DNA from: Akanthomyces muscarius
Taxonomy: Eukaryota; Ascomycota; Sordariomycetes; Hypocreales; Cordycipitaceae
Length of the DNA: 64,000 nucleotides
Reading direction: 5' to 3'
NCBI RefSeq assembly: GCF_028009165.1
Contig: NC_079241.1
Span: 868,001-932,000 of the forward strand
Both the position numbers and the translations under genes were made by a program. Positions 1 to 64,000 of this stretch are shown one piece after another. The notes below the pieces were generated by a model. It was given only the letters and a program-made list of their open reading frames with translations, searched no databases and was not told where the DNA came from. Position 1 is the first letter of the stretch. Every line of letters starts with the position of its first letter.

Positions 1-790
1 ATTATCGCTCAAAAAAAGTTCTTACCTCTGCGAGAGACGGTAGGAGCAATAAAGGTCCTCGTCTGCATCGATCGCGAGACGGTGGCGATGGCAGAGCGGG
101 CGCGCTATTAAGATGCCCCCTCAGTCAGCAAAAGCTCTCCTCGCAACGAGAGAAAAGGCGGCCAAAATGCGCAAAGTGTGCGGCAATGGCGCTGGAAAGC
201 GGAGAGTGAAACACGTACAGCGACCCGAGAGATTTGGCTGAGCATTTTGGATGGATTGGCGTTGCTCAATGGGAAACCCAAGACTGGCAAGATGGACTGA
301 GGGTTTTGTGAAAATCGTGATGTCGACCTCTGTCTCTCCCCCGGCTTAGTCCGTGGCTGGTTTCCAAGTTTCTGCCTGAGGCCCGGACAGTGCCAAGTTT
401 TGGTAGGCATCACGTGACTTCATCTTGGTCGCGAACCTGGCTTCGAATGGGGAAATGTGGCAGTCTACACCGGAGTGCAACCAAAATAAAAGAAACTGGG
501 ACGGCCTGTATTTAATATGTGTTTGCTGATAGTTTCAGGCAGTTCGCAGTGATTGCGGACCAGCTTCGATTGTTTCCATCGGGGCCGATACCTGAGCGCA
601 TGGTTCAGTATATCCAAGGTGGAAACACGGATGTGACAGAAAGCAAAATAAGATTGAGATTCGCTCTATATACGGCTTAAAAGCTCTATCAACGCCAGAT
701 AGCCATTACATATGTCCGAAAGAAAAGCAACTATTCACGATGGCACCGCGAAGCAGCCAAAATGTGCTCGCGACAAGCACAGCATTTCGC
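1..790. other. Window edge and intergenic DNA, no gene seen
   Basis: No reading frame here looks like a protein and no splice-linked frames could be joined. It lies downstream of the DOMON/b561 gene (its 3' side) and may hold the 3' end of that transcript. Nothing else was recognised. Confidence 0.5.
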
Positions 791-2163
791 CTACCGACTC
801 GAGGCTTCGTCTGAGCCAGCTCTTGCCGTCAGGCCCTTGCGAGAAGGGCTGCCGGTGCCTTCACTCTTAGCCCGTTTGGCCTTTCTCATCTCGAGCCAGG
901 GAATGGAGAGAAAGTAAGGTCCAGCAATGACAGCAGCGAGCACAATGTACGCAGTGCGGAAAGCCATGCCAGCGCTGGCCAGCTTAAGGCCCAGGCCGCC
1001 ATTGATGATGCCCAGAATGATGAGCGCACGGCCGTACCAAACATGGATATGACTCAGAGCACCACGACGTCCTTGGCGTTTGTAGCTCGTGTGGTGCAAG
1101 GCACCCAGAATCGGCTGCAGGAACATCAAAGCACACACGATGATTCCAAGACGCGTGTGTGTGTTTTGCCAGAACTTTTCGTGTTAGAAATTCACCGATC
1201 GGGGGTTATTGACAGCATCAAACTTACAATACCAAGTCGATGGGCCAGGACATAGCCCAGGCCTAGACCTGCCCACATGGCCAGGAAAGCCATCGTCTGA
1301 AACGCAGCGTGGAATATCCACTTGCCGATGAAAGGCATCATCAAGGCTCCGGCAGGATACAGGATGACCCAGACAATCATCATCAGAACTCCATGGCCAT
1401 AGAGTAGTGTGCTCGAAACAGGCGAACCAGATCCGCCACCTGGCGAGACAATGTTGCCGCCGCCGCTGCCGCCGCCGTTACCGTCGCCGCTGGTGTTGTT
1501 GCCATTGGGGTTGCTGCCTCCATCGGTACCCGTGAACGGGTTCGCATCGGAGGTGATAGAGGCCTGGCTCAGGTCGATCTGGAAGATGGAGTGGTCGTCG
1601 TGATAGTCGATGCGCGCGCTCTTGTCCTGCGAGTTGATGGCCTGGCCGGTCTTCCACGCCGATATCCAGCCACTGGAGCCCGTGAGGCTGGCGCTCTGGC
1701 AGTCGCCGCAGCGGACATTGGCCACCATTTCGTCATTCACCACGCCGGAGCCGGCGAGCAGCTCAACCTCGGAGCGCTGCGTGTACTGGGGCATGACGTG
1801 CCCGACGCCGGATCGTGTGCTGAGCGTGACGTTGCCGCTGCCGTCTTGGTACATGAGGAAGATCTCGGCGCCCCTCATCTGGCTGCCGATGCCGAGGGCC
1901 GCCCATTCGTAGGTGTTGGGCGCGCGGAGTTGGAAGTAGACGTTGCCGGAGCCACCCTTAATGGCTGATTCTGGAACGCCCCAGCTGAAGCAGATTTTTG
2001 AGTTGTCGCCGACGCAGTGAGGCTCACTGGCTGCGAGGGCACCGATTGAGCCTGAGAGAGAGATGATATGTTAGCAACGGGGATGAAGTCGTGTCTGCAG
2101 ATGCTGGGTCGTACTGAGAGTAGCCAGCGCGACGGCGCCAGCAAAAGATTTGCCCAATCCCAT
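791..2163 (-). CDS. DOMON domain plus cytochrome b561 membrane protein
   Basis: Gene model: exons 2163-2115, 2051-1228 and 1174-791 (418 aa), with introns of 63 bp (branch GCTAAC) and 53 bp. The 49-nt first exon and the start of exon 2 encode a signal peptide of about 23 residues, which is why I chose this ATG. Next comes a CDH-type cytochrome/DOMON domain (about 25-200, with C..GDNSKICFSWGVP near the start), then a Gly/Asn/Ser-rich linker, then a cytochrome b561 transmembrane core of about five helices. Candidate haem-ligand histidines are in LLYGHGVL, WIFHAAFQ, LGALHHTS and LSHIHVWYGR. Family knowledge: such proteins are thought to move electrons across a membrane, with haem on the lumenal DOMON side. 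The physiological donor and acceptor are unknown. The protein is secretory-pathway targeted, probably at the plasma or vacuolar membrane. It is transcribed alone. Confidence 0.85.
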
Positions 2164-4259
2164 GCTTTTGTAACGGTTCAAAGCGTAGGTACTGTTGTAT
2201 TTGTGGCTGACGATACTCGTGTTTGCTACAGAGTAGAATGTGTCCGCCGTATTGCGCGAAGCAGTGTAGGCATGAAGTATGTGAATACTGCAGAATTCTA
2301 TCAGAAATGTTTGGACAGCGGAAAGATGCGAAATCGAGGAGGGCCAGCTTCAGACTTGTACTCAGTCCTCATTCTATCTAGTGTCTGCCACCATGCAGGT
2401 TGTGTTACACGCCCCCAATGATTACCACGCCTCAGAGGAAGCCAGACCAGGGCTAAGGAATCATCAGTACGAGTACGGAGTAAATTGGACAGCCTGAGCT
2501 GCCCAGTCTACAGCGTCATCCCCGCCCAAAAGGGGTGTTTGGTGGTTAGATGGGGGTAGGGTGTAGATTAGATAAATTAGTACATATGGTGCCAACTAGT
2601 GTTTGAGCATCTGGGGGTCATCAGTGATCATCTCATGTGTACTGGTACGCAGTTGCGCCGACGGTTTCATGGTTGCATGGTGCCCGGTGCGGTGCGGCGC
2701 CTCCAGCCCACCAGCTGAGTCTGTGATTCCATCAGAAAAAAGCGATTTGCGCAAGTTGTGTACCCTTTTGAAGTGCACGTCATCTCATACGCGAGCGATA
2801 GACGCCAAGCATGCATCTGCCGAAAAGGCGTTGTTGCTTTGGGAAAAGAGTCGACGCGCAGAATGCCAGTAAGAGCAGGACGAATGACAATCTAGCCAAG
2901 ACTGACAGAGGCAGAGAGAAGATACCGTGGCGTGTACCCAAGTGCCAGTTGCAACAAAGACAAAAACAAGCTTCGGCGCCCCAAGAAACAGCCGGCATAC
3001 TGGTAGCAATGCCTGGTCTTTCATTGGAGGGACAGCTGCGTGTCTCTCGGTCAGTGTCCATGCCGGGGAAAGTGGCGCTACTGGTAGTTAGATTTTAAAA
3101 AGTCTAGCCCGCCCTTGTACCAGTAAGCCCCAAGCTTCTGGGCTAGAGTAACTAGCGGCTTCGGCTTCGAATGGTGCCGCCGGGACAGCAAACCAGCCGA
3201 TTGCTATTTCAAATTAAAGAGGGTTGGGGAGGGGGAGGGAGAGTTGCTCCGTTATCATCTGCTCGATGCTCATCGTTGGTGACTATTCGATTTGGGCTAG
3301 GTCGCAAGCCTTGAATCTCCCCGACGGCCGCCCGTGACGAACTCTAGCTTTGACGCTCTGTGTTGCGTAATGAGGCAGTGCGCGACACTGGATGGTGTTT
3401 CCATTTTCTTTTTTGGCTCCTTTCTGCAAAACCGCCAAGAGAGGCTCTGGCTTAGGCGTTTGACGATCTGCATGAGGGATTGGCAGTTTCGGCCACGGCT
3501 TGGGGTTGCATTGGTATTGGCAGCGCGCTGGTTGGACGGTGCTGTACTCAGTAAGTTAGCTGGAATGTCCTGCCGGGGTGTGTGCCCGTGCCCATAGTTA
3601 CACACCACCGCCGTTGAGCCTTGCATTATCAGATGTGCAACTCAAGCAGGGCGAGAGTCGTCTCGCAGCTACGTAGTCTCTCCCACATTGCCAAGCAACC
3701 TCTTTTCACCTTTGGCGCTGTGCATGGACGAACCAATCGGTAGAGCAAAGCGGCAATTAGAGCATCGTGTACACGCGTACACAATGCTTACATTCTTACT
3801 TGGCAGGGTAAGTTGGCACTTCGGCATCATTCATCGACAGAATGACAGTGCAGCACTGCCACTGGCTGTGGGATGCCCGTCTCATACTTCGCGTCGTACC
3901 ATGTGCTGCACCCTCGCAGCGCTGCCGAGGCCGCTAGTAAAGTAGTCAACAAACAGCGATGGCCCTGAAGAAGCATGTTTTCGAGAGGTGGTTGTATTCG
4001 TGAGAAAAAAATCGCCGTTTCAAAAAGCTCTACAACTGGCTTTCAATTCGTGCATGTTTACCTAGCTGCGACGCCGCGCCCTTCCTCTGATTACTTAGTT
4101 ATAGGTGAGAGGGCAGAACTCAGTACTTCTCAGTCGTGCCACTAGCTTACGATAAGGGCATCGCAAGTTGCCAATCGAAACTGTATAGAAATGAGCACTA
4201 GAGAAGGAGATTATGTACAAAGCTGCACAATAAAATCATATGACAAAACAAGAAATCCC
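2164..4259. other. Intergenic region, no convincing gene
   Basis: About 2.1 kb between two genes on the minus strand. Short overlapping frames occur on both strands, but none has a recognisable domain, codon bias or a splice partner. It should hold the promoter of the DOMON/b561 gene (just above 2163) and the terminator of the ABC transporter (just below 4260). Confidence 0.5.
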
Positions 4260-7200
4260 TTAGCTCAAATGCTGCAACAGTCTCTCTCGGTCGCTATCAT
4301 ACCCACCACTCTCGCTTCGATCCCTGAATCTGGTAACTATCGGATCATCATATTGGCTGAGATGTAGAACCAGATTCGCATTTGCCAGGAGGGCCCGCCG
4401 GTGGCCAACAAACACTTTGGTGCAGTCCGCGAAGGCTGTGGTGACGAGCTGCGCCACAACCTCCTCTGTGTCGGCATCCATACTGGAGGTGCCTTCGTCG
4501 ATCAACAAGATCTTAGATTCCATCATCCGCTTATGGAGAATAGCACGAGCGATTTGAAACAATTGCTTCTGTCCGCTTGATAGCTTTAGCTTTGCCATGC
4601 TTGCATCCAGACCCCCTGCTTCCTCAATCTGGCTCCAAAGGCCGACTTGACGAAATATATCCGCTAAGCCATCATCGCTCGGAAATGGGATGTTTCGAGC
4701 GCGAGAGCTAAACTTGAATGGATCGAGATTGAGGCGAACTGAGCTGTTGAGTTCGAGCCCACCTTGTGTAATCGTTGTTATCCGCATCCGAAGAAGCTCT
4801 CTGGGGACCGTCTTGACCTCTCGGTTATCAATATGGATGGTCCCAGAAAACCCGATCAATTGCAGAAGTGCAAGTACGAGCGTCGATTTGCCACTATAAT
4901 TGCATGGTAGTTAGTTTCTCAGTCGTCCTGGACGTGAGTGAAAGCGAACGCACCTTCCAGTTCGGCCAATAACTCCAATTGTCTGGCCTGGCTGAACTGT
5001 AACGGACATATTTCTGAACACTGTGTGCGCTTTCTCGGTACCAGCCCTAAAGTTCCAAGTTAGTTACGTTTTGTCAATGTCCGAGGCTGCCAGTTCTCAT
5101 GGCTTACTTGTAGACTACACCCACGCAGCTGAAATCCAGTTTGCCAGCTGGCGGCCAGTTCTCGGGCAGCGGCACGCAGTCTCGTTCCTGCTCCTTGGGA
5201 GTCTTGTTCATGAAGTCTCTAATGCGAGCCACAGCACCGAAGGCCATTTCCATATTGACGTAGTATCGCACGAAAATAGCAGCTACATCACTGAAGTAGA
5301 GAAGACTGAGAAGTGACAGGCCCATGGAAGAAGGTGAAGCCGTGTTATGGAACCTCAGGGCGAGGCCGACTATCGCCACGGCGCATGCAGCCGTACTGAG
5401 ATCCATGACTGACCTTAACCATTGGTTGATGGATATGAGAAAATAGAAGGGTTTTTGCGTGAGGTCCAGAATCTCATGGAGTTCGGATTTGAAAGCATCC
5501 TGCCAGCGAAATGTTCGGATATGCTCGATTCCAGCGGCAGTTTCCACGAGGTGCCTCGTTAGTAGCTTCGCGACGTCGAGCTCCATCTCTCTCAGTTGTC
5601 GAGATGTTCGCAGATAGAACCGCTGTACGACGTACACCACGAGAAGAAATACAGGAATGATGGGTGAGGCGTAGCTGGCGCCGGAAGCAATCACGCCAAC
5701 ATCGATGAGAACGGTGAGGCCGACCCAGACTACCGTAATGATAGTTGTCGGCAAAACCTGGGTGGCCATGGAGGTATCGACACTGAACCTGTTGAGCAAG
5801 AAACTTGCGTCTTCTTCCATGAGGTATTCGAACGTCGCTTTACTACTTGTTTCGGCCAAAACCCAATGCAAAGCGTTCACAGATTTCGCGTTGACAAGAT
5901 GAAAGAATCCTCCAATTGCAAATACGTGCATTATCGGATTTGCGATGCCAAATAAAGCATAGCCGGCATAGTATTTGGCATTGGTGGGATCTGCTTCCAT
6001 CCAGATACGCCCAAAGATTTGCGGCATGCGTTCAGCCACAGCTGAAAGCACCAGTACCGCGGCCCAAAACAAGAGGTATAGGGTGCCCGCTGGACTCGCA
6101 AAAAAAGAGTAAAGTGAGAAATCACCTGCTCGCGCGTTGCGTGGGTGATCGCCGGCGTTCTCATTGGGCTTGACCGCCGGGAGGCTCGCGACTTGGCCGG
6201 CGGGCGCGCGGCACATCGCTTCTTCCTGAACATGCATGCTCTTTATTATGGAGTCTGGGGAGAGCTCTCGTGTTGTCAGAGGCGCCCTTTCAACCTCGCC
6301 ATTCTGGTCAATTCGGAAGAGAACATCCGCGTCGACAAGATGTGCCTTGACACTAGTCGTCATGATTATTGTCGTGCGATCGTCCTCCATCAGGTTGCTC
6401 TCACTAAAGAGTCGAAGACGGATCGTTGACGCTGTCTCTCTATCCAATGAGCTGAAAGGATCATCGAGGACCATAATATCCGCCTCCAGATAGAGTGCTC
6501 GCGCCAGCGCGATACGGGACTTTTGCCCTCCGCTCAGATTGCATCCATCAGTTCCGGCAACAGTTTGGTCCTTGTTTGGCATTTGATCGAAATCCTCGTC
6601 TAACGCGCATATGTATACAACTCCTGCATACTTCCTCGCATCGAATGCTTTTTGACCAATAATATTTAGTCGAATCGTGATATTTTGGATCCAAGGCACT
6701 TGGCTGCAATAAGCAATAGAATCGGATGCCAGCTTGATGTCACCGTGACTCAATTGAGCCTCTCCCAAGATGATTTTTAACATTGTTGTCTTTCCGCATC
6801 CGACCGGGCCAAATATCATGGCAACGGTACCGAATGGAAAACCTGCGCAGACACCCCGCAAGATCGGTCCTGCAAAGTCCGACGTGACGCAGGCATACAG
6901 CATTTCCACCGCGAAATATACACCCGGCGCATGCCGATTTCTTGGGCCCTTTTCGCTGCTACTGGCGTCAGCTTCAAAGCGGAATGTCCGCGGGTCGTTC
7001 GGCTCCGGAATGGCCAGATATTCTTGAACACGAGAAATGGCGGCAAAACCGGTTGTCCAGTATGGAAGATATTCGAGGAACAAGGAAAGCGGCTGCGCAA
7101 CTAGTTGCACAAAAGCCAGTGTTGTGAAGAAGCGGGACGGCGTCATGGGCTCCGAGGCACGACTCCAGAACAGAGAACCCGCAACGACGAGCACGGGGGT

Positions 7201-8800
7201 GACAGAGGAGCCAAACGCTGAGAGGGTCAAAGAGACGGTGAGATAATTGCGGTCTCTCATTGCAGCTCGGGTCTCGGCTTCAAACTGTTCCTGCAAATCG
7301 AGAGCGAGAACAGGTGCAAGCCCCATCATTTTGATGTCCTTGGATTGGGCAAGAATGTTTGATGTAGTCTCCACGCGCGTGGATATATGCTCGTTCCACT
7401 TGCGACGAGTGACTAGCATTTTCTTCGCGGTAAACAATACGAGAACCGTCGCAACTATTGATTCATGAGCAAATGAGCACTCCCAGGTGATGCTCAGCTG
7501 GTATAAACGTACCAATAGTAGGAATGAGCGCAAATATTGTAGCAGCGCCTACGAACTTTGCGAGCAGTGCTATTCCAAGACCGATTTCAATGACATAGGC
7601 TGTACATTCATAGGCGAGCTCCACAAGTTGGTCAATGCCTTTCAGGTCCGTGTTAGTCAATGTGATGGCCGCCTTTTTTGTCAATTCAGTTGCGTCAAGT
7701 CTCAACGATTTATGGTAGATGGCGGACGCAAGAATCGCTCGCACACAGATTCTGGCTTGGTTTTTTATGTAGACATACCATGACCTCGAAATCTATGACA
7801 GCTTTTTGTTAGTACATGCTGAAGTGAAGTGCAAAATGAAGATTGTGCCCACCGCCAGGCCAGTGTAGATAATGGCTGTAGCAACCAATAGACCATGCTC
7901 AACGTCGACGGATGGACTTTCGTTGGAAACCTCGTTCACAATGTCCTGTAACAGAAATGGTTGCGAAAATGCGAACCCGGTCACCAGCAAGCGCGGCAAG
8001 AAGACGTATATGAACGGCCAAGGTATAGATAGAAACAGGACAATAGCCAAGGCATATCTAGAGGCTTTCCTTTCGCGTGACGCCCACTTGCATTCGAACT
8101 CGTGGTAAATAATATCGGATGCAAACTGAGACGCAAGGGCAGGGAGCGAGCCATCTGTGATGTTGTGCCGAAATCCGAAAAGTAGAAGAGGGTTAAGCCA
8201 AATGAGTAGCGACTTATTCCAGAAACCTGCGAGGCCTTCACTGCCAAGCGAATCTCTGACATTTTGTGCCTTGATAAGAGACCGTTTAGAAATTTCTTCG
8301 AGGCTAAGTAAAACAAATTTGAGGACCGGAACAGCAATTTGAAGGTGTGCAATTTGTAGTAGGCCAGGGCGGTTGTGATAGGTCAAGGTAGTGACAATAT
8401 CAGCGGGAAGTGTCATGGTGAGGAAAAGACCAAGAAAGGTTGAAGAAGAAAGAAAGTAAAAATGGCCCGAAATGCTGATGATAGCAATGCAGACTGCACT
8501 GAGTAAGGAAAACACGGCCGCGATTCGACCCAGTTTGAGATCCAGATACTCTAGACTGGATGACCACCACAAGACCAAATTCACTATCTGAACGACGACA
8601 AGGGCAATGGCAGCAGCAAGCTTCACGAAGAGCAACCGACCAGGGCGAATGACGACAGTGCCGCGCAACAGTCTGTGGGCGTAAAAGGGAGTTGCGAAGA
8701 GGATGAGAGCGGAAGGGGCAATTTGAAAGATTGTGTGCTCAAACAGCAAGGTGAAATCGAAGTGGCCCAGCAGGCGGGGACCAAATGATTTGTCGTCCAT
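4260..8800 (-). CDS. Full-length ABCC (MRP-type) ABC transporter
   Basis: Gene model: exons 8800-7853, 7792-7513, 7454-5108, 5046-4954 and 4893-4260, giving 1433 aa, the usual length for fungal ABCC pumps. All four introns (58-63 bp) have GT..AG ends and keep the frame. The start is the first true ATG (MDDKSFG). Order: an N-terminal membrane region (TMD0-like), TMD1, NBD1, TMD2, NBD2. NBD1 has Walker A GPVGCGKTT, signature LSGGQKSR and Walker B MVLDDPF; the Asp in place of the catalytic Glu is usual for ABCC NBD1. NBD2 has GRTGSGKST (codons split across intron 4), LSSGQKQ and LLIDEGTSS, so NBD2 should be the active ATPase site. Likely role: ATP-driven export of toxins, conjugates or metabolites at the plasma or vacuolar membrane. 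It lies about 15 kb from the biosynthetic cluster with core genes in between, so membership of that cluster is unlikely though possible. Confidence 0.93.
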
Positions 8801-10659
8801 GGTTGCGGTTGGTCCAGGCTCGCTGAATCCACACAAGTATGGCTGCCGCTTCGCAATTCTTCAGTCTGTTGTAGACGTAGGGAGAACAGTACAAGACGGT
8901 GACGTCTGCGGAAGGAAGATATAGGAAGATGAGGGGTCCAACGCAGACAAGGTTTCACCAAGAAGGAGACTGTGCAAGCGGAGACGGAAAGCAAACGTGC
9001 CACTCGACCAGACAAAGGGAGAATGTAATGGCTAGGAATGAGGAGCCATTATGTGGGAGGAAGGGGGGAAAATGTAGATGAGCGGGCAACAAGTAGAAAG
9101 AAAAACGCCGAGGGGCCCAACGCGGGCGGCAGGCAGGACAGATCAAAAGAACGACAGGGCCAACGCGCGCTGGGGAGGAGAACGACCAAACCGTCCAATG
9201 AAACGGCGAGAGCCGCAAGGAATAAAGTCGTGGTTTGGGGGCGGATAATATCTCTCTTGAGCAGAGAGTGCCCCTCACTCTCGCGTGCACCTCAAAATCG
9301 GCATATTAGGTAGCTGCTCAAGGCCACCAATGTTGTGGCAAGAAGGGGGCTCAGTAACCTCAACAACCAGGGGGCCTGGCAAGATGCATGGAGGAGCAAG
9401 GCATCTCAAGGGCAGACTCGAGCGCTCGGAGCAATCAAGAGACCGGGAAAAGGCTTGGGCTGGATCCCGACGATGAGGGAACGAGCCGTGAGAGGCCCGA
9501 GATGCATGTCCAGGCTTCTCCACCACGACGAGTTAGTGTGCCCGTTGCAGATAAAGGCAGGTGGCGGTAACTAATACGGGTAAAGCCAGCGTTGGATCGA
9601 GCCGGGCGCCACAATTCTCCATAGCTGGTTAGTAGTTGCGCCAACTTCTGCATCTCTGAAGGATCGCACCCAGCCCTCCAGCCTGCTCGCCACGAAAGGC
9701 GGGAACAAGATACGCTGTACAACACTGCTACCTTTGAGAGGGCTGACCTTCAGAAAGAGACCGAGCAACTGCCTAGATGATTGACCGTTGTGTGTGTGTC
9801 AATCAAGTCGGCTTGGTGCGCCGAAGCGAGTACAAATCAGCAACTTAGACCATGTGCGGATGCGAGCCTTCTCTGCGGGGGGGTCCTTTGTTAGACGAAT
9901 TCGTCTCTTCTTGTTCCCGATGTCACATTCTCCGCCGCCCCTCGTAGGGAACTTTTGCCAACTAGTGCGGTAATAGCTCTGCCCGTCGACAGTAGTGCCT
10001 GGACTGGGGTTAGGCCATGTGAATTGATTCTTATTAGTTTGCGCCAATCACCCGCCCGGCACCCGCTCGGCCAGTGCGGCCGCAATAGGTGACTACTAAC
10101 ATGTGAGCAAAGCACGTTGGTAGTGTGGTGTGTCAACTACTATTACCAGTGCCTCAAGGCTGCAGCAGTAGGCTCCGGGGCGACTACGCATTCGAGGCTG
10201 AGCAGCCCACTGCAGAGTAGCATTAGGCAGCCGTTGATGGGGGTCGGATGATGCAACATTGCTCGCACCGCCCGCCCGAGCGGCCAGGTGTGACAGCCGA
10301 CATTCGACAGCAGGCCCCCTCGGTCACCACCGACCAGGCTCTGTCGCCAAAAGCTTCCCAGCTCAGACTGGCTGGCACAGCGCCGGATTACAGAGACTAG
10401 AAGCTCTGGGCACCACCGGCATTGAGTAAGTGAGCATTCACGTACGATGCTAGAGGGCCAGATGCAAAACAGATGGGGCAGGTACAGAAGAGAGGCATGC
10501 CGGAAGAGATTACTATGGGAAGGCTGCAGCTCTGTCTGTGCATTTGCTCTGGTGCTCACTGTGCAACTCGCGGCGAGCCCAGCTGCCGTAGCCAAATCAT
10601 GAATGACAGACGACATCATCTGCATGTCGTCAGCACCCAACCCCCGAAAAATCCAACCT
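8801..10659. other. Intergenic region, ABC transporter promoter side
   Basis: No gene recognised in about 1.9 kb. The part next to 8800 is purine-rich on the plus strand (pyrimidine-rich on the transcribed minus strand), as fungal 5' leaders often are. Frames of 60-165 codons here have no domain, and their composition matches chance open frames in G+C-rich DNA. Confidence 0.45.
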
Positions 10660-11034
10660 CTATTGTCCTAGTGTGCGTGCTCTGTCCGCCGCTCCAACTT
10701 CTGGAGCATATGGTACCGCGGCAAGGCTGTTGACGGGCGAGGTGGTGGTGCCCATGCGCCCGCGCAAGAGCAGGTCATATTCCTGCTGGTCTTTGTTGGT
10801 ACGTTAGCCTCTGGTTTTGTATATATACGCATTGTCGTGCTTCTCCGCGGTTTTCGAACAGAAGGGCAACAATATGTCTGCACACGCGCGCGCGCGCGTA
10901 TGTGTGTGCGTGCTACTCGGGTGGTTGGGTGCTGTGATGGTACATGGTAACCTACCTGCGGGCTGCGGCAGCGGAAGGGCATAGGCGGCCAAGCTCACCG
11001 CGGCGAGGCCGGCGAGGCTCTTCGCCAAAAGCAT
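10660..11034 (-). CDS. Candidate small secreted protein (69 aa)
   Basis: Read from ATG at 11034: exon 1 11034-10956 and exon 2 10790-10660 (210 nt, 69 aa), joined by a 165-bp intron with donor GTAGGT, branch GGCTAAC and acceptor AACAAAG. The first exon encodes a clean signal peptide (MLLAKSLAGLAAVSLAAYA), followed by a short proline-rich stretch; the mature part would be about 50 residues with no cysteine. I do not recognise a family. Signal peptide, in-frame junction and a well-placed branch point together argue for a real gene, but each could occur by chance in a short region. The intron carries a CA/CG dinucleotide run. A different 3' exon is possible. Confidence 0.42.
10881..10911. repeat. 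CG/TG alternating purine-pyrimidine run
   Basis: About 30 bp of alternating CA/CG/TG steps, a low-complexity tract of potential Z-DNA type. It falls inside the putative intron of the small secreted protein gene. Confidence 0.7.
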
Positions 11035-12399
11035 GGCAGAGTGCAATGTTTGAGACGGACAAGACTCGAATTTCTAGTTAAATGCGCAACGGCCGGTCGC
11101 GGGCTTCTTCTCGGTAAACTGGGCGACTAAAAGCTCGAGGTTTGTAGCTTTCAGCTGGTCGGGTTGGCAGATGGGGGGGATGTAGAGAAGTAAAAGAGGT
11201 AGATGGTCGTCTAGTACCTAGTTACCAAGCCGTTGGTGCTAACTAGAGCTAGTTAAATAAGTCGCCCGTCCGTCCACCGTTTTTTACGGGCGCGTTCCAA
11301 CCCCCGCCAGCCCGTCCCAGATATCAGTACGGCTGAGGTCGCCCAGCGCCGAAAGAAAGGCACCATTCTTTCCAAGCCAGTCTCACCGAGCTCGAGCATG
11401 GCAGAAAAGGTATTCTCTTACACAAAGTTCAACTTCGACGCTCTACTCTCCCTCGCAGGACGACTTCGGCGCCGACAATGTACATGCGAGGTGACGGCCA
11501 CGCCAAAGACAGGAAGTATGCACTGGGCCATCCTCGTGTCTTCGACGACGGACTCGACCGGGTCTCTCGTTTCCCGTAACTTAGTGGTCACCATGACATT
11601 GCCTCTGGCGAGACTACGCAGAAAATGCTCCTCAGTGAAGTTGCGACCCTCAAGTTTCCAAGGGCCAATACCTCTGTCCCTGTTCCAAAAGTGTATCCCT
11701 TTAGATTGTCTCGAGATTTGCCCTTTCACAGGTCTTTAACCTTGTTTTGCTGGTAGATCTCTATTTTTCTTATTTTCCGTTGATCGTACGATAACGATAT
11801 CGGGGCACCATAGATTCTCAGGAGCAAAGCAGCCCATCGCCCGCTCTCGGATTATGGCTGGGCCGATGTTCGGCGCGCCAATTACCAGGATGTCCGCAGC
11901 AGCTTCGCCCGCTTCTGCCACTGCCAGATGGATCGAGAAAAAGTGAAGCAGCAGCTGGGAGGTCTGCTGCGACAGCTATCGACATCAAGACGTCGGATGG
12001 TGTCGAATCATGACATATTACTAGCACTGTTCAAGACTCTGGCAGGTGTTACCAGTTCGTGTACCCAACTTTAAAATAGCATTTGTTTGTCTCATTCTCT
12101 ATAGTCATCTGCGCCTAACAACCTAGGTCATTCCAAGTTTTCAACATCCCAACATAATGGGCAGGCAGTTGTCGTCGTCATCCCATCAAAACACTGTATT
12201 GAAATCCCCATCAAACAACACCAGCTGTAGTTATAAGTTTATGACGCCGCAAAACAATGTTCTAGAAACATTCTAACATAACAGAACTTTTGAAAGAAAG
12301 AAGTCGCAACTTGTAAAACAAATATGACAAATCTAATCGATTCCTCTAAAAGGAGCAAACGCTCTGGGAGGTGTGGTCTTGCCACGCTCCGCCATGCAG
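11035..12399. other. Intergenic region with only doubtful frames
   Basis: A 113-codon plus-strand frame (11398-11739) and short minus-strand frames (11736-12027) overlap here, but none resembles a known domain and no splice model links them. The stretch next to 12400 is A+T-richer and probably holds the 3' untranslated region of the kinase gene. Confidence 0.45.
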
Positions 12400-14001
12400 T
12401 CAAGCGGCTTGCTCACCGCCCGCCGCCAGAGGAAACGCATGAGCCTCGAGGAGGCTGGACGAGGCGACAAAGCTGAAGCCGCCAAAGACGTCGTCCTTGG
12501 CCGAGGACGAGGGAGCAGCCCCCCACGGATCCTTGATGGTCATGACCGAGGGGCTGAGCGCGAGGTCGGTAAACTCGGGCGCAAAGTTCTCGGCGAGCTC
12601 GGGGTCGGTGATCATGGGCTGGATCGGGGGCTCGAGGTCGCGGGCGGCGAGCCTCTTCCAATCAATCTTGCGGAAGAAGCGGTGCGCCTTGAGCGTCTGC
12701 AGGTCCTTGGGCATGTTGGAGCCGAGGCGCTTGGTGGGGTCCTTGCGCAGCAGGCGCGTGAGCAGGTCCTTGGCGTCGGCGCTGAGAAAGTAGGGCAGCG
12801 ACAGCTTCTGCTTGACAATGTTGTCCTGGATCTTGGCGTGGTTCTGGCCGCGAAAGGGCGGGTTGCCCGTCATGAGGTCGTAGCCGAGGGCGCCAAAGGA
12901 CCACCAGTCGACGGGCTTGCCATACTTTTTGCCGAGGATGACCTCGGGCGCCATGTACTCGACGGTGCCGAGGAAGGAGTGGCAGTTCTCGCTCGACTCC
13001 TCGGCGCTGACCTTGGACAGGCCAAAGTCGGTGAGCAGCAGGTGGCCGTCGGCGTCGAGGAGGCAGTTCTCGGGCTTGAGGTCGCGGTAGACGACGCCGA
13101 GGTTGGTGTGCAGGTGGGCAATGGCGAGCAGCATCTCGGCCATGTAAAATGCGGCGACGGTCTCGGAGAACATCTTTTCCGTGTTGAGGTGGGTAAAGAG
13201 CTCGCCGCCCTGGCCGTACTCGAGAATCAGGTAGAGTTTCTCGTGGTCCTGGAAGGCGTAAAAGAGCTTGACCACAAAGGGGTGCCTATTGACAGACTCG
13301 AGGATCTGCCTCTCCGTCTTGGTCTGCTCGATGAGCTTTCGGTGGACAACCAACGACGCCTTCTTGAGCTGCTTCTGGGCGTAGAGTTTGCCAGTCGCAC
13401 GCTGCTTGACGAGGAGCACGGTGCCATAGGTTCCCTTGCCTAGACACCGCAAGGGCTCAAACTCCTCCGAAGTCATCTTGCGACGGGGATGAAGGCCGCC
13501 TTCGAGTGCCTCCATGATACCGGAGCGGTCGTGCACACTCTCGCTCACAAAGTCATGCTCGAGGTTGACTTCGTACTCGGTCGAGGCGGCCGTCGTCTCG
13601 GAGCCCTCGCTACCGGCCTCGCTCTGGGCGCCGTCGCGACTCTGGGAGCGGCTGCTGAGTTCGTGGCCCAGCGCGGAGCCGTTCTCCGGTGCTCCTCTTG
13701 CTGTATGCAGGCGTGTGACCGAGCTCGAGCGCGAGGCGGCAGCAGAATCGAGGCTGAGCGGGTCCATCTGCATGCGAAGCTTTGCGATGCCCGAGACGCT
13801 AGGCGAGGGCGTAGGACGCATGACGGGGCTGCAGTTGGCGCTGACGACGTCGTCGATACGGTGACGGCCGCGTCGATTGGCCTTGGGAAGCGTGACCCGG
13901 CCTGGACCTCCTCCATAGTCGGAATCCTCGTCACCAGACGTGACAGGCGTGCCAGGGAATCCGCGCACAATGCTGCGGGCGGCGGGGGTGGAGCCTATCA
14001 T
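12400..14001 (-). CDS. AGC-family Ser/Thr kinase, Psk1/S6 kinase-like
   Basis: Single exon, 533 aa. About 180 residues of Ser-rich, probably disordered N-terminus come first. The kinase domain follows (about 182-440): Gly loop GKGTYGTV, lysine in YAQKQLKK, catalytic loop YRDLKPEN, TDFGLSK, activation-loop Thr in SFLGTVEYMAPE. The AGC C-terminal extension follows, with a hydrophobic motif FGGFSF near residue 509 whose Ser fits the TOR-type phosphosite of S6 kinases. All catalytic residues are present. Family knowledge: fungal Psk1/Sck-type S6 kinases act downstream of TORC1 and a PDK1-type kinase to couple nutrients to translation. The exact orthologue (Psk1 versus Sck/Ypk group) is inferred from motifs only. 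It is transcribed alone. Confidence 0.9.
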   Translation of the reverse strand: MIGSTPAARSIVRGFPGTPVTSGDEDSDYGGGPGRVTLPKANRRGRHRIDDVVSANCSPVMRPTPSPSVSGIAKLRMQMDPLSLDSAAASRSSSVTRLHTARGAPENGSALGHELSSRSQSRDGAQSEAGSEGSETTAASTEYEVNLEHDFVSESVHDRSGIMEALEGGLHPRRKMTSEEFEPLRCLGKGTYGTVLLVKQRATGKLYAQKQLKKASLVVHRKLIEQTKTERQILESVNRHPFVVKLFYAFQDHEKLYLILEYGQGGELFTHLNTEKMFSETVAAFYMAEMLLAIAHLHTNLGVVYRDLKPENCLLDADGHLLLTDFGLSKVSAEESSENCHSFLGTVEYMAPEVILGKKYGKPVDWWSFGALGYDLMTGNPPFRGQNHAKIQDNIVKQKLSLPYFLSADAKDLLTRLLRKDPTKRLGSNMPKDLQTLKAHRFFRKIDWKRLAARDLEPPIQPMITDPELAENFAPEFTDLALSPSVMTIKDPWGAAPSSSAKDDVFGGFSFVASSSLLEAHAFPLAAGGEQAA

Positions 14002-15619
14002 GACGTGGGGATCGTGAAGTCGTGGTTATAAGTGTGTAGTCGTTGTGCCGAAACGGCAAAATAAAAAAAGAAATCAAAAATATCGCCCGCCCTCCTGCAG
14101 TAGATCAGGGTGGCAAGCGCGCAGGTAGGTCGCAATCGAGTCAATTCGAGCCACGACGTCGTTCGGGGTCCGCGCGCTTGGTGGTCTCGTCCTGGAGGAG
14201 GGTGTGGGCGTTGAGCTGGCTAGCAACACGCATCTGGTACTTGAAAAAAGCAGGTCGGGTTGTCGGTATATGCATTTGAAGGCGGGATGAAGAAAGAAGT
14301 TGGGGTTCTTTGTCGGTTTCGAAGGGCAGGTTCTGGTCACCAGGAGGTGTAGGGGGGAAAGAAAGAGGGCGGAGGGAGGATTGTTTCGGTGCGTCGGACG
14401 TGAGAAGACAGGTTTTTTTTTTGTGGCGCCGAGCTGCAACACGAGCCAAAGAGGCAAAAGCTGGCTCGCCTGTTCAGAAATGCATGTCAGCTTAGTGGCT
14501 CCTCCCGCGGGGGGGCTCTTCGAGGCTATTAGAGGCTACAGGCCTCTGTAGAATGCGGGGGATTCGCTGGAGCGCGCTGTTGGATGGCAAATGGGAAATG
14601 GATCGAGGATCGCTCGGGGCGCTAAAGCCTCACTAAGTTAGAGCCTCTGGCCTCCGTTAGTGCCTCTACTGGGTAGCCTCTCGCCTCCAGGTTCGCGTGC
14701 TGAGCCACAGCTGCATACTCGGGGAGCAGCGCAGCTTTGCCCAACGGTGGAGGAATTCCAAATGGGACGCGTCTCATGAGGCTTGTACTTTTGGCTTTCA
14801 TTTTTCACGCAGTCTTTCGCTGACATCTGCACAATGAAGAAAGCAAGGCCAGGCAGGCAACGCGTCCGTCTGTTGGCAGCCTGCACAGATCCTTCGCTCA
14901 GCCACACGCGGCGCAGCTGCCCGCCGCTAACCCCTAAATCGCTCAGTGAGTGGACGCCTAAATGCCCTGTGTACCTTGCCAGTGCGGCCCGTCGCGCCTG
15001 GTCTCACCAGCCCAGCATTCTCCCACTCCCAACTCCTCCAAACCATAACGTGACGAACAGATTCTGCCGGTGCCGCGCAACCAGGATCCTTCCTTGCAGT
15101 GGCTTTACCAGTATCGTGAGAAATGTCTCTGGTATCTCGCCATCCATCATCACTCACCAACTCCCACCAAATTCTTTAAATACAGTTCATCTCCGCGACG
15201 CGTCTCCCTCGATCCTGCATCCCCGCCGAGGGAGGCAAGCGCCCGTCCATGCTGCACCTGGCAAACAACTCACTGACCAGTCGTAACCATTCTCACATGA
15301 TTTCAAATCACCGCTGGTCCATTCTGAGTGCATCGTTTTTCGCCTTTCAGTGCCAGGTCCCCGAGACCCATGCGCCTTCAAGCAAGCCACGTCACTATCA
15401 CAGACAATGTGCAAACAAGGCTGCAATCCGTCTGCACGAGGCCGTATTGCCGTAACGTAGTACACATGCGGCATGCTCAAGCCAGCACCGCAGCAACAAC
15501 TCAGGAGCGTGCAGTCTTTAATATAGAGCTTTCGTGCCACGCTATGGCTCGCATTGGCTCTCCCGTTCTTTGTCCAACTTTGTATCATCGTCGTCCTAGT
15601 GCTGCTCCAAATCTCCGAT
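14002..15619. other. Divergent intergenic region between kinase and hydrolase
   Basis: About 1.6 kb that should contain both promoters. The part at 14490-14700 is rich in repeated GCCTC/GAGGC words, including the inverted pair AGAGGC..GCCTCT around 14530. No protein-coding frame here is convincing. Confidence 0.45.
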
Positions 15620-16813
15620 ATGCCTACTCTCTTGTGCCGCTTGGTGCAGCTGGTGCTCGCCGCGTCTGTCTGCTTGGCAATTCCAGCTCCGCCAGCCTGT
15701 GTTCGTCGTCCCCGAGTCCAGTGCCAGCATCTCATTATAAATCTTGAAGCCAGTGCTGCCAACAGGATAATCATACTAAACTTGACTGCGCTCAATGCGG
15801 CAGAGTTGATCCCCAAGGAACTGACCACCGTTGTGAATGCCGCTTCTATCAATATAACCGGCCAGTACCAGATCGCAGCAAACTACTGCGCGCCTCTGAT
15901 CGATGTTCCCGAGCGTCGTCAGACCCTCCAGATTTTAGTGCACGGCGTGACATACACAAAAACCTATTGGGCTGGCCCGGCCACACAAGATATTGGACCT
16001 GGTTCCACCAACCAGTCCTGGATGCACTATGCCGCAAAGCAAGGTTATCCTGTCCTCGCGGTAGACAGACTGTGCAATGGAGGGTCATCTCATCCCTCCG
16101 GCATCGCCGAGTGTCAGCTGCCTCTCGAAGCTGCCGTCGTCGAGAAAATCATACAAGCTGCCCGTGATGGCGCGCTCCCTGGCGTTGCCACCAAATTCGA
16201 CAAGATCATCTATGTCGGCCATTCGTACGGGTCCATGATCGGAAACTATATTGTACAGTCCAATCCAGCTGCCGTTGATCAGCTGCATCTGACCGGCTTC
16301 AGCGAGAGGCTCGTGTCCGGAACGCCTGGCATTATCCTGCGTCCAGGGTGGCAGCCTGCGTCTCTGTTGGATCCCGCGCGTTTTTTCGGTCTCGATCTCG
16401 GCTACATCATCGCGACGGATGAAAAAGGCTCCGAGAGCATGTACTTCACCGACGACATAGACCCGGCCGTGCTGGACTATGACTGGAAAACGCGAGGGTC
16501 GACGACGATTGGCGAGCTGATGACGTCGGTCCTTGGTCAGGTCTCGGCTCCGGAGTTCAAAGGCGACGTCTTCGTCGTCAATGGCGACGAGGACGCTCTT
16601 TTTTGCGCGTACGATCCCGCAGCTGCAGCGGCGGCCATTTTTGGCTCCTGCGAGGCCAGCCAGGCCAGCAAAGAAGTCGTCCTTTCCTTTCCGGTGGCTC
16701 GACGCTTTGGATATTTCAACCTGCCCAACACTGGTCACTCTCTCGGTCTCCATAGAGGCGCGTCTCGCGCCATTGCTGCATCACATCAATTCATGGCAGC
16801 AGCAGGCTTCTAA
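15620..16813 (+). CDS. Secreted alpha/beta-hydrolase
   Basis: Single exon, 397 aa from ATG at 15620. I chose this start because it begins a good signal peptide (LLCRLVQLVLAASVCLAIP), with cleavage near residue 20-25. Alpha/beta-hydrolase fold: oxyanion region near LVHGVTYTK, nucleophile Ser202 in GHSYGS, an acidic residue plausibly in VVNGDEDALF, and His in NTGHSLGLH. The catalytic triad therefore looks complete. Fungal relatives are mostly uncharacterised secreted hydrolases; substrate (ester, lactone or peptide) cannot be told. It is transcribed alone and divergently from the kinase. A long antisense frame over its 5' end is taken as a shadow. Confidence 0.82.
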   Translation: MPTLLCRLVQLVLAASVCLAIPAPPACVRRPRVQCQHLIINLEASAANRIIILNLTALNAAELIPKELTTVVNAASINITGQYQIAANYCAPLIDVPERRQTLQILVHGVTYTKTYWAGPATQDIGPGSTNQSWMHYAAKQGYPVLAVDRLCNGGSSHPSGIAECQLPLEAAVVEKIIQAARDGALPGVATKFDKIIYVGHSYGSMIGNYIVQSNPAAVDQLHLTGFSERLVSGTPGIILRPGWQPASLLDPARFFGLDLGYIIATDEKGSESMYFTDDIDPAVLDYDWKTRGSTTIGELMTSVLGQVSAPEFKGDVFVVNGDEDALFCAYDPAAAAAAIFGSCEASQASKEVVLSFPVARRFGYFNLPNTGHSLGLHRGASRAIAASHQFMAAAGF

Positions 16814-17633
16814 GAAGTCGCTCGGGATGACGTTTTGGTTGTGGGCATGTCTCAGGACGCATGCCAAGAAGCGCACTTGGTGTCGCCAATCATGCTTACG
16901 GGCGCTTGGAAGCGGTGCCAATTGGGTGTCTCAGTCAACGCGTTTGGTGCGCGTCTACATGGGGTGCAGGGTAGCAAGCCTCAGACGAGCTAATTCGGGA
17001 GTTGTGATGACTGTGCAATTACACGCGTGAATAAAATCAGCTTAGCCTTATGAATAGACATGAATAAATGATTTAATTTGAACAGCAAATATCTTGTTGT
17101 ATCGCTCAATTTGGACATGCTATCGATGTCTGCGAGAAACATCAGTCCGGTTTTGGGCCGGCACTTAAATGCTCAGAGCCTGCAGGTCGCATTATAGGAG
17201 GTTCGGCGCTGTTGAGTTTTGGCAATAGAGGGCGGCCTCAGAGCAGGAAATTTTAAATAGAAGATCATGTACCAGCCTGAGTTTACGTCGTTTCAACTTT
17301 TATTTACTTTTATTTACTTTCCAGCCATTGCGCTGTTGCCGACATTTTGCTGCAGGTTAGTCACTACAGCTGCCTGCTATGGGTAACTACCTACCTACAT
17401 ACTGGTGCAGTGTCGTCGCGACTGGTGGAGCACCAAGCTTCTTTTTTTTCAACCGCTTCTCTTCCAGCCAGCATCCGACGCTGCCTCATTGCAGCCCATA
17501 CCGTACCGCGCTAGCAACAGCGACCTTCTGGCATTGAATTCGCGATTTATCAAACTCACACAGCGCCATTTGACCTGCGACCCCCGACAACTGCTCGCGA
17601 GAGCAACGGTTTGATTCAGCCACACCCGCCAAG
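16814..17633. other. Intergenic region upstream of prp4
   Basis: Holds the 3' end of the hydrolase transcript and the promoter of the Prp4 gene. TATTTACTTT words repeat near 17300. No gene seen. Confidence 0.5.
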
Positions 17634-19187
17634 ATGATGCACCCGTCGAGGCAAGCGCGCGTCGATGACGAGCCCATGTCGGGCATTGCGCTCGAAGATC
17701 TCCCCGAGGATCACGACTACAACCTGCCTACAAATGTCGCTGGTGCCACGTCTGAAAAGGCGTCGGCCATCCTCAGCCAGCTCAATCGCAAACGCCTCGC
17801 AGCTACGATAGCTGTCCCTACCGACGATGGACGTGTACGAGCGAAGCTTCGTGAGATGGGCGAGCCCGTTACGCTTTTCGGAGAAGGCCCGGGCGACCGA
17901 CGAGACAGACTGCGCGAGCTCATGACCATTCAGGTCGAGCAGGCAGGCGGCGACGCTGCCGACGTCACAATGGAGGACGCCGAAGAGGACGAGGACGAGG
18001 CGGATGAGGAGTTTTACTCGCGCGGCGGCCAAGCGCTCCTCGAGGCGCGCATCAACATTGCCAAATACTCTCTGCCGAGGGCCAAGCAACGGACAGCCTT
18101 TCAGCGTCTCGAGTCCAAGATTCCCCTGCGCACGCAGGTCAAGTTCCGCAAGCAGATGAAGGAACGGCTGTCTGGGTTTGAACTCCAAGGCAGTCAGATT
18201 GTTGGTGAACGCCATATCAGTATGACGAGGATATCACCTAACAGCGAGCTCATCGCTGTCGGAAACTGGGGTGGACAGGTCAAGCTCCTTGGACTACAAA
18301 ACCTCGACGAAAAGATGACATATCGAGGACATACAAACAAGATTAGTGGCATATCTTGGCTTCCAGGCGCCACGCTACCAGAATCAAATGTTTCGTCCGG
18401 CTCAGTCAACTTTGCATCGGGTGGCGCTGAAGGCCTGGTCAACCTATGGTCCCTGGACCAAGACACTCCGCTCGCCACGCTGCAAGGCCACTCACAGCGC
18501 GTATGTCGCGTGGAATTCCACCCGTCGGGGAGATATCTTGCTTCAGCCTCGGAAGATACTTCGTGGCGACTCTGGGACGTCGAAACAAGCAAGGAGCTTC
18601 TGCTGCAAGAGGGCCACTCGAGGGGTGTCTACGCCGTCAGCTTCAACAACGACGGATCCTTAATAGCCAGCGCTGGCCTTGACAGCATCGGAAGAATATG
18701 GGATGTACGATCTGGAAGAACAGTCATGATTCTCGACGGCCACAAAGATGGCCACATCAAGCCCATTTATGCGCTTGACTGGAGCGCAGACGGACACCGA
18801 GTGCTGACTGGATCCGCCGACGGCTGGATCAAGTGTTGGGATGTTCGCAAGGTGCAAAGGACAGGAGGCGTTGGTGCCCACAGCAGCGCCATTTCAGATG
18901 TACGATGGTTTAAGGGCTTGGATGACCCGCTGGATGGCATTGCGCCGCCGGTGGACGACCAGGGCGTGCAGACCCCCAAGAAGACGGGCACCTTTGTGGT
19001 CTCGGCGGGCTTTGACCGCAATGTCAAAATCTTTTCTGCCGACGACTGGAGTTTGATCCAGACCCTGAGTGGCCATACAGGCCCAGTGACTTCTGCCGAC
19101 TACAGCAGAGACGGTAAATGGATTGTAAGCGGCGGCCACGACCGTACTGTGAAGCTGTGGGGACGGAACGACGGCGAGGCCGCATAG
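17634..19187 (+). CDS. prp4: U4/U6 snRNP splicing factor Prp4 (WD40)
   Basis: Single exon, 517 aa. The N-terminal half has the PRP4/SFM-type motif (about residues 65-100, with [15 protein letters not shown]) and a long acidic/helical segment. WD40 repeats start near residue 190 and run to the end, with many W-D/W-G dipeptides (WSLDQD, LWDVET, IWDVRSG, CWDVRKV, LWGRND). Size and order match U4/U6-associated Prp4 (human PRPF4). It binds Prp3 and the U4/U6 duplex in the tri-snRNP in the nucleus. The start is the first of two adjacent ATGs. An essential core gene with nothing odd. It must not be confused with the unrelated Prp4 kinase of fission yeast. Confidence 0.95.
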
Positions 19188-19649
19188 AGGGGCATTGTGA
19201 CGATGCCAGTCAAATCTAGAATAAAACAAAGATCACATAATACATAACGATACCCGAAATGAGCTGTCACAAATTTTGTTGATTCATTTTTACTTGCTTT
19301 TATCTTCGAGCGGAGGGGCCTTCCCAAGCTACACAGGGCGATGCTGGCACGGTGCTGAACCCAATCAGTGGCGAGTCACCTGATTGGCTGCTTGAGCTGC
19401 GCCAGTCCAGATCCATTCGCGCGTCATGGACCCCTGCGAAAGCCTTTAAACAATTGATAACCGTCAGCGCCGCTTCTCCCACCTTGGCCTCCCGTCAACT
19501 CTTCCAACGAAAGCGAATCGCTCCCCATGCGGCACACGGAGAATTCTTCTATCCTCTGCACCCGGCCGACATCAAACGCGTATACGAGGCTGTCCCAACA
19601 CATTTGAAAGCCAGCCCCCTTCGCCCAACACTCTACGACGTCGCAAGCC
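19188..19649. promoter_or_regulatory. Promoter and leader of the cyclin gene
   Basis: A 462-bp gap between two plus-strand genes, containing the prp4 3' end (A+T-rich) and the cyclin promoter and leader. The part just before 19650 is C/A-rich, as expected of a fungal 5' leader. No other feature seen. Confidence 0.4.
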
Positions 19650-21049
19650 ATGGCTAGCATCGATCGATACCGACCTCCGCGCGAGGGCTACCAGCCGCCT
19701 GTTGTGGCCAATCCCCCTCGACAAGAGCAGCAGTCATCGTCGCGATCGCCTGCTCCACGCCGCGAGGTGCCTCCTGCGGCGCCGACGCCGCCTCAGCTGC
19801 TCTCTCGCAATTCGCCGCCGCGCTCCCAGGTCGTCTCTGGCCAGCACACGCCTGCCGCCGCGGCAGCACCGTCCGGATCGCAAACGCCCACTTCTCTCAT
19901 GAACCAGTGGTCGTTTACGCCGGCCGAGGTGCTGAGCACGCCGTCCGTGATTGACGGCATCTCACCCGAGGAGGAGCGGCTGCGGCGGGCCAAGGGTGTC
20001 AACTTTGTCTACCAGGCCGGCGTCATGCTTGACCTCCCGCAGATAACGCTGTGGGTGGCGGGCGTGTTTTTCCATCGATTCTACATGCGCTGCAGCATGG
20101 TGCAGGAAAAGGGTGGCATACATCACTATGTAAGTACAAGGAGGAGCGACAGAAAAAATTGCAGCACGCCTGAGAAACCAAGACTGACGCCGGCCCTTTG
20201 CAGAACATAGCGGCAACCGCACTATTCCTCGCCAACAAGGTCGAAGAAAACTGCCGCAAGACAAAGGACATTATCATCGCCGTCGCCAAGGTCGCGCAGA
20301 AGAATGCCAAGCTCATCATCGACGAGCAGAGCAAGGAGTACTGGCGCTGGCGCGACAGCATCCTCATCCACGAGGAGCTGATGCTGGAGCAGCTCACCTT
20401 TGACATGATGGTCGACAACCCGTACCGCAACCTCTTTGAGCTCCTCGGCAAGCTCGACATTGTGCACAACAAGCACCTGCGGCAGGCGGCGTGGGCCTTC
20501 TGTAACGACGCCTGCCTGACGGCGCTGCCGCTGCTTATCGAGGCGCGCGACGTCGCCATCAGCGCCATCTTCTTCGCCAGCGCCCACACCAACCAGCAGA
20601 TTGACGACGTACGCGGCGAGCCCTGGTGGCGCTACCTGCGCGGCGACGAGGCCCGATGCGCCAAGGCCGTCGAGGTGATGCGTCAGTTCTACACGGAGAA
20701 TCCGCTCAGGAAGCAGAACCCGTCGCTGCCGTCGCCGGCCTTTCATCTGGAGCACACGCGACGACGCCACGGCGGCGACGCCCTCGGAGCGAACGAGGGG
20801 CTGCTGTCACCGAGTAATAATGCGAGCACGCCGCTGGATAGAGGCAGTCGCAGTCCGGCGGCGCTGGCACGGACGAATGGTGATGGAGGCAGCGAGAGGA
20901 GGGCGGAGCCGCCGCGCTCTCAGCCGGATGGCTACACGCCGAGATCGCCGGCCAAGAGGAAAGAGGCCGAGGCTGAGACGCCTGGTGACGGCGGCCGGTC
21001 GGAAAAGCGCGCCAGGCTATCGGAGGATGAGGGCGAGGTGGAGGAGTAG
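19650..21049 (+). CDS. Transcription-type cyclin (cyclin T/K, Pch1/Bur2-like)
   Basis: Two exons, 19650-20129 and 20204-21049 (441 aa), joined by a 74-bp phase-0 intron (GTAAGT..TTTGCAG). The N-terminal 110 residues are Pro/Ser/Ala-rich. Two cyclin folds follow (about 115-340): the first has WVAGVFFHRFYMR and, across the splice site, NIAATALFLANKVEE with the conserved Lys/Glu pair; the second has AWAFCNDACLTALPLL. A disordered C-terminus of about 100 residues holds basic (PAKRKE) and acidic stretches. This layout fits cyclins that activate Cdk9/Bur1-type kinases and phosphorylate the RNA polymerase II tail, as fission yeast Pch1. Assignment to T/K rather than L or C type is from overall look only. 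Confidence 0.88.
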
Positions 21050-21641
21050 CCGTAATGAATCATTGGGGTGGCCTTTTTGGAACGTCCTTCTACTTTTGAT
21101 ATATTACGTTTGTTTACGGGACATGCATAGCGGCGTTTGGGTATACCTGGGAATTCGTTTTACTGCCACATTGTTCTCGTGGCGGGCAGGCCTTTTGCTC
21201 TTCACGACCCTTTTCGGTAGGACGCTCGAAGCATCATCTTCTGGTGAATAAAGACAGCCCGTGTTGATAGGAGAATGGGGGTTTTTTTTTGGGAACAAAT
21301 GAATCCGAGAACGAGATGGAGTAAAGCGCAAGTAGTCTGCCAAGAGCAGTGCTGGCTCTACATAGCTCTTTGGCGTAGTATAGCAAAGGAATCGGCTTTC
21401 CGCTATCGTTACAAACTATCAGTGCGCTGAGACTTCGCCCAAAGGCTTTATGACGGGAAAGCATGATATTCATTGGACAAGGGCTAAGCTGAATAGCATT
21501 CTGGAAAGTTGTCCTGAGTCGTCATGAACCGTGATACGTCTAGCCCCTCATCTCGGCAAAAGCTGAGATGCGAAGGTCTTGAATTCTTGGACCGTACGCG
21601 GCCGTCCTTCGTCTGACGCTTAGCAGCGCAGAGGCGCGGAT
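21050..21641. other. Convergent intergenic region
   Basis: Lies between the 3' ends of the cyclin gene (plus) and the ketosamine kinase gene (minus), so it should carry both terminators. A T9 run occurs near 21280. No gene seen. Confidence 0.5.
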
Positions 21642-22870
21642 TCAATCTTCAACTTCGAAACCATATTTGTTGAGCAAGTAGCGAAAGTCATTCAAGACGC
21701 TAATAAAGCAGTCATTTATCAAGCCACTTTTTTGTTTGCAGGCGCAGAAGGAAGAACTCACTCAATACGAGACTGGGCGTTTGGAACACAGGTCGAGTAC
21801 ATCAAGTTGGTCTTTGCACTGTACAGTCTGATGCGATCCCCGGTCTCGTCGTCATGGTCGCCAAACTCTTTCAAATAAGCGGAAATGTAGCCGTCGCGGC
21901 TAAAGACATGCCTCGCCGCCCTCCACATTCCCATTTCCATCTCGTGATGGCCGTAGTAGGCTGCACAGTCAAAAATCCAAAGCTCCTTGGTCACGGCATC
22001 TGTGCCCACGTTGCCCTCCCACATGTCTCCGTGGATCAAGGTCGGCACGATCTTGCTTCCATCTTGCTCAGGCACGCCCAAAAGACGCGGGATCAGACGA
22101 GACTGAACCTGCTGGTGCGCCTTTTGCAGAGGGGCCCATACACCGTTGGCCTCTGTGTCCTGACGATGCGCTTCTGCCAAAAGTTTGGAGAAAAATGACG
22201 CCCAGTTGGCGTCCCAGCCTACGGACTGCAGCCGAGCCCCGTCAAAGGTCTGGACAGGGAAGCCAAACTTGCCGCCCGTGGCATCGGCTTGGACCTGGCT
22301 GCGCCGGTGCAGCTCTGCCACTCTCTTTGCCAGCTTGCTCGGATCGACCAGCTGGGAGCAAAAGTCTTTAAACTCCATGAGCAAGAAGTACCAGTCGTTT
22401 CCTGTGTCGGCGAGCTTCCCCCAGGCGATCGGCTTGATGACAAATTCGGGCGAAAGCTTCCAGAGCTCCGTCATGCCAGTAAACTCCCCGAAGAGCTGCT
22501 GTCGACCGAGCTCACCTGGTACATACTGGTAAAGTTTCAACAAAAACCCCCCGAGAAAATTGCTTTCTCACCTTCAAGAAATATGGGATTGTTGTGCCGT
22601 TTTGAACCGTCACTACCTTGGCAGTGAATGACCAACCGGATTGTCCATGTCGCTGCCCATAGGCGCGTTCAATATCTTGCGGTAGCACTGGATTTTGTCA
22701 AAATGTCTGTACGAGGTGTGACTGGTTGTCGACATGCCTTTGAGTACAGCCGAATCGACGGGAAACTGGTCCTGGTTAGTTTCTTTCAGGGCGTCAATTT
22801 CATTCTGAATGGCGGTAATGTTCTCGAGGGGCTTTGCGACTGCAGTGCCTGGAACGCTCGGCGATGCCAT
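21642..22870 (-). CDS. Fructosamine/ribulosamine-3-kinase-like protein
   Basis: Multi-exon gene read from ATG 22870 to stop 21642. Supported pieces: an N-terminal exon from 22870; a segment ending at 22572 with GWSFTAKVV and NGTTIPYFLK; a 46-bp intron (22571-22526); the main exon 22525-21762; a 62-bp intron; and a last exon 21699-21642 ending FEVED. One further intron must lie between about 22770 and 22660, because the N-terminal exon and the GWSFTAK segment are in different frames; its exact borders are unclear. Kinase motifs: catalytic LIHGDMWEGN and metal-binding FDCAAYYGHHEMEM, both typical of the fructosamine-kinase family. These enzymes phosphorylate sugar moieties on glycated amines for deglycation, in the cytosol. 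It sits beside the biosynthetic cluster, but the family is a normal fungal housekeeping one. Confidence 0.82.
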
Positions 22871-23491
22871 CGGTGCGACAATTAAGGGACAAGAAGCCTA
22901 GTTCACGAGATGAATCCTTCGATGGGAGAAACCAACTTGTTCCGGCTGAAGAGGGTGTAAATGCATATACGGGGGTAACACAAGAGTAGGCGGGGTGGCT
23001 AATGTAAATGCACGTTGACAAGGAGATAGATTACTTATTTTAATCAGCAATAACTTGATGATGCTTTAAAAAGCTCCCAAAATTAATGGAATCTTTCTTC
23101 ATGTTTCATGGATGCATATTTATAAAATTCCATTTTGCTTTAGCTGCCCTTTGTGACATGAATCGTTGCAGTGGATGAGCGCCACCAGTACCTGGCAGGC
23201 TTAGCAGCCATAATAACGGCCAGTTTTGCCCACATTACAAATAAAATAGACAAAAAGTAGCATTTAGCGAAATATATGTACTGATATACTTTACATTTTA
23301 ATCTTGCAAGATTGATGCCCGAAGTACATCACCGTAGTTTGAAGACGAGCTGCTGATTGCGAATAAAGAAGGCGGGAAGAGGAAAAACAGAAGAGCGCAC
23401 GTGACTGATTTGCAGTGGAAAATCCTGTTAACAAGACAGTTGTCCAAAGTTTCTATTAAAGTAAGCCTCTATATAGCCAAAACCTTTCGTA
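22871..23491. other. A+T-rich intergenic border of the cluster
   Basis: A+T-rich, particularly 23030-23320 and 23440-23490. No coding frame. It separates the kinase promoter from the 3' end of the NRPS gene and probably marks the left border of the biosynthetic cluster. Confidence 0.45.
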
Positions 23492-26400
23492 TTAAGCAGT
23501 TCCAGAGTCCGACGCTAACTGAGTAGAATGAAATCGTGAGCTCGGGTCATTGAGACCTTGCTCCAGTACATTCCGAAAGACGCTCAGCATATTACTGACA
23601 GTCGCTCGTTCGTAGAGATCAGTCGCGAAATAAACCTGGACTTGGAGGCCATCCTCCTTTTGGTTGACGTAAAACTCAAGATCATCCCTCGTGGTCAGTA
23701 TTGTATCCAAATGTTGCGACTTGACGCCCTCAAGTGTGAACTCGGCCAGATCCTGGGCATTGTTGAATGCAAACACCATCTGGAAAGGCCGTTGGCAAGG
23801 CTTTTCCTTGTCACGTTGTAGCTTCGAGGCGATTTCCGCCCACGGGACGTCTTGGTTTGCAAAAGCGGTGCTGATTGTCGCTTGAACCTGTTGGACCAAG
23901 CTACCAAACGTCTCATTTTCCACCTTGGTTCGAATACAGTGGACATTCACGAATACTCCTATGAGGTTTCGCAGCTCCCAGCGGTCACGGCTCGCGCTTG
24001 GTACTCCTACTACTGCGTCGTTGACTCCGGTGAGGCGATAATTTGTCGCGGCCAGCACAGAGAGCATGACAACAGACAGCGTGACTTCTCTTTCTTTGCA
24101 GAATTGCTGCAGGCGGTCATACAGAGCATCATCTATCTTGAACCCCTCTACCTCTGCACAGCCAGATGGGATGGCAGGCCGTGGTCTATCGCGTAACAGC
24201 TCCGCTGGACGGCTTGCTTCGATGCAACTAGTCCAGTAGTCGAGCTGTCGCTGATACTCCGCAGTCTGAGCCTGTTGTCTCTGCCAAGCGGAGTAATCAC
24301 TATATTGTATTGGCAATGGCTCCAACTGCGCGAGGGGGTCCAGACTACGGATCGCGGCAGAATAGCATGTCGCCAGCTCTCGGCTGAGAACACCAACCGA
24401 CCAACCGTCCGCGATGAGGTTGTGCATGACAATAGACAGCACATGATCGTCTTTACCACAACGATACACAGATAATCTCCAAGCTCGCTCTGTTCCCAGA
24501 CGAAACGAGGTTGTATGATCCCTATGTAACGCATTTTCGAGACTGCATCCACCGTCGGCTTCGGAGGAGAGGTCGAAAACAGAAAGCGCCCTTGCCTGAA
24601 ACGGCTGCACCTGCTGCACATGAACACGGCCATGAGTCGCGAAAGTGGTTCGTAGCGTTTCGTGACGCATTTCCAACGCCATTAGTGCAGTGTTGAGCGC
24701 CGGGAGCTGAAGTGGTCCTTGCAGTCGCACTGCGTATGGCTTCAGGTAGTATGCCGACCCCGGACAGCGTTGTTCCTCTAGCCATATTCGTTCTTGATCC
24801 AGATTTTGCTGAACGGGGCCCGGATCTTTGCGCGTTGGAATATCCCTGCTAACCATCTCGGCCAATGGAACCGCGCTGGCTGCCACCTGCTGCAGCCGAC
24901 GATGGCGGAATATGTCGGCGACCGCGACGCAGAGACCTGCCTTTCGAGACTCTGTGACAACCCTCATCGCTGCAATGGAATCCCCTCCTAGGTGGAAGAA
25001 ACTGTCTCCAAGTCCAATATTCGATGCATCAATGCCAAGCACACGAGCCCAAATGGCTTGCATGCAATACTCGGCGTTGGAAGTGGGCTGCTGCTTCAGA
25101 GATTGTTCAGTTGTCCGTGACTCGGCCAATTGCTTTACAGAAAAGGCCGAACCAACTTCGCGCAGACGACATCGGTGCATTTTGCCAGTTGCTGTTTTGG
25201 GTAGCTCATCCATGAGCAAGAACGCGGCAGGTATCATGTAGCTCGGCAAGTTTTGAGCCAACTTTTCTTCCACCTCGGCAGGAAGAGGGACTATCTTGGC
25301 AGCGGATGTGCTACACTGACACAGGTCCATGAGCCCTTCGTTGGCTTGGAGAAATACCACCAGCGTCGAACATGCATGCTCGCCCCGAGGCAAAACAGCC
25401 TCGGCCACCACTTCGGTTGTCCCAGGTACACAAGCACGCACCCAGTGCTCAACTTCACCCAGGTCGACTCTCTGGCCACGGACCTTGACTTGACCTTCCT
25501 TGCGGTCAATAAATGTCAAGCTTCCATCCTCGTTATATCGCACCAGGTCGCCGGACTTGTACAGTCGCCCGCGGCGCCCAGCGTGACCGGCCCCGCCACG
25601 GAGTAGCCAGGCTGGGGATTTTATAAACGCGGCTGCGGTTTTGTCGGGGTCGTTCAGATAGCCGCGACCAACAAGAGGTCCCTCCAGTAGCAGCTCACCA
25701 ATGCTTCCGGGTGGGAGCAAGATGTTGTGGTTTTCCGGGTCTACGACCCAAGTGACCAGCCCTGCACCCGTGCCAATCCGGACCACCTCTTCCAGACTCG
25801 CAGCCTTGCAATTCATTGTGCTATTCTGCGTACACTCGCTTGAGCCATATTCGTGGATTATTCGTGCTCGTCCCCACCAGCGCTCCACGTCTCCGAGTCT
25901 TAAGGCTTCGCCGCCGAAAATGATGAGCGTCACCTCCGGTATACTAGCCGGTGACAGTAGCCGAGCCAGTGAGGGAGTCATGTCAATCGTGTTTGCACGC
26001 AGATCAATTATACTCTGCTCAGGGTTGTTGTTTCGATCCGACTCCGTCGGGACGCAAAGACAACCCCCTGCTGCCCAAACAAGGAAGAGATTGCTGATTG
26101 ACACGTCGGTGCTGTATGATGCGAAGTCAAATATTCTTGTTTCCGCTGTAAGTTCCAGACGCTGCACGTGATGATGGAGGGCCGAAGAGGCATTCTCGTG
26201 GGTTATCATGATGCCCTTTGGCGTACCCGTGCTACCGGATGTGAAAACAACATAGCAAGTAGACGAGGGAGAGGCTCCTCTGTACTCCGGGTTGTCTCCG
26301 CCATCAAATTCCAACATTGAATCAGGGTCGACGATAACGACGGATTTCGCCGTGGTAACCAATTTCGAGCTCAAAAGATGGTTGGACTCGGAGGATACGA

Positions 26401-27659
26401 TGAGCTTGGCGGTGAGTTGCCGAACGATGGCCTGCAGACGCTGTTCTGGAAGCGACGGGTCGAGTAAAACAAAGGCACCGCCTGCCTTGAGAACGGCCAG
26501 AATGGCGACCGCAGCCCATTTGGACTTGTGAAAGCACAATGGTACCAAGCTGTCGGAATCGACGCCGCGCCTGGATAGCTGGGCAGCCAATGCCGTTGCA
26601 AGCTGATCCAGCGTCTTGTATGTCAAGTTGCCGTCCCACGCGCACACCGCCATGGCTGTGGGCTGCTCTCGAGCCTTGTCTTCAACGATTGTGTGGACGC
26701 ATCGCTGAACTGAAACCGGCACTGTAGCATTCCAATCCCAGAGCAGCTTCAATTCAGATGGCGTGACAATCTCAATTTCTGCCAACAGTCGATCATCGTG
26801 TGGCTGACAGAGCTGCGATGCCACGCGGTCCAGTCGGCTCAGGTACGAGTTGGCGACGGACGACTCTGTTATCCTTGAGTCGAAAAAAGCTGACATGGAA
26901 ATCTTCTTCGCCGATATATAAACGTGAAGTACCAAGCCAAAGTTTTTTAGCATTTGCTGGCGATCCTGCTGTGTTGTGCCGCTGTCATGCTTCTGTAAGA
27001 TAAGGAGGGTTCGGAAGTTGCCTGCTCTCGCCGGATACGGAGACGCATCACCGACCTCGCTTTTTTCATCTCGACATGATTGAGCATGCAGGACCTGCCG
27101 CTGCACTGACTGTAAATATGCAGAAATATTCTGGTTGTAGGACAGCTCAATGCGAACCGGCTTCGACACCAATTTACCTCTTGATTCCTGAGTCGCAGGT
27201 TCGGAAGACTCTGCGGCAAGGTTGACGGCGTAGGTAGCGTGGTTTGAGCTTGTTTTGCGTGCCATCACGAGTGCCCACGCTCCATGAATGACCGTCGCCG
27301 TCATGGCCCAGTCAACTTGGCTCTTAGTGGCATGACCGTGATGGTTGGCAATGCCGCCTGCTTCTAAATGACCGGGTATTGTACTTGTGCCATCATCCTT
27401 CAGTGTATCGAAGCAATCTCTTGAGATGTTCCGCTGCACGGCCTTAGTCCAGACACACTCCTTTGATACAATCGCGGCGTAATTGACGGAGGTAGTGTCG
27501 CTCGTGATCTGTCTAACGCCGTTCGCCGTCTCGCTGGTAATTGAGACTGAGTCGTTCCTGTCAGGCGAAACATTAGCAGTTGAACTTTTGAACTTTTAGG
27601 GGATGTAATAGGCCTCACCGGAGTAGCCCGCAGCCAGTAGGGCTGCCGTCATTGCCCAT
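23492..27659 (-). CDS. Non-ribosomal peptide synthetase, truncated C-A-T-C
   Basis: Gene model: a 41-nt first exon 27659-27619, a 61-bp intron (GTGAGG..GCTAAT..GACAG) and exon 27557-23492; 1368 aa. Residues about 40-260 resemble only the C-terminal half of a condensation domain; no HHxxxDG motif lies there. A domain (about 280-790): FTSGSTGTPKG, YGSSEC, YKSGDL, KVRGQRVDLGE, TATGK, all key residues present. T domain: LGGDSIAAM (about 871). C domain (about 900-1350) ends the protein; its core motif is MHNLIADGW, where the usually catalytic second His is Asn. No thioesterase or reductase. By my alignment the A pocket code is roughly D-V-S-D-I-F-E-Q-N, with no amino acid I recognise. Because the hybrid synthase at 29455-35436 begins with A-T and lacks its own C domain, this terminal C may act between the two proteins. 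Same strand as the hybrid, directly downstream of it. Cytosolic; T domain needs phosphopantetheine. Confidence 0.9.
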
Positions 27660-28615
27660 GTTTGTTTTCGATGCTGTTTCGCGACCAATTATCGAGGCAG
27701 GATAAGTGCAGCAAATCAGTGAGGATGCTTGAACTAGCCCAGCCTCGCGATCTAAACGGCTGCTTGAAATTCAAGGATATAGCAGATATTTCCTACAGGC
27801 CTGTGTTATGAGTTGGTAGAATAACGTTAGAGTCTAGCAGATCTACTAGGGAGGGCACTGTATTATTTATCTAACTATTATAATTAATAAGCCATTAAAT
27901 ATAAAGAGAGTCAGCTGTTAAAGAACTGTTACTTAAAAGGCAGCTTAAAGTATATAACATAGACTTTAAATAATTTATAAATAATTATTCTCTAAGCAAT
28001 TAAGATATCAATTTAAATATGATTAATCTATCGAAATAATCCAAAAAAGATTATCAAATAATAACTAGAATAGCATTAAGTAAAAGTTTCAAGTAATATT
28101 TATTGCCACCCACTTGATAGTTTGTTCTCGTCACCCCTGTCCACTCAGCCCAGCTCATCCCCGCTCGCCCTGTTCCGCAGCTGTGCTAAGAAATGGTATT
28201 GACGTACATAACCAAAGTGCCGGCAATATTGCACCTTGATAGTCGTCTCGGCGGACTGCTCAGTAACCATGTCGCAAATGCCCACCGCTCTCACCTGCGC
28301 TGCACGGTTACGGATCGCTGAAATGTAGTATGATTATGCAGATGTTGATGAAAATCCTTCGACTCTCGATACATCTACGCGCTCATGACAGCACTTCAAG
28401 TCTCAAGTACTGAGACATTGGTGTCGGAGTTACACTGTCACACAGTTTGATAGCTCAGCCCGATCTTTGCAAGCCACAAGCCCCTTCATGCTGCAAGTTG
28501 CGTTGCAGCTAGTCAACTAGTTCCTAGTATGCTTGGCTGGTGGACGATGCCAAAGCACGGCGCTGAGACATTAGATGACCGTATCTGCACGGCTCAGCCT
28601 CAGATTCACAACGCG
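27660..28615. promoter_or_regulatory. NRPS upstream region with A+T-rich core
   Basis: Upstream of the NRPS start. Positions about 27840-28110 are almost only A and T, with words such as TATCTAACTAT and TTAATTAATAAG; this is listed separately. The remainder has normal composition and no gene. Confidence 0.4.
27840..28110. repeat. A+T-rich island, RIP-like decayed sequence
   Basis: About 270 bp made of A/T with few C or G, in contrast with the sequence on both sides. Such islands in filamentous ascomycetes usually come from repeat-induced point mutation of old transposons. No transposon protein can be read. It lies between the NRPS and the hybrid synthase. Confidence 0.65.
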
Positions 28616-28870
28616 GACATGCATCTCCGAGCTTCAAACCATGCTCGGTAACGATAGTGTTGCGGCGCTGGCGCTGAACGATTGCATTACATTGCTTTCA
28701 TGGCCCAACGCGGGGTCCGCAGCCGGGACATGCAGCTACGGGCTGCAAGCCATGAGCGGTGACGAGTGCGCCGAGACACGGGCGTTGAGCTATTGCATGC
28801 CGCAATTAATATAGCATGGCCCGGGGTCACAACCGCGACATGCAGCTACGAGCTACTGGTACAAGCCATG
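28616..28870. repeat. Degenerate tandem repeat of about 110 bp
   Basis: Unit starts are visible at 28616, 28727 and 28837 (spacing 111 and 110 bp), each beginning GACATGCA(T/G)CT(C/A)CG(A/G)GC and followed by a CAA(A/G)CCATG word. The first two units also share a run with CATGGCCC(A/G) near their ends. The copies differ mostly by transitions. A short open frame across them is taken as chance. Confidence 0.7.
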
Positions 28871-29454
28871 CCAACAAAGTAGCGCAATTTACACCGCTGC
28901 GAGTATGCTGCGAGGGGTCGCCAAGACAGAGCTCTGTTTTTCTTTTGGTGTACCCGTCTTGCGCAGCCTCATAGAGCTGCGCTGTTCATCCTTATTGACC
29001 TGTCATTTGCAAGTTACCACGCCCATTGCGTCTTTCTAGTGCAGCGTCCGTCGGCAAGAAGTCACAGCAGCTTCACGTTCCAGTCCGTAGACTCGGGCAC
29101 AAGTCTACCCGATCATTCGTGCCTGTGCCTGCGCCGCGAAGGGGAGAAATGTAGACTGACAGCTGCCGCATGTCGTGAAATGACGAGATCGCTGGCTAGA
29201 CCGTACTAGAAGTGTAACCTTGTGCTGTCTACGAATTGTTGTACGTAGTGCCCTAGCCCTACTGTACTAAACCTGTACCTTGCGATGGGATTGAGGTTTG
29301 GAAAACTGTTGTCCAACACGTAGCGATGCAAGCAAATACGTACATCTGGATAAAACATTAATAAAAAATGAGATAAATTTCTTGATTAAATGGACGCATA
29401 TTTTTAAGCATTAAGAGAAATTACATGATGGACTAGCTTGGTATACTGCCTCAA
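28871..29454. other. Intergenic, 3' side of the hybrid synthase
   Basis: No gene. The last 120 bp before 29455 are A+T-rich and should hold the terminator of the hybrid gene. Confidence 0.45.
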
Positions 29455-32400
29455 CTAGTTGTTCTCGGGGACGGCTGCCCAAACGCTGTCAACTGTAGCC
29501 AGTCTCTTTCCTGCAGAATCCACCATTTCTCCTCTCATGATAGTTCTGCGGTTCTCAAATCTGTCGATCCAAGTTGTTACACAGACGGCTTCTTCTGTTA
29601 CCGGCACAGGTGCAAGAAACTGAACGTTCAGGGACGCAGTGACACTGACAGTGGTAAACGCGGACCCCGACTTACCGAGAGCTGAGTTGAGCTCATTGAC
29701 GATAGAAAGACTCTCATCAAGGATCGTTGAAATAAACCCGCCGTGAATGATGCCTTCAAAGCCCGACGTACCTACTCCGAAAGCAACGAGCGTTGCTGCA
29801 CGGAGGATGGGCCGTGTGGGATCTTCAACATGGTCCGGGTTCGACGGACGGAAGAGGGACAGCATGTGTCGTAGAGGAGGCTGCTTGGTACCTGCATCAT
29901 ACGTAGCCTGTACGTTCTTGTTTGATATGTCGACATAGCTGTGAGAGAGGGTCTCTCCTAGAAATTGCTCATGTCGCGAGCTGGCTGGGTTGACGCAGTG
30001 TGGAAGAAATGTAACAGCTTGGCCACACCCAGGGATCGGGCCACCTGTTGGTGAGAATTCGTGGATAATCTGGAAGCACCACGGGATGCTTTCAAAAAAA
30101 TCAACCGCAGACATGAAGCGATCCAGGCGCGAGTTCGGAGGATAAAGGCCGAGGGAGGGACACAGGATACGGTGGAGCGGAGACAGGGCAACGGGGTAGT
30201 TTATAGACGCGCTTGGGGTTGGAATGATCGCCCGAGGCCCGTCAATATGGGCATCCTTTGACATGTGCCCGCTGTTCTTATTTCCCGAGCCATTTACCCC
30301 AGCTTGCCCCAGCCTGATATCCAGAGATGATGCGGAGGTCAGCTCTGAAGATTGGCAGCAAACAGACTCGTTGCTGGAAGATGAACCATCATCTCTTTTT
30401 TGTCGTGATAACGATAGAAGATGGTCGCATAAACTCCGCAAGTTGGGGTATATAGAAGTGATGTTAATGGGCAGAGCAATGTCGGTGACAGCCTCGGCGA
30501 GAGCCACCAATTGGCTGCGCAACTGAGGCTCCATCAACGAGTCAATGCCAATTTTTTGCCAGATCAAGTCCATGTCGACGTTATTTGGCGACTCGATTCC
30601 AACCAAAGTTGCCACTATTTTTCTCATCCTGTCTTGAAGAAAGGTGGCATGCTGCTCGGCAGGAGAATTCCTGAACAGACTGCCGAGATCATCGTCTAGG
30701 CCTGGCTGGGACACAATCATGTCGTGGCTCGCGTCCACCGAACTAGCCTCGTTTGTACCGTTTCGCGATTTTGGTACTGGAGTCCGTGTTGGAGATAAGA
30801 CGCGCTTCCGCTGAAAAGCATATGTCGGCAACTCGACCCTCCTGTAGCCGAAAGGTTTGAAGTACCTGGCCCAGTCTATAGAAATTCCCAGCCGATGCAG
30901 TTCTGCAAGGCAGTTCTGTATACATAAGGTGCCACTTTTGCGCGTAACAAGAGAAGGTAGCCAAGCAGTATGCCACTTTTGATCGACGCCGAGACACGCT
31001 GCACCCATCCCAGAGAGCACAGGTTTTGCCCCGAGCTCAATAAAAACATCCATGTCGATGCTTGACATAGTTTGAATTGCGTCGCTGAAACGAACTGCTT
31101 CTCTTACTTGGGCGACCCAGTAGCGAGCTGTTTCGAGCAAGCCCGGTTCTGCCAACCGCCCGGTGAGGCAGCTGACAACAGGGATGTGCGGAGGATGAAA
31201 GTCGACCTCCGCCAAAATAGCTTCGAAGTCTGAGAGCATTCCATCCATATGCTGAGAGTGAAAAGCGTGGGATACGTCAAGTGTCTTGACTTTGCGGCCT
31301 AACCCGGCCATGCATGCAGCCACTGGACCAGTGGCGCTGACATCGCCTGATATCACAATCTGGGACGGCGTATTGTAGGCAGCGATTCCCACCCGACCAC
31401 TGTACTTCGTGTCGCCAATGGCTGCAACTACCTCACTGGCGCTGGCCTGGAGCGACATCATGTTGCCGCTGGGGGGCAGGCTGTTCATCAACCTGGAGCG
31501 CGCTTGCACGAGCCGGCAAGCACAGGCAATATCGAAGACGCCTGCGGCGTATGCGGCGGCATACTCGCCGAGGCTATGGCCAAGGACAGCCTGGGGTTCG
31601 ACACCCCAGCTTCGCCACAAGCTCAAGAGCGCCACTTGCAACGTGAAAATGGCAGGCTGGGCAAAATCAGTGCGATTGAGGAGGGCGACGTCTTCTGCGT
31701 TGTCCGCATCCGCCCACATGATCTCGAGCAGTGGTCGTTCTAGGAAGAAGTGCTCGGCCGTTTTCTCTAGAGACTCACGAAAGACTGGATAGGTGCGACT
31801 GAGGTCGAGGCCCATCCCCGGTATCTGGCTACCTTGGCCTGTGAAGAGCATAGCCAGGTGCCTGCGATCGGTGCCAGCTCTAGTACTCGCTGCCGCTGCC
31901 ACGCCGTGGGGTCCAGCTGCCGCCGCCAGCTGGCCCAAAAGACTGTCTCTGCTGTCAGTTACAAAAACAAGGCGGTGTTTGAAGTGCGTTCGGGTCGTTG
32001 CTAGTGAATAGGCTAGATCACCCAATTGCTTCTGGCCAAAATTGTCACTATTGCTCAGGTGACGGTGCAGCCTTTCGGCCTGCTGACGCATGGCTGCAGC
32101 TGTATTTCCAGACACAAGGAAGGGCAGCGAGTTCATATGTGGCAGTGCACTATCGGTTTCCGCCGACGTTATGATATTTGCTGCTTCTTCGATAACCACG
32201 TGTGCGTTTGTGCCTCCGATTCCAAATGAGCTGACGCCAGCGCGGCGGCGTCGGTCCCCTTCACGCCTCGGCCATGGTATCTCCTCCTGTACCAGAGCCA
32301 TGCCTGCTTCTTGCCAATTCAATGCGCCGGTAGGCATGCTAGCATGCAGGGTTCGGGGCAGCGTTTCATGCTGCATTGCCAAGACGACCTTCAAGACACC

Positions 32401-35400
32401 CACGAGGCCCGCAGCCGCCTGTGTGTGGCCGATGTTAGACTTGGCCGAGCCGAGCCATAGAGGTTCAGTATTTGCATCTGTGCTGCGGCTGCTGCCGAAG
32501 ACTTGTGCCAAGGCGGCACCCTCGATCGGATCTCCCAGCTTCGTTCCCGTGCCGTGGGCTTCCACGTAGTCAACGTCGCTTGGCTGCAGACATGCGGCCA
32601 TGAGTGCGCGTTGTATGACTTGTTGCTGTGCAGTGCCGCTAGGTGTCGTCAAGCCGGCGCTGCGGCCCCCGTGATTGACAGCACTGCCACGCACGACAGC
32701 GTGGATTGCATCGCCGTCGCGATGCGCATCCGATAGTCTCTTGAGCACGACGGCCGCAGAACCTTCTGCCCAGCCTGTCCCGTCCGTATCTTCCGAAAAG
32801 GCCCTGCATCGTCCGTCCCGCGATATACCTCCCAGTCGGCTGAACTCGACGTGCAGCCCAGGAGTCTGCATCAGTGTGGTTCCGCAGGACACGGCCATGT
32901 CACACTCCCCGCGGCGCAGCGCTGTACAAGCGAGGTCAGTCACGACTAGAGAGGAAGAACACGCCGTGTCAATTGTCATGGACGGGCCCCCAAGACCAAG
33001 TACATGGGACACACGGCCGGACACGGTGGCACCGGCGCTACCCGTGGCGGTATACCCGTTCAGATCTGACAGAGGCCGTGCGAAGTTTTGATGGGCTGGC
33101 ATGTTGCTCACACCGACGTAAACGCCAGTTCGGCTTGCCGACAGCTTCTCTAGCGGGTAGCCAGCTCGCTCGAAGCCTTCCCAGCATGTTTCCAGTGTCA
33201 GCAGCTGCAACGGGTCCATCTCCCGCGCCTCCTGGGGCGAGATGCCGAATAGAGTACTGTCGAATGTGTCGATGCTGCGGAGAAATCCACCACGCATGCA
33301 TTCTGACTTTTGGCGGATGTCTAGCCCAGCATCGCAGAGTGTAGCAGCAGTCCACCGGTCCGCAGGCACCTCAGCAATGGCATCACCGCTAGAATGTAGA
33401 AGCTGCCAGAACTCTTCAGGAGTTTCAACGCCACCAGGAAGCCGGCACGCCATGGATACAATGGCTATGCTTTCCTCTTCGATGACAGAGGGACCGCAAC
33501 GTGGGGAGTCGTTCTGCTTTCCGCCAGAAGTATCTTTTCCGCCCAAGTATGCTGCTAGTGACTCGATGGAGTAGTGCTCAAAGAGCTTCGCAACTGGGAT
33601 GGGCCGATTCAAAAGCTTCTCCAGCTGAGCTTGGACCTTAACAATGTGCAGAGAGTTTCCGCCAACATGAAAAAAATTGTCCTTGACACTGAGTCGGGCG
33701 CCGCCCAAAACTCGAGACCAAACAGCTAGGATATGGCGCTCAAGCGCCACGATAGATGCCCCAGCGGGTTTCGAAACTGGATCCCGCTCGCTTTGAATGG
33801 GGTTTCCTGCCATCGGGTCTGGTAGAGCGTTGCGATTGATTTTGTTGTTCAACGTTGTGGGAAAGGCCTCCAAATGCACAAAGAACGCTGGCATCATGTA
33901 GGACGGCAGAAGTCGGTCGATCCATTTGCGTACAGCTGCATATTTGGGGCATGTTGTCCCGTTCGCCGGATCTGCCCTCTCTGGAGAATTACCTCGCCAG
34001 GTAAAGTACGCGATTAACTGATCTGTGCGGCAAACCACCACAGCCGCGGTGACTTGCGGATGACTTGCTAGCGCTGCCTCAACATCGCCTAGTTCGATTC
34101 TGTATCCTCGGACTTTGATCTGGCTATCTGCACGGCCGGCGATACTCAGTCTCTCTGGTGCGAGGAAGCAGCCAATATCCCCGGTACGGTATATCCGCCC
34201 TTGAGAGAACGGGCTCTCAAGGAAGCTGGCCTGTGTGAGTCCCGGGTTTTTATGATAGCCGCGAGCAAGTCCAGAACCGCCGATATAGAGCTCTCCATAT
34301 TGGCCTTGCGGGACCGGTCTCAACTGTTCATCTAAAATGTGAAGCTGGTAGTTGGCTAGTGCCTTGCCAATGATGATGTCTTCGCCTGGTTGCACTCGCC
34401 AGGCACTAGCCCATACAGTAGCCTCGGTTGGCCCATACAAATTCCACAATGAGCCACCGCACTCAAGCAGCCGCGCTGCAAGTCTCGCCGACATGGCTTC
34501 CCCTCCGCAGAGCAGTTTGTCCAAGGCAGGGTCGCCTTTCCAGCCCGAGTCGAGCAGCATCTGCCAGTATGCGGGCGTTGCCTGCATCATGGTGACGGCG
34601 TGTTGCTCCAACAGACCACGCACAGCTTTGGCATCTTTGATCTGTTGTCCTTGACCAATGACTGTTGCTGCTCCGCAGAGTAGCGGCATGAAGAGCTCCA
34701 GCGCTGCAATATCGAAGGTGGCAGTCGTCACGGCTAGCATGCGGTCCGCCTCCTCACAATTGAGCACCTCCTTCATGGATAGGAGCAAATTACACAAGGC
34801 TCCGTGGCTGACCTCCACCCCCTTTGGTTTTCCCGTCGAGCCAGATGTGAATATCACGTAGGCAAGGTCTTCTGGGTGTCTATTGAGTTCGAGATTGATG
34901 CTCTCCGCCTGTGTGCTTGCCGTATTGAACGTGGTTTCATCGACGCTTAGAATGACACCTGCCCAAGACTTGAATGCACCCAGCATACTGGCAGTGACGA
35001 CCAGTATCTTTGGTGCCGCGACATCCAGCGTGTGCCTGATGCGTTGCGATGGGAATGTTGCATCGAGGGGTACATAGGCGGCTCCCGTCTTGAGCACTGC
35101 GAAGAGCGTCACAACGAGACTGGCAGATCGGTCAAGGGCAACGCCAACCAAATCGTGCTGCCCTATGCCCAGGCCCACCAAGACCCTGGCAAACCGATTA
35201 GCGGCCTCGTTGAGCTCTTGATACGTGAGCGTTGTGTTGCCACAGATAAGTGCAAGATTGGTCGGATATTTTCTTGCAGCATCTTCGAGAAGATAATGCA
35301 GGCAGTGACCCAGCTTGGTGGGGTTATCCGTGCCGTTCAAATTGTTGATGGTTGTTGAACCGCTTCGTGTAAGCCGGGCGTCCATATCTAGCAGCCCGTT

Positions 35401-35436
35401 GGCGAGCAATTGTGCTTTTGATGTCAAATGTGTCAT
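29455..35436 (-). CDS. NRPS-PKS hybrid, A-T-KS-AT-ACP-hotdog thioesterase
   Basis: Single exon, 1993 aa, from a clear ATG at 35436. Domains by position: A (about 45-540), IFTSGSTGKPKG near 195, NLYGPTEATVW, YRTGD, KVRGYRIELGD; T, HVGGNSLHIV near 592; KS (about 660-1090), active Cys in DTACSSS near 825, His in EAHGTGT and SNIGHTQ; AT (about 1190-1500), GHSLGEY near 1287 and HAFH near 1392, the usual malonyl-CoA mark; ACP, GIDSLM near 1630; hotdog (4HBT/PaaI-type) thioesterase (about 1800-1990), GIIHGGFISTILDE near 1897. No KR, DH, ER, MT or C domain was found. By my alignment the A pocket reads D-I-L-Q-L-G-L-V-W, close to the known glycine code. Predicted chemistry: load glycine or a glycine-like unit such as guanidinoacetate, add one malonyl unit, release a 3-oxo product by hydrolysis. 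The A-T-KS-AT start is like SwnK-type hybrids, but the release domain differs. It shares a 0.9-kb divergent promoter with the aminotransferase. Confidence 0.95.
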   Translation of the reverse strand: MTHLTSKAQLLANGLLDMDARLTRSGSTTINNLNGTDNPTKLGHCLHYLLEDAARKYPTNLALICGNTTLTYQELNEAANRFARVLVGLGIGQHDLVGVALDRSASLVVTLFAVLKTGAAYVPLDATFPSQRIRHTLDVAAPKILVVTASMLGAFKSWAGVILSVDETTFNTASTQAESINLELNRHPEDLAYVIFTSGSTGKPKGVEVSHGALCNLLLSMKEVLNCEEADRMLAVTTATFDIAALELFMPLLCGAATVIGQGQQIKDAKAVRGLLEQHAVTMMQATPAYWQMLLDSGWKGDPALDKLLCGGEAMSARLAARLLECGGSLWNLYGPTEATVWASAWRVQPGEDIIIGKALANYQLHILDEQLRPVPQGQYGELYIGGSGLARGYHKNPGLTQASFLESPFSQGRIYRTGDIGCFLAPERLSIAGRADSQIKVRGYRIELGDVEAALASHPQVTAAVVVCRTDQLIAYFTWRGNSPERADPANGTTCPKYAAVRKWIDRLLPSYMMPAFFVHLEAFPTTLNNKINRNALPDPMAGNPIQSERDPVSKPAGASIVALERHILAVWSRVLGGARLSVKDNFFHVGGNSLHIVKVQAQLEKLLNRPIPVAKLFEHYSIESLAAYLGGKDTSGGKQNDSPRCGPSVIEEESIAIVSMACRLPGGVETPEEFWQLLHSSGDAIAEVPADRWTAATLCDAGLDIRQKSECMRGGFLRSIDTFDSTLFGISPQEAREMDPLQLLTLETCWEGFERAGYPLEKLSASRTGVYVGVSNMPAHQNFARPLSDLNGYTATGSAGATVSGRVSHVLGLGGPSMTIDTACSSSLVVTDLACTALRRGECDMAVSCGTTLMQTPGLHVEFSRLGGISRDGRCRAFSEDTDGTGWAEGSAAVVLKRLSDAHRDGDAIHAVVRGSAVNHGGRSAGLTTPSGTAQQQVIQRALMAACLQPSDVDYVEAHGTGTKLGDPIEGAALAQVFGSSRSTDANTEPLWLGSAKSNIGHTQAAAGLVGVLKVVLAMQHETLPRTLHASMPTGALNWQEAGMALVQEEIPWPRREGDRRRRAGVSSFGIGGTNAHVVIEEAANIITSAETDSALPHMNSLPFLVSGNTAAAMRQQAERLHRHLSNSDNFGQKQLGDLAYSLATTRTHFKHRLVFVTDSRDSLLGQLAAAAGPHGVAAAASTRAGTDRRHLAMLFTGQGSQIPGMGLDLSRTYPVFRESLEKTAEHFFLERPLLEIMWADADNAEDVALLNRTDFAQPAIFTLQVALLSLWRSWGVEPQAVLGHSLGEYAAAYAAGVFDIACACRLVQARSRLMNSLPPSGNMMSLQASASEVVAAIGDTKYSGRVGIAAYNTPSQIVISGDVSATGPVAACMAGLGRKVKTLDVSHAFHSQHMDGMLSDFEAILAEVDFHPPHIPVVSCLTGRLAEPGLLETARYWVAQVREAVRFSDAIQTMSSIDMDVFIELGAKPVLSGMGAACLGVDQKWHTAWLPSLVTRKSGTLCIQNCLAELHRLGISIDWARYFKPFGYRRVELPTYAFQRKRVLSPTRTPVPKSRNGTNEASSVDASHDMIVSQPGLDDDLGSLFRNSPAEQHATFLQDRMRKIVATLVGIESPNNVDMDLIWQKIGIDSLMEPQLRSQLVALAEAVTDIALPINITSIYPNLRSLCDHLLSLSRQKRDDGSSSSNESVCCQSSELTSASSLDIRLGQAGVNGSGNKNSGHMSKDAHIDGPRAIIPTPSASINYPVALSPLHRILCPSLGLYPPNSRLDRFMSAVDFFESIPWCFQIIHEFSPTGGPIPGCGQAVTFLPHCVNPASSRHEQFLGETLSHSYVDISNKNVQATYDAGTKQPPLRHMLSLFRPSNPDHVEDPTRPILRAATLVAFGVGTSGFEGIIHGGFISTILDESLSIVNELNSALGKSGSAFTTVSVTASLNVQFLAPVPVTEEAVCVTTWIDRFENRRTIMRGEMVDSAGKRLATVDSVWAAVPENN

Positions 35437-36365
35437 TTGAAGAATCTTGAGAACAATCGACGTTCAAATCTAGGAGCAGAAATACACAGCATAGACTACT
35501 TGGCGTTCTTTACGGCGACATGTCACTCTGAGTATGTATCCTGCAGCCGAGGGACGGAGCTTGGTACTTAGCTGACTAGCTACTGATTGGTTGTCGCAAG
35601 TTACGACAATACATAGACTCGGCGCCATAGTATGCCAAGGTGCGTTCATCCTACGTCTTCATGCTCCTAGCGCTCACAGCGCCACTTGCCAGACTCGATG
35701 GTACCGGCCCATCATACCCTTACACCGAGAATCAGAATGTCGCGGCGGAAGGACAGTACAGCCCGCAAGGATCTATTGCATCTGCCCTAATCACTTGAGG
35801 CAGTTAAGGTAAAATCAAATACGATGTGCCGTTGCGGCCCAACTGGACGGCGAGGCTGTCTCGGATCCAGTATGCTTCTGCAGGCCAGCTGTAGTCCGGC
35901 ATCCAGCTGCTCAAGACAACAGCAATACCGCATATGTGGCGCCAGCACACCTTCTCTACTGCCAGTTGTGGCGTTTTCAATAAGATATATGTTTTCAATA
36001 GAAGGCGTTGCTTTCATACGCATCTGCAGAGCACCACACTCGCTGCTGTGGCTGCATCGTGTGTGGATCGTGTTGATCACAAGTGAGATGCAGTTGGGCA
36101 TTAGCGGCGAAACACGGAGGTATTGTCCGACGCGAGGTCATAAAGGTAAATGAAACCATGCATTTTGTCTCGGCTCGTTGTGTGAGTTTATGCAGACCGA
36201 TGCGGAGTTCCGCTTTTGATGAATCATTGAACCAGACCTCCCACTCAGCACATCTCTTCTCAATACCGTGGGCTCAGCTTCTTACCGTCATTCATCCATA
36301 ACTGCATCATATGCAAAGATAATATCAAATCAGAAGAGTCCTGCGTCTTGGAACCATCGACAAAG
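35437..36365. promoter_or_regulatory. Divergent promoter of hybrid synthase and aminotransferase
   Basis: A 929-bp gap between two head-to-head start codons, 35436 (minus) and 36366 (plus), so both genes may be controlled together. No open frame looks real. I could not identify a specific transcription-factor palindrome with confidence. Confidence 0.55.
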
Positions 36366-37781
36366 ATGGACAGCGCAAAGAAAAAGACAAACGGCGTCCA
36401 TGCGAATGCTACCCACGATGAGTCCCACGTCCTACACAACTCACTCAATTCGAAACCCCCCACGGTCGCGTCTGCCACGGGTTCTTACATGACAATGTCG
36501 ACGGGCCAGCGCGTGCTAGATGCCTGCACGGGTGCCGCTGTTGCTATTATTGGTCACAATGATCCCGACGTGAAGGCCGCCGTTATGGAGCAAATGTCCA
36601 AAGTCTGCTACACGCACACAGTTGCTTTTACCACAGTTGCTGCAGAGGAGTTGGCTGACGATATCCTTGGTGGAAACCCCTACGGACTAAGCCGTGCATT
36701 TTTTGTCTGCTCAGGCAGCGAGGCAATGGATTCGGCTCTCAAGCTCGCCCGTCAGTACTATGTTGAGATTGGTCAACCTGGCCGAACTCATATCGTGGCT
36801 AGAGAGCGAGCGTATCATGGCAATACAGTTGCGGCCATGAGTGTTGGGAGCCATGTTTCCAGAAGGGCCCCGTTCGAGAAGGCCTTGATGCTCGAAAATG
36901 TGAGCTTCGTGAGTCCAACATACGCCTACCGGCATCAGCACCCCAATGAGTCCGAAGAAGGGTATGCCTCAAGGCTAGTTCTGGAGCTAGATGAGCATTT
37001 TCAGGCTCATGGTCCAGAAAACGTCATGGCCTTCGTCTCCGAGCCCGTCGGCGGTGCAACAGCTGGATGCCTCACGGCGCCCAAAGGGTACTATCAAGGC
37101 GTCCGTCGTCTATGTGACCAGTATGGCATTTTACTCATCTTTGACGAAGTGATGTGCGGCAGCGGAAGAACGGGCACATATTTTGCCTTTGAACAAGAGG
37201 GTGAGGGTGTGTACCCCGACCTCATTACCATGGGCAAGGGACTTGGCGGAGGCTTCGCCCCAATGGGTGCAGTTCTTGTTCATGACAAAATCATCAAAGG
37301 CTTCCAAAAGGGAAGCGCTTGGTTCGTGCATTCCCATACCTATCAAGCCCATGGAGTAGGTTGCGCTGCCGCTCTCGCCGTTCAAAAGGTGCTTCGCCGG
37401 GACCGTCTTATAGAGCGGAGTGCGACCAAGGGCAATTGGCTCCGAGGCGCACTCGTGCGTACATTCGGTGATCGCAAGTACGTCGGTGAGATTCGCGGCA
37501 AGGGATTGTTCTGGGGCATCGAGTTTGTGAAGGACAAAGCGACCAAAGAGCCGTTTGAGCCTAGCCTCCGCTTTACTTGGCGCATAGTAGATGAGGCACT
37601 ACGACGGGGACTCTCTGTCTACCCAGGAGCCGGGACCGCCGACGGATTCAAAGGTGACCACATCATTATCGCTCCAGCATACAACATGTCGGACGACGAG
37701 TTTGATGAAATGCTACGTTTGCTGAAGGATACATACGAAGTCGTCGAGATGGAAGTAATAGCTCTTGTTGATGCCGTATAA
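36366..37781 (+). CDS. Class III PLP-dependent aminotransferase
   Basis: Single exon, 471 aa from ATG 36366 (an upstream in-frame TTG is not used). Class III (omega/acetylornithine-type) fold: VLDACTGAAVAIIGHNDP at the start of the domain, SGSEAMDSALKLARQYY (phosphate binding), RERAYHGNT, the Asp in LLIFDEVMCGSGRTG and the PLP lysine K291 in TMGKGLGGGFAPMGAV. All are conserved. The family moves amino groups between omega- or beta-amino compounds and a keto acid. In context it could aminate the 3-oxo product (or the derived ketone) of the hybrid synthase, or supply an omega-amino building block. Cytosolic; no targeting peptide seen. It is divergent from the hybrid and points toward the amidinotransferase. 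Confidence 0.92.
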   Translation: MDSAKKKTNGVHANATHDESHVLHNSLNSKPPTVASATGSYMTMSTGQRVLDACTGAAVAIIGHNDPDVKAAVMEQMSKVCYTHTVAFTTVAAEELADDILGGNPYGLSRAFFVCSGSEAMDSALKLARQYYVEIGQPGRTHIVARERAYHGNTVAAMSVGSHVSRRAPFEKALMLENVSFVSPTYAYRHQHPNESEEGYASRLVLELDEHFQAHGPENVMAFVSEPVGGATAGCLTAPKGYYQGVRRLCDQYGILLIFDEVMCGSGRTGTYFAFEQEGEGVYPDLITMGKGLGGGFAPMGAVLVHDKIIKGFQKGSAWFVHSHTYQAHGVGCAAALAVQKVLRRDRLIERSATKGNWLRGALVRTFGDRKYVGEIRGKGLFWGIEFVKDKATKEPFEPSLRFTWRIVDEALRRGLSVYPGAGTADGFKGDHIIIAPAYNMSDDEFDEMLRLLKDTYEVVEMEVIALVDAV

Positions 37782-38508
37782 CTATGGAACATATGGATGG
37801 ACAGCTCTTTGACGAGTGCACTCCGGTATCCTTGCGCCAACCAAAAAGTTTTCCCCTCATTCCTGTCCTCTATATACAGTATTTGACATTCTCTATTCCA
37901 ATACAACATTGCTAGAAAATATTTATAAACGCTCATGTATTCTTTTTAAATTGCTGGCTCCGTGACAAGGGTGGAACACACAAATCACCCATTTCGTGCC
38001 TCTTGAGTCCTAGACTCCACGGCCTGCGTGAATGTCCAGTACGCCCAATCCTATTGCCAAGGCGTCAACCACAGCCCATACTCCAAATACTGGTAATACC
38101 AAAACATGCGGCCTCGTTTCATGTACACGGTGATGCTGAAGCGCGGTGTGGCTAACCACCGGGCACAGGCTTGGCACTTGGATTCGCGATGAGTCGGGCT
38201 TGGTCGAGACCTGTCGATTCTGAACCGGGATTTTAGTCACAGCTTTTAGGTGCATGATGTTAAATTCTGTCTCAGCCGCGACCTTTTTTAAGAGACCACG
38301 CCATCTCCGGCGGAGCATGCACATTAGTATCCTTACTGCGTCGAGCGGCTTGCAATATCCGCTTGCTGTGTCTAGGATATCGGCAGAGAGCCGGCGACCA
38401 GTCGCCGACCACGGACCCCGACAGCAATAGAGCACAACGCCACTCACAGCCTAATCTACACGTCCGTATATCTACTCCGTCAAGGTATATGTAGCGTTCG
38501 CTGTCGCA

Positions 38509-38585
38509 ATGTGTGTGCGGAGAGTGGCCCGATCCTTCGACCCCCACGCACGCCACGGGAGCTCGACGTTAACAATGTACAGCTT
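38509..38585 (+). repeat. Diverged direct repeat, copy A
   Basis: Shares ATGT(G/A)TGTG(C/T)GGAGAG(T/C)GG and GGAGCTCGAC(G/A)T words in the same order with 38673-38739. The differences are mostly transitions. No coding content. Confidence 0.6.
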
Positions 38586-38672
38586 GGGCTACGGACGCCA
38601 TGGTTCAATCTGGAGATCCGTAACTGTAGTAACTCCGCAGAACTGCATGTAGTATCAGCTTGATCTGTTCCG

Positions 38673-38739
38673 ATGTATGTGTGGAGAGCGGCCGATCTGT
38701 CGCCTCTTACAGGAGCTCGACATCGACAACGCACAGCTC
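38673..38739 (+). repeat. Diverged direct repeat, copy B
   Basis: Second copy of the segment at 38509-38585, same orientation, about 164 bp further on. It is slightly shorter between the two conserved words. Confidence 0.6.
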
Positions 38740-38994
38740 CCCTCCCGGGGCACTAGGGGAGGCTGTCAATGTCTCAAACCTGTGCATAGAGGGCCAATGC
38801 AGTGTGGTAAGACTTACAGCGGCACGAGGCTTGCGCAATTGAGCTTACGTACTAGTATTTCAATAAAATCTCTCTAGGTAATACAAATGCGGAGGTATGA
38901 CATGACCGTGCATTTATTAGGAGCATGCAGTATATTGGAGGTTGGGCAGAGATGCAGTGAACGCTCCTCCCACAGAGAGTTGGAGGGGCTGGGG

Positions 38995-39440
38995 AGAGAC
39001 CACGTTTCTTAGCTTTCGGCTTAGTCTTACAACAGCTATATTCATAGCTATAATACTTTCTATAAATAATAGTTAAATCTAACTTTAAGAAGAGTATTTA
39101 AGTCTTTTATTATAAATATATTAAATACTTTATTTTTAATCTTAAAATAATAAGTAACTAGCGTTAATTAGTTAGTTAAAAATAACTTATCTAACTATAG
39201 ATTAATATTAAAAGTGTTTTTATTATTTATTTATATGATAACTAGCTACTTCTAATTAGTTATACTATTAAATAAATATATTTAAACATATTTTTAAATA
39301 GCTATTAAACTATCGATATATATAATCAATTATAAAATAGTTATCTTTTATTTAGTAAAGTTAAGTACTTTATAGATAGTAAATAGCACTATATAATGTT
39401 AATAGATCAACTTAAAGAAAGGTGATATAAATAATCAAGT
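38995..39440. repeat. Strong A+T-rich island, RIP-like
   Basis: About 440 bp almost free of G and C (long runs of TA, TAA, TTAGTTAG). Words such as TATCTAACTAT recur in the island at 27.84-28.11 kb. No transposon reading frame survives. It lies just upstream of the amidinotransferase promoter. Confidence 0.75.
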
Positions 39441-39560
39441 GGCCGAATCTGTCGTCATCTTAAGCATTTAAACTAAGACAGTATAGAGAAGCTTGATCAA
39501 CATATAAAGCAGTAGACCACCCTTATCATACGACTGAACTGTAGATATCGTGACTTCTCA

Positions 39561-39616
39561 CACTCTTCGCATTTACACTCTTCGCATTTACACTCTTTGC
39601 ATTTACACTCTTCACA
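39561..39616 (+). repeat. 15-bp tandem repeat in amidinotransferase leader
   Basis: Three consecutive units of CACTCTTCGCATTTA (39561, 39576, 39591; the third has TTTG for TTCG), then a partial unit. It ends about 60 bp before the chosen start codon at 39678, so it is in the promoter or 5' leader. Confidence 0.8.
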
Positions 39617-39677
39617 CTCTTCAGATTCTTTACACCCTTTTACAACAGAATACCTTGACCCCCTTCAGACACAGGCC

Positions 39678-40742
39678 ATGACTGTCGACGAGGTAGTGCT
39701 CATCTCAGCAGATGATGAGTGGTCTCCCTTGAAGTCTGTCATCGTCGGACGGGCAGAGGATTCCGCGTTTCCTGCTGAGCCGCGGCATCTTATTTCGGCC
39801 GTCATGCCAGAAGGCCACTGGGATGAGTTCAAACCCAAGAATCCCTTCCCCGCATTTATCGTCGAGAATGCTCAAAAAGAACTTGACAATTTCGCCTCTG
39901 TTCTGGAGAAGCTCGGCGTCAAAGTTTATCGCCCTGCGAAAGTAGACTGGGTCAAGACAGGCGGCTACACGGGCTCCATGTCGCGAGATGCCTTGATGAC
40001 TGTCGGTAACACGCTGATTGAGTCTGCCTTTGCCTTTAGCTGCCGTCGCCACGAAGTAGATCTGGGCTACTCAGACATTTTGAAGGAACTGAGTAGCAAG
40101 GGTTCTTCGACCATTGTCAGGGCGCCGCAACTCATCGGACGTGACACCATCTACGATGGAGTAGCCGAGTCAATCAGTGCTGGGCAAGGTCGTGGTTCCA
40201 CAATATCAATAAACAATTCTCGGGTTGCCTTTGACACTGCCGATTTTATGCGCTTCGGCAAGACCATCATTGGCCAGCTCAGCCATGTAACGAACGAACG
40301 CGGCGTTGCCTACGTACGATCCGTGGTACCTGAAGGCTACACCGTTGAGATCTTGGACACGGGAATGCGGCCTGGGAACATGCACATCGACACCACCATT
40401 CTTCCGCTACGCCATGGGCTGATGATTTACTCGCCAAAATACACCAACGAGGACAGCATCCGTCGGCATGCCATTTTTAAAGACTGGGAGTTGCACGCAT
40501 ACCCCTTTGAGCCAAAGTACGATCCCAATGGCCCGCCCCCTTACACCTGTTCGCCATGGCTGGTCCTGAATGGACTAAGCCTGGACGAAAAGCGCATCTT
40601 TGTCGAGGAGAAAAACATCGAGTTCGCAGCTTGGGTTCGGGACAAATTTGGAATGGAACCGATAATGCTTCCTTTTCAACATGTCAATTGCCTCGGAGGA
40701 TCCTTCCACTGCGCGACAGTAGACCTGGTCAGGGCATCTTGA
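39678..40742 (+). CDS. Arginine:glycine amidinotransferase (AGAT-like)
   Basis: Single exon, 354 aa from ATG 39678; upstream in-frame codons read through the 15-bp repeat and are unlikely to be translated. Amidinotransferase fold: SPLKSVIVGRAED at the N-terminus, SRDALMTVGNTLIES, FDTADFMRFG (Asp186/Asp189, one being the catalytic acid), GNMHIDTT (His236) and LGGSFHCAT (Cys345, the amidino-carrying nucleophile). The catalytic Cys/His/Asp set is thus complete. The residue before the catalytic His is Met, as in AGAT. Family knowledge: Arg + Gly gives guanidinoacetate + ornithine; bacterial relatives (CyrA, StrB1, SxtG) feed natural products. There is no clear mitochondrial presequence. Its place beside a synthase with a glycine-type A domain argues that it makes guanidinoacetate for the cluster, or amidinates a later amine. 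Confidence 0.93.
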   Translation: MTVDEVVLISADDEWSPLKSVIVGRAEDSAFPAEPRHLISAVMPEGHWDEFKPKNPFPAFIVENAQKELDNFASVLEKLGVKVYRPAKVDWVKTGGYTGSMSRDALMTVGNTLIESAFAFSCRRHEVDLGYSDILKELSSKGSSTIVRAPQLIGRDTIYDGVAESISAGQGRGSTISINNSRVAFDTADFMRFGKTIIGQLSHVTNERGVAYVRSVVPEGYTVEILDTGMRPGNMHIDTTILPLRHGLMIYSPKYTNEDSIRRHAIFKDWELHAYPFEPKYDPNGPPPYTCSPWLVLNGLSLDEKRIFVEEKNIEFAAWVRDKFGMEPIMLPFQHVNCLGGSFHCATVDLVRAS

Positions 40743-40950
40743 CCGATCAATGGATAGCTAGTTGCCGACAATGGCTCTTTAGTTAATAGAGTAGCGCTAA
40801 TTCATTGTGTAACCATTCAAATCGCGCCAGTAAATACTTGAGCAATATACTATTGCCGGAGCGATGGCTGGTAGACAGTGAAATTATTTTGGATCCTTTG
40901 CCCGTAGCCAATGGTGACCTGGCAGTACAGAGAGACGCCGCAAAGTAGCA

Positions 40951-42530
40951 TCATGAAGCCAATATTGTAAAACACCAGCCTGGCCCCATACGATCAATCA
41001 TGACTTGTAAGATGGCCAGAAATGCGGCCGCAAGCGCGCACCGCACGACATTTGCAGCGGCTGAAGCGGTGGAAGCTTGATGAGTGTTCAGGTCGGTGTT
41101 GAGCGCGCCAAGGGCCTAGACCACTAGCTTTTGTCTTAACTAAATAAAGTTGCAAGCTTACAACGAACAGGCCAGTGGCTGAAAACCCGACAAATACCTG
41201 CATAATTAAAGGAACTGCTACATGCTGGGCAAGTTAGAGCCGCAGCCGAGAATCATTATGGCGACACTTACAGTCTTTGCTTGGATGGCCCAGCCAAAGC
41301 CGAATGTGGCCATTGATGCCATGCTGACAAGTGAAAAGCTACTGCGAAGACGCGCAGCCTCGAGAGGAAAGGTAGGGTCGGTTTTAGACTTGGCCTGCTC
41401 TGTAGTTATGCCGTGGCGCTTGGCGGCTTGTGCATAATCGCGATCGAGGATTTTGCCTGAGACCGTTTTAGTGATGGGAAACATCGAATGAGAGAATAAA
41501 CTTACCTCAGACAAGTGTATTGACGAAGCATGCCACTCCGAATGGAACATATATCAGACCGGCTTCTAGGTCACGATAGCCATAGACGTCGATGAACAAA
41601 GACGACAATGATGCCTGAATGCAGCAGTATACGGTATATGCGATCGCATCACAGACGAGGACGTTGGACAACCGAAATGATAGTAAGATTTTAAGAGATG
41701 CCAAGGGATTGGGCAAGGTGATTTCTTTCTTTTTGATCGTCTCCTCTACCTTCTCTTGGTATCTCTCTTGCTTGCCCATGGGAATCAGGCTACGGTAGAT
41801 GCCGTTGGGTGGGATGCTGCCATTGCCGACAACGGATCGAGACGTCTCCGGCAGCGAAATGACGAGGCGGACAAGGCAAAATTCTCCTAGGATTGCAAGT
41901 AGCCAGAAAATCCACTGCAAACCTAATTTTGCAGCCATGATACCGCCGAGGATGGGGCCAATCGGCCGTGCAACGTTTGGTCTGCTCCAGGTCAGTGATG
42001 CGACAGCTAGTATACATAGGATGTACTCACCCAACAAGCATTAGCCCGACGTAGGACCCGCGTTCATCTTCAGTCGTAATGTCGACAATGATACCATATC
42101 CAAAAGAGATAGTCCCAGAGCTGCCTGCACTTTGAAGCATCTGCAGGACTAGGAGGGCAGGAAAGCTGCTCTGCAGCACCAAACCAATATTTGCTACCAA
42201 ATAAATGGACAAGGCTACAATATATACTAGACGCCGACCATACTTATCTGCGGCAGTGCCGAGCAGAGCCGGAACGATGCCGGAGACGTCCATGTAAGTG
42301 GTAACGGCCAGGTTGACCAGCTCCACAGTGGCGTTGAGCCCCTTGGCGATGGAGTTGATGGCAGGGTAAAAGATGAAGCTGCTCATCGGTGAGAACATGC
42401 CCGCAAAGGCGGTCAGGAAAATGATCCACCGTCGCTGGTTGACGGTGAAGACTGTGAATGGAGGCGGTGTTGGCTCGGGAGCATTCTCGTCCGGGGCGGG
42501 GGTGACCGTGTCTGTGCTTGCCTCCTTCAT
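40951..42530 (-). pseudogene. DHA1-type MFS exporter, apparently broken
   Basis: Exons 42530-42031, 41981-41506, 41456-41272, 41224-41162 and 41115-40951 fit together in phase with short introns. They encode an MFS drug:proton antiporter of the DHA1 group: a cytosolic N-tail, GTAADKYGRR (loop 2-3 signature), RPIGPILGG (TM5 motif), SGKILDRDY and ALGALNTDLNT. Two defects: codon 325 is an in-frame TGA (41509-41507) directly before the GTAAGT donor where relatives have a Ser-Gly-Lys segment, and after GPGWCFTI the frame stops at 40951 while a TM12-like stretch (MMLLCGVSLYC) continues in another frame. I infer a decayed gene, though sequence errors could explain either defect. An intact version would be the obvious exporter of the cluster product. 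Confidence 0.68.
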
Positions 42531-42809
42531 GCTGAACGCTCACGGCTCTGAAAAATATATAGAGTGATTTATAAAATTGCAGAGCTATCTGATAGCTTGA
42601 AACAGAGGCGGAAACAAAAAGATGAAGAGGGGTAAAATGTGAAGGTTCTTTGTGTGTTTTGATCACCTCTCTAGCCGCAGTGACTCCGCTCAGACGCAGT
42701 CTGCACGCCCAATTGACAAACGGCTTTTTTGTGTAACTGATGAACCAGATCGCCCACTTTTATTATATTTGTATGTTTATCAGAGGTATAATTTCTTTTC
42801 GGCTTTGTC

Positions 42810-43895
42810 CTAATTCTTCGCGCACCAGTCCTCTACGTGTCGCTTGAAAGCTTGTAGGTAGTTGTGAAACGTCGTCGTCGAACACCATGCCACATGAGGC
42901 GTGACCAAAAGATTCAGCCTGCCGGCCTCGGCTGCGCCCACCTTGAGCAGCGGGCTATCGCCCTCTCGCCAGAATTTCCCGGCGCCGGACGGTTCTTGCA
43001 GGAAGACATCGGTGGCCGCGCCGCCAATGGAGCCCGCTCGCAAAGCTTCGAGGAGCGCCGTCTCGTCGACGATGCCGCCTCGCGAGACATTGATGAGCAG
43101 CGCGTGTCGAGGCATGGCTTGCAGTTCTTGCGTGGATATCAGTCCTAGAGTTTCAGGCCCACGAGGTAAGCAGAGAACAATCACAGAGCTCTGTGCGAGA
43201 ACTTGTGCAAATGGCGCTCTGCCCTCGCTTGCAGAGGCGCCTTTTCGCGCTGCGATGAGTACGCTCATTCCTAAGGAACGACAGAATTCCGCGATACGAC
43301 GGCCTGTCCGGTAAAGATTTGGTTATTTAGAATACGTCCTTTTTCTTCTTTCTCTTGCGAAGACACAGTCTTGAAACTTACCAATTGCGCCATAGCCCAC
43401 AATACCAACCGTCTCATCCCTGCAAGTCATCGGAGGACTCCCCGAGGGGTCGTTGAGTACCGAGGTCAGGGCAAACGTCTTGGTCCATTCATCTGTCTCC
43501 AAAACTGTGTTGTGAAGCTGCACCAAGTGTCGGCGGCTTGCAAAGTACATAGCCAAGACGTGATTGGCCACAGTCTCTGTGTTGGCATTGGGGCAGTTGA
43601 CTACCTTGATGCCTCGGACCGCCGCCAAGTCCGTGTCGATGCAGTCTGTGCCGGTGGCTATAGCCACAATCAATTGGAGCTTGGGAGTCACACTTGCAGC
43701 TAATGTCGGGCCTTTGAGCGGTGTGACGGTCGTGGCGACAATGGTAGCGTCTTGCACGGCGTTTTGAATGGCTTCCGTGGATGAGACTTGCGTAGTGAGA
43801 TTTACAAGCTCGTACGTGTGTGGCCCGGGGAGCTGGAGCAGGCTCGGCGGAATTGGGACATTCCAAGCGTCCAAAGCCACGATCTTGTGATGCAT
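42810..43895 (-). CDS. D-isomer-specific 2-hydroxyacid dehydrogenase
   Basis: Two exons, 43895-43382 and 43303-42810 (335 aa), with a 78-bp intron splitting the NAD-binding motif GYGAIG/RR (GxGxxG). Catalytic residues are Arg in NVSRGG, Glu in FLQEP and His in TPHVAW, all present. The family (glyoxylate/hydroxypyruvate reductase, phosphoglycerate dehydrogenase-like) reduces 2-oxo acids to D-2-hydroxy acids with NAD(P)H in the cytosol. No PTS1 (ends WCAKN). It sits next to the MFS gene on the same strand. It could be a cluster member that supplies a hydroxy or oxo acid (for example glyoxylate-glycine balance), or simply the neighbouring gene. Confidence 0.88.
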
Positions 43896-46800
43896 TATAC
43901 AATGATTTTGCTTGCGCTATGAATTTATTTGAGCGAGAGAGAAAAAGATGCAATAGCCAGCACATTGTAGAGAAGAGGCTTATAAGAGGCTGTTCGTGGT
44001 GACTGTTTTATGGTTGGTCTATACCCAGTTATCCACTGTAATAGTCGATCCAAGGGCGCGCCACAGGCGCTGCAAGTGGAGGCAAGATGTCACCATAGCC
44101 TCCTTGATCTAGTCTCTCTTTACTATTTGGGAAATTAGAGTTCACTGGAATAACCACTTTAAGCGAGAAGCTCTATCACTCGTAATGATATCTCCTATTG
44201 CCGCGTTGCGGCATGCAGTCTTGTTAATCTCCGTGAAGCCACCCCGCGCTACCAATGGCGCCACCAGCCAAAGCTCCAACAGGTGTAGGGCTTACATTCG
44301 TGCTCCTCCTGCCCGTGACAAATATCTTTGGGCGTAGCTTGACGCAGAGTAAGACAGCATTCGAGTTTGCAAGGGTTCTACACCTAAACAGCTTCAAGCG
44401 ACCAATTCAAACTGCAATCCGACGTCTAGAGTAGTACGTACTGTGCTTCTCATATACCTGGTGCCATTGTTGCTTCACTTAATGAGAGAATTCACCGAAT
44501 ATCTTTTGGTTAGCAGGTAAGAAACTTTGCGAAGTATTTGGCCGATGCTACCTGAAGCAGGACGTCGATTGGCGATGTACTTTGCCCAAGCAGGCGGCAC
44601 GGGGAAGGTGTAGACAAGGGTCCAGCTTCCGTTGCGCGGCCTTTGGAACTACCTAGATTGGGCATGGCGGCATCGCCATGGATCTGCATCCGATCTTGTC
44701 CATATGCCACTGGTCACCATGACATTGAAGCTAGCATTGGAGAGACGTGTTTCATTACTCTGCACAACCAAGCACGGTTTGCTAGGCCTAACAAAAAAAG
44801 TTTGACGAGATGAGAGACAGACGAAGTCGACTCCGGAGCGTTGCTATGCGGAGAGTTGAGAGCAAATGAAAAGCTGCGGGAAGAGCCGGTTAGACTCGCT
44901 GCGGCCACCGAACCCTGCTGAAATTAAGCCGTAGCGGACCTTTAACGTAAGCCGTAGCCGATGGCACCACATCAGCCTGTAGTGCGAATTAATCAACGTA
45001 GCTGGTTGTACTAATAAGTAAGTGAAACAACGGAGAGCGTAGTTGTGGTGATTTTATTCTGTGGCTCGCCGTACTGGATGCTTACAACCATCCCTGTCCC
45101 TCACTGAACGCAAGTACATGCCGCCGTCCAACGAGCGAACGCTTTCAGCTGGACGGCTCTGTGTAAGCACCTTGCATGCCAACGCTCGGCCGGCTTCTAT
45201 CATCATACGGAGCATATTACAAAGGCTGCCTTGCAGGCAATACGCGTGCCACTGACACAGCACGGCTCTGGCGCCGTGATGCACACCTCGTGGGGTAAAG
45301 TAGACCACTGATATTCCGGTCGGACATATCAGACTTAGTCTTATTATTGAGAAATCTTCAACGCTTTTCTCGTTCTATTTCGGGTGTATCGCCGTACAGT
45401 AACTTTCGTGAGGTCGGAGAGCGTCTGGTGCGAGGATGGTTTCGCAGGGCACAATGCGTGAGAACCGCATTCTGGGAATAACATAGTGCCCAGAGTCTGC
45501 TTGCCTGCAACCGAGGTGACGTGAAAAAACGAGCTGGTGCGTCGGAAGCAATGCGGGTTGGCACTGTACGCTGTCTTTTGCTTTTTGCAAGGTTGTCGTG
45601 GGCATCTTGCTATGGAAGAATTGTGTGTGGCGCGGTGATACGGCTCGCCTCCAGGTCTGTCTAAAATGTGCAGCACAATGCAGCTCACCTCTTCAAGCAA
45701 GTGCTCGTAGGAACTTCATTATTCGTGCAATGCGTAGCATACACAATCTCAATTCTGCACAACATGATTTGGATGCTTGCACATCGAGCTCCAATGAATA
45801 AGCGGGCTCAACTGCACAATTTTTATTTTTTTTGCGACGGTCGAATGGCGGTCAAGCAATTGCAAAAACGGCCCATTCAAAGCCGCAAAGCCGAGATTAA
45901 AACATCCACAGTCAATCAATTGACCCAATCATCATTTTGTATTCGTTAGAATCCTTGGCTGTTTGGTGAAATCTCCGTTTGCTCGGCCAGGCAGCGGTGC
46001 CAGCTGCAGCAGGCAGCACTGCGGCTGGACGCTGCTGCCTACGCGGAAGTGGAACCCGTGTCACCTCAGATTCTGCCACGCCAGCCTCACCGCCCAACAC
46101 ACAACTTCTATAAAACTGCGAGGCGCCGCCGCAACTTTTAGAATTTTTTTTCCTTTCTTCTTTAGCTCTCTTTGCCTATTGGCTTAGATCAAGTGTAGTA
46201 TCTGTTCTTTTCAGTTTAATCTCTGAAAGGTCTCTACTGAGACCGTTCTACGATTATTCCTATTTTTGGCCTACGGATGGTTTCCTCTGTGCTTGCGCAT
46301 GATTCCATTCACAGTGTTCCTGGTATTACACTGCCTCCAGGTAACGCGAACAACCAAGATCTTCTTTTTTCTTTTCATTGCTTGCGTTTGGCTTGTCCAA
46401 CGTGGTGAAGAAGAGACTGTAGATGCTCAGCAAGCATATCGAATTGCGGCAAGCTCTGGCAGCCGATCAAACGCTCGAGACGCCTGGTTGGGTAGGTAGT
46501 GTCGCGTGCAAATTTGACGCTGTAAAACTGCGTGGTGAGCCCTCGAGCTGGAGTAGTTTTGATGACCCCCGACAATCGCGATTCATGCCTGCCTTACGGC
46601 CGTAGCCACGTAAAGACACCACGTAAAGACACCTGTAATCAGAACGTTGCCCGTCGGATTGCCTCATCTTTTGGACCAGTAACAATTGAATCGGCGTCGT
46701 AAAGCCAGTCCTGCCACCCACATCTGTGCTGTGTTGCACCCGTACATCCTCTGGCAATCTACGCTGCCCCTCCACCCACTCCGAGAAAAGCTCCCCACTG

Positions 46801-46896
46801 TCGCTAGAAGGCATTCTCAGCGCAGCACCGCGACAACAGAAAACCCAGGAACGCGACACCGACCCTTGACACGGATTGAAGCTCGGCATACACACA
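43896..46896. other. Gene-poor 3-kb stretch right of the cluster
   Basis: No convincing gene in 3 kb. Short frames (for example a 59-codon one at 44255-44434 with one hydrophobic stretch) lack support. The last 0.3 kb should be the promoter and leader of the LSm8 gene. A repeated word CACGTAAAGACAC is seen at about 46607-46632. Confidence 0.45.
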
Positions 46897-47411
46897 ATGG
46901 CGTCTCTAGGAAGCTATCTCAACAGTAGGAAACCCGCCTCTGCCCTCTGGCCGCGCGCTGCGAAGCTTGACTGTGGTGCGCGCTCCCAAGCTAACTTTTT
47001 GACCTTCCTCCAGAAAAGGTTCTCATCATCACGGCCGACTCGCGGATCCTGGTCGGCACATTAACCGCCTGCGATAATTCTACAAATCTAGTACGTCGAA
47101 CTCGGCACACACACCGACAAGTCCAGCGTGACCAGACGGTTTGCGCAGAGAGCCTGCGACCGGGTGGTCGAGGCGGTGGACAGGCAAAGCGGCATTGCTA
47201 ACCCCCGCGCGTCTAGGTACTCAGCAATGCTGTCGAACGAATCATCCGGACGCCAGACGACCCCGAACCGTCGGCAATCGATCCCCTGGGCGTCTACATT
47301 GTGCGCGGCGACAACGTGTGCTCCATAGGGCTGGTGGACGAGCAGCTGGACGACAGCATCAACTGGACAGAGGTCAAAGGGTCGGTGATAGGCGGCATCA
47401 AGCATGTCTAG
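46897..47411 (+). CDS. lsm8: U6 snRNA-associated protein LSm8
   Basis: Three exons, 46897-46924, 47014-47090 and 47217-47411, give 99 aa. Introns of 89 and 126 bp have GCTAAC branch points and AG acceptors. The protein reads MASLGSYLNKK.. then Sm1 motif VLIITADSRILVGTL with CDNSTNLVL, then Sm2 motif GVYIVRGDNV, the IVRGxN form typical of LSm proteins. Length and N-terminus match LSm8, which replaces LSm1 in the nuclear LSm2-8 ring that binds the 3' end of U6 snRNA. A normal core gene, just right of the gene-poor stretch. Confidence 0.93.
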
Positions 47412-47784
47412 CCAAATGACTCCAACTCGAGTCGAAAAACAACCTGGACGTGGCGTCCGTCGAGCGCTTACTGTTCCGGTCATGCCTACGCAGAGCACCG
47501 CCTACTGCTGCCGTGGATTCGGCCGCGTCTACATATATATTTTTTCTGCTTTGCATTTTTCTTTCTTACCACGCTCAAGACTAGCTTTTGCTTTACTTGC
47601 ACGCAATGAGGGACGGCGTTTTTTTTTCTGGTTGGAAATTCGGAGATAGTGGCAGGCTAGCGCATTTTGCAACTTGTTAATGCAAACAAACACTGCATTG
47701 CTATTCACATCAAGACATCCTCCACTGTCGAAAATAAAATATGACATGTACACTTCTATGTCTATCAAACACTCATATCATTAT
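47412..47784. other. Convergent intergenic region
   Basis: 373 bp between the 3' ends of LSm8 (plus) and the nucleoside hydrolase (minus). A T8 run near 47620. No gene. Confidence 0.5.
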
Positions 47785-49288
47785 TTACTTTGCTAATCCG
47801 AAAACCCGCTGCAGGAGCACCTCCTTGAAGATTTCCTCACCAGGCGTTCCCACTACCCGGTAGATGCGGTTACGCTTGAGGACGCTCAACCAGCCCAGCT
47901 CGTCACCCTCGGCCTGGTCGAGCCTCAGGACCTCGGGGTCGTTGCGCGGGTCCACCGATGCGAGGAACGCGGCCTCTGCGGGGCGCAGCTTGCCGCGGTG
48001 GTCGACAATGTGCTGGCCGCGCGACCACTGGCCCTCGGTCTCGATGCGGATGTCCTCGGCCTCGGTGAGCTTCCACTCCGGGTCGTTGTCGCGGGCGAGC
48101 GCGTACCACACCGTCATGGGGTCGTGCAGCGACAGGCCGGCCTCGGTCTCCGGGCCCAGGATGCTCGCAATCTTGGCAAACGCGCCGCCGACAAAGTGCT
48201 GCACCCAGGCGGCCAGCGGGCTGCCCGAGGCCACGACGGGCGCCATGGTCGCGGAGAAGTACTTACTGGACAGCTCGTGCGGCTCCGTGATGTCGAGGGG
48301 GCAGAGCACGACGCGCAGCGGCCGCGACAGGTTCTCCGGGTACGGCGGCAGCGCCTTGTTCACCGTGGCCGGCGGCAGCGTGGCCGAGGGCGTGAGCGAG
48401 CTGAGGGCGAAGACGCGCGCCGCGGCCACGGCGTCGGCGTACGTGTTGAACTCGGCGACGGGGGTGATGTTGCCCTGGACCTTGACGGCGCCGCCCATAA
48501 CGACGACCTCCTTGGCCCGGAGGAAGGTCTCGGGGTCCTCGGACGCGGCGAGGGCCGCGTTGGTCATGGGGCCGACGGTGAGGATGGAGACGCTATCGAC
48601 GGGGTTCTCCTTGAGGAGGCGCAAAATCTCCTTGTGCGCGAGCTCCCGTGAGGGCGTGAAGAGTGGCGAGATCTTTTCCAGGTTCGTCTCGGACGAGCCC
48701 TGCTCGCGGAAAATTTGCAGCCACTTCTCGGGAGGGCTAAAGTCTGGGAACGTGGCATGAACGTTGTGAAGACCATCCAGACCGTCTATAGAGGAAGTTT
48801 GCATGTTAGTTTCCAGACGGGGAACACGGCAGTCATGTTCTCTTGGGGATATGACGTACGGAAGTGGTCAAACTTGAGATTCTTTTCCTCCAGAGGATGC
48901 TCTGCGCCGAGAGCAACCACGGGCTTACATGCCTTGAGAGCCTCAAAGCCTTCAGGGCGGCCGTTGGCTTTACGCCAGGCCATTTCCTTCTCAATCACCT
49001 GCATCATGCCGACGACGTTGCGTCCACAGCTGAATTCCCAGTCAGCAATAGTATGGGAGACAGGTGGCGGGCAGGAACCAAAGAACTCACCATTCCAGAG
49101 GCACATTGCCATAAGTGACCGAGATCATGATAACCTCAACCTCCTCCTTGCTGGCACTGAGAGCCAACAGCATAGCCATGACATCATCCACGCCTACAAT
49201 CTCGTTAGTTTGCGTGAACCAGACATTTGCGCTGCATGTAGATTGACCTACCGGGATCGGTGTCGATGATAATCTTTCGGGGAGCCAT
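47785..49288 (-). CDS. Inosine/uridine-preferring nucleoside hydrolase
   Basis: Four exons, 49288-49252, 49193-49091, 49029-48860 and 48785-47785 (436 aa), with introns of 58, 61 and 74 bp. The N-terminal metal and ribose site IIIDTDPGVDDVMAML spans intron 1, the second motif VTYGNV lies at the end of exon 2, and VSILTVGPMTNAAL and VVMGGAV follow. These are hallmarks of the IunH family, which splits ribonucleosides into base and ribose using a bound calcium ion. At 436 residues it is longer than the bacterial enzymes (about 310), with an insertion around KANGRPEGFEALK as in fungal homologues. Function: purine/pyrimidine salvage, cytosolic. No link to the cluster. Confidence 0.92.
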
Positions 49289-51902
49289 GTTGCCGAGATT
49301 GGTGCAATAGCGATAGAGAAAGTTAAGCAAAGAGGAATTAAAAGCAACTTATAAAAGAAGATTGAAGAGCAAAATGTGACTGTAAAGGATCAAGTTAGTG
49401 GCTCGCTCGGTAAAAAAAGGTTGTGGAGAGAACCCCGCAGTCGTACTACTTGATGGGACAAGAGTTGTAGGACAGAATCAGTAGTTTATATATCTGCCAG
49501 GCGCTTACTGTACGTACGCGACGATTTCTGATTTATATCGCTTCAGACGTAGATGTCACAAAATGTAACTTTGTAGGCGTTGCAAGAATTTAGGCCACCG
49601 TGCCGGATGCCTTCTCGGATACATGTGCGGTGGGTCATGGCGTACTTTTGCTTTGCTATCGGCGCCGCCACGACAGAAGCTCTGCGGGCGTCTCCGGCCG
49701 GGCGCCGGCTTCGTTCTCGCAGCATTTCAAGCGAAGCACGTCTTGATGTTGAAAGTGTGCTTCAAAAACCGAGACAATCGGGAAAGGTGTCTGGAGATCT
49801 CTTGAGACATTTGGGCGCGCCCTTGGGTGCGAACCGCAGGAGAAACAGTTCGCAGCATGGCCACGTGTGGACAAATCCGGCCGTGAAGGCGGCTAGCCTT
49901 GGACTCGATCTTGTGGCGCATCAGGCTTGCTCTTCGCTACCTACACACTTGATCCTGCATGACAAATATAGATGAACCGGGCCTTGCCATCTGGCTTCAA
50001 CTTTTACAATTACGGAATTGGGGTGAATGAGCATGGCATGGCTACTGGGTAAGAAAGCTGTGCCGTAAAGCTGGCATCCTTGGACGCGGTTGAAGCTTAA
50101 AAGAACCCTGACGTCTCATGCAGCGACGTTACAAGGTGCCATTGCATCGGGGCAGAAGCATACATTATCCGTAGGCTGCACGCTGCCATCTTATATAGAT
50201 CTGGTTAGTATCCGCAAAGGCAAAGATCTACGCGCAGCCACTTGTCCGCCCGATAGGATGGACGAACCCAGACTGTCGGCTTGTGATTGCCTGCGGATCT
50301 GCGATCAAAACTCCCAGAAGACGTAAGAGGCCCATGCTTGCTTTGCAACACCTCGTCGCCAGTCTTGTCGCCAGTCTTGAATTATACCAAGAAAGATCTC
50401 GCCACCGTGGTTCGCAAGAGCTTTGCTGGTTTTCTCCTAGACACCATGGGGCAAGGCAGAAGAATTTCTGCTGCTCATGCGGCCCGGAGCAAACCCAATC
50501 GTTTCCATCTCTGGTGTTCTCTTCGGCGCAACAGAATAATGGCGCCACGGTGGGCGGCGGCCGGCTCGCCCGTGCCTTGGAGCAGGCGCCTGAAGCCGGA
50601 CGCGATCCATGCGCTTCACAGCTGGCGGGCCGCGTACCGAGGACGAGCTACAGCTACAACTTTGTGGATCCCAATAGCCACGGCCTGACGATAGAATGGC
50701 CGAGTGTAAAGTTATCTACAGCGGCATGGTGGGTGTTGGCAGAATGGTGCTGGTTTCCAACGAGTCACGGCTGTAGCAGCGCTGGCCTGACATTCTGTCT
50801 TGGCGCGTCGTGGTCATGCTCATCAAGGAGGCTGTACCATGATGAAATTATCGTGGAGCCTCTGTAATTAGGTTCGAGGATTGATAGGGTTTTGTACCGA
50901 GGGGGTGCTGAGATTGACGACTGCGTAGTCTGTGTGAGCACAAGTGTGCAATTGACCTTGGATTGTACGATATGGCAGCAGCAAGTAGGTATGGCGGTTG
51001 GATGTAGGTAGGTAGGTAGTTCTGCAAACACTGAGCTGATGGCCACTCCCACTCCCAGCGGCGACCTGTCCCAAGTTTTTGGACGCTCAGGGTCGTCGAG
51101 GACGCCCCGCTTCCCCTGAAACCCAACAAACTCCCAATGACAGACAGGGGCCAGGTGCTAAAGGCAATTTCTTTCAGTGGCTTTTAGGCGGCGGCCAGTT
51201 TTTGTCCAGCGCCCTGGTGTACCTCCCAGCCAGCCCTGAACAGTGGAAAAGTCAACACCCTCAGCGCCCACTGCACTGTGCCAACAGCAATTCACACGCT
51301 GCTGTAGACATCCACACCCTGCTTGCCTGCTGGCCTTCCATCCGCGTCGCTCAGGGTTAGCCAAACATGGTCTAGCGGCCTGGCCGTGGTGGCCGCCCTG
51401 GCTGTGTCTCGATTGGCGACGTAGCCAGAACGCAGCAACCACACACAAACTCACTTGGCTCGTTGGCGCGAGTGTCCTTGAGCCACCTTTTCTCCCATTG
51501 AGCCATCATCTTCTTCTTGCATCCCACTTGATTCCCCGCCATCGTCTCGTCCCATCACGGCTTCTCGCCCGGACTTTCTCTTCTCTTCTGTGTTTCTTGC
51601 CCCCTTATTCCGGCCTCTGCCTCCTGTGCTTCCGCCTCGCCTGATTCTCCAGACAGGTGGCCACGTATCGCTGCAATCCCACCTTTGATCGACAATACAG
51701 CAATTCCGCCCGGCCATCATCGACTCGAGCATCTGCATCGACTAGCTACCGCTGCCAGCGCTTCCAAAGCTGCCTTGAATTCCCTGTCGACTGCCTTGAC
51801 GACTGCAACGGACCAGCCACCACTGCCGTGTCGCACGCCCTGACGACTATCCCGTCCCGTCACCTCGCTCCCGCCACCCACCCCGATACAAGCACCGCCA
51901 TC
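49289..51902. other. Gene-poor 2.6-kb stretch
   Basis: No supported gene. Overlapping frames at 50283-50867 exist on both strands without domains. Positions 51400-51900 form a C/T-rich leader before the next gene. Confidence 0.45.
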
Positions 51903-53141
51903 ATGACTGACTTGAATCTCCTCTACACGGTTGGTGGCTATGCCGCCATCTTTGGTGTTGGCTACGCCATATACCACCTTTCCACCCGGCCTGATGCAAA
52001 GCGACGAGCTGCCGTTGCCAAGGCCAAGGCTGCTCAGCCCGAAGTTCGCAAGGAGGACAGAAAGAAGAAGCAGCGCATGGAGGCGTTTGCTCAAGATGCA
52101 CAGTCTGCCTCCAAGACCGCCCCGACCTTTCCCCCTGAGGTCAAGGAGCCTGAGGCTAGCACGACCACCGGCCGTGACACCATGGACGACTCCGCCGCCA
52201 ACCGCGAGTTTGCTAAGCAGCTCTCCAAGGCCAAGGAAGGCACCAAGTTTGCCGGCAGATCTGACGCGAAGCAGCGCGAGAAGTCCGTCAAGCAGTCCAA
52301 GGCCTCTCAGATGGACGGCGCCAAAAAGGCCGCCAAGGCCGAAGCCGCTGCTCCTGTCGCCCCCGCCGCCCCGGCCGAGCCCGAGACTTCCGCCGATGTC
52401 GAAGAGCCGGTCGAGGAAGAGACTCCTGCGGTGCCCGCCGAGGCTGGCCGCATCGACGATATGCTTGAGCCCAAGGCTGCTGCTCCAAGTGTTCTGCGCC
52501 TTAGCGAGTCCAAGCCTACTCAGCAAAAGAAGAAGGAGAGCAAGCCCGTCGAGAAGCAAGAGACCAAGAAGCAGCGGCAGAACAGAAAGAAGGCCGAAGC
52601 TGCCAAGGCTGCCCGCGACGAGGCCGAGACTGAGCGCAAGACTCTTGAGGAGAAGCAGCGCCGCCAGGCTCGTGTTGCCGAAGGCCGCGCTGCCAAGGAT
52701 GGCTCCCAGTTCACCAACGGTGCCGCCGCTGCCTGGAAGCAGGGTGCTCCTAACGGCGCCAGCGCTCCCAAGACCAATGGTGAACTCCACGCACCTCTCG
52801 ACACGTTTGAGCCCGTTTCTGCCCTGACTAAGAAGCAGACCAATGGCGCCGTCAACGCTGTGCCCGCTGTAGTTGAGCAGCCTGCTCAGCAGGATGAGGA
52901 GCAGTGGAGCACCGTCAAGGCCAAGAGCTCCAAGAAGAAGACGGCTGCGGCCAGCAACTCGGGTGACGAGGAGCCTGTCGCTGCCCCCAAGGCTGCCATC
53001 CTGGCTGCCCCTGTGACCAAGCAGGCCGCTCCCAAGAGCAATGGAAACAGCGCCAACGCTAAGAAGGCATTCGGAGGCTCATTCTCTGCTCTGACGAACA
53101 ACGACGAGGCTGAGGAGGAGGAAGAGGAGTGGGAGGTCTGA
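51903..53141 (+). CDS. Membrane-anchored Lys/Glu/Ala-rich fungal protein
   Basis: Single exon, 412 aa from ATG 51903. The open frame extends upstream, but that part is C-rich leader, and this ATG begins a good N-terminal membrane anchor (residues about 5-24, LLYTVGGYAAIFGVGYAIYH). The rest is highly charged, probably coiled or disordered: KAKAAQPEVRKEDRKKKQR, an Ala/Pro/Glu-rich segment (about 150-190), a basic helix with KKQRQNRKKAEAAK (about 215-270), then EEQWSTVKAKSSKKK and an acidic C-terminus (EAEEEEEEWEV). I do not know a function; similar-looking ascomycete proteins are annotated as hypothetical. Topology suggests an ER or other membrane protein facing the cytosol and possibly binding ribosomes or RNA, which is only a guess from charge. 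Confidence 0.82.
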   Translation: MTDLNLLYTVGGYAAIFGVGYAIYHLSTRPDAKRRAAVAKAKAAQPEVRKEDRKKKQRMEAFAQDAQSASKTAPTFPPEVKEPEASTTTGRDTMDDSAANREFAKQLSKAKEGTKFAGRSDAKQREKSVKQSKASQMDGAKKAAKAEAAAPVAPAAPAEPETSADVEEPVEEETPAVPAEAGRIDDMLEPKAAAPSVLRLSESKPTQQKKKESKPVEKQETKKQRQNRKKAEAAKAARDEAETERKTLEEKQRRQARVAEGRAAKDGSQFTNGAAAAWKQGAPNGASAPKTNGELHAPLDTFEPVSALTKKQTNGAVNAVPAVVEQPAQQDEEQWSTVKAKSSKKKTAAASNSGDEEPVAAPKAAILAAPVTKQAAPKSNGNSANAKKAFGGSFSALTNNDEAEEEEEEWEV

Positions 53142-56100
53142 GCTTAACGCAGCAGCCTCGTGCAATGAACTCCCTCGTCTACGTATGGCAACCAAAGCCT
53201 TGGCGTGGACGAAAAAAGAGAAAAAAAGACCAAAAAAAAACTACGAAGCAAAAGACGCTTTGCGAATCGTTTCTTGTATCATATTCAGAGGTGCCGGAAA
53301 CGCCACCCTTGTCACTGCCACTTTCCCTCTTTGCAATATTTCTTTTTTACATTTTTGCTATTGAAGCACAAGCATGGATGGCGTCGATGGCGGAAAAGCG
53401 AACCACCATGGGCTGAAAATACAGCACGGAGGACCAGCACGACTACGAAGAGGAGCCCGAGTCTCGAGCAGCAGATGCGGAACCGATGGTGATGAGGGCG
53501 GTGGGAGACATTGTTTACTCTGCACAGGCACAGCGCATGGCTGGCCGACGATGAATCTAGTGTGACGAGTTTGCGACAAGGCAACACACGTGGCAGAAAA
53601 TGGGAAGGATATGGGATATGGCAAAGGGCAAAAGATTGATTGGTTTGTGTGCGATTGTATGTGTGTGTAATCATCATTACCGTGTCGAGCCAAAGCCGGC
53701 ACGTGGAACTCGATTTGTCTACGATGTAGCCTAAATATAATTATCAAAAAAAGTTATGAGAGAACAAGGTTGTTATGAGTGAGGCTCGGAATTATAAATG
53801 GCCAATTAGTGATGGCCAATGTCCTGCGTGGTCTTCTAGGTTGTGGCGAGGGTTAGGCGAAGGCCACGATAGATCAGGTGCCCCCCGGTATTTGGGGTGA
53901 CTTTTCTCGACGGTGAGCTGACTGCGACACTGGCTGCAAGGTGACATGCCATGTTTTACATGTGCCAGTATTGTATCACAGGATGATCTGATATGATAGA
54001 GACGTATAAAGCCGGGGGAGGGGAGAGCTCCGTTAGCGGGTACTTACTTGAGACGACGCCGCCGCGAAAATCAGCTTAGTCGTTGACTCGTCGCGGATGA
54101 AATTGTTTCGCAAGGGAGATGCATGGCTTGAAGCAGGTAGGTGGTGCAACAGCGCCGGAGCCGGTCAGCTAAAGAGGTTCACACGCCGTATGTTGATGAC
54201 GACGCGGGTTGGCGCAAACGAGTATCTCAGTGCAAAATGCACAGCAACTACAATGCTCATGGGGTAGCGAAGAGAGGCTACTAACTACGGGAGGGTAGTG
54301 CCTAGTGCGGGAAGGCAAGGTGCGGGATACTACGCTGCAATGCCCTGGCGGCCTATCGAGGTACAACGTTTTACCTTGTTTGGACGAGCGCCGCGTGGCC
54401 ATGACGAGTTTCGTCCAACCAGTTAAGCATGACAGTTGACTGCTACCAAGTTCCGAGTTGATGCCACGACATGCACTGGCAGTGTTCGGAAGAGGCCATA
54501 GTATCGCATGCGCAGGGTAGGGCGTTTGGCGCAAGCAAACAAAACAACAGAAGGCAAGGAATATTAGCGTGCCAAGGATTGCAGTCCATCTTTGGAGAAG
54601 GAAAAAAAATCCCTCTTTCTTCTCTGGCGTTACGGCTGAGAAGAGAGGCGGCGTTTGCGTAGGTACACGGCCCGCACTGGAGGAAACTTTTTTCTTCCTT
54701 AATATAGGCGAGCGAGTTGAGTGGGTGGAGACCGCCGTGGTTTGAATCTTGGAGCGCCCAGTAACTAACATAGTTATTGATTTGGCTTGACCCTCGAAAA
54801 CGAGGCTTGCGATTGACGAGCCCTTGTTGCGGGGTATCGAGAGAGAGCGAGCTGGGGATTTCTTTTAAGCGAGGTTGATTGCGGCCTGCATGTGGTAAAG
54901 GTATGCAACCTTTTCGCGATTTAACATGTGGCTCGTATATATGTGACCATTTTAAGTGGTCGATCCGTCGATGACGGGGGAAATGGACGGCACGACGGGC
55001 GTCAAGATCTCGGCAAAGTGGATGATGGGGCAAGGACAAAAAAAAAGAGCGACCCCTCGTGACACGCCTTATTAAAATGTTTTCTTACGCTATAATGTTT
55101 GTTTATTACATAAAGCTGGAGAAAGAAACACGGCGAGGAGAAGAAGAAGAAGAAGAAGAAGAAGAAGAAGAAGAAGAAGAAGAAGAGAAAGGGCGAGAAC
55201 TTGCAGGACGGGACATGTGGCTTTTGACGGCGCAAAGCCAAAATGGGCAGGTATAACAGAGCCGCCCTTTTTCTGGTTTGCGGTGTTTATATCGATTTCA
55301 TGTCTGGGGGGAGGGTGAGAGGTTCGGGCGTTCTGGACAAGGGGAAATCCAGAGGGGCAGTATTTTTCCCTGGGATGTAGTGATGCCCAAATATAGAGTC
55401 TCTGAAACGTGCAATGCGCATTGGGCCATGATAGATGGCGTCAGGGCAATAAAATGCGACAATGACGGAGCAAAGTATCTCGTCAGCGAACAAAAGCCTT
55501 CCAGTTAGCGCTATTTGTTAGTGCAGCGAGTGAAGGCCTGCGCGGGGAATGTCACTCGTGGGCTGATGAGTGAGGGCAGCGTCAACAAGAGCCAGCGCAA
55601 ACGTGAAGAAGAATCAAATGCAAGACAAAGAATACATAAATACCAATTATGCAGCAAAAATCAATCCGCCTCTACGTCGTGCTCTCGTGATGCTTGCTGC
55701 AGCCACTGGAAACCCTGCTTTTGGCGCCCGTGGCCACCCACCAAGGCACCTAAAATGAACGCGCTAGCTGCCCCTCCAGGTCGCTGACGGGCCAGGGCTC
55801 TCCAGGGCCGCTGGGAGCGTTTCCAGGCCACGCACCCCCTGTAGTCGCCCCCAGAGGCTGGCGGCAGTGGTCCCTCGATGGCCCCTCAAAGGCCCCCCCA
55901 AAGGCCCCAGTTTCGCTGTTTCCCATCATCCTCGCCCCCTTCGCCCTCTCCTGTCCTCCCATTCCCACCACGAGCACTCGCTCTGCCTCCCACTTGTTGT
56001 TCCATTCCATCCATTCACTTTAGTTTCTCCTTCTTGTTCTTATTTGGCCTGCCTGCCGTTTTTCTTCTTCTCATTTTATCGTCGCCAATCTTCTTCTTTT

Positions 56101-56618
56101 GCTCTCCACTCCAAATTCCAATCTGTGCCAATTGTGAAGTTGTCAACCCTCTCGACGGCACCACACACGACACCCTTCACCCCTCGAACCAACTTGCGCC
56201 CACCAGATTGAAACAGTCTCAACTGGATTCCAACACGCAACCCTCTAACACACGCAATATACTCGCCTTTGCTTGTGCCTATTTGAAACTACTTGCCTTG
56301 AAACAGATCGCTCGCCGCAAACTTGGTCTGCGCCCCATTCTCACGCATACCAATTGCTAAGCCTCAATCCACCCCCTGGCTCCCAGCACTGCCGCCGTCG
56401 CGACCAACTCCTCGACGACTTTGTTCCGCGCCGCCACTCTCAACCACCACTGTCGCGTGCCTCGATTTCATACTCGCCGTCAATCGACTCGACTCGTACC
56501 GCTGAAAGGAGCCGTGCCCTCCGTGTTCATGTCACTACCCGACTTCCACATATAGGCACACGAGCATCATTGTTGTTTGAGCGCCGACAGTCCCGACGGC
56601 CAAGCACGACCGCCCACC
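53142..56618. other. Gene-poor 3.5-kb stretch with a GAA microsatellite
   Basis: No supported gene. It includes a (GAA)n run (listed separately). Positions 55,850-56,600 are C/T-rich and look like the long leader of the next gene. Minus-strand frames at 54169-55039 have no recognisable domain. Confidence 0.45.
55135..55188 (+). repeat. (GAA)n microsatellite
   Basis: About 54 bp of nearly perfect GAA triplets (GAGGAGAAGAAG.. to AAGAAGAG), in intergenic DNA. The poly-Glu or poly-Phe frames across it are not genes. Confidence 0.9.
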
Positions 56619-57851
56619 ATGTCGTTCCCAGTCGCCCTTCAGTCGGCCATCTTTTACATTGTCGCCTGCACGCCATGTGCCAAGATCCGCCATCGCCAAA
56701 AGGCCCGCGATCTCGCCAAAAAGGAGCGCATAGAAAAGGCAGCCAGGCTTGAGACGGAGCAGCCGGGCCTCTACCAGCACCCCTCGCCCTTCAACACCAA
56801 TCCTTACTGGAAGGACGAAATCACCATGGGCCCGACCTTGCCCAAAAAGTCGGCCAGCAAAAACTCGAGCCAGCGCGGCCTGACCAGCTCCGGCCGCGAC
56901 TCCTGCACGCCCAGCGTATCGGAACGAACCAACGTCGACGACAGCAGAACGAATATCGACAGCATGAGCATATTGCGGGAGGCCGACGACGACGTGCCCC
57001 AGGACTGGAATCGTAAAACAGGATACCAACGAGAAGACGAAGAGCTATGGGGCCAATGGTCGGGACGGAAGCTGAAAGACGCCGTCAACAAGGCACGCGA
57101 CTCGGCCGGCCGCCTGATAGAGTCGACGCTCGGCTTGGAAAAGGAGGTTACGGACCAGGAGCGTCGCGACTTTTACACAACGCCCCGAAACCCGCCCGTC
57201 AACGACTACCACCCGCCCGTCGTCAGCAGCCGGCCCGCCCACCGTGACGCCCACAAATGGATGCTCCAGCCGCCGCCGTCCGCCAAGGTCATGGAGGGCA
57301 AGGTCCCTGTCAGCCGAGCCGCCAGCTCTGGCAGCAAGTCGAGCGGACGCACCCTCGTCGCCGACGACCCGTTTCTCGACAAGATTATCCAGGACAAACT
57401 GGCCAAGGAGCACGCCGACGCCGCGCCCACCGAGTCGGAGCTCATCGAGTCCCTCTTTGCCACCCGTAGCAACCAGAGCGTCACCCGCGCCCGGAGCCTG
57501 TCATTTGAAGGCGGCGGCGGCGGACCCTCCGACGATAAAGCCGCCGAGGACCTGTTCGCAGCCAGCCGGTGGAAGCCCAAGGCCCGCCCCGTCGCCGCGC
57601 CGCCTGGCATTACCATGGACGATCTCTCGTCGGACGACGAGTCGTATGCCCTTGCGCCCTTGGCCAAGCCCACCAGCCATGTCGCCCAACGCCCCAGGCT
57701 CGAGACTATCCCCAGCACCGATGCTAGTACCGGCACTGTTCACCGCGAGTTGACCAAGAAGCGATCGAAGCGATCCAGGTCTAGACGCAGGTCCAGGGCC
57801 AGCAAGCTGATGGCGACTGTTGGTTCCCCCGTGGGCGATGACACTGAATAA
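56619..57851 (+). CDS. Uncharacterised fungal protein with N-terminal hydrophobic segment
   Basis: Single exon, 410 aa from ATG 56619; the frame is open further upstream but only from a non-ATG codon. N-terminal hydrophobic stretch SFPVALQSAIFYIVACTPC (signal-anchor or membrane-peripheral), then a basic segment KIRHRQKARDLAKKERIEKA. A conserved-looking short block follows (NTNPYWKDEITMGP, about 65-80). The middle is Ser-rich with DELWGQWSGRKLKDAVNKARDS-like sequence around 160-185, written here only in part. The C-terminus is disordered and ends with a strongly basic KKRSKRSRSRRRSRASK patch. No catalytic domain recognised. Possibly a cell-periphery or endomembrane protein; function unknown. 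Confidence 0.78.
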   Translation: MSFPVALQSAIFYIVACTPCAKIRHRQKARDLAKKERIEKAARLETEQPGLYQHPSPFNTNPYWKDEITMGPTLPKKSASKNSSQRGLTSSGRDSCTPSVSERTNVDDSRTNIDSMSILREADDDVPQDWNRKTGYQREDEELWGQWSGRKLKDAVNKARDSAGRLIESTLGLEKEVTDQERRDFYTTPRNPPVNDYHPPVVSSRPAHRDAHKWMLQPPPSAKVMEGKVPVSRAASSGSKSSGRTLVADDPFLDKIIQDKLAKEHADAAPTESELIESLFATRSNQSVTRARSLSFEGGGGGPSDDKAAEDLFAASRWKPKARPVAAPPGITMDDLSSDDESYALAPLAKPTSHVAQRPRLETIPSTDASTGTVHRELTKKRSKRSRSRRRSRASKLMATVGSPVGDDTE

Positions 57852-58601
57852 ACACCGCGAAAACACACACTTTGAATGCAAACGCACCGACCACAGACAC
57901 AAACACACACACACCTATCGAACAAACACAGACTGACAAACACATGCCGAAATCACATCGAATAAACAACACGTTCAAACCCACCCTCTCCTTTACCGAC
58001 GCAAGCTGGGTTCAACATCCAGCTCACACTTCCACATCTACAACCCGTGCTTTTTCCTTTTCCGTTTCAAGCATTCTCGAGCGATCACGGCGTCTTTACT
58101 TTTTTCTTCTTTACTCTTCCTTTCCGATACAGCAGCATAGGGGGGTGTACGGGTGCATGCCTTGCGTTTTTTGCTTTGGTCTTTTTTACTTTTGGCAGGA
58201 TTGGCATTTTTATCTCCTTGCTTCCTGTTCCCTTGGAACCTTTATTCTTATACTAGTTTGAAATCGGGACAACTCTTGTTTGGAGGGAGTTTTGATGACA
58301 CACAAAAAGACGTGGGAACATTGCGCCTGTTGGCTCTACTCAGAGGCCAGTCTACAGTTTGTTCCATGAATATATATACAAGTTGTTTTACTTCATCTCT
58401 CGTCTCTTGACCCAGCTGGTGATCGACCCGGCCCAGCCTGTACCATGTTCACCTGCCAAAGTAAAGCTGAAATGTAGCCCTGGTTCTCGACGTCAAGCAA
58501 CGTTTTTCTCCACCTCTTCTCATGAATACAGATAAATAATGGTGAGACCGTAGAACTCCTGCCGATAAATGCAAACGATGACTCTTTGACGCAGTCCCCC
58601 T
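57852..58601. other. Convergent intergenic region
   Basis: 750 bp between converging genes. It contains a CA-rich run (about 57865-57945), T-rich stretches and no gene. Confidence 0.5.
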
Positions 58602-59282
58602 TTACAGGTGCATGCCGCCATTCTCATCCTGGTCCTCGTCGCCCGTCGTCATCTGCCGCATGCGCTCCTCCATGGCCGCTCTCAGCTGCTCATCCGACAG
58701 ACTCCCACCACCAGCACCATTCGTCCGCGCCCGCGGCTGCGCATCCATGCGCACCTCGCCGTTCCGTATCGTGCCCGTCTGAAACGTACCGTCGGTCCAC
58801 GGCGACGACGCACCCCCATTCACCTGCTCCGCCACCCCCGTCACGTCCTCCCCGCCCTGCTGCTGTGCTGCTGCCGCCGCCGCCCGCTGCCGCTGCTCCT
58901 CTCTGGCGCGCGCGACCGCGGCCTCGGTCTCCTCCTTGCTCGTGAACTCGTCCCACGAGACGCCGCGCTCCTCCACCTCCAACCTGACGAGCGCGATGCG
59001 CTCCGCCATGCGCTCGACGACCTGCTCGTTCTCTCGGATCGCGTCGACGCAGTCCTGGTCCGGCTCGCCCGGCGACGCTGCTGCTGCTGCTGCCGCGGCG
59101 CCAGAGGAGGCGGCGGTGGCCGTGCCGTCGGCAAAGGGCCGGAGCTGGTCGTTGGAGTACTGCAGGTGGGCGATGGAGTTGCGGATCTCGAGGACCTTGA
59201 GGTGCAGCATGGCGACGGAGAGGTCCTTGAGGGCGGCGGCGAAGCGCGCGGGGGAGATGGGCGTCGTGTCGGCAGAGGACAT
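58602..59282 (-). CDS. Conserved-looking helical fungal protein, unknown function
   Basis: Single exon, 226 aa from ATG 59282. The N-terminal helix contains PARFAAALKDLSVAML and HLKVLEIRNSIAHLQYSNDQL, followed by a poly-Ala linker, then a second helix (CVDAIRENEQVVERMAERI) and an Arg/Ala/Gln-rich disordered tail ending in an acidic GDEDQDENGGMHL. Two heptad-like helices suggest a small coiled-coil adaptor. I recognise no named family. The poly-Ala and poly-Gln stretches come from GC-rich codon runs. Divergent gap to the neighbour is 0.4 kb. Confidence 0.7.
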   Translation of the reverse strand: MSSADTTPISPARFAAALKDLSVAMLHLKVLEIRNSIAHLQYSNDQLRPFADGTATAASSGAAAAAAAASPGEPDQDCVDAIRENEQVVERMAERIALVRLEVEERGVSWDEFTSKEETEAAVARAREEQRQRAAAAAAQQQGGEDVTGVAEQVNGGASSPWTDGTFQTGTIRNGEVRMDAQPRARTNGAGGGSLSDEQLRAAMEERMRQMTTGDEDQDENGGMHL

Positions 59283-59674
59283 GATGGGCTCTGCGCGTGG
59301 TTTGTGTTGTTGTGTGTGCGTGTTTGCGTGTTGAGGAGGAAAAGCTGGACGGGATGGAGGGGGCGAGAGGTGAGGGTTGGAAGCTTGCGAGCTAGGCAGA
59401 TCGGCTGTTACGTAGGAGGGGCAAATATCTGTGGTGGGGGGCTGCCGCCTTACACAGCAACAGCCAACTCCCTGTCCAGAACATTGGGATTCGAACATGG
59501 ATCAAAGATTCGCTGATTTATATTCCAGTAAAATCCAGCCTTGATACGCTATAGAAACCAATTCGCTATGTTTCCCCCCTCAATTTAATTCACCGGCATC
59601 CACGTAGGCGTATTGCCAACACATCTCTCGAGACAGACGGGAGCAACGCTCAGTATTTCTCCATGGAGCCCTTT
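59283..59674. other. Short intergenic region
   Basis: 392 bp between two minus-strand genes; the promoter of the helical protein and the 3' end of the membrane protein. Nothing else seen. Confidence 0.5.
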
Positions 59675-60295
59675 TCAAGCCCTGCGCCTTGACCTCCGAA
59701 CCCTTCTCCAAACAAAGGTTACCATAGGTGGAACGGGATTGATGAATAGCGCCCAGGGCGTCATCAACAGTCGCATGTAGAAGCCGGTGAACAGCTCGTA
59801 CGCCCTCTGGACGTACCCTCTCACCTCTTCGTCGCCCCGAATGTGCATGAAGCCGAGAGTTATGACGCCCGTCAGGAACAAGTTGGCATACGTCGCGTCG
59901 AAGCGCTCCCTCCAGCTGCTGTTCAACCACATGCCCATTTGTGTGGTGAGCTCCCAGATTGAGGGCTCTCTCATGTCGCGCCGGCCCGTTTCGAGGAGCG
60001 TCAGGGCGCGCAGGGCAATGCCCAGTCCTGCAAAGCCGAGGACGAGATCGTTCTTGCGGGGCGTGGCGCGCTCGCGGACGGCTTCGGCGATCAGGTGATT
60101 GAAGAACAATCGTGATAGGCTGCACATGATGCGCCCGAGAAACTGAAGGCACCTCTGGTCATGGATTATTCCGATCTGAGTGAATTGGACAAAGGTCGCG
60201 ATGCTCAACATGAAAGCCACCATCGAGATGAGCGCGGCTCTGACGATGCGCGTGGTGCCCTCGTCTGGGCGAGGGCGAATAGGGAGCGCCGCCAT
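59675..60295 (-). CDS. Small putative membrane protein, unknown function
   Basis: Single exon, 206 aa, start ATG 60295. Hydrophobic segments at about 20-42 (AALISMVAFMLSIATFVQF), 84-100 (LVLGFAGLGIALRALTLL), 135-152 (NLFLTGVITLGFMHI) and near the C-terminus (LLMTPWALFINPVPPMV), the last followed by a basic RRVRRSRRR tail. This looks like a four-helix integral membrane protein, with the basic tail probably cytosolic. No family recognised. Transcribed on the same strand as the preceding helical protein. Confidence 0.65.
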   Translation of the reverse strand: MAALPIRPRPDEGTTRIVRAALISMVAFMLSIATFVQFTQIGIIHDQRCLQFLGRIMCSLSRLFFNHLIAEAVRERATPRKNDLVLGFAGLGIALRALTLLETGRRDMREPSIWELTTQMGMWLNSSWRERFDATYANLFLTGVITLGFMHIRGDEEVRGYVQRAYELFTGFYMRLLMTPWALFINPVPPMVTFVWRRVRRSRRRA

Positions 60296-60959
60296 TGGCT
60301 GAAATAATGTGATATTAAAAGCGTATATTGATGATTTTCGTGCGGTATAAAATTTGGTCTAGGTAGGAAACAGTTTGAAATCAAGAGAGAAGAGTCGAGA
60401 GCACAGTTTGACGAGTGGTATGATGGGCATGCGCAACTGGCAGGCGCGAAGCTGACCCTGACCTTTGAGCTGCCGAGAGTCAAATGTATTGTCAATGGAA
60501 AGATTCAAATGACGACGAATCTTTCAACTGGCATTTCAAGATCGAGAAAATGTGAAATTTAAAAACTTTGACTTGGTACCCTTGCTGTCAATTCGTGTAA
60601 GTGGCCAGGCAAAGCCTCACAGCTCGGGAGTGAGGCTTTGAGAAGAGCCCAGCCCCAGATTCGACGGCCAGTGCATATTTCAAGATCTTCAAAAAAAAAA
60701 AAATTGCACAGCAATAGTTAACTCCATCTTTCTTATATTTTATAACCGCACATCAACCTGAGCGAGCTGTTCTCCCATCGCCGGCTGACTCATCACGAAG
60801 CTGCCCCAAATGCCAGGCCTCCTGGCGCGGCCTACAGCAGCTCCACCAATCAATCATAGGGGGTCCCTGTCAGGAAGAAAAAAAAATCTCCAGACGAGCT
60901 CCAAAAGTTTCTTGTCCTTTGTGCAACCCAGTTTCCCTGTACAACAACCACAATCCAAC
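60296..60959. other. Divergent promoter region before mam33
   Basis: 664 bp between head-to-head genes. It contains an A12 run at about 60690 and a C/A-rich leader before 60960. No gene. Confidence 0.5.
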
Positions 60960-61950
60960 ATGCTTTCCTTCCGAACCCTCGCGCGCTCTGCGCCTCGCAC
61001 CATGAGCTGCATGGCCTCGGCCTCTATGCGCCAGGGCCTCGTCGCCCGCCCCTTTGCCGCCGCCAGCATGGCCAAGAGCAGCGGCTTCCAGATGATGCGC
61101 GCCGGTGCCGCCAGCTTTTCCACGACGACCAGCCGTCGCGCCGCCGCCGCCGCCGATGGCGAGACCGACGACGAGCTGTCGGCCAAGATTGAGAGCGAGA
61201 TCCAGATTGAGGAGGAGATGAAGGCCAGCGAGCAGGAGCCGTCGAGCGTCAAGGACTTTATCGACAACAGCCCCTTTGAGCTGATTGACACGCCTGGCCA
61301 GGAGGTTGTCAAGCTGGTCCGCAACTTTGGCGAGGAAAAGTGCGTTTTTTCCTTTTTCCTTTCTTCCTTTCCTCATCCCTTTGAAAGTTTTGCATATGCT
61401 AATCACGAAAATGCACAGAATCACCATTTCCTTCTCCATTGCCGACATCAACAACTTTGACCCCTACGCCGACGAGGCTGCCCTCGAGGACGAGGAGCCC
61501 CTCGCCGACGACCTCCAGGCCGCCGAGAGCGGCAAGCGCCAGAACCAGGATCTGGAGAGCGACATGGAGGCCGAGGACCTCGACGAGGAGGCCCCCGCGC
61601 CCATCAACCTCTCCATCGTCATCGAGAAGCCCGGCAAGAGCGACGGCGCGCTCAACATTGACGCCACCGCGCAGGACGGCAGCGTCGTCGTCGAGAACCT
61701 CTTCTACTACGCCGACGCCAAGCTTGCCCGCCTCGACACCCCCGAGGCCGCCCAGCAGCGCGCCGACGTCTACCCCGGCCCGCCCTTTGGCAGCCTCGAC
61801 GAGGACCTCCAGGTGCTCATGGAGCGCTTCCTCGAGGAGCGTGGCGTCACCCAGGCCCTCGCCGTCTTCGTCCCCGACTACGTCGACCTCAAGGAGCAGA
61901 ACGAGTACCTGCGCTGGCTGAACAACGTCAAGGGCTTCATCGACGCGTAA
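60960..61950 (+). CDS. mam33: Mitochondrial matrix acidic protein Mam33 (p32/C1QBP family)
   Basis: Two exons, 60960-61339 and 61419-61950 (303 aa); the 79-bp intron (GTGCGT..GCTAAT..CACAG) falls in a Lys codon. The first 55-60 residues are basic and Ser/Ala-rich, a good mitochondrial presequence (SFRTLARSAPRTMS, SFSTTTSRR). The mature part has KIESEIQIEEEM, the fold's beta segment ITISFSIADIN, a long acidic loop (ESGKRQNQDLESDMEAEDLDE), then the C-terminal helix-rich end DLQVLMERFLEERGV and EYLRWLNNVKGFID, typical for p32. It forms an acidic trimer in the matrix linked to mitochondrial translation and respiration. A normal core gene. Confidence 0.95.
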
Positions 61951-62644
61951 AGCGTTGAGGAAGCTCTCTCGATTTCGTGTGTTTAAACTCGGACGTGTAA
62001 AAAGAAGGGGGGGGAGGAGGATGATTGATGATCACTTGTTCTATTATTTTCCTCACTCTTTATTTGTAATTTGTACAACACTTTAAAGCAACCAAAACCA
62101 GTCGGCGGGTCTGTAAGAGAAAGAAGACAATATAGCGAATTGATAATGGCGGTGCAAAGGCACCGATTACGTTCAAACTACACAAGATTCACATTCGTCC
62201 GTGTCAGTGCAAAACATTGAAAGAGAAGAATGCCATTTCACATTAGTGTAGAACAGGTTGCGTTATACTGCGCATGCTGTTTCTGTCCCGTGAAGAGCAT
62301 CATCTGTGCATGAAGTATTCCCGTTTCCTCCAAGCACGCAAAAAGCATATAAGAAAGAAAAAAACCAAATGTCTATCTATCCCAAAGATATTGGAAGCCA
62401 AACACACGTGATATCTGACACAACGGTCGTATGCAAAAATGTCAGACGAGCAGAAAAAAAAGAGAGGACCGATATGTGTCTATGTGTGTGTGCATCATAA
62501 GAGCGAATGACGGAGAAGAACATGAAACCCCCCAAAAAATGTATAGAGCCGCGTTAATTTATTCCACAGCTGCGGAACCGTCGAAAACGATACAAAAAGA
62601 AAAGTAATGAATTCAGTAATAAACCATGGAGTGAGGGGCAGTCG
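61951..62644. other. Convergent intergenic region
   Basis: 694 bp between the 3' ends of mam33 and the oxysterol-binding protein gene. A+T-rich with no gene. Confidence 0.5.
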
Positions 62645-64000
62645 TTACGTCGAGCTGATGCCTTCCAGTGACCAGTCGCCCTTTTGGGAGCGCTCGAGCA
62701 CCTGCCGGCCCTTGTCCGTGAGGTCGGGCTGGCCCTCGTTGCCGACGGCGTGGGTAAAGTAAAAGGGCTTGTAGACCTCGCCGGTGCGGTCACGCTCGCG
62801 CGCCTTGACGCGCTGGGCCTCCTCGAGCTCCTGCTTGATGGTGGTGGCCTTGGAGAACTGCTTGGCGTGGATGGCCTTTGTGACGTTGCCCCAGAGGGTG
62901 AGGGACTCGTTGGGCGCCTGCTGCTCCTCGGGTGGGAGGATCTTGGGGGCGACCTGCAGCGGCGCGGTGTCGATGATGGTATATTGCTGCTCGGCAGCGA
63001 CCTGCTTCTAGAGGGTGCGTGTTAGTAAAGTTTTGGTGCATTGTCTAGCTTGGCTGCAACATACCACTGGCGTCGGACCAAGAGTAAAGACGACCTTTTC
63101 CCTCCACGGTCCGCTGAGTCGGGCGAGAACATCCTCCTCCGGCACTTCCTGGATGCGCGTCTTGTCGTCATTCTCGGGATCATAGCGGAAAATAACACCC
63201 TCGACCTTGTTGGTGGTGCGGCCGAGCCAGCCCTCCTCGACGTAGCTGAGGATGGCCTTGAGCTTGGTCTTGGGGCAGGTGATGTAGGCGGTGTCGCTGA
63301 CCGAGACGGTCAGGGCGCCGCGGAGGATGCCGCCAAGGTGGGCGGCCGGGTGGGTGAGCTGGTACTTTTCGCCGTCGCGCTGGTCGAGGGTGATGAAGAT
63401 GCCAAGGTTGTGCTCGCCGGGCAGGACCTTGATCGAGGTGCCGGTAAACTTGGCCGTGATCTGGTCGAAGCCGCGCGCGCTGAGACCACGCTCCGGGCAG
63501 GTAATGTGGAAGGCGGACACTGGCGGGTGGTGCGACGTCTGCTCGGTCAGGTAGGAGACAGTGACGGGTTTGCTGTCGCTCGATGTGCCGTGCTGAGGCG
63601 GCGAGAGAGACAACGCGGAGGCGTTCTTGTTGCTCTTGATGCTCTTGATGCTCGACTTGCTGGAAGCAGAGCTCTCGTTTCCGAGATTGCTAGTGGCAAT
63701 CTTGGGCGCATTATTTTCCGTCTCCCAGTTACACTGCAGAGCCTGTGTTAGTACAGTACATGTGCGCGGCGAGGATGCCGCATCAAGCAGCAACGGCGGG
63801 GTTGCAACTCACTCTGAAGAACTCTCCCAGGCACGAGTTGTAAGGCTTGCAGGGCTTGCCCTTGGCATATTTGAGGTCCTTGGTCAGCCAGAAGCGCACA
63901 ACCTCGAGCATGCGGTCGAGGGGCTCGTCCGAGGTGCCGATGGCGACAAAGGCATTGGGGGCATCGAGGTAGGTCCAGTATTCGAGGTTGGGCGTGGGCT
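62645..64000 (-). CDS. Oxysterol-binding protein (Osh family), 5' end outside window
   Basis: Three exons seen: <64000-63813, 63733-63065 and 63007-62645, with introns of 79 and 57 bp. The N-terminal part is missing. The first visible block reads WTYLDAPNAFVAIGT.. then KPYNSCLGEFFR, which joins CNWETE. The family signature EQTSHHPPVSAFH follows, with ITAKFTGTSIKVLP, a lysine-rich sterol/lipid pocket and the C-terminal motif ESLTLWGNVTKAI. Ends EGISST. Osh/ORP proteins exchange sterol for PI4P at membrane contacts. The Ser/Lys-rich insert at about KSSIKSIKSNKNAS before the signature is unusual and may be a phosphorylated linker. Which Osh class cannot be told without the missing N-terminus. 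Confidence 0.92.

What the first reader, a model, noticed from the sequence alone, without database searches (positions are those of the whole stretch)
23492..43895. Fungal cluster pairing an amidinotransferase with an NRPS-PKS hybrid
Seen: within 20 kb, a complete AGAT-like enzyme, an A-T-KS-AT-ACP-hotdog synthase with a glycine-type A pocket, a separate A-T-C NRPS, a class III aminotransferase, an exporter gene and a 2-hydroxyacid dehydrogenase. Known: bacterial CyrA/CyrB join an amidinotransferase to an NRPS-PKS to start a guanidino alkaloid, and the fungal route to guanidinoacetate in fusaoctaxin B uses oxidative enzymes instead of AGAT. Inference: this could be a fungal guanidino-polyketide or guanidino-peptide system built on AGAT. 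I know of no described fungal cluster with this set.
Basis: partly seen in the sequence, partly recalled or inferred. Interest (0 to 1): 0.9.

Follow-up and report, generated by a model that had tools for sequence, protein, structure and literature searches.

The report
Fungal amidinotransferase-linked NRPS-PKS gene cluster
An insect-pathogenic fungus carries an uncharacterised gene cluster in which a two-protein peptide-polyketide assembly line sits beside an enzyme that adds guanidine-type groups, so it probably makes an unknown small guanidine-containing molecule.

Summary
The window is Akanthomyces muscarius (synthase = LMH87_005210), and every named gene is present. The cluster looks real: NRPS and synthase lie together in other fungi with conserved substrate codes.

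(1) The synthase is not CyrB-like: it belongs to the fungal SwnK family, lacks KR, has lost the thioester reductase that near relatives keep, and ends in a hotdog thioesterase. (2) AGAT-like enzymes are common in fungi; this genome has four open copies. The cluster copy forms a clade whose only other named member is from Cordyceps fumosorosea, where NRPS and synthase orthologues report the same contig. AGAT was not seen on four other pair-carrying contigs, but that search cannot exclude it. (3) The clade keeps the catalytic residues but changes four pocket positions, so glycine as acceptor is not supported. (4) The NRPS condensation domain has HN instead of HH in all seven closest rows, the window's own included.

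Best reading: an unknown guanidino amino-acid/polyketide hybrid. No product is known; ten literature searches listed no described fungal counterpart.

The parts
23492..27659 (-). NRPS (P0001): degenerate N-terminal remnant, A1, T, C; probable ATG at 27659, first intron inferred
25181..26683 (-). A1 domain of the NRPS, code DVSDIGEQNK
23501..24796 (-). C domain of the NRPS; motif HNLIADG in place of HHxxxDG (Asn at about 24419-24421)
29455..35436 (-). SwnK-family synthase A2-T-KS-AT-ACP-hotdog (P0002; deposited as LMH87_005210)
33823..35289 (-). A2 domain of the synthase, code DILQLGLVWK
31972..33474 (-). KS domain; Cys and both His motifs present
30994..31848 (-). AT domain, GHSLGE and HAFHS motifs (malonyl-type; motif reading recalled)
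29506..29754 (-). hotdog (4HBT) release domain with HGG and Asp
36366..37781 (+). class III aminotransferase (471 aa)
39678..40742 (+). AGAT-like amidinotransferase (354 aa) with altered acceptor pocket
40850..42530 (-). MFS transporter in several exons; 3' end approximate
42810..43895 (-). D-isomer-specific 2-hydroxyacid dehydrogenase in two exons
21761..22567 (-). fructosamine-kinase-like gene next to the NRPS; membership in the cluster not known

Best explanation
This is a biosynthetic gene cluster of Akanthomyces muscarius for an unknown small guanidino-bearing hybrid of one or two amino acids and one or more acetate units. Shown from sequence: P0002 has an A domain whose code reads glycine-like, a T domain, KS, malonyl-type AT and ACP with their motifs, and no KR, DH, ER or R. 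Inferred: it loads a small amino acid and extends it by malonate to a beta-keto thioester, which the hotdog domain releases. P0001 ends in a C domain and P0002 begins with an A domain, so the two can be read in order as A1-T-C | A2-T-KS-AT-ACP-TE, with A1 loading a second amino acid. The C domain lacks the usual catalytic His in all close orthologues, so either it condenses without it or it has become a docking domain. The amidinotransferase (catalytic residues kept, acceptor pocket changed) moves the amidino group of arginine to an amine of a precursor, a carrier-bound unit or the released product. The class III aminotransferase and the 2-hydroxyacid dehydrogenase make or trim a building block or the beta-ketone, and the MFS protein exports. 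The order of the tailoring steps is inference.
For: Domains and motifs. A1 code DVSD[IV]GEQNK in 9 of 15 NRPS rows compared (the window's gene counted twice, as P0001 and P0243); A2 code DILQLG[LM][VI]WK in 9 of 10 members of the synthase clade, the tenth being cut off at its N-terminus. The AGAT copy forms a clade with C. fumosorosea P0004 (86%) and unnamed P0005 (71%), SH-aLRT 99, apart from the genome's other three open copies (60-62%). A. lecanii RCEF 1005 and C. javanica show only other AGAT copies among the 120 listed, and no named row among the 120 listed synthases. Catalytic Asp, His and Cys positions kept.
Against: None of the 120 listed AGAT rows (of 735) reports the contig length of the A. 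lecanii (44019), Pseudogymnoascus (29142), T. barbatum (48224) or metagenome (26637) synthase contigs, so the pair may work without AGAT there. This is not decisive: rows stand for 90%-identity clusters (P0003 for eight sequences) and show only their longest contig, contigs are short, and gene models may be missing. The contig shared in C. fumosorosea is 1.65 Mb long, so co-location there is not proof of clustering. AGAT-like genes are common in fungi, and the three other open copies of this genome sit beside no NRPS or PKS. The HN motif speaks against an ordinary condensation step. T. barbatum's NRPS differs: it has a second A domain after C, and its C motif is HH. No expression or chemical data.
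Confidence: 0.5

Rival explanations
1. The NRPS-synthase pair is the cluster; the amidinotransferase is an unrelated neighbour or a late accessory, and the core product has no guanidine.
For: AGAT seen with the pair only in A. muscarius and C. fumosorosea, although the pair is seen in five named fungi and one metagenome contig. Same A1 code (V for I) in T. barbatum and A. lecanii, where AGAT was not seen. Four open AGAT-like copies in this genome.
Against: In the synthase tree A. lecanii and Pseudogymnoascus branch between A. muscarius and C. fumosorosea, and the AGAT copies of the latter two form one clade, so the simplest history has AGAT already in the shared ancestor of these clusters. The clade has its own pocket changes, as expected of a specialised enzyme.
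Confidence: 0.25
2. CyrA/CyrB-like system: AGAT makes guanidinoacetate, which the synthase's glycine-type A domain loads as starter.
For: Glycine-type code (DILQLGLVWK; bacterial glycine domains with DILQLGMIWK are reported in PMC12283262, passage), and an amidinotransferase nearby.
Against: Positions equal to human N300, R322 and M353 are changed. The synthase belongs to the SwnK family and lacks KR. Nearly the same A2 code occurs in the SwnK-type protein P0172 and in relatives where AGAT was not seen. A1-T-C is left unexplained.
Confidence: 0.1
3. SwnK-like indolizidine pathway: A2 activates pipecolate and the product is an amidinated indolizidine or piperidine ketone.
For: Synthase is about 52-56% identical over A-T-KS-AT to SwnK-type proteins. 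Swainsonine precursors include pipecolic acid, and some SWN clusters include a putative aminotransferase, SwnA (PMC5473758, passages).
Against: No KR and no R here, and none of the PhyH (SwnH-type) or NmrA (SwnN-type) hits of the genome lies in the window: 0 of 9 and 0 of 49 (six-frame search, counts are lower bounds; that PhyH covers SwnH is recalled). The A code reads as glycine-type.
Confidence: 0.15

Closest known systems
SwnK swainsonine synthase and its paralogues (SWN clusters; PMC5473758)
   Same: A-T-KS-AT core, about 52-56% identity; some close relatives of P0002 still carry the SwnK-type thioester reductase
   Different: No KR, no R, hotdog release instead; partnered by an A-T-C NRPS and an amidinotransferase; no PhyH or NmrA hit in the window
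AnATPKS, FnsA and other fungal A-T-PKS hybrids (named in PMC9606254 and PMC8582187, passages)
   Same: Single NRPS module feeding a PKS module in one protein
   Different: FnsA has DH, KR and TE domains; neither is reported with an amidinotransferase in the passages read; no row so named in the ten-row clade
CyrA/CyrB of cylindrospermopsin and SxtG of saxitoxin (bacterial; recalled, SxtG also by PDB match)
   Same: AGAT-fold amidinotransferase beside a PKS-type synthase
   Different: Different synthase family; acceptor pocket of the fungal enzyme differs from human AGAT at four positions; fungal cluster adds an A-T-C NRPS
Fusaoctaxin cluster of Fusarium (NRPS9/NRPS5; PMC10967133, passages)
   Same: Fungal product family with a guanidinoacetyl starter; small loading NRPS protein
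   Different: Route without amidinotransferase according to the finding; in the review the word occurs once, in a reference title; no PKS module in the passages read
HsvA amidinotransferase (PDB 5wpi)
   Same: Best PDB match of the cluster enzyme (3.2e-47)
   Different: Its bacterial source and polyamine acceptor are recalled; nothing shows that the fungal enzyme shares the acceptor

Membership tests
SWN (swainsonine) cluster | SwnK with A-T-KS-AT-KR-ACP-R | tested here: not met
   A-T-KS-AT core met; KR and R absent, hotdog present (domain list from PMC5473758)
SWN (swainsonine) cluster | SwnH1/H2 dioxygenases and SwnN/SwnR reductases nearby | tested here: not met
   0 of 9 PhyH and 0 of 49 NmrA genome hits lie in the window; SwnN is NmrA-like, PhyH for SwnH is recalled, SwnR was not sought by a family of its own
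SwnK protein family | relatedness over A-T-KS-AT | tested here: met
   54% identity over 77% of the query to SwnK-like protein 1 (P0172); placed among such rows in the KS-AT tree
AGAT-type amidinotransferase | catalytic Asp, His and Cys (human D254, H303, C407; roles recalled, mapped through) | tested here: met
   D186, H236, C345 in the query; D in 122 of 123 rows, H in 123 of 123, C in 121 of 123
AGAT sensu stricto (glycine acceptor) | human-like acceptor pocket (N300, R322, M353, W186) | tested here: not met
   G, Y, T, F here; in the other 120 rows R322 is R in 107, M353 is M in 115, W186 is W in 120, N300 is N in only 4; functional meaning recalled
AGAT sensu stricto (glycine acceptor) | guanidinoacetate as product | not testable with these tools
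   needs an enzyme assay
CyrA/CyrB cylindrospermopsin system | CyrB-type synthase beside the amidinotransferase | tested here: not met
   synthase is SwnK-family without KR/DH; CyrB architecture recalled, no CyrB sequence was compared
Canonical condensation domain | HHxxxDG motif | tested here: not met
   HNLIADG; second residue is Asn in 7 of 61 aligned stretches, exactly the 7 closest rows (one of them the window's own gene); His in 53, Gln in 1
Hotdog (4HBT) thioesterase | 4HBT profile match with HGG and Asp | tested here: met
   PF03061 at 6.7e-7 here and 1.3e-8 to 6.2e-6 in five of six SwnK-type relatives scanned (P0126, P0129, P0130, P0132, P0145; none in P0172); H, G, G, D invariant in 11 rows. 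The fold model was too poor to use (pLDDT 36.7)

The most novel reading that the evidence does not exclude
The A-T-C* protein is a modification platform, not an elongation module. Its C domain has lost condensation and become a docking domain, and the amidinotransferase, whose carboxylate-side pocket has opened up, transfers the amidino group to an amino acid while it is bound as a thioester on the carrier. The modified unit is then handed to a SwnK-type synthase. This would be on-line amidination, which I know of in no NRPS system (recalled, not searched).
Probability: 0.1. Interest if true: 0.8.

Novelty: new variant of a known kind. Interest (0 to 1): 0.5.

Why it matters
Guanidino natural products of fungi are few (recalled), and the case named in the finding, fusaoctaxin B, is said there to reach its guanidino group without an amidinotransferase. 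A conserved fungal cluster that joins a specialised amidinotransferase to a SwnK-type synthase and an NRPS with an altered condensation domain would open a new route to fungal guanidine alkaloids. It would also show how thioester-reductase release gives way to hotdog release within one enzyme family. The host is an insect pathogen, so the product may bear on insect infection; nothing here tests that.

Tried and rejected
A first regex for the A-domain codes misread several rows and was replaced by an alignment. The regex labels R/H in the synthase tree were wrong for the hotdog domain; only the topology is used, not the label counts. A first mapping of the AGAT catalytic Asp was off and was corrected. 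Both trees used treekit's quick method with SH-aLRT only. The AlphaFold model of the hotdog region (11 rows) had pLDDT 36.7 and was not searched or used; the second fold job was not used. PDB phmmer of the same region gave only weak hits (best 0.021, THEM4). Two papers (PMC1169963, PMC7166049) were not held, so AGAT residue roles and AnATPKS details are recalled or second-hand.

Considered and rejected: chance proximity of all genes (the NRPS-synthase pair recurs in other fungi); a plain SWN cluster; glycine-AGAT plus CyrB. The three other open AGAT copies of the genome were examined for neighbours: no NRPS/PKS gene was seen within about 4-5 kb on either side, and the nearest Condensation or ketosynthase hit on the same contig lies more than 600 kb away.

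Purpureocillium takamizusanense also has an NRPS and a SwnK-type protein on one contig (P0256, P0145; 5812699), but with other codes and outside the ten-row clade; it was not counted as the pair.

Papers: PMC5473758, PMC9606254, PMC8582187, PMC10967133 and PMC12283262 were seen as passages only; all others only as search listings with the start of the abstract. Listings were cut (15 of 10,197; 15 of 26) and by duplicates (16 of 17).
Full report
What it is. The window is base 868001-932000 of contig C1 of a 36.19 Mb genome. The synthase matches LMH87_005210 of Akanthomyces muscarius at 100% on a contig of the same length as C1. Motifs of KS, AT, ACP, T and both A domains are present (their meaning is textbook knowledge).

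The synthase. Its relatives are SwnK-type fungal NRPS-PKS hybrids, about 52-56% identical over A-T-KS-AT (7776 hits, 120 listed). A KS-AT tree of P0002 and 114 of the 120 listed rows (left out: P0123, the same gene; three bacterial rows; two without the KS motif) puts it in a ten-row clade, SH-aLRT 97, with A. lecanii, Pseudogymnoascus, C. fumosorosea, two Purpureocillium species, Trichoderma barbatum and unnamed rows. In A. lecanii and P. lavendulum Pfam finds a thioester-reductase domain between ACP and hotdog; the alignment shows it in Pseudogymnoascus and C. fumosorosea too. The YxxxK motif is kept in A. lecanii and Pseudogymnoascus and lost in C. fumosorosea and P. lavendulum. In A. muscarius and two metagenome relatives the domain is gone; T. 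barbatum has none either. The window's protein therefore has the hotdog domain as its only recognisable release domain. In C. fumosorosea the His of HGG reads Ala, and the deposited model is cut short.

The substrate codes. A2 is DILQLGLVWK. Bacterial glycine domains reported with DILQLGMIWK (PMC12283262, passage) make glycine the plain reading. The SwnK-like protein P0172 has DILQLGMVWK, and swainsonine precursors include pipecolic acid (PMC5473758, passages), so the reading is not safe. A1 is DVSDIGEQNK, with V for I in A. lecanii and T. barbatum: 9 of 15 rows compared, the window's gene counted twice. The one paper searched for it did not hold it (DVSD: 0 occurrences). Its two acidic positions would suit a cationic side chain, which is inference; one of them also occurs in rows whose first letters differ, such as the enniatin synthase row P0255.

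The pair as one assembly line. NRPS and synthase have consecutive gene numbers in A. lecanii and Pseudogymnoascus and share a contig length in C. fumosorosea, T. barbatum and a metagenome contig. P0001 ends in C and P0002 begins with A, so A1-T-C | A2-T-KS-AT-ACP-hotdog is a natural order (inference). But the C domain reads HNLIADG. Of 61 aligned C-domain stretches in 45 of the 120 listed NRPS rows, 7 have Asn there, exactly the 7 closest (one is the window's own gene); 53 have His and 1 has Gln. So the loss is conserved, not a sequencing slip, and either the step works without the His or the domain has another task. T. barbatum does not share it: its NRPS row has a second A domain after C and an HH motif.

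The amidinotransferase. AGAT-like proteins are common in fungi: 735 hits, 120 listed. The genome holds four open copies and a broken one. In a tree of the 120 rows plus the genome's other three open copies, the cluster enzyme groups with C. fumosorosea P0004 and unnamed P0005 (SH-aLRT 99), and two of the other copies have an A. lecanii RCEF 1005 protein as nearest row, the third an unnamed row. All three clade members have F, G, Y/W and T where human AGAT has W186, N300, R322 and M353; among the other 120 rows these are W in 120, N in 4 (H in 85), R in 107 and M in 115. Two of the genome's other copies also have Y at R322. The catalytic positions are kept. That these human residues face the acceptor or its carboxylate is recalled. 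The enzyme thus looks specialised, and glycine is not a safe acceptor.

Is the amidinotransferase part of the cluster? For: its place 1.9 kb from the aminotransferase and 4.2 kb from the synthase start; the shared contig in C. fumosorosea; and that A. lecanii RCEF 1005, C. javanica and C. militaris show only other AGAT copies and no named row among the 120 listed synthases. Against: no listed AGAT row reports the contig lengths of the A. lecanii LLEC1, Pseudogymnoascus, T. barbatum or metagenome pairs. Because A. lecanii and Pseudogymnoascus branch between A. muscarius and C. fumosorosea in the synthase tree, an ancestral AGAT with losses or missed gene models is the simplest history. Monosporascus CRB-9-2 has another AGAT-like gene eight gene numbers from an NRPS on one contig (DL770_003654 and 003646), so such neighbourhoods recur.

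Literature. Ten full-text searches (five with amidinotransferase as a term) listed no paper on a fungal cluster with an amidinotransferase and an NRPS-PKS. Some listings were cut, and subscription journals are mostly not held.

Verdict. A real and probably coherent cluster of unknown product; a new variant of the SwnK-type NRPS-PKS kind with an amidinotransferase; guanidino product likely but unproven.

Noticed in passing
L018 (G000:C11:2163000-2172500), AGAT-like 4613-5707 and 2647-3531: Another open AGAT-like gene of this genome lies next to a phosphatidylserine-decarboxylase-family gene (PF02666); possible two-gene amidination-decarboxylation unit.
   Followed up: partly
window 29455-30000; P0123: The deposited model LMH87_005210 leaves the reading frame inside the hotdog domain; a run at the codons for GKS may have been taken for an intron start (inference). 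The deposited C. fumosorosea model P0128 skips the same stretch.
   Followed up: partly
G000:C11:186217-187029: A broken AGAT-like copy with stop codons, about 62 kb from a ketosynthase hit. Not read through.
   Followed up: no
window 21761-22567: Fructosamine-kinase-like gene directly beside the NRPS; cluster member or border gene unknown.
   Followed up: no
P0057 and P0311 (Monosporascus sp. CRB-9-2): AGAT-like gene DL770_003654 and NRPS DL770_003646 on one contig of 148509 bases: a second fungal AGAT-NRPS neighbourhood, not in the cluster AGAT clade.
   Followed up: partly
P0128 (C. fumosorosea synthase): HGG of the hotdog domain reads AGG and the reductase lacks YxxxK, so both release domains may be impaired there.
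   Followed up: no
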